Assembly (NCBI RefSeq): GCF_036172515.1
Contig: NZ_JAXKVW010000018.1
Span: 1 to 37,199 of the forward strand
Source of the DNA: Flexistipes sp.
GTDB taxonomy: Bacteria; Chrysiogenota; Deferribacteres; Deferribacterales; Flexistipitaceae
DNA length: 37,199 bases
Direction of reading: 5' to 3'
Numbering within the stretch: position 1 is the stretch's first letter; every line of letters begins with the position of its first letter. The position numbers were made by a program, and so were the translations under genes. Positions 1 to 37,199 of this stretch are shown here, piece after piece. The notes beneath the pieces are model-generated. The model was not told the DNA's origin, did not search any database, and saw only the letters and a program-made list of their open reading frames with translations.

Positions 1-65
1 TGGAAAAGTCTGTTGAAATAATCATTAATTCTAACAAACACGAGGAAACCGTTGAAGAAAACTAA
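1..65 (+). CDS. 3' end of an upstream gene (partial)
   Basis: The third frame is open from base 3 to a TAA at 63-65 and reads 20 residues rich in Glu and Asn. It overlaps the TTG start of the next gene by 14 bases, which is typical of translationally coupled genes in one operon. The rest lies outside the window, so no function can be given. The AT-rich composition matches the next gene and suggests both belong to the same accessory segment. Confidence 0.45.
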   Translation, partial: EKSVEIIINSNKHEETVEEN

Positions 66-1713
66 ATTTATTCAATCGCTTGGTGAGATAAATGAAAAGA
101 CTAATATTAGTGAAATATTTTATGACTATTTTACTAAGCAAAGTAAAGAATTAAACTCACAGGTAAAATTTCACGTAATAGTAAATTTATTTGAAGGTTC
201 TGAGAACAACCCAGTTTTTATAAAAGAAATCATAAAAAACGAAAAAGAAAATATTTTGGAGAACTTAAATACTTTTTTAGAAACATCGATAATTGAAAAA
301 ACTGAAAGTGATGAGGCGATAGATCTTGATGTTTTAAAGAGAATTACTGAATTTATGTTGTTAAAGAATGTTGAAATACCAGAAGCATTGTCTGAAAATA
401 CAATAGAAAGCATTAATGGTATTTATGGCGAAGTACCTAAGAAAGGTTTGTTGAATGGTGTGAACCAAAATAATATTCATTCAAAGCCTGATGTTGACAA
501 ACTCATTCAAAACAAGTCATTACTACAATTATTTTTTATTCACAGTATAAATATTTCTAGTAAATTCAAGGAAACGACACAAATACATGATATAATTGGA
601 TTCTATTGTTTTTTGTTGAATAGAAATTTGATTGAAATATCAAATGATATGCTTATTCCTTTATCATTAATATCCATATTATGGAATTATACTAATGAGA
701 ATTTTCGTTATAACAATAATATTTCTGTTAGTACAAATGAGATTTTTAGATATTTAGATTTGAAAAATGCTAATTTTAAGGAATATCTTATAATAATTCA
801 GCACGCAAATAAAGAGTATGAATTTTTACTGATATTAGCAGAGACTGAAGATCTGAAAGAATATAAAAATTATATTTTATATAGTATGTTAGAAAATGGA
901 GTTCATGAAAATTATTTGATTGATTTCTGTGATTTATTTATTACTTATTCTTCTGAAAAGTTTTCGGAGGCAGTTGTTGCAAAAACCAAGGAACAGGAAG
1001 ACTGGTATAAAAATTATGTTCTAAAATATTTGGAAAGAGATGATAATGATAATATTGTCAAATTTATCAACTTCTTGGAGTCAGAGAACTTACAATGGCA
1101 TAAGAATAAAGATATATTAAACAAACTTGTGAAGTTTTCAAAAAATTTGCTACTAAGCGGAATTGAAAAATTGATTTTAGAAAAAGGTAGATCTTCTGAG
1201 CTTGAACTTGTTTTAAATACTTCCCATTATAAGAAATTAAGTATTAGCTATTCCCATGGTGATGTCGGGAGTGATTTGATTGAAATTTTTATTAGATTAG
1301 AAAATGAGGAAGATGAGTATTTATTAAAAGCAACAAAAGAAATTTTCGGAAATATTGAAAGAATTTTCAGTAAACCTTCTCTTAAAGATACTTTTGTTCC
1401 AAAGCTAATTAAAAGAATAATTAATGACACGGATAACATAAACAAAACTCAAAAAGATTTAATTGTTCAGTTAAAAAATATAAATGTAGAAGAAAGCATT
1501 GTTCGTGATTATTTTAACAAAATATTAGATATTGATAATGTTTATGATTATCAAATATTTAAGCATTTGCTCAAAAATACTAATTTAGACAAAAATGATT
1601 TAAAACATTTTCAAGAGGAATTTAAAACAAAACAAGACAATAAAGAATTAGATGATGAGTTGTTAGAGATAATTGATGAAACTCTAAAGATACTTGGGAA
1701 TAAACTTAACTAA
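52..1713 (+). CDS. Hypothetical 553-aa protein of an AT-rich accessory segment
   Basis: I do not recognise this protein. It starts with TTG at 52, preceded by GAGGA at 42-46, and the frame is closed upstream by TAA at 19-21. No signal peptide or clear membrane segment is visible. The protein is rich in Lys, Asn, Ile and Glu, with many predicted helical stretches, so it is probably a soluble, largely alpha-helical protein, perhaps with helical repeats. No Walker, HTH or nuclease motif stands out. Base composition is clearly more AT-rich than in the genes after 2.1 kb. It overlaps the end of an upstream gene and is followed by a 400-base stretch with repeats and a tRNA-end-like fragment. I infer that it is cargo of an integrated element. 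Its role, possibly as the second gene of a defence-type pair, is unknown. Confidence 0.8.
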   Translation: MKKTKFIQSLGEINEKTNISEIFYDYFTKQSKELNSQVKFHVIVNLFEGSENNPVFIKEIIKNEKENILENLNTFLETSIIEKTESDEAIDLDVLKRITEFMLLKNVEIPEALSENTIESINGIYGEVPKKGLLNGVNQNNIHSKPDVDKLIQNKSLLQLFFIHSINISSKFKETTQIHDIIGFYCFLLNRNLIEISNDMLIPLSLISILWNYTNENFRYNNNISVSTNEIFRYLDLKNANFKEYLIIIQHANKEYEFLLILAETEDLKEYKNYILYSMLENGVHENYLIDFCDLFITYSSEKFSEAVVAKTKEQEDWYKNYVLKYLERDDNDNIVKFINFLESENLQWHKNKDILNKLVKFSKNLLLSGIEKLILEKGRSSELELVLNTSHYKKLSISYSHGDVGSDLIEIFIRLENEEDEYLLKATKEIFGNIERIFSKPSLKDTFVPKLIKRIINDTDNINKTQKDLIVQLKNINVEESIVRDYFNKILDIDNVYDYQIFKHLLKNTNLDKNDLKHFQEEFKTKQDNKELDDELLEIIDETLKILGNKLN

Positions 1714-1808
1714 ATTTGCAATTATGACGGTGTAAAGTTTAGTGTAATTTTTTATAATAAGTTTAAGATAGCTAGTTTGCTTTGATAATGTTTTGGCCTC
1801 TGGGCGAT

Positions 1809-1857
1809 TGTGATATTACTGTGATAAAATTGTGATAAAATCCATTATTTTGTGATT
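1809..1857 (+). repeat. Helically phased TGTGATA direct repeats
   Basis: TGTGATA occurs at 1809, 1820 and 1831, exactly 11 bases apart (one helical turn), with a TGTGATT at 1851. The 19-base stretch 1819-1837 recurs without change at 2055-2073. Such phased repeats are usual for cooperative protein binding, for example integrase arm sites, a regulator or iterons. Which of these applies is not known. Confidence 0.6.
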
Positions 1858-1932
1858 ATAAATGATTATAGCAAAAATCCTGAAACCCTTTAAAATCAAG
1901 GTTTTGTGGACATAAATATAATCATTTATAAT
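1855..1932. repeat. 16-bp perfect inverted repeat
   Basis: ATTATAAATGATTATA at 1855-1870 is the exact reverse complement of 1917-1932. The 46-base loop contains a smaller AAACC/GGTTT pair. The repeat lies between the phased TGTGATA repeats and the tRNA-end-like fragment, so it may be part of a recombination or regulatory site. Confidence 0.6.
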
Positions 1933-1943
1933 ATAGAAGTTCA

Positions 1944-1965
1944 TTTTCGAGTCCCGTCGCCCGCT
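1944..1965 (+). other. tRNA 3'-end-like fragment, possible attachment site
   Basis: The sequence TTCGAGT, then CCCGT, then CGCCCGC (1946-1964) has the layout of a tRNA T-loop, T-stem 3' strand and acceptor 3' strand. It would match a tRNA with acceptor 5' strand GCGGGCG (tRNA-Gly or tRNA-Leu type). No 5' part of a tRNA lies just upstream, so this is not a gene. Integrating elements that target tRNA genes leave such 3' fragments at their far end. It is therefore a candidate att site bounding the AT-rich segment to its left. This is inference. Confidence 0.45.
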
Positions 1966-2010
1966 TTATTTTTCCCTTTTAATATCAACAACTTAATTTG
2001 AATGTGTTCC

Positions 2011-2045
2011 CCATATTTACCAGCCTTTTAGGCTGGTGCTATGCG
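2011..2045 (-). repeat. Half copy of the TAGCACCAG hairpin repeat
   Basis: ACCAGCC TTTTA GGCTGGT at 2019-2037 forms a 7-bp stem. Read on the minus strand it begins with ATAGCACCAG and continues GGTAAATATG, matching the first hairpin of the repeats at about 13.65, 27.2 and 29.3 kb. The second hairpin of the full unit is missing here. Confidence 0.6.
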
Positions 2046-2054
2046 TTTTCCCCC

Positions 2055-2106
2055 CTGTGATAAAATTGTGATAGTGTTTGACATTGTTTCCAACAGCCTC
2101 TACATT
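2055..2106 (+). promoter_or_regulatory. Promoter of the rluA-like gene, predicted leaderless
   Basis: TTGACA at 2078-2083, a 17-base spacer and TACATT at 2101-2106 form a strong sigma70-type promoter. Transcription should begin around 2112-2113, which is the ATG itself, and there is no Shine-Dalgarno sequence. Two TGTGATA motifs 11 bases apart (2056 and 2067) end five bases before the -35 and could bind a regulator. Confidence 0.65.
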
Positions 2107-2112
2107 TAACTC

Positions 2113-2838
2113 ATGAAAAAAGAGAAAGCTTATAAACTTTTATCCGCACAGGAAGGTATTTCCAACAGAGCAGCAAAAGATCTTATCGACCGCGGAGTGG
2201 TTTTTGCCGGCGGAGAACATCTAAAAATTGCCCGTACTGAATTGCCTGTAGATACAGTTCTCAAAATAAGACGTAATGAACTGGATGAGGTTGAAGTTCT
2301 CTTTGAAGATGAAAACCTTTTTGCTGTGAATAAATCCCCTTATTTAACCAGCTATGAAGTATCTCAGATATGCGATTTTCCGCTTATACACAGGCTTGAT
2401 AAAGGTACGAGCGGTGTTTTGCTTATGGCTAAGAATGAATCTTTTCGCAAGAAAGTGGTTGAGCTGTTTAGAAGCCAGGAAATTGCTAAAGAGTATATAG
2501 CCTGGGTCAGCGGTATTCTGGCTGAAGATATGTATATTGATAAAAATATAAAAACACATAAACACGGTAAAGCCAAAAGCTATACCGATCCTAAAGGCAA
2601 GCCGGCAAAAACTTTTGTCTCCCCTCTGGAAGTCAGCAATAAATGCACGAAAGTTTTGATAAAGATATATACGGGCAGAACGCACCAGATAAGGGTACAT
2701 TTGCAGGATGCCGGCTTTCCGGTTTTGGGGGATACGGAATACGGCGGCAAAAAATATCATCGCTTAATGCTTCACGCAAAAAAACTTGAAATGCCTGATT
2801 ATACGATTGAAGCACCAGAACCGCGGGATTTTAAATAG
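2113..2838 (+). CDS. RluA-family RNA pseudouridine synthase
   Basis: A 241-residue cytoplasmic enzyme that isomerises uridine to pseudouridine in rRNA or tRNA. The N-terminal part (about residues 1-55) looks like an S4 RNA-binding domain. The catalytic motif HRLDKGTSG lies at about 93-101, with the nucleophile Asp96. A second family signature, GRTHQIRVHLQ then GDTEYGG, lies near 188-211. The length is normal for a short RluA-type enzyme. The target uridine cannot be told from sequence, so no rlu letter is given. The start at 2113 is the only in-frame ATG before the S4 region and sits right at the predicted transcription start, so the mRNA is probably leaderless. It is a single gene, convergent with the sensor kinase gene downstream. 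Confidence 0.9.
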   Translation: MKKEKAYKLLSAQEGISNRAAKDLIDRGVVFAGGEHLKIARTELPVDTVLKIRRNELDEVEVLFEDENLFAVNKSPYLTSYEVSQICDFPLIHRLDKGTSGVLLMAKNESFRKKVVELFRSQEIAKEYIAWVSGILAEDMYIDKNIKTHKHGKAKSYTDPKGKPAKTFVSPLEVSNKCTKVLIKIYTGRTHQIRVHLQDAGFPVLGDTEYGGKKYHRLMLHAKKLEMPDYTIEAPEPRDFK

Positions 2839-2929
2839 TTCAAGAAAATATGCGAGAAATAATGCAAGATGGGGTGAAACATTTCTATCTCTCTACTTAT
2901 CAATCTCCCTATCTTACTCTATTTAAAGA

Positions 2930-5900
2930 TTAAGTATATTTATCCAGAAGGAACAGCAGGTCATTCAGCTGATACGGTTTTTTCAACATATCCACGAAAC
3001 CGTAATTTTCAGGATTTAACATTGCATCACTTTCCGAATATCCTGACATTACGACGGCTTTTATTTCAGAATCCATTTCCAAAGCTTTCTTTATCGCTTC
3101 CTGTGCCCCCATGCCGCCGGGAATTGTTATGTCCAGAAAGACTAAAGAGGGTTTTTCCTTCTTATCCATAAGTTCCTTATATTTTTTTAAGAGTTCAGTT
3201 CCGTCAGAGGCAATATAAACATCAAAACCGTAATGTGTCAGAATATTTTCAAGGGAATCCTGCACCATCCTATCGTCGTCCATAACCAGTATTTTTTTAT
3301 TCATACCGCTGACTGTAAAAATCTTGTCAGTGTGTTTTTCATCGGGTTTTTGAAGTGTTGCCGGAATCAGTATAGTAAATGTTGTACCTTTGCCGGGTTT
3401 TGAATCCACATGTATATAGCCGTTGTGTTTTTTAATTACGGAATGAGTTATTGCAAGACCTAACCCGCTTCCGCCCTCTTTGGTGGAAAAGTACGGGTCA
3501 AATATTTTTTCCAGTTGTTTTTTTTCTATACCTGGGCCGTTATCAGCCAATACGAGTTTCAGATATCTGCCCGGTTCGTATATTTTGTCTGTTTCGTCAA
3601 CCTCATAATTGGTTATACTGGCGGTCATTTTACCGGAATCCGGTTCTATGGCCTGTCTTGCATTAATCAGAAGGTTTTGCAGAACCTGTGAGAATTGCCC
3701 GGGATCTATAAGTGCCGTCCACAGGTTTTTATCAGTTTTTATTTCATAGGAAACTGAGGAACCTCTGAGCATGAATTCAAAACTGTTTTCAGCAAGCGGT
3801 TTTATATCCACTTTTTTGATTTCGGGACGGCCTCCTTTGGAAAATGTAAGCAGCTGTTGGGACAGATTCTTTGCATTACCAATTAACTGTTCGATATTAG
3901 AAATCTTTTCGCTGAACTTGTTCTGTTTATCAAGAAGTTTTATAAGATCGACGTTGGCACTGAGCGCGGCGAGCATATTATTAAAATCGTGAGCTATACC
4001 GCCGGCCAAAATACCCACCGATTCCAGCCTTGCCTGCTTTGCCTGCTCTTCTTCGACTTTTCTTTTAACTGTTGCATCTCTGAAAATCAGAACAGCACCG
4101 ATTATTTTGCTCTCAAAATCTCTTAATGGTGATACTGAATCTTCTATAAAAAATCTTTCTCCCAAATCCGTTTCCAACAGGGCTGAGACCTCTTTAGATA
4201 CGGTAAGGCCGTTTTCGAGTATTTCATCCACAGGGTTTTCCACTTTCTCTGATGTGTTTTCATCGTAAAAGAACAGGATATCCCTTATGTTTTTGTCGTA
4301 AATATAGGAAGATTTTTTACCGTAATAATTTTCGAAAGTTCTGTTAACCAGAGTAACTGTGCCGTTTAGGTCGGTGACCACAACAGCGTCGCCGATACTC
4401 TTTATAATTACATGAAGACGCTCCCTTTCATCGTTAAGCTTGTTTATATACCCAATACGCTCCAGTTCAAGAGAAGCTCTTTTGGAAACCAGTGAAAGTA
4501 TGTTCTGATAAATCTGCTCTTTTTCCATGGGCTTGTCATCCATAGCCGCAAGTAAACCTATCTTATTGCCGGTTTCGTCAAACATTTGAAAACCAAAGAA
4601 GGATTCAATATCCAAAGAGCGTGTCATTTCACATTCGGGAAAACTCAATCTTAAATTATGAGGGTATATACATTTTGTTTCATCTCTATCAGTGCCGCAT
4701 GGAGAATTTTTTATACTAAAAATAAAATTTTCCGTTAGTTCTCCATTTTTGCAAAATGCAACAGTTTCTGCCTCGTTTTCATTTTTGACCTTTGCAATAA
4801 ATACGTATTTACACTGCAGTATTTGGAAGATATCTTTAACGATTTCATTGAAATATTCCACTCCCTGCACCCTGGATGTTTTTGCGATGATAATATTTAT
4901 TGCATCGTTGACACGCTTTTCCGTATCAACATCATAGGCGGTACCGGCAATGGCACTGAGGTTGTTGTTCTCATCGTAAATCAGATTAGCCACATCTCTG
5001 AACCATCTATAGTCTCCGTCAACCGTTTTTAATCTGTAAGAAAGCTCTATGCTCTTTTCTTTATTTTTGGCTGCTTTTTCAATTTTTGCAGCTGCTTCAC
5101 TGTAGTCATTTGTATTCATGAAATTCTTGTGCAGGGAAGAATTCGGAGTGTGGAAAAAATCCATTTGAAAACCAAGAATTTCTGAGGCGTATTCGCTTAT
5201 ATACTCATATTTTTGTTTTCTGAAACTAAAATGGTATATTATATGTCTGGAAATTCTGAGCATTTCTCTCATTTTTCTTTCCGTTTCTCTGAATTTCTTG
5301 TCGGCAATTATTTTAAGTTCCAGCATTACTACTGCAATAAACATAAAGATAAGAATGAGTGTTACAAGCCATATAATCTTTTTGTATTCCTCATAAACGG
5401 AAAACGGCTTGTTTATTATTTTGGCATTTTCCGGCAGTTCTTCAATTTTGATATTGAATTTTTGAAGCTCCGGATAGTTAAACAGATACTCATTGGTTAT
5501 TTTCGGATAGTTGAGATAATTTTTAAACTTTTCAGGTTTTTGCAAAAGTGTTTCGAGAATTGAGGCTGCATATCTGCCTGCCAGTCTGCCGCTTGTGACA
5601 TATCCGCCGAGTACACCTTCTCTGACAAAGACATCCTCCATTGAAATTAACGGGGTTTTTCCGATGTAGGTATTAAGCTCATTAATCACCACTGAAATCG
5701 GTGTTGCTCTGGAAATACCGTGACTAACGGCACCGATTGTTGTGAGAATATAAATGTTATTCTTTTCACTGACTGTTTCCAACACACTTTTAATATCCGA
5801 AATGGAGGGTATCGTTTGTATTTTATAATTAATACCTTTGAAATCTTCAGCCATTGTCTTTTTTATCTGCTTATTAATAATTGAAGCAGTCGGAGAATTG

Positions 5901-6430
5901 TCACCTATGAAAATTAACCGTTTATTCCTGCCGAAATGTTTTATAATAAAATCAACGTTTCTGCTGATATCCATTGTCTGAAAGCATCCTGAAAATCTTT
6001 TTGGGTCGAGCTTATTCATCAGGTCAAGGTTGTTTACTCCTGAAAAAATTACAGGGGTTTCCGGGAAAAGTTTGTTTAAATCCTCCAGAAAAAAAGTCAT
6101 GGCATTATCATCGGTAATGTAGATTGCTTTGGGGGAATGCGGCGTTTTGTAATATTTAAATTTGATCATCTGTACAAACTGTTCTCTGTATTCTGCATTA
6201 AAGGGCATCTTTTTTGTGTCCAGGTTTTCTATATGATATTCAAATCCTGCAAACATATTGCTTTCTTTCAGTTTGAAGAAAAATCCGTTCAATTGCTGTT
6301 CAGTCCATTCATAATTGGTAAAATAGGAATTGATTACCAGAATATTATCGCGGGCTGCAAAAGCTGTGGAGTAACCTGCAGTAAGTGCCAAGAAAAGCAA
6401 AAGTGAAGATAAAAGTTTCTTTAATCTCAT
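2930..6430 (-). CDS. Hybrid sensor histidine kinase with periplasmic substrate-binding-like sensor
   Basis: A 1166-residue membrane sensor. Order: signal peptide (1-23); a periplasmic region of about 320 residues resembling the ABC_sub_bind (type 1 periplasmic binding) fold; a transmembrane helix near 350-372; PAS (about 395-505); GAF-like region (about 510-660); second PAS (about 665-785); a HisKA domain with the phospho-accepting His in AGGIAHDFNN near 811; a HATPase domain with NLLINARQAI, DNGPGI and GGSGLGLAI; and a C-terminal receiver with phospho-acceptor Asp near 1100 (VFLDITIPGG). It should sense a small periplasmic ligand and relay phosphate through its own receiver, to a partner not present here. 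I chose the ATG at 6430 because the signal peptide begins there. A GTG at 6466 would add 12 residues before it. TATAAT ends six bases before this ATG. Confidence 0.9.
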   Translation of the reverse strand: MRLKKLLSSLLLFLALTAGYSTAFAARDNILVINSYFTNYEWTEQQLNGFFFKLKESNMFAGFEYHIENLDTKKMPFNAEYREQFVQMIKFKYYKTPHSPKAIYITDDNAMTFFLEDLNKLFPETPVIFSGVNNLDLMNKLDPKRFSGCFQTMDISRNVDFIIKHFGRNKRLIFIGDNSPTASIINKQIKKTMAEDFKGINYKIQTIPSISDIKSVLETVSEKNNIYILTTIGAVSHGISRATPISVVINELNTYIGKTPLISMEDVFVREGVLGGYVTSGRLAGRYAASILETLLQKPEKFKNYLNYPKITNEYLFNYPELQKFNIKIEELPENAKIINKPFSVYEEYKKIIWLVTLILIFMFIAVVMLELKIIADKKFRETERKMREMLRISRHIIYHFSFRKQKYEYISEYASEILGFQMDFFHTPNSSLHKNFMNTNDYSEAAAKIEKAAKNKEKSIELSYRLKTVDGDYRWFRDVANLIYDENNNLSAIAGTAYDVDTEKRVNDAINIIIAKTSRVQGVEYFNEIVKDIFQILQCKYVFIAKVKNENEAETVAFCKNGELTENFIFSIKNSPCGTDRDETKCIYPHNLRLSFPECEMTRSLDIESFFGFQMFDETGNKIGLLAAMDDKPMEKEQIYQNILSLVSKRASLELERIGYINKLNDERERLHVIIKSIGDAVVVTDLNGTVTLVNRTFENYYGKKSSYIYDKNIRDILFFYDENTSEKVENPVDEILENGLTVSKEVSALLETDLGERFFIEDSVSPLRDFESKIIGAVLIFRDATVKRKVEEEQAKQARLESVGILAGGIAHDFNNMLAALSANVDLIKLLDKQNKFSEKISNIEQLIGNAKNLSQQLLTFSKGGRPEIKKVDIKPLAENSFEFMLRGSSVSYEIKTDKNLWTALIDPGQFSQVLQNLLINARQAIEPDSGKMTASITNYEVDETDKIYEPGRYLKLVLADNGPGIEKKQLEKIFDPYFSTKEGGSGLGLAITHSVIKKHNGYIHVDSKPGKGTTFTILIPATLQKPDEKHTDKIFTVSGMNKKILVMDDDRMVQDSLENILTHYGFDVYIASDGTELLKKYKELMDKKEKPSLVFLDITIPGGMGAQEAIKKALEMDSEIKAVVMSGYSESDAMLNPENYGFVDMLKKPYQLNDLLFLLDKYT

Positions 6431-6436
6431 AACGGT

Positions 6437-6442
6437 ATTATA
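6437..6442 (-). promoter_or_regulatory. TATAAT -10 element of the sensor kinase gene
   Basis: A perfect TATAAT on the minus strand ends six bases before the ATG at 6430, with no good -35 at 17 bases. A GAGGG lies upstream of it but about 13 bases or more from the ATG. The layout predicts a leaderless mRNA. Confidence 0.5.
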
Positions 6443-6500
6443 GCCCTCTAAAGAAGATGATAGCACAATAAATTTGGATTTGAAATATAAATTGATTTTT

Positions 6501-6556
6501 TTGCGGAGGTGGTTAGAGGTTGTTAGATGTAGTTAAAGTAATTGGAGTAGTTGAGG
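6501..6556 (+). repeat. Degenerate 9-base tandem repeat (GTAGTTRRA type)
   Basis: Units such as GTGGTTAGA, GTTGTTAGA, GTAGTTAAA and GTAGTTGAG follow one another at a period near nine. The same motif, in opposite orientation and better preserved, is at 15033-15087. Confidence 0.45.
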
Positions 6557-6629
6557 TTTACCCTTTTAAATGCCTTGGGCAATTAGTGCAGCCGATACCT
6601 AAACGGATTCGCAGAAATTGTTAATAGAT

Positions 6630-6966
6630 AGATGAAAGTTTTGAATAGTATGCTTTTATGCTTTTTCGGAAGCGGTACTTCAGTCCCGCAAGGTTGAAAA
6701 TGCCGGGTTTCAATACATCTTTGCGCGGCTGAAGCCGCGCTTTTTAACTTGTGCAAGGTTCTTACACTGTAATTCGACCGAAGCCGAGCGCATAATAATT
6801 TATGTGCTTGGTGGGCTGGAGAAATCTCTGACATTATTTGACAATGAGACCTCTAAGCTGCGCTCGAGGTGACAAAACTGTTATTTGACCAAAAGTACCC
6901 CTTCTGTGTCTACCACTATTGTAGAGGGAGAGACTGGTTCCGAGCACTGAAATTTTTAGTGCTCGG
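6630..6966. repeat. Composite of short palindromic intergenic repeats
   Basis: This fills most of the 570-base gap before 7004. It holds a degenerate end AGTTTTGAATAG (about 6637), a GCGGTAC-TTCA-GTCCCGC hairpin (6672-6689), a perfect GCGCGGC-TGAA-GCCGCGC hairpin (6723-6740), a degenerate CCGAGC...GCTTGG hairpin (about 6784-6812), a segment of the 'CTAAGCTGCGCTCGAGGTGAC' type (6850-6871), and a 9-bp stem CCGAGCACT/AGTGCTCGG (6940-6966). No protein gene is credible here. Confidence 0.6.
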
Positions 6967-7003
6967 AAAAGATTAAATTACTAAAAATCTCTAATGGTAT
7001 TAC

Positions 7004-8722
7004 TTAAAAAACGCTAAGCATTCCGGTTAAATCTGAGCCGATTTTAAGACGGCTGTTGAGTTCTTTTTGTATGGCGTCCAGACCGGCATATTCCTCTTTG
7101 AGGTTTTCAATATTTGTTTCCACTTTTGCCGTTATTCTTTTTCTGAGCTCATCTTTAAGTTTCGCAGCCTGAGAACTGACAACTTTGTTCATGGCATTCT
7201 TAAGATTTTGACCTATTGTTGAGCTCAGTTTCATATTGTAATTATCAAGCGTACCGTTAACATCCGCCTGAATTCTAAAATCAGAAATTTCAGAAAGAGC
7301 AGTTTTGAGAGCATCTGCAGCAATATCCCTGCCGGGAATCTTAGAAAAGTTTACATCGTTCAGCATTGCAGCAATATTCATGCTCAGTTTCCCTCCGGTT
7401 ACTTCAGCATTGCCACCGATATCTGCTGCTGCTTTCTCTATCTTTACAGGCAATTTTGACGATTCTAAAAGTATGATTTTGTTTACCCGGTAATTTTTGG
7501 TATTTACTTTAAAAATGTCTGTATAATTTACCGAACTGTGATCAATACTGCCTGTAAATGACACTAAGTCAGCTTTATCTAATTTTTTGCCGCTGAAATC
7601 AAAGGTAAGAGCTTTTCCCAGAATCGGCTGTGAAGAGGTAATGTTTTTTATCGTTCCACTCAAATCACCGGTCCCAAGACTGACATCCGCTTTTACAGTT
7701 TTAATCAGAAAGCGGGGCAAAGGTTCTTTTTCTCTGAAATATACCATTTCACCTTCCGCACGGGTCTTTGTGACTTCTTTTTCATTTTGTTGTTTATTAC
7801 CGCCCTCAAGGTAAGGAATAATTTTTTCATACCAATAAATAACCGTACCTAAATAATCTGCAGCTTTATCACCAAAAAGCAGACGTGTGTAATTTTCAGC
7901 TCCTGCAGGTGAAAAAGCATACTTATCCATAAGTCTGTTAACATCCTTAGCCGGAAGTGAAGTGACTGTGTTAATTTTATTTTGCAGCTCATTTTTCTGT
8001 TCTTTAAAATCATTGGCAGCTTGTCTGATTTGAGCCAAGTCACTTTGGATATCGTTTTTTAAAGAAGCGGCTTCCTTCGCTTTTCCCAGAATATCGGCTA
8101 TGCCGCCTGATGAGCTTTGAAGTTTTTCAATCCGTTCTTTATAACTTTGCAGTTTTTCTTTATCAGGCAACGATTTAAGTCTTTTCTGCCAATTGCTCTT
8201 GGCGTTTTGAATATCGTTTTTAAGCTCTTTTGCCGCCTCGAGTGTTTTCAAATCTGCTTTCGCTAAAATATCTTCTGCCTGGGGCAGTTCAAAAGAGGGC
8301 AGGGAGAGCCCGGATTTCTTATCCTTTTCAGCTGCCACTGTTTTCTTCTGTTTTTTTGAAAGAGCCCCTGAATTTTGTCGTTCAGTGTTAAACCTTAAGC
8401 CTTCCAGTGACATTTCATCTATTATAACCTTTCTCATTAATAATTTACCAAATTCGATGGACATCGCAGTTCTTTCAAACTCCACAACATTTCTCATTGG
8501 AGCGTTGGGATTTGCAATTTGGACATTGTTAAGTTTCAGTCCGAAAGGGATGAGAGAAAGGTCGGCTTCTTCCACCTCCACTTTTGCACCAACAGCTTTG
8601 CTGCCGTATTTTTCAATATTGTTTTTGATTATATTGTCAACAAAGAAAAACCAAAATATTCCTGTTAAAGCGATTATGACAGCAAATGCCAAAAGCCCCT
8701 GCCACCTGATCCATCTTTTCAT
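7004..8722 (-). CDS. TIGR03545-family AsmA-like envelope protein
   Basis: A 572-residue protein of the uncharacterised TIGR03545 family. A single N-terminal transmembrane helix (about residues 9-30) is followed by an AsmA-like opening segment in which short hydrophobic and polar strands alternate (VGAKVEVEEADLSLIPFGLKLNNVQIANP). A long coiled-coil region (about 150-260) comes next, then another region that looks like repeated AsmA/DUF748-type beta strands. The bulk should lie in the periplasm. The start codon is two bases after the stop of the TIGR03546 gene, with AGGAGT before it, so the pair is co-translated. These two families are known as neighbours in other bacteria. By analogy with AsmA-like proteins, I infer a role in the cell envelope, possibly lipid traffic, with low certainty. 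Confidence 0.8.
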   Translation of the reverse strand: MKRWIRWQGLLAFAVIIALTGIFWFFFVDNIIKNNIEKYGSKAVGAKVEVEEADLSLIPFGLKLNNVQIANPNAPMRNVVEFERTAMSIEFGKLLMRKVIIDEMSLEGLRFNTERQNSGALSKKQKKTVAAEKDKKSGLSLPSFELPQAEDILAKADLKTLEAAKELKNDIQNAKSNWQKRLKSLPDKEKLQSYKERIEKLQSSSGGIADILGKAKEAASLKNDIQSDLAQIRQAANDFKEQKNELQNKINTVTSLPAKDVNRLMDKYAFSPAGAENYTRLLFGDKAADYLGTVIYWYEKIIPYLEGGNKQQNEKEVTKTRAEGEMVYFREKEPLPRFLIKTVKADVSLGTGDLSGTIKNITSSQPILGKALTFDFSGKKLDKADLVSFTGSIDHSSVNYTDIFKVNTKNYRVNKIILLESSKLPVKIEKAAADIGGNAEVTGGKLSMNIAAMLNDVNFSKIPGRDIAADALKTALSEISDFRIQADVNGTLDNYNMKLSSTIGQNLKNAMNKVVSSQAAKLKDELRKRITAKVETNIENLKEEYAGLDAIQKELNSRLKIGSDLTGMLSVF

Positions 8723-8724
8723 AA

Positions 8725-9240
8725 TTACTCCTTCCAGCCGTGAACGGTCTGATATGCCCGGTAAATTTTACTCGCTTTGAACAGCTGCATGATTTTTGTT
8801 TTTTCCACCCAAGCCAGAAAATGTTCCCTGTATTTTTTTATGAGAGTATTGGACACTATCATCAGAGGGATAAAAAGAATAACGGAAAAAAGGAGACTGC
8901 CCATCAGAATAGTGTTGTTGAAATTTGCGAGCCGAAATATCGTGGTATTGTATAAAGTTGTCCATAATTCTTCCAGTGCCGGAGTGGTAAGCACTGCCAA
9001 ACCGATTATATGAAAGAGCGGGTCGAGTGCAAAGGAAAGAGCGGTAAAGAAAGCCCAGCCTACAATAAAGGCGGACAGGTTTACCCGTAAAATCAGAACT
9101 GCAAGTAATATTATGATGTTATGTATTGAAAAAAGCGGAGTAAGACCGAAAATCATGGCGAAGCAGAATCCAAGGCTTATTTGCAGAGGATCAGTTTCGG
9201 AGTTGAGCACCTTTAAAAATTTGGCGATGAGATGAGTCAT
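8725..9240 (-). CDS. TIGR03546-family small membrane protein
   Basis: A 171-residue membrane protein with three or four hydrophobic segments (about residues 22-50, 55-80 and 105-130) and a basic, cytosolic C-terminus. It resembles the TIGR03546 family, a relative of DUF2062 proteins, and has the typical opening MTHLIAKFLKVLNSETDPLQ. It is the first gene of a two-gene operon with the TIGR03545 protein and has a strong AAAGGAG before its ATG. The function is not known. Strict co-occurrence with the AsmA-like partner suggests they form one envelope complex. Confidence 0.8.
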   Translation of the reverse strand: MTHLIAKFLKVLNSETDPLQISLGFCFAMIFGLTPLFSIHNIIILLAVLILRVNLSAFIVGWAFFTALSFALDPLFHIIGLAVLTTPALEELWTTLYNTTIFRLANFNNTILMGSLLFSVILFIPLMIVSNTLIKKYREHFLAWVEKTKIMQLFKASKIYRAYQTVHGWKE

Positions 9241-9430
9241 TTTATCTCCTTTAACTCCCTATTTTACATTTAACGAATTACAGTTCATATTAAATTTTAT
9301 ATCTCAACTTAAGTATTGTCAAACCAAATGCATTGAGCACAGCCGTGTTTTTGAAGGGAGATAACAGTGAGTTTTCAATATTTTTTGTTTCCCTGCTTCC
9401 CTGTTTTCGAAGAAACTGTTTTAGAGTTTT

Positions 9431-9741
9431 AGAGCTTTGAACAAGCATCCCATCCTGTCCGAACACCGAGCACATAAGAATTTATATGCTCGGTGCTCGG
9501 GAGTTTCTTCCCCCTGGATTAGTGGAAGATGCATAGGAGGTACATTTTTTCAAGCAGAGCCCCGTATACCTGCAGGGCTGAAGCCCTGCTTCCTGGATTA
9601 TTCAAAGCTCTATTCTTATAAATTTTACCACCCCAGTTGAATAAATGGCTAAGCCATTTGTTTACAACATTCAAGAGGGCAAGCCCCTTAATCCCCTCCA
9701 CTAATTTAGGGGAGTATAGGTGGGGTACTTATTCAAAACTC
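9431..9741. repeat. Composite MITE-like element bounded by AGAGCTTTGAA-type ends
   Basis: The left end AGAGCTTTGAACAA (9431-9444) is an inverted copy, one mismatch, of TTATTCAAAGCTCT (9598-9611). A further right end, TTATTCAAAACTCT, is at 9728-9741. The inside holds a CACCGAGCA/TGCTCGGTG stem (9464-9495), a GCAGGGC-TGAA-GCCCTGC hairpin (9572-9589) and a segment shared with 16545-16657 that runs from TTTACCACCCC to GGTGGGGTAC. No transposase is encoded. The layout looks like two related units fused at 9598-9611. Together with the preceding degenerate bases this fills the 512-base gap between 9241 and 9753. Confidence 0.65.
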
Positions 9742-9753
9742 TCGAACAAGTAA

Positions 9754-10818
9754 TTATATCCATTTTTTGTTTTTAAAAAATTTAAGCATTACTACAGCGA
9801 TAAGTATGAGAACTCCCCAGAATATAAAATAGCTGTAGCGGTATTTCAGTTCGGGCAGGTATTCAAAGTTAGTCCCGTATATTCCTGCAACAAAAGTAAG
9901 CGGAATGAATATAACGGAAAAAATTGTAAGTACTTTCATAATTTCATTCAATTTATTGCCCACATTTGTATTATAGAGATTAAGCTGATCGCTGAGCAAA
10001 TCTCTGTACGTTTCAACGGATTCCACCGCCTGTGTTGATAAATCCATAAGGTCTTTAAGAAAAGGAAAAGTTTTTTCATCAATCAGGCCTGATTCCATAT
10101 TGTTCAGCTGTAGAATAAATTCTTTTGTCGGTTTAAAAGCCTTTTTTAAGAAAATAATCTCTCTTTTATAGTTTTTTATATCGTAAGGGGTTTGGCTGTC
10201 GGTGCTGTCAAGTACTAAATCTTCCAGATCTTCGATCTTCTCCCCTATCTTTTCGGTAATTACAAGGTATTTGTCAATTATACTGTCCATCAATGCATAT
10301 GCCAGATAATCTGTGTTTGCACCACTAATACGCCCCCGCTTCTTTCTTATACGGTTTCCGACGGGGTCAAAAGTATCACCGGGGCATTCCTGGAAAGTTA
10401 TAAGAAAATTCTTTCCAAATATAATGCTTACCTGTTCATTTAAAATTTTAGTGTTGTCTTCGTCAAATCGCATCATTTTTGTAGTGATGAAAATGTATTC
10501 CTCATGATCCTCCATTTTAGGTCTTTGGTCTGTATTTGCAATGTCTTCGGCTACAACAGGGTGCAGGTCGAAAGTTTCGGCAATTTCTTTGATCAGTTCA
10601 ATATCGTGCAAACCGTTTATATTAATCCAGCTAACCGTATTTTTTTCTTTTAATGTTTTCAAATATTCCGCTTCGACATTTGAGGTTTCGGAAATTTCAG
10701 TATCGTTATAATCAATAACATTTATTGTTGCCTGGTCTACTTTTTTTACGCCTATGAATACAGGCTCGCCAGGCACCTTTCCAATTGTTTTGTCTTTTTT
10801 CTTTAAAAACCTTGCCAT
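9754..10818 (-). CDS. corA: CorA-family divalent metal ion channel, GTN variant
   Basis: A 354-residue inner-membrane channel of the CorA family, which moves Mg2+ and in some members Co2+, Ni2+ or Zn2+. A large cytoplasmic alpha/beta and helical domain (about 1-290) is followed by two C-terminal transmembrane helices and the basic tail FKNKKWI. The signature between the helices reads YGTNF, not the canonical YGMNF, and the codon is clearly ACT. The C-terminal part otherwise fits CorA well (FEYLPELKYRYSYFIFWGV). I chose the ATG at 10818 because AAAGGAG precedes it. A TTG at 10851 would add 11 residues without support. It is a single gene. Confidence 0.88.
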   Translation of the reverse strand: MARFLKKKDKTIGKVPGEPVFIGVKKVDQATINVIDYNDTEISETSNVEAEYLKTLKEKNTVSWININGLHDIELIKEIAETFDLHPVVAEDIANTDQRPKMEDHEEYIFITTKMMRFDEDNTKILNEQVSIIFGKNFLITFQECPGDTFDPVGNRIRKKRGRISGANTDYLAYALMDSIIDKYLVITEKIGEKIEDLEDLVLDSTDSQTPYDIKNYKREIIFLKKAFKPTKEFILQLNNMESGLIDEKTFPFLKDLMDLSTQAVESVETYRDLLSDQLNLYNTNVGNKLNEIMKVLTIFSVIFIPLTFVAGIYGTNFEYLPELKYRYSYFIFWGVLILIAVVMLKFFKNKKWI

Positions 10819-11042
10819 ATTGTGCTCCTTTAAATCATTATTTTTGCTCAAAAATCACATAAACTTCTTCATTTTTAATATATGCAAAGTTTAACATGTA
10901 GCTGTTTTGTGTTCAATCAGTATAATTTTGTAGTATTTTGTTTTAAGCTTTCCTGAAACAGGATTTTTGTGGTCTTGCCGGGTTATACAAAATTTTTTAT
11001 CATCAGCACTAATTCAAATTCATTTTTTTCTTATTCATCCTG

Positions 11043-11051
11043 TGTTACTAT
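11043..11051 (+). promoter_or_regulatory. Extended -10 (TGTTACTAT) of the SDR gene, predicted leaderless
   Basis: TGT-TACTAT ends seven bases before the ATG at 11059. There is no Shine-Dalgarno sequence and no clear -35, as often seen with extended -10 promoters. Transcription would start at or next to the ATG. Confidence 0.45.
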
Positions 11052-11058
11052 TAAAATC

Positions 11059-12489
11059 ATGAAGATACTGATTACTGGTGCCACAGGCTATATTGGCAGA
11101 AGACTGGCTTATAAAGCGCTTGATGAGGGATTTTCCGTTCGCCTTTTTGTGAGAAACACCAGGAAAGTAGATACAGAATTGCAAAAAAAGTGCGAAATTA
11201 TCCAGGGATCCACATTTGAAAAGGAAAATCTTGATAGGGCTTTAAGCGGCATTGATACGGCATATTACCTTATTCATTCCATGGGTAAAGGTTCCGATTT
11301 TGAAGCTTTGGACAAAAAGAGTGCTGAAAATTTCAGAAATGCTGCTGTTAGAAATAGCGTGGCGAAAATTGTCTATTTAGGCGGTTTGGGAGAGCAAAGT
11401 AATACCAGCAGACACTTGCGAAGCAGAAATGAAACCGGCCGTATTTTGTCGTCAGATCCCGGTAAAATTGATGTTATTTGTTTCAGAGCGGGTGTTATAA
11501 TAGGCTCCGGGAGTGCCAGTTTTGAAATAGTGCGGAACATTACTGAAAAACTCCCCCTAATGGTGGCTCCGCGATGGGTTGAAACTTTAACGGAACCGGT
11601 GGGAATTCAAGATGTGATAAAATATCTTATTTCTGCAGCTGATTCTGATTTAAAAGGCTCTCACGTTGTGGATATCGGTACCGGTAAAATGAGCTTTAAA
11701 GAAATGATGTTAAAAGCAGCCGAAGTGATGCATTTAAAAAGAATTATTATCAAAGTTCCTCTTCTCACTCCTAATCTTTCCTCATACTGGCTTATTCTTT
11801 TTACTCCAGTGAACTTTGATGTTGCAAAAGAGTTGATTGAGGGGTTGAAATTTCCTTCTGTGAAGGAAAACGACAAGGCTTCACAGCTTTTTCCTGAAAT
11901 ACAGCCTGAAAGTTATGAGAAGGCTTTTACAAAAGCTCTTGAAGAAATTTATGACAATCAGGTTATAAGCAGCTGGTGTGACAGCAGCGGAGGGAGGCAT
12001 TGTGATGTACCATTTGTGAATGAGATTTCAAAAGCGGTCTATAAAGATATGCATATTGCTGAAGTGGACAATTTCGAAGCGGAAAAAGTTTTTGGCTCGG
12101 TTAAGATGCTCGGAGGCAAAAGAGGGTGGCTTGCTTATGATATCCTGTGGCAGCTGCGGGGCCTTATGGATAAATTGATTGGCGGATACGGTTTAAACAG
12201 AGGCAGGAGAAATGAAAAAGAGCTGAGGGTAGGGGATTACATCGATTTCTGGAAAGTCGTTGATCTCGTGGAAAACAAAAGGCTTTTGTTACAGGCACAG
12301 ATGAAAGTACCCGGTAAAGCTTGGCTTGAGTTTTCTCTGATTGATAATACGCTTGTACAGACGGCTTTTTTTTACCCCAAAGGATTAATGGGTAGACTTT
12401 ATTGGTTCAGTATGCTGCCATTTCATAAATTTATTTTCGGCAAAATGCTTCACAGAGTGGTGAAAAGGGCTGAAAAACAGGTTTTATAG
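11059..12489 (+). CDS. SDR-family NAD(P)-binding protein fused to a DUF2867 domain
   Basis: A 476-residue two-domain protein. Residues 1 to about 300 are an atypical short-chain dehydrogenase/NmrA-like Rossmann fold, with ITGATGYIG at the N-terminus binding NAD(P) and a YYLIHSMGKG segment in the position expected for such proteins. The remaining 170 residues or so match the DUF2867 type (KMLGGKRGWLAYD, then LRVGDYIDFWKVV). No signal peptide is present. Substrates are unknown. Related fusions are annotated as SDR oxidoreductases or NAD-dependent epimerases. I chose the ATG at 11059 because the Rossmann strand MKILITGATG begins there. The frame stays open 30 codons further upstream, but those residues look non-coding. 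It is a single gene, convergent with the ArsA-like gene. Confidence 0.85.
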   Translation: MKILITGATGYIGRRLAYKALDEGFSVRLFVRNTRKVDTELQKKCEIIQGSTFEKENLDRALSGIDTAYYLIHSMGKGSDFEALDKKSAENFRNAAVRNSVAKIVYLGGLGEQSNTSRHLRSRNETGRILSSDPGKIDVICFRAGVIIGSGSASFEIVRNITEKLPLMVAPRWVETLTEPVGIQDVIKYLISAADSDLKGSHVVDIGTGKMSFKEMMLKAAEVMHLKRIIIKVPLLTPNLSSYWLILFTPVNFDVAKELIEGLKFPSVKENDKASQLFPEIQPESYEKAFTKALEEIYDNQVISSWCDSSGGRHCDVPFVNEISKAVYKDMHIAEVDNFEAEKVFGSVKMLGGKRGWLAYDILWQLRGLMDKLIGGYGLNRGRRNEKELRVGDYIDFWKVVDLVENKRLLLQAQMKVPGKAWLEFSLIDNTLVQTAFFYPKGLMGRLYWFSMLPFHKFIFGKMLHRVVKRAEKQVL

Positions 12490-12509
12490 ATATTGGGAGG
12501 TTACCAGCA

Positions 12510-13421
12510 TTACATAATTTGTAATTCTTTGATAAGCTTTTGACCGGTTTTTTCAAGGTTTTGTCGGGTATTTACATTGTGGATACTGTGCTCTAATTCA
12601 GCAACAGGCAGTTTATGGAACAGATTATAAAGGTCTTTTAGAGCTTTATCCTGTTGTTCTTTAAACGTTTTATCGGAAATATTCCTGAAAATTTTGTTTA
12701 TTATACACCCATGTACATTCATCCTGTAATCAATCAGCGTATGGTAAATATCCTTTGTCCTGTTATAAACAACTTTTTCCGGATTTGTTACAAGGATAAA
12801 TGCAGCATTCTCCTTGATATATCTTGAAATATAATCGGACAATTCTGTCCATTCATCGATAATTTTTGAGATACTTTTCCTGCCTGATCTGAATTTTGTT
12901 AGTTTGTCCAGGCTGTCGTAGATTTTCGTTCCAGATTTCAGGTGTTTTTTTAAAAGTGAAGGCATGTTTAAAAGGTTTAATGTTTCCCCTGCAGGAGCTG
13001 AGTCCCAGATGATTTTATCGTAATTTTCGTTTTCAGACAATTCCACAATAAAATCCAGCATTGTTTCTTCCCGAAGGGAAGGGGCTGAACTGATATACTC
13101 CAAAAGGCTGTTTTCAGATTCCCTGTCGAGATTGTCAATATCAACAAGACGGGAAAGTATCTGGTGAAAATCCGGGCCGAATTTGCGTATCCACCTTTCA
13201 GTAATTGTTTTATGATCCATTTCCATTGCGGTAAGATAATCATTTATTTTAGTGAATTCAGGGCCGATATCAGTTTCCATTACATCACCAATCGCCGGTG
13301 TGAAATCTGTGGACAGGAGAAGTGTCTTTTCTCCTTTGTTTGCCAGAGCAAGGGCTACGGCAGAGGCATTTGTGGTTTTACCTACTCCGCCTTTTCCGCA
13401 GATTAAGTATAATTTAGTCAT
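12510..13421 (-). CDS. ArsA/Get3-like P-loop ATPase
   Basis: A 303-residue cytoplasmic ATPase of the ArsA/Get3 (deviant Walker A) family. The signature GKGGVGKTT lies at residues 9-17, with the Lys typical of dimerising MinD/ArsA ATPases. The switch I region reads STDFTPAIGD, whereas ArsA and Get3 have STDPAHSLxD, so the Pro-Ala-His triad is changed. A later motif, IIWDSAPAGETLNLL (about 138-152), fits the family's D-x-APTGHTLRLL region, again altered. No arsenite-binding Cys cluster is visible and the protein has a single ATPase half. It is therefore unlikely to drive an arsenite pump. Its client is unknown. The start has AGGAG eight bases upstream. It is a single gene. Confidence 0.82.
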   Translation of the reverse strand: MTKLYLICGKGGVGKTTNASAVALALANKGEKTLLLSTDFTPAIGDVMETDIGPEFTKINDYLTAMEMDHKTITERWIRKFGPDFHQILSRLVDIDNLDRESENSLLEYISSAPSLREETMLDFIVELSENENYDKIIWDSAPAGETLNLLNMPSLLKKHLKSGTKIYDSLDKLTKFRSGRKSISKIIDEWTELSDYISRYIKENAAFILVTNPEKVVYNRTKDIYHTLIDYRMNVHGCIINKIFRNISDKTFKEQQDKALKDLYNLFHKLPVAELEHSIHNVNTRQNLEKTGQKLIKELQIM

Positions 13422-13462
13422 AATTTAAACTCCTGATTCAAGTTTAGGACTTGCACTTTTTA

Positions 13463-13640
13463 TACGTCATTACGAGGAGTCCGCTCAACAGCGGACGACG
13501 AGGTAATCCCAAGTACGAGATTGCTTCGCTGCGCTCGCAAAGACGGAGAAAATAAGTCATTACGAGGGACAGAGTCCCGAAGTAATCTCGTGTTACGTAT
13601 GGGAGATTGCTTCGTCGTTAGTACTTATCGCAAGTATGCC
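13463..13640. repeat. GTCATTACGAGG-type interspersed repeat, two units
   Basis: GTCATTACGAGG occurs at about 13466 and 13556. The first unit has the hairpin GTCCGCT-CAAC-AGCGGAC (13479-13496). Each continues into GAGATTGCTTCG(C/T), and the second carries GGGACAGAGTCCC. Such 'ATTACGAGGAGTCC...GAGATTGCTTCG' repeats occur between genes in many bacteria. No coding potential is seen. Confidence 0.65.
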
Positions 13641-13722
13641 TATGGCTAGCCCAGTCTTTTAGACTGGTAAATATGTTCACATTCTATATATTTGCCAGAG
13701 GCTAATGCTATACCGAACTAAA
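13640..13722 (+). repeat. Paired-hairpin TAGCACCAG repeat
   Basis: GGCTAGC is followed by the hairpin CCAGTCT-TTT-AGACTGG (13651-13667), then TAAATATGTTCACATTCTAT, a weak second hairpin (GCC-AGA-GGC) and TAATGCTA. It aligns with the copies at 27.2 and 29.3 kb. Together with the preceding repeat it fills the 440-base gap before the Gly-rich gene. Confidence 0.6.
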
Positions 13723-13863
13723 TGCGAAACTTGAATCCCAATTTTATTTTAACAAATTTTCGCAGTTTTTAATACCTGTACGTGATGTAGGTTATGCAGC
13801 TTTTTTTGTAACTATTGCTTTTATTCGTCGTTTTATAAACACAAAAAATGACGGAGGAAAAAG

Positions 13864-14166
13864 ATGAAAAAATTATTAGCAGTACTAACTGTAGTGATGA
13901 TGTTAGCGGCAGTAAATTCACCGGTCTTGGCCAGAGGTGGACACGGTGGCGGCAATGGAGCCGGTTCAGGAGCAGGTAACAGCCAGGGAGGAAATGGTCA
14001 CGGTGCCTCCGGTGGTTTCGGTGGAAGTGACAACTCTGCAGGGAGTGGATATAACGGTTCAAAAGCTCAGTCCGGTCCGATGGATGGTACCGGTTCAGGA
14101 TATGGGGATGGTACGGAACCGGCTCCCAAAGACGGCACAGGATTCGGTAAAACAAATAATTACTAA
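13864..14166 (+). CDS. Small exported Gly-rich protein
   Basis: A 100-residue protein with a clear signal peptide (residues 1-23, cleavage likely after SPVLA). The mature part is about 77 residues, dominated by Gly, Ser, Asn and Asp, and has no Cys. Repeats of the type DGTGSGYG, GDGTEP and KDGTGFG appear near the C-terminus. It should be a flexible, low-complexity periplasmic or secreted protein. The DGTG/DGSG pattern occurs in small exported proteins of other Proteobacteria-like anaerobes, but I know of no assigned function. GGAGG lies seven bases before the ATG, and the composition of the signal peptide supports a real gene. It lies just before the exported MsrA gene with a possible hairpin between them. 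Confidence 0.75.
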   Translation: MKKLLAVLTVVMMLAAVNSPVLARGGHGGGNGAGSGAGNSQGGNGHGASGGFGGSDNSAGSGYNGSKAQSGPMDGTGSGYGDGTEPAPKDGTGFGKTNNY

Positions 14167-14176
14167 CTCAATCTGG

Positions 14177-14208
14177 TGAGCTGAGGCTTTATATTAGCTT
14201 CAGTTCTC
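14177..14208 (+). terminator. Possible stem-loop after the Gly-rich gene
   Basis: GAG-CTGAGGC and GCTTCAG-TTCTC can pair around an AT-rich loop soon after the stop codon. The stem is imperfect (one G-U pair and a bulge) and no long T-run follows, so termination is only possible. Confidence 0.3.
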
Positions 14209-14302
14209 CACTTTAAATTTTCCCTTCTCATTCCATTCATTCTTCTTATTTTAATATAAAATAATTATAAGTTACCATGCTGTGGGATGGCGGAGGCGTT
14301 TT

Positions 14303-14893
14303 ATGAAGACCAGATTTGTATTTTTAATGTTAGCAGGTTTTATATTTTTCGCTTCAAATGCTTCGGCGGAAAAGGCAATATTGGCAGGCGGATGTTTCTG
14401 GTGTATGGAAGCTGATTTTGAAAAGCTTGAAGGTGTGAGCGAAGTTGCCTCAGGGTTTACCGGCGGTAAACTGAAAAATCCCACATATAACGGAAACCAT
14501 GAAGGACATGTTGAAGCAGTGGAAATAACATATGATCCTTCAAAGGTAAGTTATAAAGAGCTTCTTGACTATTTCTGGGTTAATATAGACCCGTTTGATG
14601 CAGAAGGGCAGTTTTGTGACAGAGGACCGAGCTATAGAAGTGCTATTTTTGTGCAAAATGAAAAAGAAAGAAAAATCGCTGAAAAGTCCAAAAAAGAGAT
14701 TCAAAAAATGTTTCCTGACAAAGAAGTCGTCACACCGATTAGAAATGCGTCTACTTTTTATCCGATAAAAGGTGATGAAAGCTACCATCAGGATTATTAT
14801 AAAAAGAGCCCGCTCAGTTACAAGTTTTACCGCTGGAACTGCGGACGTGATCAGAGATTGGAAGAAATCTGGGGGGAAAAGGCTGTTCACTGA
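14303..14893 (+). CDS. msrA: Exported peptide methionine-S-sulfoxide reductase
   Basis: A 196-residue MsrA that reduces the S-epimer of methionine sulfoxide in proteins. The catalytic motif GCFWCME lies at about 30-36, with the first Cys as nucleophile. The family block GGKLKNPTYNGNHEGHVEAVEI follows, and a further Cys sits near the C-terminus in WNCGRDQRLEEIW as the probable resolving residue. Residues 1-22 form a signal peptide (hydrophobic core FVFLMLAGFIFFAS, cleavage after ASA), so the enzyme should act in the periplasm, unlike the usual cytosolic MsrA. I chose the ATG at 14303 because GGAGG precedes it by six bases. A GTG at 14282 would add seven residues before the signal peptide. No MsrB is fused or adjacent. 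Confidence 0.92.
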   Translation: MKTRFVFLMLAGFIFFASNASAEKAILAGGCFWCMEADFEKLEGVSEVASGFTGGKLKNPTYNGNHEGHVEAVEITYDPSKVSYKELLDYFWVNIDPFDAEGQFCDRGPSYRSAIFVQNEKERKIAEKSKKEIQKMFPDKEVVTPIRNASTFYPIKGDESYHQDYYKKSPLSYKFYRWNCGRDQRLEEIWGEKAVH

Positions 14894-15032
14894 CTCGTAT
14901 ATTTTAGCTGTTATCTTGCCGTTTTGTTAAAAGTTATGGTAATTTATTGGTGAGATAGGGAGATAGGGGGTAGAGAAGTGGAGAAGTAGATGTTTGTAGT
15001 ATAATTTCAACAGAATCAGTTTATTCAACCTT

Positions 15033-15087
15033 TTCAACTACCTTAAGTACCTTAACTACCTTAACTACCTCAAATACCTCTAAATAC
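15033..15087 (-). repeat. 9-base tandem repeat (TTAACTACC)
   Basis: Six units follow in a row: TTCAACTACC, TTAAGTACC, TTAACTACC twice, TCAAATACC and TCTAAATAC. The reverse complement, GGTAGTTAA, matches the degenerate tract at 6501-6556. It lies in the gap between the convergent msrA and NSS genes, which otherwise holds only a purine-rich tract (about 14950-14990). Confidence 0.6.
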
Positions 15088-15157
15088 ATCTTCTTTACGC
15101 ATCACGGCATTTCAAGCCATGTTTCCTGAATAAATCAAATACGGAGAAAATTTATAT

Positions 15158-16477
15158 TTAACCGATACCCCCGTAAACTATATTTAATATTACTACGATA
15201 AAAGCTACAAATACAAATATATATTTGCCGTAAGGTTCAAACCATTTGCCAAAGCGTATGTTGGAGTTTTTATTGATTTCAGCCCTTGCCTTATCTGCAC
15301 CAAAAACCCAAAAGAATACTACAGCAGAAACAAGAGCGCCGAAGGGCAGAACGTAAATGGTTGTTATGTCCGCCCATGTGCCGAATTTTGACATGTCAAC
15401 ATCCAGCGGCAAGCCCACAAGAAAAGCTACAATACTTAATAACAGTACAGCTTTCCCTCGGGAAAACCCGGTTTTATCCATAAAGCCTTCCACTGCAGGC
15501 TCAAGCATACTTACTGAAGATGAAAATCCGGCAAATACTACTGAGAGAAAAAACAGAATACCGAATATATAACCTCCGGGCATCTTGGCAAAAACTGTTG
15601 GTATACTGACAAACAAAAGTCCGGGGCCGGCTGCCGGATCCAGGCCAAATGCAAACACAGCGGGGATGATGGCTAACGCAGCCAGCATTGATGCCATAAA
15701 ATTAAACAGTACGGCCTGTATTGAAGCGGAAGGGATGTCAGTGTCATCACGGGCATAACTTCCGTAAACAAGCATTGTTGCCCCACCAAGACTTAATGTA
15801 AAGAATGCCTGTCCGAGAGCCATAATCCAGGTTTTGACTTCAGCAAGTTTAGACCATTCAGGAACAAAAATATATTTTATACCGTCCATCGCCCCTGTCA
15901 GTGTTACTGATCTTATTACCAAAATGAGCAGAATAACAAATAGTACAGGCATCATAATTTTGTTTGCCTTTTCAATACCTTTTTGGACACCGAAAAATAC
16001 GATTACCATTGTCCCGATAACTGCAGCTGCATGCCATCCTATGGTACTTGCAGTACCGGTAAAGGTTCCGAAATAATCCGGAATGTTTATTACATTGAAG
16101 GCTCCTGTAAATGACAAAACGAAGTACTTCAGAAGCCAGCCTATCACTATGGCGTAAAATATATAAATGGAAAAGACAGCCGCTACCGGAATAAAACCCA
16201 GAGCCGCCCCGATTTTGCCGGTCCCTTTTTTCTTTTCTTCAAAAACCTTTTCAAAAGCTCCGATCGCTCCTTTTACCTGGCTTCTGCCGAATGCCCATTC
16301 TTCCATAAGTCCGACACTGGCAATGCCGAAAACAAAAATTAAATACGGAATCAGGAATGCCGCGCCGCCGTATTCACCTATACGCCATGAAAAAAGCCAT
16401 ATATTTCCAAGACCTATTGCTGATCCCACACTGACCAGTATAAAACCCATTTTTCCTGTCCACTTCTCTCTTTTCAT
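15158..16477 (-). CDS. Sodium-dependent NSS-family (SNF) transporter
   Basis: A 439-residue inner-membrane protein with about 11-12 hydrophobic helices, of the neurotransmitter:sodium symporter family (LeuT, TnaT, MhsT), which imports amino acids or similar solutes with Na+. The N-terminal signature GFILVSVGSAIGLGNIWLF, then EYGGAAFLIPYL, corresponds to TM1 and TM2 of the family, including the unwound region that binds Na+ and substrate. A bacterial length near 440 is normal. The substrate cannot be deduced. The start has AAAGGAG before it. It is a single gene, convergent with msrA. Confidence 0.9.
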   Translation of the reverse strand: MKREKWTGKMGFILVSVGSAIGLGNIWLFSWRIGEYGGAAFLIPYLIFVFGIASVGLMEEWAFGRSQVKGAIGAFEKVFEEKKKGTGKIGAALGFIPVAAVFSIYIFYAIVIGWLLKYFVLSFTGAFNVINIPDYFGTFTGTASTIGWHAAAVIGTMVIVFFGVQKGIEKANKIMMPVLFVILLILVIRSVTLTGAMDGIKYIFVPEWSKLAEVKTWIMALGQAFFTLSLGGATMLVYGSYARDDTDIPSASIQAVLFNFMASMLAALAIIPAVFAFGLDPAAGPGLLFVSIPTVFAKMPGGYIFGILFFLSVVFAGFSSSVSMLEPAVEGFMDKTGFSRGKAVLLLSIVAFLVGLPLDVDMSKFGTWADITTIYVLPFGALVSAVVFFWVFGADKARAEINKNSNIRFGKWFEPYGKYIFVFVAFIVVILNIVYGGIG

Positions 16478-16529
16478 AAAAACTCCTTTGATTAACTCTA
16501 CCTCAATGTTTTAATAAAACTAAAAGTCA

Positions 16530-16657
16530 AGAGCTTTGAATAATTGAACCACTATAAATCTTACCACCCCCAGCCCCTCCTAACTCTTTGATAGGAGGTG
16601 AGCTAAGTTCCTCCCCTAATTTAGAGGAGTATAGGTGGGGTACTTATTCAAAGCTTT
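16530..16657. repeat. MITE-like element with AGAGCTTTGAATAA ends
   Basis: AGAGCTTTGAATAA (16530-16543) pairs with TTATTCAAAGCTTT (16644-16657), one mismatch. The interior, from CTTACCACCCC to TAGGTGGGGTAC, is homologous to 9612-9741 and contains a CTCCTAAC...GATAGGAG hairpin. It has no coding capacity. Confidence 0.65.
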
Positions 16658-16784
16658 CAACATTATAAAAAAGTTTAAAGTCACAAATATTCTATATGAT
16701 TGTTATAAAATGATTTGTCAACTGTCTATCATAAAATTTTATGTTCAGGACTTATATCAATTTGTATTTAATTGAACAATAGAG

Positions 16785-16862
16785 GAAGCAGGGCTTCAGC
16801 CCTGCAATATGAGCTTCTTTGTTTACAGTGATTGTTTAAGGGCGGCGCTGAAGCGCCACTTC
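16785..16862. repeat. Two TTCA/TGAA-loop hairpins
   Basis: GCAGGGC-TTCA-GCCCTGC (16788-16805) and GGCGC-TGAA-GCGCC (16844-16857) face each other, flanked by GAGGAAGC and ACTTCC. They belong to the same family as the hairpins near 6.7, 9.6 and 29.4 kb. The rest of the gap between 16478 and 16923 is AT-rich without visible features. Confidence 0.6.
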
Positions 16863-16923
16863 CAAAAGGTGAGTATCTTCTTATGGGATTTATTACTCTT
16901 TTGACTGCGATTTGGTATTAAAG

Positions 16924-17886
16924 TTATGACCGGCACCAGTCAGGCAGGTTTATTACACCTTTTTCTGCCAGAGAAACTATCATTTCCTGCTCAATTCTGA
17001 TGTGGCCGTATTCGGTCATCATTTCGGCTATTTCTCTCAAATCATCAGAATCAAGAGATTGTGTTTCGTATTTTTTTTCGGCGTAAACAGGTGTATGTAT
17101 ATTATTTATTGCCTTTTCTATGGTATTTATATCAGGAAAGAAAGAAGTTCCTGGAATATATGACATTAAAATGTCAGCAATCTGAAGACCGGCGGGATCC
17201 ACATCACCAAAATGTATAATATTTCCGAAATCGCTGTTTTTCAGCTGTCTGCCGATTTCACCAATATTTTGAAAGCCTGCAGCGTAAATAAACATTGAAT
17301 TATTCGGATTTAGTCTGAAAAAAGGTGACAGATTTTCAAAAATTACTGTATTTTCAGCCTCTGCAGATATAATCTCCAGCTTATCGGCAAAACAGGAGAA
17401 AAAGCCGTTACTTTTCATTACATCGGTAATGTCTATATTTTCCAAATGTATGTTTTTGTCACATCTGATGTGAATAATATTGTAATAACTACCGGCACTA
17501 AGCGGTCTGAATTCATTGACAAGCGTTTTTAAAATTGAAGATTTTTGAATAGTTTTGGAATCACCAAATACTAACGCAGACAGCTGGCGCAGGTCGGTTC
17601 CTCTTAACTCATTATTTTTCAGGTAGGCATAAAGTTTGTAAGCCTTTTCCAAATTTTCCATGCTTTTGGGGTAGATATTCAGTTCGGAGAGTATGTTGTA
17701 TTTTTCGTAAATTTCCCTGCAGTGGTTGTTGAAGTAATTCCGGAGATAATTATAATCGTTTATAATAACTTTATATCGGCCTTTTTTTATCAGGATATCC
17801 GAGTTTATAAAATCATCCAGATGCTTCGAATAACTGCATTCGTTATTTTCAAGAAGTTTTGCTATCAGAAGGCATCTGTCAAGCAT
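16924..17886 (-). CDS. jetD: Wadjet nuclease subunit JetD (Toprim/TopoVI-A-like)
   Basis: A 320-residue protein, last gene of the Wadjet operon. JetD is the subunit that cleaves plasmid DNA after the SMC-like motor has extruded it. The C-terminal half carries Toprim-like features: VIFENLSPF with Glu184, and HFGDVDPAGLQIA with Asp228 and Asp230, which would bind the catalytic metal. The first 170 residues contain an arm-like region with the ATDLRQLS/RGTDLRQLS-type motif (about 95-103) typical of DUF3322/DUF2220 proteins. The true start is the ATG at 17886, one base after the jetC stop (TAAAATG) and preceded by AAGGG. The frame is open further upstream, but that reads through jetC. At 320 residues it is shorter than type I JetD proteins of about 390, which points to another Wadjet type. 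Confidence 0.87.
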   Translation of the reverse strand: MLDRCLLIAKLLENNECSYSKHLDDFINSDILIKKGRYKVIINDYNYLRNYFNNHCREIYEKYNILSELNIYPKSMENLEKAYKLYAYLKNNELRGTDLRQLSALVFGDSKTIQKSSILKTLVNEFRPLSAGSYYNIIHIRCDKNIHLENIDITDVMKSNGFFSCFADKLEIISAEAENTVIFENLSPFFRLNPNNSMFIYAAGFQNIGEIGRQLKNSDFGNIIHFGDVDPAGLQIADILMSYIPGTSFFPDINTIEKAINNIHTPVYAEKKYETQSLDSDDLREIAEMMTEYGHIRIEQEMIVSLAEKGVINLPDWCRS

Positions 17887-17887
17887 T

Positions 17888-20800
17888 TTACCCTTCAAAT
17901 CTGGTATGCGGCATAACCACTCCGTTGTCTGAGGCAATGAGATGATAGTGCATGCCTCTGTTAAAATTGGGAATATTGGGTAGTGCCACAATGAGCTGCA
18001 GTCCCCAGTTTTCTGCAATTTCAAATAACGTATTGATTGAGTCCACATCCAGTCTGTCAGCTTCATCCAGGACGATGGGCAGCATTTTATCTTTCAGGCT
18101 TTCTTCGGAAAATCTTGTTAGCATACTTAAGACAATTACAATATTGGTGCCCAGATTTTCACCGTTGGAAAGCCCTTTGTTTCTTCGGTTGCCGGAGTTA
18201 TCAAACAAATCTATTTCAATATCAAAATAGTTGCGGTAATCCAGAACATCATCCTCGTTTACCTGCGAGCGGCTGTAACCGAGACTTCTGCCCAAATCTT
18301 TTATAAAAGCATCGAAGTCCACATCTTCGGACTCAAGAAGACTCATTATGGAATCCGACTGGTGAATATGCTGAAGTTTGTGATAAGCAGGCCGCTCTTC
18401 CACCCGTAATTTTATCTGTCGGATTTTGCCGAAATGCACGTTTTCCAGGTCACTGTTTAATTTGCGTAACGTTCTTTTTACCCTGAAAATATTTTCCTCA
18501 ATTCCCGACTTGAAATTTCCGATTACTGACTTTATTTCATCTTCGATTTGAAGCAGCTGTACATTCAGTTTTTCCAGATCTTCCTGCAGTTTTGTCAGCG
18601 ACTGAAAGTTCGGGAAAACTTTTACAACCGTTTCATTAAATTTATCCAAAATGTTTGGTGTTTTTGGCATGTCTTTGTCGTATTTTTGTAAAAATGATGT
18701 CATTTCCTTCTCAAATATTCCTCTGCTTTCATAAAAGGAAGCGTCACTTATATCAAACGTTTTGGGTGATAACTCTTCGCCTGTAAGCTCAAGGGATACA
18801 TCTTTGTAGTGAGAAATTTTCTCTTCGTATACCTCTATATCATCTCTTAAACGGGTAATTTCGTCCACCAGCCTTTTTTGCTCTGACTGAATTTCTCTTC
18901 TTTCATCTTTTAAACGGTCTATCTCTTTACTGTAAGTGTTTTTGAGTTCGCTCATCCTGCTTTTTTCCTTTCTGAGTGTTTCGATTTCGCTGAAATCAAC
19001 TTTCCCCAGCAGAATATCCCTCGGATATTCATTCTCTAAACGCTCTTTTATTGTTATGTTTTTATTATAAATCTTCTCTGCTTTGTGAAATTCATTTTTT
19101 TCTTTATCAAGAAGAGATTCCAGTTCATTTATCTTACTTTTAAGTTCAGAATAATCTTTGTCCAGATTTTCTATATGCTTTTTGATTTCTGTCAGTTCTT
19201 TTTTTGCTTTCTCGTAATCGTCTTTATAGTCAGATCGTCCGAAGTAATATTTTAATCTCAGGATTTGCTGGAAATCGTTTTTGACTTTGTTAAAAACAAA
19301 GCTTTTTTCCTCTATGTATTCTATTTGCTTTTTTAGGTCATCCGCTTCATCGGTGAGATTTTTCAGATAGAGATAATCAAAAATGTGGTCTAACTCATAA
19401 ATATCCTTCAAAAGGGTTGAAATAGTTTGCATTCTGCGATTGTTTTTTTCGATTACAGATTTTGTATCTTTGATATTCTGCCTCAAAGCCTCGACCCTTG
19501 CTTTTCTGGATTTTTCACCTATTACCGGATATTTCGGAGCTGGCTCATACCGTTTTACAGATGGCGCTTTACTGTCATAGATAAGATATCCATCCTGAAG
19601 CTTTTCCACAGAATATTTGTCTGTATCAATATCTCCGGTAACAAAAAACAGTTTGTCAGAACCATTTGCGTAATCGTAAATATCTTTTGAATCAGACACT
19701 ACAGCGGCATATTTCATGTCTCCCAGCAGCGATTCCAGTTTTTCACTTTCATCAATGGGTATGTCATCAAACTTTTTGTATAAAAACTGGCCGTTGAAAT
19801 TTTTCAGGGCTTCCGGAAGTACAATTTTACCCTTGAGAAGTTCGTTTATTTCCTTGTCTATATTTTCAACAATATGCTCTTTTTCTTCAGTCTCCTTTTT
19901 GAGGGTGTAAAGCTCGGACTCCAGTGTTTTGCCTTCAGTATTAAGCTCCTCTTTGGATTCAAATGATATATCACTGCTGAGACGATTCTTTATGGACACC
20001 GCTTTGTTGTGGATTTTCAGTTTTTCTGTGAGGTTTTTGTATTCTTTTTTTAAGAACGGCAGACTTTCAATGTCTCTGCTGATTTGATTCCAGTGATCAA
20101 GCATTTTTTCAAAATCTGTGACAGTACCTATTCTGTCTTTTGTGTAGGATGTAACATTCTGCAGATATTTGATAAGATTGTTGTAATTTTCATAATTAAC
20201 AGAGAGGGCTTTTAACTCGCCTTCAATTTTTATTTTATCTTTCTCCGCAAAATTTTTAGATTGAAAAATATCTTCAAGATTCTGTTTTTTCACGGAAATG
20301 TTATTTTCCAGCTCACGGATTTTCTCTGTCAACTCTTTTAATATGTTTTCATTTTCTGCTGAAGTTTTAAGTAACTCGGTATACTCTTCAAAAGCGGCAT
20401 AGCTTCTTTCAAAATCTGAAATGTTCTGCAGCAGTTTTTCAAGCTGCTCTTCAGTATCCTGCAGGTGGGCATTTTTTTCATCAATATCGGCATTAATTAT
20501 TTCAAGTTTTCTGTTATGGTTTTCAATCGTATCATTATTTTTGGACAATTTCGTTTTCATGCTTTCAAGTTTGGATATGCTTTTGTTAAGCTGATCGCTG
20601 TAATATTTTACACAGTTGTCATGATATTTGTTTGCCGCATCTTCCAAGGCGTATACTTCATCCCTTATGGCTTTTATACGCTCAATTTTTCTTACCACTT
20701 CGCTGCGCTGCCTTATACTTTTTGTTAAAGACTGAATAAGTTTTTTCGGACTGGAATCGGTGGAGGAGAGGACATCCTTTATCATTTTTTTACCCTGACG

Positions 20801-21424
20801 GAGGATACCTGTGGAGATTGACCTGTAAAGTGTGGAAAATTCCGAAATCTTTGATGAAATGTTTATTGCCAACACCCCCCTGTTGTACAAATATTGGTGA
20901 TATTCGGTGACTGTCTGGAAATTTCGGAATTCAAGATTGGGGTATTTGCTTAACAGATGTTTGTTAAGCTGAGCAAGATTTTCAATGAGCCGGTTTCCTT
21001 CAAAAAAATCGTCAGGAGCTACAGTAACATTTTCCAGAGCAATCGGTTTGATATCAACTTTTGTATCAGGGTTTTTGATAAGCCTTATACCGAAAGACAG
21101 GGTTTTGCTGTTTTCTGGGGGCCTGCCGGCATAATGCTGCTGAAATTTGTTAATGTTGAAGAATATATAGCCTGCCGATCCCAGCATATAATCGCCGAGT
21201 GAGCGGTCGTCTTTCTGGGTTGTGACATTAAATTTAGTATACTGCTGATTTGCTATCAGCCCTGTTTGGATAGCATCCAACAAAGTGGTTTTGCCCACCC
21301 CGTTTTTGCCGAAAAGGGAGGTGAAAGTTTTGTCAAAATGCATAATGCATTTTGGGTACAAATTAAAGCCGACTATCACAAGAGAGTCTAAATATATGCT
21401 TTCTTTTTCGAGTTTTACTCCCAT
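17888..21424 (-). CDS. jetC: Wadjet SMC-like ATPase JetC (MksB/MukB-like)
   Basis: A 1178-residue SMC-type motor. The N-terminal head has Walker A GKNGVGKTT (residues 39-47). Long coiled-coil arms run from about 230 to 530 and from about 640 to 1000. They flank a globular hinge (about 540-635, FNGQFLYKKFDDIP to YEPAPKYPVIG). The C-terminal head has the ABC signature LSNGE (about 1085-1089) and Walker B PIVLDEADRLD (Asp1120, Glu1121). In Wadjet, JetC with JetA and JetB forms a condensin-like complex that extrudes loops on circular DNA and hands small plasmids to JetD. Its ATG overlaps the end of jetB by 10 bases. It is distinct from housekeeping SMC by its hinge type and gene context. Confidence 0.92.
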   Translation of the reverse strand: MGVKLEKESIYLDSLVIVGFNLYPKCIMHFDKTFTSLFGKNGVGKTTLLDAIQTGLIANQQYTKFNVTTQKDDRSLGDYMLGSAGYIFFNINKFQQHYAGRPPENSKTLSFGIRLIKNPDTKVDIKPIALENVTVAPDDFFEGNRLIENLAQLNKHLLSKYPNLEFRNFQTVTEYHQYLYNRGVLAINISSKISEFSTLYRSISTGILRQGKKMIKDVLSSTDSSPKKLIQSLTKSIRQRSEVVRKIERIKAIRDEVYALEDAANKYHDNCVKYYSDQLNKSISKLESMKTKLSKNNDTIENHNRKLEIINADIDEKNAHLQDTEEQLEKLLQNISDFERSYAAFEEYTELLKTSAENENILKELTEKIRELENNISVKKQNLEDIFQSKNFAEKDKIKIEGELKALSVNYENYNNLIKYLQNVTSYTKDRIGTVTDFEKMLDHWNQISRDIESLPFLKKEYKNLTEKLKIHNKAVSIKNRLSSDISFESKEELNTEGKTLESELYTLKKETEEKEHIVENIDKEINELLKGKIVLPEALKNFNGQFLYKKFDDIPIDESEKLESLLGDMKYAAVVSDSKDIYDYANGSDKLFFVTGDIDTDKYSVEKLQDGYLIYDSKAPSVKRYEPAPKYPVIGEKSRKARVEALRQNIKDTKSVIEKNNRRMQTISTLLKDIYELDHIFDYLYLKNLTDEADDLKKQIEYIEEKSFVFNKVKNDFQQILRLKYYFGRSDYKDDYEKAKKELTEIKKHIENLDKDYSELKSKINELESLLDKEKNEFHKAEKIYNKNITIKERLENEYPRDILLGKVDFSEIETLRKEKSRMSELKNTYSKEIDRLKDERREIQSEQKRLVDEITRLRDDIEVYEEKISHYKDVSLELTGEELSPKTFDISDASFYESRGIFEKEMTSFLQKYDKDMPKTPNILDKFNETVVKVFPNFQSLTKLQEDLEKLNVQLLQIEDEIKSVIGNFKSGIEENIFRVKRTLRKLNSDLENVHFGKIRQIKLRVEERPAYHKLQHIHQSDSIMSLLESEDVDFDAFIKDLGRSLGYSRSQVNEDDVLDYRNYFDIEIDLFDNSGNRRNKGLSNGENLGTNIVIVLSMLTRFSEESLKDKMLPIVLDEADRLDVDSINTLFEIAENWGLQLIVALPNIPNFNRGMHYHLIASDNGVVMPHTRFEG

Positions 21425-22104
21425 TCGCCGTCCGCTCCTTCATCGTTATCGAATTCCGTATCCTTAATGAATATATTTAAAATTTCTTCTATATCCATTT
21501 CCTCTTCAGATTGTTTATCATAAAGCTCCAAAGCAAGGTCGAAAAATCTTTTGATGCTGCCTTTGATTTCTATGGAGGAATAATTAATATTTCCGGGTGT
21601 GCCGGAGACTATATCCAGAAAGTTGTATTTATTTAACTGCCTGAGGGTTTTAGCGTAATTTTCATTTACTGTTTCAAGACGTTTATCCGATTCATAAAAA
21701 TTCTGCATTCTTTTTACAAAAATTTCATAGAGATTCTCAAGGGGGAAGATGGAATTCAACTCTTCAAACAGTTCGTCAGCATTAAATGTCGGGTTCTCGG
21801 TATTCTGAAAAAATTTAAGGGCCAGATACATCCCCAGAAACGTTTCGGATTTACTGAAATACTCAAATGATGTGTACCGGTCTTTTCTGGGAACGGACAG
21901 ATAAAAATTGCTGTCATAATTCTGCAGTTTATATCCGAGAAAATCATAATATTCCGTCAGTATGTTTATGTTTTCTTCGATGAAATTATATTCAGCCGGC
22001 ATGTTGCCTGCATGAACATTTATGCCGTCCTGCAATAAATAATTTACTTTTTTAAAAAGGGGGTTATGGTCTCTGATAAGCTTAATTATACTTGTTTCCG
22101 GCAT
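21415..22104 (-). CDS. jetB: Wadjet subunit JetB (MksE/DUF4194-like KITE protein)
   Basis: A 229-residue acidic cytoplasmic protein between jetA and jetC. Size and position match JetB (MksE-like), a winged-helix KITE subunit that binds the kleisin JetA and the SMC neck. Sequence features are weak: alternating helices and strands and a very acidic tail (DTEFDNDEGADGEWE). The assignment rests mainly on operon order and length. The start at 22104 overlaps jetA by 23 bases, and its end overlaps jetC, so the subunits are translationally coupled as expected for a stoichiometric complex. Confidence 0.82.
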   Translation of the reverse strand: MPETSIIKLIRDHNPLFKKVNYLLQDGINVHAGNMPAEYNFIEENINILTEYYDFLGYKLQNYDSNFYLSVPRKDRYTSFEYFSKSETFLGMYLALKFFQNTENPTFNADELFEELNSIFPLENLYEIFVKRMQNFYESDKRLETVNENYAKTLRQLNKYNFLDIVSGTPGNINYSSIEIKGSIKRFFDLALELYDKQSEEEMDIEEILNIFIKDTEFDNDEGADGEWE

Positions 22105-23365
22105 GTTTTACCTTTTGTTTGCTTAATGATATTTCTGATAAATAACAGTTTTCATATTTGAATTCAGAGTTTTTAACAAAGACATTACATATTTCAGACA
22201 GCTCGTAGAGTATTTTATTATAGTATTTGGGCAGATTTTCCTTTACCAAATCAAACTGCATTATTGCCTGAATGTAGTCTATATGATTTTTTTCTTCAAG
22301 CTCTTTCATTATATACTCTATAATCTTTTTCAATTCTTCCTTTTCAAGTGTATCAACTTCTTCCCGGAGTATTTTGTTTTCCGTATCGATAAATACGGGT
22401 TTTCGCTCCTGGGTTTTCCAGTTGTATTTGAAATCAGCAACTTTCAGGCGTTTGGGTTTTCTCAGATAAACCGGGGTGGCTGCGAACTCATTTAATAGTT
22501 TTTTCTGAAACTCCAGTATCTTATCCAATGCACTTATACTTATTTGGGAAGTTAAAAGACTGACGTGTCTGTTTATAAATTCTGTAACATCTGTCAGTGT
22601 ATTTTCCAGTTCATTCTTTATGCTGAAGAGTTTTCTCGAAGCTTTATGAATATTGTCTGTTACTTCGCTGCTGTTTTCGAAACGTTTTTCGATGGTATTC
22701 ATCATGTATAATATCTGGTTATATGATGAATATTTTGAAAGGGATGTTGATATTTCCTTTAAGCGTTCCCTTATTTTTTCAAGACCTTGCAGGAAATAGC
22801 TGAAAGACTCTTCGCTCCCGCTTCTTATGGCTGATTTTATTTCCCATTTACTGTCCACAATATCTTCTTTCAGCTGCTTTATCTTAATATCAAGTTTTAA
22901 AATAAGATCGAAAAACGTGTGTCTGAAAAAGGAGTCAATGTCGTTTTCGTCTGCATTTTCAAGACTTTTAATGGAGAGAAGTATAGTATTTAAATTACTT
23001 TCAACGTCAGAAGTCGTTTCGGTATCTCTGTTAAAAAGCCCCCTTAATACGCTGGAGCTGATTTCGGAAATATAATATGCATTCTTTTCTGTGGAGGAAT
23101 ACAATAAAAAACCTTTCTTGATGAGGTTTTCCATTACCGTATCAGTCCGCCAAGGCAGCTCGCAATCAAAATTGCTGAGATAGCTGAAACTCCGCTGTAT
23201 TGCTATATCGACAACATCTTTGTCAATAAAATCGTTTTCGTCCGCTTCCTCTTTATGCAGATACAAAAGGTACAAAGTCAAAATTTCGGCATGGGTAAGA
23301 GTGATACCGTCAGGAAATTTTGTAAGCAGATATTTTATTTTTGCCAGGATTTCATTTTCTTGCAT
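22082..23365 (-). CDS. jetA: Wadjet subunit JetA (MksF-like kleisin)
   Basis: A 427-residue, mostly helical protein, first gene of the operon. Position and size match JetA/MksF, the kleisin that bridges the two JetC heads. The N-terminal 90 residues look like winged-helix segments (TLTHAEILTLYLLYL, WRTDTVMENLIKKGFLLYSS). The middle is coiled coil (about 130-260) and the C-terminus has further helices. It does not obviously resemble the DUF3375 JetA of type I Wadjet, so type II or III is more likely. There is no Shine-Dalgarno sequence. A TGATAAACT extended -10 on the minus strand ends seven bases before the ATG, so the operon mRNA may be leaderless. Confidence 0.82.
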   Translation of the reverse strand: MQENEILAKIKYLLTKFPDGITLTHAEILTLYLLYLHKEEADENDFIDKDVVDIAIQRSFSYLSNFDCELPWRTDTVMENLIKKGFLLYSSTEKNAYYISEISSSVLRGLFNRDTETTSDVESNLNTILLSIKSLENADENDIDSFFRHTFFDLILKLDIKIKQLKEDIVDSKWEIKSAIRSGSEESFSYFLQGLEKIRERLKEISTSLSKYSSYNQILYMMNTIEKRFENSSEVTDNIHKASRKLFSIKNELENTLTDVTEFINRHVSLLTSQISISALDKILEFQKKLLNEFAATPVYLRKPKRLKVADFKYNWKTQERKPVFIDTENKILREEVDTLEKEELKKIIEYIMKELEEKNHIDYIQAIMQFDLVKENLPKYYNKILYELSEICNVFVKNSEFKYENCYLSEISLSKQKVKHAGNKYN

Positions 23366-23372
23366 AAGTTAT

Positions 23373-23414
23373 AGTTTATCACGTTTTAAAACATGTTTAA
23401 ATGAAATTTTCATT
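23373..23414 (-). promoter_or_regulatory. Putative Wadjet operon promoter with two palindromes
   Basis: On the minus strand the extended -10 TGATAAACT ends seven bases before the jetA ATG. Just upstream lie the palindrome AAACATGTTT (23389-23398) and the 7-1-7 inverted repeat AATGAAA-T-TTTCATT (23400-23414), positioned where a repressor would cover the promoter. The -35 is weak. Confidence 0.4.
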
Positions 23415-23490
23415 AAAGCCTTTTCATTTTTCTGAAAGATATGTCAATAGTTTGACGATTTTGGTGAAATAACTGAGGATAGGTGAAACA

Positions 23491-24819
23491 TTATTTCCTT
23501 AGAAATAAATCTATGAGCTGCTTTTTGTTTGTTATATTAAATTTCTCATAAATTCTGCTGAGATAGGTTTTGACTGTTGATTCAGAAATCTGAAGCTCGC
23601 TTGAGATATTCTTTATTGTATTTTTGTCCAAAGTATAAAGTAAAACCTGGTACTCCTTTTCAGACAGTCTGTAATAAGCACGGTTTAAAATGCGACGATC
23701 GATATGCTGTGATCCGACAGTCGCTGCATTTTTAATAACTTCAGATTCTGTTTTTGTTGAAGAGAGCCTTTGTTCGCCCGGAATGGGCTTGGAAAAAAAT
23801 AAAATAAAAAGGGTAATAATCATTACAATATTCCCTGCAACAATCCCTATACTAAGTAAAATCTCCTCGCTTAGTGTCATTGTTATCAACTGGCCTAAAA
23901 AAATACCCAGACACATACTGAAAAGTAAAAATGCAGCTTGTGTATACTGTTTGATTTTCATAATAATAAAAAGAATGATGAATATCTCGATAAAACCAAA
24001 AGAAACGTGCAGAGTGAAATTGCTGAGAAAATGAAGCAAAGGCTGCTTTTCATGAATAAAGCTAAATGCAAGTATGCCTGATGCTATAGCTCCCAGGACA
24101 GGTGCTTCTTTTTTGTATTTAAACAACCAGGCTCCTGCAAAAATACCGATTAAGTAGTACAAATGCTCAGGGATACTTAGAAATGCTTTTTGTATGAGAT
24201 TTTGGATTATATAAGAGTATAACATGCCGCCGGTTACATAAAATAACGTTAACAGGAAGTAATAGGAGTCAAGTTTTATTTTTGGGCAATTTTCTGAATC
24301 TGAAGGTTTAAAACAGAGCATTCCTGCTGCAAAAATTAATAGAATAAATACGATTTTAGTCTGATAATTGATGGGAATAATTTCTGTTATAAAACACAGT
24401 AAGAAAGCTAAAGTAAAGGCTCCTAAAGCATTAAAAAACACTTGTCCTGTGTATTTGAGATATAGAATTGCAAATAGAATTAAGGGAGCAGATGATATAC
24501 CTGCCGCAACTAAAAATATATGCAATGCAAATGCATTGTTTACTGGGAAGAGTAATAATGTAAAAAAAACTGTCAGGATTAGGAAAAGTATTTTTAATTT
24601 CTTGATAAGATTCCAGCGTTTGAATGTTCCGATAATCAGTAATCCAATACCCTGACCAGATATAAAAGATAAAGAGGGGTTATTTATTGAAATGTAGCTG
24701 CTCAGATATCCGTTTAAAGGTATAAGCCACATCCAGGTCAAAAAGGCTGCAAAAGGGAAGCTGTATTTTAAAAAACCAATATTATTAAAAAGCCATTTGG
24801 CCGGTATCTGTAGTTTCAT
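23491..24819 (-). CDS. Membrane LuxR-type transcriptional regulator with 12 helices
   Basis: A 442-residue protein with about 12 hydrophobic segments (residues 10 to about 365), like an MFS-fold sensor, followed by a cytoplasmic linker and a C-terminal LuxR/FixJ helix-turn-helix (about 380-442: LSEKEYQVLLYTLD, then ISSELQISESTVKTYLSRIYEKF). Such membrane-tethered LuxR proteins are best known from Eggerthella-type Actinobacteria and usually control an adjacent gene in response to an unknown ligand. The divergent lipoprotein gene is the natural candidate target. The Wadjet operon begins 125 bases downstream on the same strand. I chose the ATG at 24819 because a TATATT -10 ends seven bases before it. 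A TTG at 24867 would add 16 residues. Confidence 0.85.
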   Translation of the reverse strand: MKLQIPAKWLFNNIGFLKYSFPFAAFLTWMWLIPLNGYLSSYISINNPSLSFISGQGIGLLIIGTFKRWNLIKKLKILFLILTVFFTLLLFPVNNAFALHIFLVAAGISSAPLILFAILYLKYTGQVFFNALGAFTLAFLLCFITEIIPINYQTKIVFILLIFAAGMLCFKPSDSENCPKIKLDSYYFLLTLFYVTGGMLYSYIIQNLIQKAFLSIPEHLYYLIGIFAGAWLFKYKKEAPVLGAIASGILAFSFIHEKQPLLHFLSNFTLHVSFGFIEIFIILFIIMKIKQYTQAAFLLFSMCLGIFLGQLITMTLSEEILLSIGIVAGNIVMIITLFILFFSKPIPGEQRLSSTKTESEVIKNAATVGSQHIDRRILNRAYYRLSEKEYQVLLYTLDKNTIKNISSELQISESTVKTYLSRIYEKFNITNKKQLIDLFLRK

Positions 24820-24826
24820 ACCGTTA

Positions 24827-24832
24827 AATATA
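24827..24832 (-). promoter_or_regulatory. TATATT -10 of the membrane LuxR gene
   Basis: On the minus strand TATATT is followed by seven bases and the ATG at 24819. The nearest purine-rich sequence (AAGGG) is about 18 bases from the start, too far to act as a Shine-Dalgarno site. A leaderless mRNA is predicted. The intergenic region to the lipoprotein gene also holds an imperfect palindrome, GCCGG...CTGGC (about 24875-24895), that could be an operator. Confidence 0.4.
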
Positions 24833-24952
24833 ATAAATCCCTTAAAAAGTCTACAGAATGTCGACAAAAATATAGCCGGTTTACATTTAGCTGGCTGTAA
24901 GATGGAGGCTTTTCTGATATGCTATATAAAAAAACAAGGAGGACTTTTTGAT

Positions 24953-26908
24953 ATGTACAGAAAAATACTTTTGGTTCTTGCTGTTTGTTTTGCCTTTTAT
25001 TACACAGGTTGCTCAAATAGCTCTGACAGTGGTTCTAACAATGTTGATGAACAGGTTCAGATATCCGGTAAAGTGATTGATGGGTATGTTAGTAATGCAG
25101 AGGTGAAGGTTTATTCAGACAGTAGTTTTGAAAATGTAATAGGAAGCGGCACAACTGATACAGATGGAGATTTTTCAATTAATGTGAATTCTGATGATAT
25201 GCCTTCACAAATTTATTTGAAATCTTTTGGCGGAATAGATAATGATACCGGCTTGGTAGCACCAACAATGGTGTTTATCGGTGAATTAAATGATAATAAT
25301 TCTTATAATATCTCCCCTTTGACAAATGAAATATTCAAAGAATTTGCGTTTAAAGATACCGGTCTCGATATTACCCAAGCGGCTGGAAATTTTGCAAATC
25401 TTATAGGAATGGGAGATAATGTAAGTGGGTTATATTCCGACCCGGTTTCAGATCCAGAGTTAATGGAAAAATTAAATAAAATCTTGTTTTCAGGGACACT
25501 GCTTTCCAGCTTACCCCCTGGGGAATATAGAGCAATAGGTTTGGGTGTTTGTGATAATACCACCGGCCAGGCGGGAATAAATATCGGGGACAGCGGATAT
25601 TCAAATCTTTGGGACAATTTAACAGATTTAGGTCTAATGTATGATAATTTAACTGTTGATAAACAAGGAAAGCTTTTGTATAGGGATACGTCTGTCGGTC
25701 TTATAAATGGCGGAACTATGATGTTCGACTCCTTTTCTGTTACAGGTGTTATGAATCTGGAAGCATTTGGCGGCGGGTTCGGGCTTGTTGTTAACCATGG
25801 AAGCATTTTTGACGACGGGTCAAATATATGTCTTGCTGTTACAAGTATGCTGCCGTCAAACTTTCAAACTTCACAAAAATTAATGGAGAAAGTGCAGAAC
25901 TATTATTCAGGTGAAAAAAGGTTTATATTTTCTGATGTTTTCGGTGATGGAAATGATATTGGATATGGCAGCCTTAATATTAAAGAAATTCTTGATAACG
26001 GCACAATAAATGCAGATAACATGACTATTAGTCTTGCTTCAGGAGGGGGAGTTATAAACCCTACTTTTAAGAGGGGGCAGATACTTCCGGCGGGCAACGG
26101 TGTCTTAAGTAATGTTGCCATGTTTGAGTTTAGTGAATCAGATAACGTAGATATATATTTGCTGCAACATATAGGTACCAGAGCCGGTATTTCTATTATA
26201 ATTGATAACGGTACGGTTGAGACTGTTGGAACTGCATATATGTCTGACAATGAGTCTTTTGTAAATATGGAAGCCGGTGATTACCAGGCTACATTTGCTG
26301 ATCTTGACTTAAGCAATGGTACAATCGAACCCTATACAGATAATATAACAGTTTATGATAATGGTACTGTTAAAATAGATTCTGGTGATACGCTTTATTT
26401 AAACGGTGACTTTATCGGATTTGCTTATGATACAGGACACGGTATTTATGAGATGTTTGAAAGTGGAGCCGGTCAGGGCTGGGAAGTGGACAATAGCACC
26501 GGCGAAAAATATATAGGTCTTACTGTGGGATATTTTAGGAAGGACGGCGAAAATGTTCCTGATTTTAATGGAAAATTGAATTTGGCTGTTAGAAGAATTT
26601 TGGATATAAAAGATAACGGCACTGTTAGTCTGATTACCACTCTGCCTTTTGAAAGGGGAAGCATGGTGGTAGATGGCAATAAAGCATATACTTCGATAAC
26701 ATATTTAGATCCGGCTACAAATGAAGAAAGAACGGTAACCCCGACTTTTGATGTGGATAAATCTAAGGGTTTGTATCGTATATACGGTTATGATGCCGAA
26801 GATAATGACAATGTCAGTATTTACTGGCCGGTGGGTGGTAATAAAGCACTATTCAGAGTAGATTATGATGGTGGAGTTGAAGTAGGAGAAGCGTATATAA
26901 CTTATTAG
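24953..26908 (+). CDS. Large beta-rich lipoprotein
   Basis: A 651-residue exported lipoprotein. The signal sequence (residues 1-19) ends in the lipobox YTGC, so the Cys near residue 20 should be lipidated, followed by a Ser/Asp/Asn-rich linker. Residues 35 to about 90 (VQISGKVIDGYVSNAEVKVYSDS, then TDTDGDFSINV) look like a carboxypeptidase-regulatory-like/Ig-like beta domain. The remainder is Gly-, Asn- and Asp-rich with a recurring DNGT(I/V) turn at least four times, suggesting beta strands. I do not recognise its function. Cell-surface binding or adhesion is a guess. I chose the ATG at 24953 because AAGGAGG precedes it by ten bases. It is divergent from the membrane LuxR gene and ends with a strong terminator. 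Confidence 0.85.
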   Translation: MYRKILLVLAVCFAFYYTGCSNSSDSGSNNVDEQVQISGKVIDGYVSNAEVKVYSDSSFENVIGSGTTDTDGDFSINVNSDDMPSQIYLKSFGGIDNDTGLVAPTMVFIGELNDNNSYNISPLTNEIFKEFAFKDTGLDITQAAGNFANLIGMGDNVSGLYSDPVSDPELMEKLNKILFSGTLLSSLPPGEYRAIGLGVCDNTTGQAGINIGDSGYSNLWDNLTDLGLMYDNLTVDKQGKLLYRDTSVGLINGGTMMFDSFSVTGVMNLEAFGGGFGLVVNHGSIFDDGSNICLAVTSMLPSNFQTSQKLMEKVQNYYSGEKRFIFSDVFGDGNDIGYGSLNIKEILDNGTINADNMTISLASGGGVINPTFKRGQILPAGNGVLSNVAMFEFSESDNVDIYLLQHIGTRAGISIIIDNGTVETVGTAYMSDNESFVNMEAGDYQATFADLDLSNGTIEPYTDNITVYDNGTVKIDSGDTLYLNGDFIGFAYDTGHGIYEMFESGAGQGWEVDNSTGEKYIGLTVGYFRKDGENVPDFNGKLNLAVRRILDIKDNGTVSLITTLPFERGSMVVDGNKAYTSITYLDPATNEERTVTPTFDVDKSKGLYRIYGYDAEDNDNVSIYWPVGGNKALFRVDYDGGVEVGEAYITY

Positions 26909-26934
26909 CAGATAAATTAATCAACTAAAAGTTT

Positions 26935-26960
26935 GGCGGGATAAAATATCCCGCCTTTTT
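26935..26960 (+). terminator. Rho-independent terminator of the lipoprotein gene
   Basis: GGCGGGATA-AAA-TATCCCGCC forms a perfect 9-bp stem (26935-26955) followed by TTTTT, 27 bases after the stop codon. Confidence 0.92.
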
Positions 26961-27196
26961 AAATTACCATCTATCTAAAACTTTCTTTAGAGATTCCTTA
27001 TTTTTAATCTAAAAACGTGACTTAAATCTGAAAATATTAGCAACCTCCCAAAATTTTTGCACTTGTGCTACTTGACAATAGTTTATCTAAATATCGGGAT
27101 TTTCACGCATGAAGATATCTCAACATTAAGCACAGTTGTATATTTATTCGTTATGCCGTTTCATATGGCAGAGATTTCTCACTTTGTTCGAAAGAA

Positions 27197-27275
27197 TGCC
27201 TGCGGCTAGCACCAGTCTTTTAGACTGGTAAATATGTTTACATTCTATTTATCCGCCCAAGGCGGATGTTAGACA
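27197..27275 (+). repeat. Paired-hairpin TAGCACCAG repeat
   Basis: CTAGC, then the hairpin ACCAGTCT-TTT-AGACTGGT (27211-27229), the linker AAATATGTTTACATTCTATT, then a second hairpin, ATCCGCC-CAA-GGCGGAT (27251-27267), and GTTAG. This is the best-preserved two-hairpin copy besides 29290-29375. Confidence 0.7.
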
Positions 27276-27283
27276 ACAATTTA

Positions 27284-27313
27284 TGTCATCCCGAGCGAAG
27301 CCGAGGGATCTCT
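27284..27313 (+). repeat. GTCATCCCGAGCGAAGCCGAGG-type repeat fragment
   Basis: GTCATCCCGAGCG followed by AAGCCGAGGGATCTC matches a short intergenic repeat common in many bacterial genomes. Nothing else is recognisable in the 26961-27380 gap apart from the preceding paired hairpins. Confidence 0.5.
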
Positions 27314-27381
27314 ATCTATGTACTAACAATATCTGCGTATTGTCTTAGCTCTAAAAAATGGGAGGACGCCAAGAAAATATA

Positions 27382-27410
27382 TTGACAATATATAGCATGC
27401 TATGTATTGT
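27382..27410 (+). promoter_or_regulatory. Promoter with embedded MarR-type operator
   Basis: TTGACA (27382-27387), a 17-base spacer and TATTGT (27405-27410) form a promoter. From 27386 to 27409 runs a 24-base palindrome with one mismatched pair (CAATA...TATTG), whose core ATAGCATGCTAT is perfect. A MarR dimer bound there would block RNA polymerase. This strongly suggests autoregulation of the MarR-flavoprotein operon. Confidence 0.75.
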
Positions 27411-27426
27411 GCGGCTTTTGGAGATT

Positions 27427-27864
27427 ATGATGTTTAACCCTAAGAAACGTTCGATCTGCTATAAATTGCATTTTGTCACCAGAACCGGTTTTATGGAACT
27501 CAACAGATTGATTGAGCCTTATGGGATTACTCAGGGACAATTTATTGTGCTTACTTTCCTGTGGGAAAATAACGGGTTGAGCCAAAAGGAGCTTTGTGAG
27601 CGGGTTAGAGTTGAACAGCCTACTTTGGCAAACACCCTCAAAAGAATGGAGAGAGACGGCTTGGTTTACAGAAACCGGGATAAAGAAGATAAAAGATATT
27701 GTAAATATTATCTTACCGATAGGGGTGAAAAATTAGGTCGTGAAATGGATATCAATTTAGAGACCATTCAGGATAATATTTTGGAAACTTTGACAAAGAG
27801 TGAGCGGGAACTTTTTAACGAATTTCTCGACAGAATAATTGATAATATCAGCGAAAAGGAGTGA
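27427..27864 (+). CDS. MarR/OhrR-like transcriptional regulator
   Basis: A 145-residue winged-helix regulator. The wHTH lies at about 30-100 (GLSQKELCERVRVEQPTLANTLKRMERDGLV, then a wing with RNRDKEDKRY). Dimerising helices are at both ends. A Cys near residue 11 (ICYKLHFVTRTGF) falls at the position of the peroxide-sensing Cys15 of Bacillus OhrR when the two are aligned by spacing. OhrR's Tyr29 is not conserved, so redox sensing is only possible. ATGs at 27427 and 27430 both follow TTGGAG. I list the first. The longer open frame from 27358 would include the promoter. The flavoprotein gene starts three bases after its stop, so both form one autoregulated operon. Confidence 0.9.
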   Translation: MMFNPKKRSICYKLHFVTRTGFMELNRLIEPYGITQGQFIVLTFLWENNGLSQKELCERVRVEQPTLANTLKRMERDGLVYRNRDKEDKRYCKYYLTDRGEKLGREMDINLETIQDNILETLTKSERELFNEFLDRIIDNISEKE

Positions 27865-27867
27865 ATT

Positions 27868-29232
27868 ATGAAAAAGTACGATGTTGTGGTAATAGGCTCC
27901 GGTCCCGGAGGACTTGAGGCTGCGCTTAATCTGAAAGCACAGGGAAAATCTGTATGTGTGGTGGCTCTCAGCAGACAGCATTTCGGAGGTGTATGTCTTA
28001 ATAGTGGATGTATGCCCACAAAAGGGTACTTAAAAACTGCTGCAATTTATAGGAATGCCCATACAGCCGGTGAGTTCGGTCTTGATATTAAACCGGGTGA
28101 TATTGATTTGAATAAGATTAAATCTTCCGTTTATGAGACAGTCAATATGCTTTCTGAAGGCATGGGCAGTATGATGGATGGCTCAGGACTTGATTTTTCA
28201 TTTGGTAAAGGCAGTTTGAAAAGCGAAAAAGAAGTATTTGTGGATAGAGGCAATGGAGAAACGGAAACCTTAGAAGCAGATTATATTATTATTGCCACAG
28301 GTTCCACCTCTGCACGGCTTCCTTTTGCCGATTTTGACGGCACATATATTTTAAATAGTGATCAGCTACTGCTGAATACCGATCTCCCGGAGAGAATGTT
28401 AGTTATCGGTGGCGGAGCTATTGGATGTGAGTTTGCAACCCTTTACAGCAGTTTCGGTACAAAGATAAAAATCGTTGAGGCGATGGACAGCTTACTACCC
28501 TGTGAAGACAAAGATGTTACAGATGCACTGAAGGAAAATCTTAAAAGTAAAGGCGTGAGCGTGGAAACCGGGACTATGTTGGAATCTTTGGATGTGGAAG
28601 ATGGAATTGTTAAAGCCAAGTATAAAGATGCTGAGCTTGTGGAAAAATTTGACAAAGTATTAATCAGCACGGGAAGAATACCTCTTACTGCAGAAGTGAA
28701 TCTGGATGCAGCCGGCATTCAAACAGACAAAAACTTCATAGTAGTGGATGAATATTTGAGGACTACCTGTGAAAACATTTATGCTGTGGGCGATGTTATA
28801 GGCGGTAACATGTATGCACACTCTGCTAGTTATGAGGGAAGGGTGGCTGCTAACAATATTTTAAATCCCCGCAGTGAAAAACTGGATGAGAGGGCTGTTC
28901 CGCGTGTTGTTTTTACTGATCCTGAAATCGGCTCAACGGGAATAGTAAAAGAGGATGAACATGTAAAAGAGCTCTATGTGCCTGGTATAATGAAAGGAAG
29001 ACCTGTGGTTGAAAGATCTGAAGTGGGGGTAATGAAAATTTTTGTTTATAAAGATTCTGATACTGTAGCAGGTGCAACTTTTTATGGGAAGCATGCCACA
29101 GAAAACATCCATCAGATGGTGACGGCTGTTCAGAACAGGCTTAATGTTAAAGATATAGCTGCTACTATGTTTGCCCACCCAACATATGCAGAGCCTTTGG
29201 CCGACCTTGCTTCAACAGGTATAGATACTTAA
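27868..29232 (+). CDS. FAD-dependent pyridine nucleotide-disulfide oxidoreductase (E3-like)
   Basis: A 454-residue flavoprotein of the dihydrolipoamide dehydrogenase/mercuric reductase/glutathione reductase class. FAD binding: VVVIGSGPGGLEAA (residues 6-19). Redox-active disulfide: GGVCLNSGCMPTK (about 40-52, CX4C). NAD(P) binding: MLVIGGGAIGCEFA (about 175). Second FAD motif: IYAVGDVIGG (about 308). C-terminal base: FAHPTYAEPL near the end, with the His-Glu pair that activates the thiol in E3. No lipoyl enzyme complex lies nearby, so its partner may be another disulfide or a peroxide-stress substrate. Co-transcription with an OhrR-like MarR supports a thiol-redox role. It is complete and of normal length. 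I give no gene symbol because lpdA is not proven. Confidence 0.92.
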   Translation: MKKYDVVVIGSGPGGLEAALNLKAQGKSVCVVALSRQHFGGVCLNSGCMPTKGYLKTAAIYRNAHTAGEFGLDIKPGDIDLNKIKSSVYETVNMLSEGMGSMMDGSGLDFSFGKGSLKSEKEVFVDRGNGETETLEADYIIIATGSTSARLPFADFDGTYILNSDQLLLNTDLPERMLVIGGGAIGCEFATLYSSFGTKIKIVEAMDSLLPCEDKDVTDALKENLKSKGVSVETGTMLESLDVEDGIVKAKYKDAELVEKFDKVLISTGRIPLTAEVNLDAAGIQTDKNFIVVDEYLRTTCENIYAVGDVIGGNMYAHSASYEGRVAANNILNPRSEKLDERAVPRVVFTDPEIGSTGIVKEDEHVKELYVPGIMKGRPVVERSEVGVMKIFVYKDSDTVAGATFYGKHATENIHQMVTAVQNRLNVKDIAATMFAHPTYAEPLADLASTGIDT

Positions 29233-29247
29233 CAGTTTTGCGGGGTA

Positions 29248-29454
29248 AGACCTTTGAATAATTTGTTTTTCCATGTTTTAGGAAGTGGGTAGCACCAGCC
29301 GGAGGCTGGTAAATATATTGTGTATCACAAATTTATCGGTCTTCGACCGATGCTAGTGGGATACATTACTTTAGTCCCGCAGGCCTGTGAATACTGAATT
29401 TCAAAAGAACGCTTGCCCGGCTAAAGCCGCGCTTCCTGAGTTATTCAAAGGTCT
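29248..29454. repeat. MITE-like element with perfect 14-bp inverted ends
   Basis: AGACCTTTGAATAA (29248-29261) is the exact inverted copy of TTATTCAAAGGTCT (29441-29454). Inside lie a complete paired-hairpin repeat (ACCAGCC-GGA-GGCTGGT at 29294-29310, ATCGGTC-TTC-GACCGAT at 29355-29371, bounded by TAGCA and TGCTA) and a degenerate TAAA/TGAA-loop hairpin (about 29415-29435). It occupies most of the 309-base gap before prfC and has no coding capacity. Confidence 0.7.
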
Positions 29455-29541
29455 TGGGGTGGAGCATCTGTATTCTCTGCCCCGTAATTTTTACAATTTT
29501 TCAGTTTTTCCCTTCAAAATTACACCCACTGGCTCAAAAAA

Positions 29542-31149
29542 CTATTCAGGCAATGCTGCAGGTGAGCTGTGCAAAATGATGTCTTTGTTTTTTTCTGCAA
29601 AATACTGCAGTGACCAGTTGTTTCTGAATAGTATTACCATTCGTCCGCAGTCATCCTCTCCATAAGCTGAATCATAGGAGATCACTTTTTTCACTGTTTC
29701 TTCTGAGACAGAAGGATCCACCCAGCGTAGAGCTGTCCACGGTTTTACATCAAGCGTTGTTTCCACTCCGTATTCATTTTTCATCCGGTACTGTAAAACG
29801 TCAAATTGAAGTGTTCCAACTGCTCCCAGCAACGGAATCGGACTTTGTTCCTGCGCCGGCCAGAAAGACTGTACAATATCCTCAGCCAGGAGATGATCCA
29901 GCCCTTTACGAAATGCTTTTTGAGCAGAAGGGGAATGATTAACAAGATAAGCGAAACATTCCGGAGCAAACCGTGGTATTTCATTAAATGCCAAACCCTT
30001 TTTTGTGCTTAAGGTGTCACCGATACGCAAATCAGCATTTGTTATACAGCTGATAACATCACCGGCATATGCTTCATCCAGCGTCTCTCTTTGCTGTCCA
30101 AAAAGATTATGTGTGTTGGAAAGGCGGACATTTCTTTCTGTCCGGCTATTTGTTACCATCATATCCCTTTCAAATTTTCCGGAACAAACCCTGATAAATA
30201 CCATTCTATCCCGGTGTTTGGGGTTCATGTTGGTTTGAATTTTAAATACAAAACCGGAAAAGAACGGGCCTTCCAGCGGGACAGTTTCACCACCGGCTTT
30301 TCGGGGAGCAGGAGGTTGGGAGAATTCCAAAAATCTTTCCAACAACAGCTCTATACCAAAATTATTTGTGGCACTGCCGAAAAACACCGGCGTCATCTGC
30401 CCTTCGTGAACTGCTTCAAGGTCGAATTTTTCATGGGCAATATCCAGCATTTCCAGCTCTTCCAGAATTTCAGAATATGCATCTTCAGAAATCACATCCT
30501 TAACCTGCTTATCAGTAAGATCTCTGACAGATACCGGCGCCCTGTATGCCCCTCCCGGAGTCTTCTCAAACAGATGTACCTCGCTTTTCAAACGGTCATA
30601 TACACCTTTGAAAAAGGGCCCGCTTTCCAAAGGCCAGTTTATAGGATATGCATGAATATTTAATACACTTTCCAGTTGATCAATCAACTCCAGGGGTGAT
30701 TTTGCCGGCCGGTCCATTTTGTTCATAAAAGTAAAAATTGGGACACCGCGCTGACGGCAAACCTCAAAAAGCTTTAACGTTTGAGATTCAATACCTTTAC
30801 CTGCGTCAATAACCATGACCACCGCATCCACTGCCATCAGCACACGGTAAGTATCCTCTGAAAAATCTTTGTGACCCGGTGTATCCAGCAGATTGAAGCG
30901 ATATCCGTTATATTCAAACTGCAAAACTGTTGAAGAAACTGAGATTCCACGCTTTTTTTCCAATTCCATCCAGTCAGAAGACGTTTCCCTCTGTTTTTTC
31001 TTGGCTGTCACTGAGCCTGCCAAATCCAGCGCTCCACCATACAACAGTAACTTTTCCGTTAATGTGGTTTTTCCGGCATCCGGGTGGGATATAATAGCAA
31101 AAGTCCTTCGTCTGTTAATTTCGGACTTCATAACATTTGATTCATTCAT
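29542..31149 (-). CDS. prfC: Peptide chain release factor 3 (RF3)
   Basis: A 535-residue translational GTPase that recycles RF1 and RF2 from the ribosome after peptide release. GTPase motifs: G1 SHPDAGKTT (about 19-27), G3 DTPGHKDF, and G4 NKMDRP. RF3-type domains follow, with QSPIPLLGAVGTLQFDVLQYR near 430, typical of PrfC rather than EF-G. The length is normal. The ATG at 31149 is preceded by AAAGG. A second in-frame ATG (31131) is possible. The gene is divergent from the selenoprotein peroxiredoxin, and its 3' end meets a MITE-like repeat. Confidence 0.94.
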   Translation of the reverse strand: MNESNVMKSEINRRRTFAIISHPDAGKTTLTEKLLLYGGALDLAGSVTAKKKQRETSSDWMELEKKRGISVSSTVLQFEYNGYRFNLLDTPGHKDFSEDTYRVLMAVDAVVMVIDAGKGIESQTLKLFEVCRQRGVPIFTFMNKMDRPAKSPLELIDQLESVLNIHAYPINWPLESGPFFKGVYDRLKSEVHLFEKTPGGAYRAPVSVRDLTDKQVKDVISEDAYSEILEELEMLDIAHEKFDLEAVHEGQMTPVFFGSATNNFGIELLLERFLEFSQPPAPRKAGGETVPLEGPFFSGFVFKIQTNMNPKHRDRMVFIRVCSGKFERDMMVTNSRTERNVRLSNTHNLFGQQRETLDEAYAGDVISCITNADLRIGDTLSTKKGLAFNEIPRFAPECFAYLVNHSPSAQKAFRKGLDHLLAEDIVQSFWPAQEQSPIPLLGAVGTLQFDVLQYRMKNEYGVETTLDVKPWTALRWVDPSVSEETVKKVISYDSAYGEDDCGRMVILFRNNWSLQYFAEKNKDIILHSSPAALPE

Positions 31150-31249
31150 GACAACAACCTTTAAAATTAATAATTATTTTCAAAAATAGAGGCGGATTCT
31201 AAGAAAGTTCGGAAGATTATGCAAGGGATTTGTTTTTTCTTCTTATAAT

Positions 31250-31320
31250 AATAAAGTAAATAAATTCTTTATCTATTACTTTATTCTTTCTGTTGAAATA
31301 TTTTTGGCATATGCTAACAT
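31250..31320 (+). promoter_or_regulatory. Putative peroxiredoxin promoter with inverted repeat
   Basis: TTGAAA (31293-31298), 16 bases, then the extended -10 TGC-TAACAT (31312-31320). Just upstream a perfect 10-bp inverted repeat, AATAAAGTAA (31250-31259) and TTACTTTATT (31276-31285), could bind a regulator of either divergent gene. Overlapping TTATAATAATAAAG resembles half of a PerR/Fur box, but the match is partial. Confidence 0.45.
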
Positions 31321-31341
31321 TGGTTATAGGAGGTGAATTTT

Positions 31342-32049
31342 ATGTCCAAAATACCAGAAGGTTGTGCAAGACCTATCGGAAAAGTTTTTGGAAACAGCGA
31401 CAAGGAAGAGAATAGGGAAACTGTCCAGAAGGAGGAAAATGTTATGGAAACAGTAAGAGTTGGTAAAAAAGCTCCGGATTTTGAAGCTCCTGTTTATTTT
31501 AAAGGCAAGTTTGATACAGTAAAATTGAGTGATTATGCAGGAAAGTGGCTTCTCCTTTGCTTTTATCCGGGAGATTTTACTTTTGTCTGACCGACAGAAC
31601 TGTCTGCAGTTGCAGACAAATTTGATGAATTACAAAAGCTGGGGGTTGAAGTTCTGACAGCTAGTGTAGACAGTATTTTTGTTCACAAAATTTGGGATGA
31701 GGAAGAGTTATCACATATGATAGAAGGTGATATCCCATTTCCTATGATTTCTGACGCTGGTGGTCACTTGGGACGCATTTATGGCGTTTATGATGAGGAA
31801 GCAGGTGTGGATGTGAGAGGAAGATTCATCATTGATCCTGATGGGGTAATTCAGGCTATGGAAGTTCTTACTCCACCGGTGGGTAGAAAAATAGATGAAA
31901 CAATAAGGCAGATTCATGCCTTTCAGAAAGTTAGAGAGAGCAAAGGTGCAGAAGCTTGTCCTGCAGGCTGGAATCCGGGAGAAGCTACGCTAAAGCCAGG
32001 TCCGGATCTTGTCGGTAAGGTTTATAAAGTTTGGAAAGTAAATAAGTGA
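31342..32049 (+). CDS. Selenocysteine-containing 2-Cys-type peroxiredoxin
   Basis: A 235-residue thiol peroxidase read through an in-frame UGA (31588-31590). The peroxidatic motif is [17 protein letters not shown], with Sec at residue 83 in place of the catalytic Cys of AhpC/Prx1 proteins. The frame continues without another stop to TGA at 32047-32049. The resolving Cys is in EACPAGW near the C-terminus, as in typical 2-Cys peroxiredoxins. It reduces H2O2, organic peroxides or peroxynitrite in the cytosol. A hairpin 12 bases after the UGA is the likely SECIS. Two starts are plausible: ATG 31342 (AGGAGGTGA five bases upstream, used here) and ATG 31444 (GGAGG eight bases upstream), which gives a 201-residue form without the unusual Cys-containing 34-residue extension. 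It ends in a strong terminator. Gene callers will split it into two ORFs. Confidence 0.92.
31588..31617 (+). promoter_or_regulatory. Sec UGA codon and bacterial SECIS-like hairpin
   Basis: The UGA at 31588-31590 is followed after 11 bases by GTCTGC-AGTT-GCAGAC (31602-31617), a perfect 6-bp stem with a four-base apical loop about 18 bases from the UGA. This matches the position of SelB-binding bacterial SECIS elements within the reading frame. Confidence 0.8.
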
Positions 32050-32058
32050 ATTTATTTT

Positions 32059-32097
32059 ATGCCGGAAGTTTGAAAAATAGCTTCCGGCATACTTTTT
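32059..32097 (+). terminator. Rho-independent terminator of the peroxiredoxin gene
   Basis: ATGCCGGAAG (32059-32068) pairs perfectly with CTTCCGGCAT (32081-32090) around a 12-base loop, then ACTTTTT follows, starting ten bases after the stop codon. Confidence 0.92.
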
Positions 32098-32190
32098 ATG
32101 AACAATAGCACTAACCACCAGAATGAATAATGCTTTGTTACAAATCATTATAAGGTATGTATTGTTTTTCTGTTCCCATTTATCCATAAA

Positions 32191-32254
32191 TTTTCGAACC
32201 AGCCTGGTTTTACCAATCAGCCTTTTTTCTGTTACTACAGCCAGTTGGGAATTT
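32191..32254 (-). pseudogene. Decayed fragment of the ATPase_2/DUF234 ATPase gene
   Basis: These 64 bases align without gaps to 35511-35574, in the P-loop region of the intact ATPase gene, with about 55 identities. Read on the minus strand it gives NSQLAVVTEKRLIGKTRL where the intact gene has NSQMAVITGRRRVGKTRL. The first Gly of the P-loop is therefore lost. Only this piece of the gene remains. A degenerate copy of the TATTATTTACCTGTCC element follows at 32257-32277. Confidence 0.65.
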
Positions 32255-32364
32255 TAAAGTATAATTTACTTGTCACCTTTTTTCACCAATAATATTTTTG
32301 AATATTAAAACATGTATCTGTTATAATTGGTTGTAAAATGTGAGACCGCAAAAAGGGAGTAGTT

Positions 32365-32517
32365 ATGAAGAAATCTGCTGGTTTAATCTTAAGTTTTTTA
32401 TTTTTAATATTATTAACCTTTTCAGTGCAGGCTCAAATTAGAGTTGGAGAGTTTCCCCAAAAGGTAGGGAATCAAGCATTATTTACCTGTCCTCACTCTC
32501 TACCCATTCTCCTTTAA
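32365..32517 (+). CDS. Truncated exported protein (signal peptide plus 27 residues)
   Basis: A 50-codon frame opens with ATG at 32365 after GGGAG and encodes a textbook signal peptide (residues 1-23, ending SVQA) followed by QIRVGEFPQKVGNQALF. From about 32472 the DNA is a copy of the TATTATTTACCTGTCC element, whose bases supply the last codons and the stop. The natural reading is that the 5' end of a gene for an exported protein was cut off by this element or a rearrangement at it. The original function is unknown. Expression of a short exported peptide remains possible. Confidence 0.55.
   Translation: MKKSAGLILSFLFLILLTFSVQAQIRVGEFPQKVGNQALFTCPHSLPILL
32472..32492 (-). repeat. TATTATTTACCTGTCC element, copy 2
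   Basis: TCAAGCATTATTTACCTGTCC differs at one base from 36882-36902 upstream of the Y1 transposase gene. Degenerate copies are at 32257-32277 and 34271-34291. Confidence 0.6.
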
Positions 32518-32627
32518 TTGTTCAATCATAATTTGCATGTCCCTTTTTGTCTCTTCAAGATTTTGCATTGACACTCTGACTATCCTTAAATACTTTACTT
32601 ATAAGGTAGTTTGAGGAGTTGTTTAGC

Positions 32628-32691
32628 AAGCCAAAAAAAACAATTTTTATCACTCAGAAAACTAATAACTCCGGTTGATTTTTTTTGGCTT
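32628..32691. terminator. Long A/T-stem inverted repeat, terminator-like
   Basis: AAGCCAAAAAAAA (32628-32640) is the exact inverted copy of TTTTTTTTGGCTT (32679-32691), with a 38-base loop. It could terminate in both directions or be a remnant of a repeat. No gene abuts it on the left, which leaves its purpose unclear. The rest of 32518-32804 has no visible features apart from a TGATTAATCA palindrome (32750-32759) before the VOC gene. Confidence 0.4.
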
Positions 32692-32804
32692 TTGACAAAT
32701 TTTTGGTAAATGCTTTTTGATTTTTACTCCTGATGTGAAAGTTCAAGCTTGATTAATCAGTTTTTCTCGCACTTTGCGGCAAAACTAATATAAGGAGAAT
32801 TTAT

Positions 32805-33194
32805 ATGTTGTTTCGCAGGATTGACCATGTGGAAATTGTACCCTCTAATATGGAGCGTACACTGCAATTTTATCAAGGGATACTGGGCTTTGAAACTTGG
32901 CTCAGACAGTCGGTAAATGTACCGCCCCTGCAAGAGATCATTTATTTGAAACTTTCAGATACCATGTTGGAGCTTTTATCTGTGGAAGATCCGGACGATC
33001 CTTCTGCTAGTAAATGGCAGGTGGGATACAGGATGATGGCTTTGGAAGTGGACGACATGGACGAGGCGGTAAACTATCTGCAAAATCAGGGAATTGAAAT
33101 TACTTGGGGCCCGGTTGATATGGGAAAAACAAAAAGAGCGGAAATCCGGGATCCGGATGGCTTGGGCATAGAACTGCGGGAATTGTCCAGATAA
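32805..33194 (+). CDS. VOC-superfamily (glyoxalase-like) protein
   Basis: A 129-residue metal-dependent-type VOC protein built of two beta-alpha-beta-beta-beta modules (about 1-60 and 70-129). Candidate metal ligands are His8 (RIDHVEIV), Glu in MLELLSVE, and Glu in GIELRELS. The arrangement resembles methylmalonyl-CoA epimerase, glyoxalase I or small lactoylglutathione-lyase-like enzymes. The substrate cannot be deduced. AAGGAG lies eight bases before the ATG. It stands alone between repeat-rich spacers. Confidence 0.88.
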   Translation: MLFRRIDHVEIVPSNMERTLQFYQGILGFETWLRQSVNVPPLQEIIYLKLSDTMLELLSVEDPDDPSASKWQVGYRMMALEVDDMDEAVNYLQNQGIEITWGPVDMGKTKRAEIRDPDGLGIELRELSR

Positions 33195-33323
33195 AAAAGC
33201 TGAACTGCATTGAGAGAAGTGGAGATAAAGTGAACGGAAATCCTTGTATTATCTGGTTTCAATTCCTTATAGGTAAAGTAAAAATTCAACAGCGCCGCCG
33301 ATTATTGAATATTTCGGTTCAAG

Positions 33324-33395
33324 AGAGCCAGGTGTCCATTATGGATTGAGCCACCCTTCCGAAACTGAGAGCCAATTGATTCCGGAAGGGGAGCT
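33324..33395 (-). repeat. 72-base repeat with GGCTC motifs, copy 1
   Basis: It matches 37097-37168 over its full 72 bases with about 10 differences. On the minus strand GGCTC recurs in TTGGCTCTC, GTGGCTCA and CTGGCTC about 21-23 bases apart, like the multiply repeated ends of IS21-type insertion sequences. This is inference, and no IstA or IstB is present. The rest of the 33195-33614 gap has no recognisable feature. Confidence 0.5.
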
Positions 33396-33614
33396 AATAT
33401 CAGGTGTGAATTTCTCCCAACGTCTTATTACAATCTTTTCTTGCAGATATCGGGATTTCCTGTTTTTCTTTCTCTTTATTGATATTTGCCCCGAAAAAAT
33501 GTATCCAAAATCACGGGAAAACAGTAAAAAATTCCACAACTTGTTTCAAGCTTGACCCTTAAGATAGTAAGTGATATTTAATTGCTAAGAAAAATAGCGA
33601 CAAAGAAGGTTAGT

Positions 33615-34181
33615 ATGAAAATCGCAGCGTTACAGGGCAGTGCCAGAAAAAATGGAAACACAGCAAAAGTGCTGGCTTGGGTTCAGAGTGAACTGGAATC
33701 TTTGGGGCACAGTGTTGACAATATTTATTTGAGTTCAAAAAATCTGAATGGATGTCTTGCATGTAAAAAATGTAAGGAAAAGAGTAGTGAGATAGGCTGT
33801 GTTCAAAATGATGATGTAATTCCTATTTTAGAGAAAATGCTTGATTCCGACTTGGTGGTTTATGCATCCCCAATATATTTTTGGGGTTTTTCGGCGCAAA
33901 TAAAAAATGTAATTGACAGAACTTACAGTTTGTATGCCAATTATCACCAGCCTGGTCATATCTCTTTGTTAGAAGGAAAAAGTACAGCTCTTTTGGTAAC
34001 CGGAGCAGGGCCTTATGAAAACAATGCCGAAGGAATGATTGATGCGTTCAGGCGTATGCAAAAACCTCACAAATCTATCAGCGCAGGTGAATTGTATATC
34101 GGTCGCTGCACCACTCCCGAAGCTCTTGGCAAAGATATTAAACAGCAGAGCATTGACTTTGCCCAAAAAATTGCCGGTTAG
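33615..34181 (+). CDS. NADPH-dependent FMN reductase-like / iron-sulfur flavoprotein
   Basis: A 188-residue flavodoxin-fold protein. The phosphate-binding loop GSARKNGNT (about 8-16) should bind FMN. A Cys cluster follows (GCLACKKCKEKSSEIGC, CX2CX2CX8C, about 46-62), as in iron-sulfur flavoproteins and related reductases, where such Cys residues hold a 4Fe-4S cluster. YASPIYFWGFSAQIKNVIDRTYS (about 87-109) is the second FMN-contacting segment of the family. It should act in cytosolic electron transfer or quinone/flavin reduction. I chose the ATG at 33615 because AAGG precedes it and the beta strand MKIAALQGSAR starts there. The frame is open to 33582. Confidence 0.88.
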   Translation: MKIAALQGSARKNGNTAKVLAWVQSELESLGHSVDNIYLSSKNLNGCLACKKCKEKSSEIGCVQNDDVIPILEKMLDSDLVVYASPIYFWGFSAQIKNVIDRTYSLYANYHQPGHISLLEGKSTALLVTGAGPYENNAEGMIDAFRRMQKPHKSISAGELYIGRCTTPEALGKDIKQQSIDFAQKIAG

Positions 34182-34191
34182 CCAGTATTAC

Positions 34192-34212
34192 CTTACACTT
34201 CGTAAGTGTAAG
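34192..34212. repeat. ACACTTCGTAAGTGT hairpin, left copy
   Basis: CTTACACT-TCGTA-AGTGTAAG forms an 8-bp stem. Its counterpart at 35726-35742 (CACACT-TACGA-AGTGTG) has the loop in reverse orientation, so the two bracket the ATPase gene as inverted copies. Confidence 0.6.
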
Positions 34213-34270
34213 TGATGGTATTACACTCTGGTATTTAAACAGGCTAAAATCAAATAAATTGATTTATAGG

Positions 34271-34295
34271 AAATAATTTACCTGCCTCCATTTTT
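34271..34295 (-). repeat. TATTATTTACCTGTCC element, degenerate copy 3
   Basis: AAATAATTTACCTGCCTCCA followed by TTTTT resembles the copy upstream of the transposase gene (TATTTACCTGTCCCCATTT). It lies just past the 3' end of the intact ATPase gene. Confidence 0.4.
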
Positions 34296-34328
34296 CCCTT
34301 CAACTATTTCTTCATATTTGGATGGATG

Positions 34329-35639
34329 TTATAAATCATGCAGTGAATAAATACGATACTCCACTTTATAATCATTGAATTTTCTGATAATTTTTTGTGA
34401 TTTTTCTTTTAATTCATCCAAAGAAGCTTTCTTTGAGTCCAGCTTAACTTCTGCAAAAAAAAGCAGCTTCTCATAATCATTGACTCCAACAATATCAATC
34501 TCGTTTTTATTTCCTTTTTCCCAATAATTTCCGATGATATTAAAGTTTCTTTCCATAGTCAGCTTGGCTCTGAAATATTTCTCCAAAATTTTACCTGCAT
34601 ACGAATTAAAGTCACGTCTGACAACATCTTTTAAGTATTCATAATTACCTATTTCCACTGCACTGTTGTATTTGTAGATAAAGCGAAACCAAAAGCTCAA
34701 AAAATTATCTTCAATTGCATACTTTTGAACTCTGCTGTTAGGTTTGCTAAAAACCGGCTTTATCTTTTTAATAATACAAAAATCTTTCTCAAGGCGCTGT
34801 AGAAAACCGCCCACATCTTTTTCCAGAATACTCTCTATTTCACTGCGGCTGGTTTTAGATGAAGCTATCAAAGACAGTATGGAGAAATAAGTAGTATACT
34901 CTTTTCCAAATTCTTCTATTAAAGTGGTTTTACCTTCTTCAACGAAAAAAGAGTTCTCCCGGAAAATTTCATTGATAATTGCATCAAAACTAAATATTTT
35001 CCTGTCAACAAAATATTCAACGTACTTAGGAACACCGCCGGTAATAGCGTAAAAGGCAAAAAAATCAAAGTTATCAGTTTTATCTACATTGCTCGAATAA
35101 ATATCCTTAAGTGTTTTTATGTCAAAAGGGGTTAGATTAATTTTTAAAGATGCTCTGCCAAACAGTGGCTCTTTGGAATTTTCAAAAATATCTTTCATCA
35201 TAGAATAAACGGAGCCGGAAAAAATCAGTTGCAATGATGCAGAATCTTTGTACATATCCCAAAGTTTTTGAATTTCACTATACACAGATGGATTTATGTA
35301 TTTGAATTCCTGAATTTCATCAAAAACTATTACAAAGTTTTTATCCTTAAAATTCTCCAGCAGAAATTCAAAAAAATCATGAAACCTTTCTATTTTTCCG
35401 AAAAATTTTACATTCGTTTGTTTTTGAACAATATCGACAAACTCCTCACACAAAAGATGCTCATCTTTCCTTGAAACAACAAAATAAATAGCACTTTTAT
35501 CTTCCACGAATTTTTGAATCAGTCTGGTTTTACCAACCCGCCTTCTTCCTGTTATTACAGCCATTTGGGAATTTACAGCAGATAGTCTGTATGAATTATT
35601 TAAGTCTGATAGCTCTGATTTTCTACCATAAAACCGCAC
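34329..35639 (-). CDS. ATPase_2 / DUF234-type AAA ATPase with nuclease-like C-terminus
   Basis: A 436-residue cytoplasmic protein of the 'archaeal ATPase' family common in archaea and thermophilic or anaerobic bacteria. FYGRKSEL at the N-terminus, Walker A TGRRRVGKT (about 30-38) and Walker B NFVIVFDEIQEF (about 101-112). FSGSVYSMM serves as sensor, and a winged-helix region lies near 250-300. The C-terminal DUF234 part has EIDIVGV...FFAEVKLDSKKA (about 385-407), a pattern like the Glu/Asp-x-Lys core of PD-(D/E)XK nucleases. The role is not established. Links to mobile DNA, toxin-like or defence functions are inferred. The start is GTG at 35639 with GGAG before it. Two partial copies of this gene lie nearby (32191-32254, 36913-37078), and inverted hairpins bracket it. 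I take this as a sign of mobility. Confidence 0.87.
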   Translation of the reverse strand: MRFYGRKSELSDLNNSYRLSAVNSQMAVITGRRRVGKTRLIQKFVEDKSAIYFVVSRKDEHLLCEEFVDIVQKQTNVKFFGKIERFHDFFEFLLENFKDKNFVIVFDEIQEFKYINPSVYSEIQKLWDMYKDSASLQLIFSGSVYSMMKDIFENSKEPLFGRASLKINLTPFDIKTLKDIYSSNVDKTDNFDFFAFYAITGGVPKYVEYFVDRKIFSFDAIINEIFRENSFFVEEGKTTLIEEFGKEYTTYFSILSLIASSKTSRSEIESILEKDVGGFLQRLEKDFCIIKKIKPVFSKPNSRVQKYAIEDNFLSFWFRFIYKYNSAVEIGNYEYLKDVVRRDFNSYAGKILEKYFRAKLTMERNFNIIGNYWEKGNKNEIDIVGVNDYEKLLFFAEVKLDSKKASLDELKEKSQKIIRKFNDYKVEYRIYSLHDL

Positions 35640-35660
35640 AATCCATCTCCGTAATGTTTG

Positions 35661-35684
35661 TTACTGTAATATATGTTACAGTAA
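35661..35684. promoter_or_regulatory. Palindromic operator-like site before the ATPase gene
   Basis: TTACTGTAA-TATATG-TTACAGTAA is a perfect 9-6-9 inverted repeat only 21 bases upstream of the GTG start, a typical place for a repressor. Confidence 0.55.
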
Positions 35685-35725
35685 TAAAGCAAAAATATCA
35701 AGGCATTTTCCAAAGTAACCATTCT

Positions 35726-35742
35726 CACACTTACGAAGTGTG
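35726..35742. repeat. ACACTTCGTAAGTGT-type hairpin, right inverted copy
   Basis: CACACT-TACGA-AGTGTG, 6-bp stem, in inverted orientation to 34192-34212, between the ATPase gene and the Y1 transposase gene. Confidence 0.55.
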
Positions 35743-35823
35743 GGTGTGGATTCATAAGTTTTAAAACAGCAGCAGTATTGCTTAACTAACTTCATTTGAT
35801 TTTTTCTTTCGAATTTCCCAATA

Positions 35824-36708
35824 TTAAACAGAATTCAATCGTTGTATCGAATAAAGTTGATATGGCAAATCTATAGGGACTTTGTGTGCCTTACGTTCCT
35901 TCTTGCTTATTTTATCATCAAACGTTTTATATGCATATTCTATAAAACCTTTGGAGCCTATCACAAGCGTATCTGTGAAATATCTCACCTTGTGATGCCA
36001 GATATTTACCGCCGCATCTGCTTCATCACTTATTCTACCTTTCTCTTTACCCTTCTCTGTCTTTTTCTTAAGTTTGCCTACTCCATAAACAAACGACACA
36101 TAATCATTAAAACTATCAGTCTCTGTACCTTCAAAACTTAATAAATCATCGGAAGGTTTCGCTAGCCCATGGGAAAAACTGCACCATCTGTATTCTTCAG
36201 GTTTTCTGCAAATCTTTGCACGCACAGGGTTTAAATCAATGTAGGCAAGCATATTCAAAAGACTTTCCCCGCTTTCCACCAGTACACTCTTAAATCTGTC
36301 TCCCCAGAAATAACCCTTTCGGTTGTTCTTTTTGTTGTACCATCTGGAAAACGTCATTTTTATCGATTTTACATACTCAGATATGTCAGTCAGCTTCTCT
36401 TTATATTTTATTATTTCAGATTCCGTGATTTCATCCGGTATATTTTTATTGTGGCGGGATAATCGTTCTTTAAGTTCTTCATTATCGATATCTTCCACTG
36501 ATGAAGTTTTTACGAGAAGATGAAAGTGGTTGTCCATTATACAATAGCCAATGACACTTACAAAATACAGAGAACTGAACTGTTTTATCACAGACAAAAG
36601 CTTTTCTTTTTCAACATCACCTAATAAAAACTCTCCGCCCACTGTCCGGGAAATCACATGATAATATCCAATATCACCGTTAATTTTGAACCGTTTTGTC
36701 CTTGCCAT
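35824..36708 (-). CDS. Y1 (HUH) transposase, RAYT-type
   Basis: A 294-residue single-strand transposase of the IS200/REP-associated (Y1_Tnp) group. Signature: YYHVISRTVGGEFLLGD at the N-terminus, the HUH pair in NHFHLLVK (about 61-68), and the conserved segment SRWYNKKNNRKGYFWGDRFKSVLVE (about 123-147), then LAYIDLNPVRAKIC. The catalytic Tyr is probably one of those near 112-125. The C-terminal 100 residues are a helical, basic extension. RAYTs cut and join at palindromic REP sequences, and the window is rich in such hairpins. GAGGAG precedes the ATG. A TTGACA-16-TAAGAT promoter lies about 150 bases upstream. No IS ends with subterminal hairpins were defined. Confidence 0.9.
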   Translation of the reverse strand: MARTKRFKINGDIGYYHVISRTVGGEFLLGDVEKEKLLSVIKQFSSLYFVSVIGYCIMDNHFHLLVKTSSVEDIDNEELKERLSRHNKNIPDEITESEIIKYKEKLTDISEYVKSIKMTFSRWYNKKNNRKGYFWGDRFKSVLVESGESLLNMLAYIDLNPVRAKICRKPEEYRWCSFSHGLAKPSDDLLSFEGTETDSFNDYVSFVYGVGKLKKKTEKGKEKGRISDEADAAVNIWHHKVRYFTDTLVIGSKGFIEYAYKTFDDKISKKERKAHKVPIDLPYQLYSIQRLNSV

Positions 36709-36856
36709 ATCAACTCCTCAAATGCTTCAACCATACCAATATATTTTCTTCTTACTTGTATTTCTTTCCATTTAACTACCTTTCCTATCGTCCCAACTCA
36801 ATCAACCGTCATTTACTTCCACATTCACGCTCACGTTTTCTAAAGCCATCACTTAA

Positions 36857-36907
36857 ATCTTAGCACTTATTGCTACCATGTCAAGTATTATTTACCTGTC
36901 CCCATTT
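36857..36907 (-). promoter_or_regulatory. TATTATTTACCTGTCC element (copy 1) carrying the transposase promoter
   Basis: On the minus strand GGGGACAGGTAAATAATAC runs directly into TTGACA (36884-36879), a 16-base spacer and TAAGAT (36862-36857), pointing at the Y1 transposase gene. The same element recurs at 32472-32492 and, degenerate, at 32257-32277 and 34271-34295. The stretch 36709-36856 between promoter and gene shows no further feature. Confidence 0.5.
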
Positions 36908-36912
36908 CCTTC

Positions 36913-37078
36913 TTCCGAAAAATTTTACATTCGTTTGTTTTTGAACAATATCGACAAACTCTTCACACAAAAGATGCTCATCCTTCCTTGAAACAACAAA
37001 ATAAATAGCATTTTTATCTTCCACGAATTTTTGAATCAGTCTGGTTTTACCAACCCGCCTTCTTCCCGTTATTACAGC
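36913..37078 (-). pseudogene. Truncated second copy of the ATPase_2/DUF234 ATPase gene
   Basis: These 166 bases align without gaps to 35396-35561 of the intact gene with four differences, all C/T transitions. They cover about codons 27-81, including the P-loop. Both ends are abrupt: at 36912 it joins the TATTATTTACCTGTCC element and at 37079 it joins the 72-base GGCTC repeat region. No start codon or C-terminal part is present. Confidence 0.85.
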
Positions 37079-37096
37079 TGCATATTCCGGCTTGAT

Positions 37097-37168
37097 AGAG
37101 CCAGGTGTCCGTTATGAACTGAGCCACCCTTCCGGAACTGAGAGCCAGTCAATTCCAGAAGGAGAGCC
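37097..37168 (-). repeat. 72-base repeat with GGCTC motifs, copy 2
   Basis: Homologous to 33324-33395. On the minus strand the GGCTC blocks (CTGGCTCTC, GTGGCTCAG, CTGGCTC) recur about every 22 bases. It directly follows the truncated ATPase copy and probably marks an insertion-sequence end or remnant. Confidence 0.5.
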
Positions 37169-37199
37169 AGCATTAAATTAAAATTTCCAGGCTTTTAAT

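Follow-up and report, generated by a model that had tools for sequence, protein, structure and literature searches.

Five genes in the window, by which we mean the whole stretch of 37,199 nt of Flexistipes sp. DNA analysed here, are preceded by a hexamer resembling a bacterial -10 promoter element that ends 6-7 nt before the ATG. This raises the question of whether transcription of these genes starts at the start codon itself. We consider it probable (about 0.85) that the hexamers belong to housekeeping-sigma promoters which start transcription at the ATG and yield leaderless mRNAs, and that such genes make up about 2-3% of the genome and occur in several families of Deferribacterales.

Predicted promoters abutting start codons

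Promoter scores differ widely among the five genes. The highest combined score (10.8, at a distance d of 6 nt between hexamer and ATG) is found at an RluA-family pseudouridine synthase gene, predicted to be leaderless (2113-2838, forward strand; Pfam PF00849, with the rluA subfamily of NCBIfam below cut-off). Its -10 element TACATT (2101-2106, forward) ends 6 nt before the ATG at 2113, and a perfect -35 element TTGACA (2078-2083, forward) can be read directly 17 bp before the -10. This -35 element falls inside the span of the sequence-only reading, which starts at 2078, but is absent from its wording. The first gene (jetA position; 22082-23365, reverse strand) of a Wadjet-like jetABCD operon, likewise predicted leaderless, has the extended -10 TGATAAACT (23373-23381, reverse) 7 nt from the ATG at 23365 and scores 8.3. 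A hybrid sensor histidine kinase gene (2930-6430, reverse; PAS, HATPase_c and receiver domains in Pfam), also a predicted leaderless gene, has the -10 element TATAAT (6437-6442, reverse) 6 nt from the ATG at 6430, with a score of 7.7. By promoter score these three are strong.

The remaining two are weaker in sequence. A predicted leaderless gene for an SDR/NAD(P)-binding protein with a DUF2867 domain (11059-12489, forward; PF13460 and PF11066) follows an extended -10 of the form TGnTAnnnT, TGTTACTAT (11043-11051, forward), 7 nt from the ATG at 11059. Its score of 5.2 is weak, and chance matches are common at such scores, but its conservation is strong. The weakest of the five is the -10-like TATATT (24827-24832, reverse; score 4.2), 7 nt from the ATG at 24819 of a gene for a membrane protein with a C-terminal LuxR-type (GerE) domain (23491-24819, reverse; PF00196); here the case consists only of the spacing and the absent Shine-Dalgarno (SD) site, and conservation does not rescue it. 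At thresholds as low as the scores of these last two genes, genome-wide counts at offsets of 5-8 nt barely exceed those at other offsets.

When the window was re-read, all five hexamers were found where the sequence-only reading had placed them. Its description of the SD sites holds as well. In all five genes an SD match of at least 4 nt is absent from the relevant range, apart from an irrelevant GTGA upstream of the jetA-position gene, whereas each of the 21 other curated starts of the window shows one, 4-9 nt long, and lacks a promoter-like site at 5-8 nt. The share of predicted leaderless genes in the window (5/26) is above the genome-wide rate. Predicted anti-SD duplex energies in the genome are far stronger than those for shuffled sequences, and most genes here clearly rely on pairing with the anti-SD.

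In a promoter, the transcription start lies about 7 nt beyond the end of the -10 box. If each hexamer serves the housekeeping sigma factor in this role, transcription would accordingly start on the A of the ATG at d = 6 and one base before it at d = 7, and an mRNA that starts at the ATG has neither a 5' leader nor an SD. As described for leaderless mRNAs elsewhere (PMC10783764, PMC5397173), the 5'-terminal AUG would be bound by the 70S ribosome or by the 30S-IF2-fMet-tRNA complex and be taken up without SD pairing, in a mode operating beside ordinary SD-led initiation. What we observe is the position, the statistics, the conservation and the lack of an SD; we infer the RNA 5' ends, the sigma dependence and the translation of the leaderless form.

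It is conceivable, but improbable, that the promoters are real and translation nevertheless starts elsewhere, or follows a leader of a few nucleotides recognised through S1 or an A/U-rich stretch, or that an unseen promoter further upstream produces a long leader devoid of an SD. Spacings of 5-8 nt allow leaders of 0-2 nt, and Bacteroidota, among other groups, are known to initiate on leadered mRNAs that have no SD. On the other hand, the 80 codons downstream of the ATG contain no in-frame start preceded by a good SD in any of the five genes. In the rluA-like and jetA-position genes an in-frame stop (TAA in both) 6 nt upstream of the ATG means that the start cannot lie further upstream, and the start of the SDR gene is fixed by the N-terminus MKxLxTGxTG, which is invariant among its orthologues. 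The N-terminus of the kinase, read from the ATG on, resembles a signal peptide.

Additional features of the locus

The jetABCD operon extends over 16924-23365 (reverse strand). Its jetB, jetC and jetD match PADLOC models; no such model fits the protein in the jetA position, which has conserved counterparts in a few Deferribacterales. A selenocysteine peroxiredoxin is encoded at 31342-32049 (forward; NCBIfam peroxi_PrxU, E 3e-120 with the TGA read through). The in-frame TGA (31588-31590) occupies the peroxidatic position (FTFV-U-PTE), and a stable hairpin (z -3.0) follows immediately 3', where a bacterial SECIS would be expected. The gene is broken up by ORF tools. A lone match to a CRISPR direct repeat (33256-33285; Rfam CRISPR-DR2) scores exactly at the gathering threshold, and no array was reported. 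A 169-nt piece of an ATPase gene is present twice (35393-35561 and 36910-37078, 97% identical), as is a 109-nt element (33306-33414 and 37079-37187, 78%). These duplicated pieces at the end of the window suggest recombination or the debris of a mobile element.

Genome-wide excess of promoter matches at start codons

The arrangement was counted in half (1.24 Mb) of the genome from which the window derives (G000; 2.47 Mb in 31 contigs) and in samples of 400 kb each from three further genomes (G003, G016 and G032). Genes and their starts were called by a simple custom gene caller from coding signal only; upstream signal was not used, so that the promoter test is not circular. At every offset the score combined the -10 element, the best -35 element at 16-18 bp and the TG extension, with the position weights of E. 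coli.

Among SD-less genes of the half genome, 19 have a promoter match at d = 5-8, where the remaining offsets would predict 2.7 (Poisson p = 1e-10). Dinucleotide-preserving shuffles gave 1.9 +/- 1.3 genes, with a maximum of 7 in 200 shuffles. ATGs that are not starts (n = 39,319) show a flat profile without any preferred promoter offset, and no SD-led gene of the same half-genome sample has a promoter at 5-8 nt. The hexamer pattern TAnnnT alone, lacking a -35 element or TG, is only mildly enriched (52 versus 32 expected) and is a poor discriminator in this base composition.

The mild enrichment of TAnnnT is what one would expect if -10-like hexamers happened to precede some SD-less starts in an AT-rich genome and the fitting ones had been picked. 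The low individual scores of the LuxR-type and SDR genes point the same way, the former (4.2) lying within the chance range. Such an origin is nonetheless very improbable, and for the class as a whole it is largely refuted by the sharp, offset-specific excess of complete promoters, the flat controls, the shuffles and the conservation across families. The sequence-only reading had judged the spacing too uniform to be dismissed easily and had proposed a shuffled control; the excess over that control is present and is not a by-product of AT-richness.

For an estimate of the size of the class, every plausible start was allowed, genes with a good SD were excluded and a score above 6 was required. 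There are 36 such genes at offsets 5-8 in the sampled half genome, compared with 10-11 at the adjacent offsets 1-4 and 10-13, which leaves an excess of about 25 genes of 1043, or 2-3% of genes predicted to be leaderless. With starts chosen this loosely, the background grows at long offsets, where ordinary promoters come into range. Candidates scoring above 7 are mostly spaced at d = 7 (10 genes) or 6 (9), less often at 5 (5) or 8 (3). What had been proposed as a genome-wide second initiation mode is real as a dispersed minority of about 2-3% of genes, not as a major mode, and it is not a new mechanism. That the hexamers instead serve another factor, an alternative sigma or a repressor whose operator abuts the start by coincidence, is scarcely credible, even with several regulators and kinases among the candidates, since a TTGACA at 16-18 bp and the TG of the extended -10 co-occur as they do in a housekeeping promoter.

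Conservation of the arrangement

The SDR-DUF2867 gene has orthologues of 54-63% identity in several families. Ten Deferribacterales orthologues from four families, aligned over the 60 nt before the start, have little in common there besides the -10 box and the start. TAnnnT stands at d = 6-7 in 8/10 of them, in many cases extended by a TG. A contig scan with the SDR protein alone as the query returned nothing; with an alignment as the query it returned orthologues from outside the phylum (Bacteroidota, Campylobacterota and others), which served as a negative control. Of about 77 such orthologues, 6 have TAnnnT at 6-7 nt; in some an SD takes its place. The difference is significant (Fisher p = 2e-6) in a comparison uncorrected for relatedness, whose rows are not fully independent.

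At the jetA-position gene, TGATAAAC or a motif of the TGnTA type is retained in four other genomes (G001, G002, G009 and G021); two sister genomes have TAAACA for TAAACT and have thus lost the final T. In G001, a genome of the same genus, the 70 nt upstream of the rluA-like gene are identical, and both the TATAAT of the kinase and the TATATT of the LuxR-type gene are the same. No clear orthologue beyond the genus was found for the rluA-like and LuxR-type genes, and matches of the kinase beyond the genus mostly cover its C-terminal half, so that conservation of these three can be judged only within the genus.

Of the 440 orthologue pairs whose N-termini align, 3 are called leaderless in both members, more than chance would give (p = 3e-4). 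For one response regulator gene the prediction is leaderless in two genomes (G000, G003) but SD-led in G016, which suggests that the initiation mode can switch. The leaderless arrangement is conserved in orthologues of related species, for the few genes covered. Leaderless mRNAs had been proposed for all five genes of the window. At least four of these are best explained in this way, with RNA ends that would lie at or next to the ATG; the LuxR-type gene is the weakest case.

Distribution in Deferribacterales

The same procedure detected the signal in 10/40 on the Thermus plasmid pTT27, the positive control, and gave 0/30 in a 150-kb stretch of E. coli K-12. The excess of promoters at starts was replicated in the samples of G003 and G016; the 400 kb of G032 show none. 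In 40 Deferribacterales genomes the pattern TTGACA-N16-18-TAnnnT-N5-8-ATG occurs 731 times, compared with 438 occurrences at a spacing of N12-15 and 274 of the reversed pattern. The N5-8 count exceeds the N12-15 count in 35 of the 40 genomes and is lower in 3 (Wilcoxon p = 3e-7); in the genome of the window itself the counts are 22 and 6. In G016 the pattern count is inflated by a repeat, TTGACATGTAATCATTGTTATATTATAGTATTGGTCTATG, which places a promoter beside an ATG and occurs in numerous identical copies on contig C2. In one family (f6) the pattern is barely above the controls (151 versus 121 and 126), and the leaderless mode was not detected there. The predicted leaderless arrangement is clearly common to several Deferribacterales families, and undetected in f6 and in the sample of G032.

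Sensor kinases among the candidates

An HATPase_c domain is encoded by 5/27 predicted leaderless candidates of the G000 sample, compared with 19/1016 other genes (p = 2e-4), and the bias persists among genes with an upstream gap above 30 bp (p = 5e-4). In G003 and G016, histidine kinases account for 3/20 predicted leaderless and 15/718 other genes (p = 0.01), a weak replication, and a response regulator is likewise among the predicted leaderless genes. The comparison is post hoc and based on small sets, and two of the five candidate kinases look like close paralogues of equal length with near-identical -10 regions. We therefore regard the kinase enrichment as a lead, not a result. It is a speculative and rather unlikely extension that the leaderless minority in Deferribacterota has been functionally selected in favour of sensor kinases and response regulators; a change in the state of initiation (IF2/IF3 balance, free 70S) would then shift signalling proteins relative to SD-led genes. 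If the bias is real, it would link initiation mode to signalling.

Comparison with known leaderless systems

An open-access literature search covering Deferribacter, Denitrovibrio, Flexistipes and Calditerrivibrio yielded no report of leaderless genes in Deferribacterota, although GeneMarkS-2 tables may already include some of the species. The phenomenon itself is known and ordinary; apparently it is predicted here for a phylum without prior description.

Zheng et al. 2011 (PMC3160421) found TA-led leaderless genes in 207 of 953 bacterial genomes; in Firmicutes genomes with such genes their share averages 4.2%. The paper does not mention Deferribacteres by name, but its row "Other Bacteria" (8/20 genomes) may include some. 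The Flexistipes genes resemble the TA-led genes in having TAnnnT about 12 bp before the start (counted from the first T of the box), in lacking an SD and in being a minority; they differ in that the strongest sites carry full -35 elements. With Deinococcus-Thermus (PMC12340547), in which a -35 element added at a suitable position raised expression, they share a -10 box that precedes the ORF by a few bp and, by prediction, leaderless expression. There, by contrast, about 30% of ORFs are affected, compared with about 2-3% here, and the host here is low in GC. The high-leaderless type of Deinococcus-Thermus and Actinobacteria, with about 20% or more of the genes, is thus not what an excess of about 25 of 1043 represents. 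The leaderless-transcription class of GeneMarkS-2, cited in PMC9581028 as 21.6% of bacterial species, mixes SD-led and leaderless genes in one genome, as is predicted here; the class of Deferribacterota was not found in the literature searched.

Genes predicted to be leaderless may have their starts misplaced by automatic start calling. Deferribacterota, Gram-negative, AT-rich and dominated by SD-led initiation, would apparently join the phyla with predicted leaderless genes.
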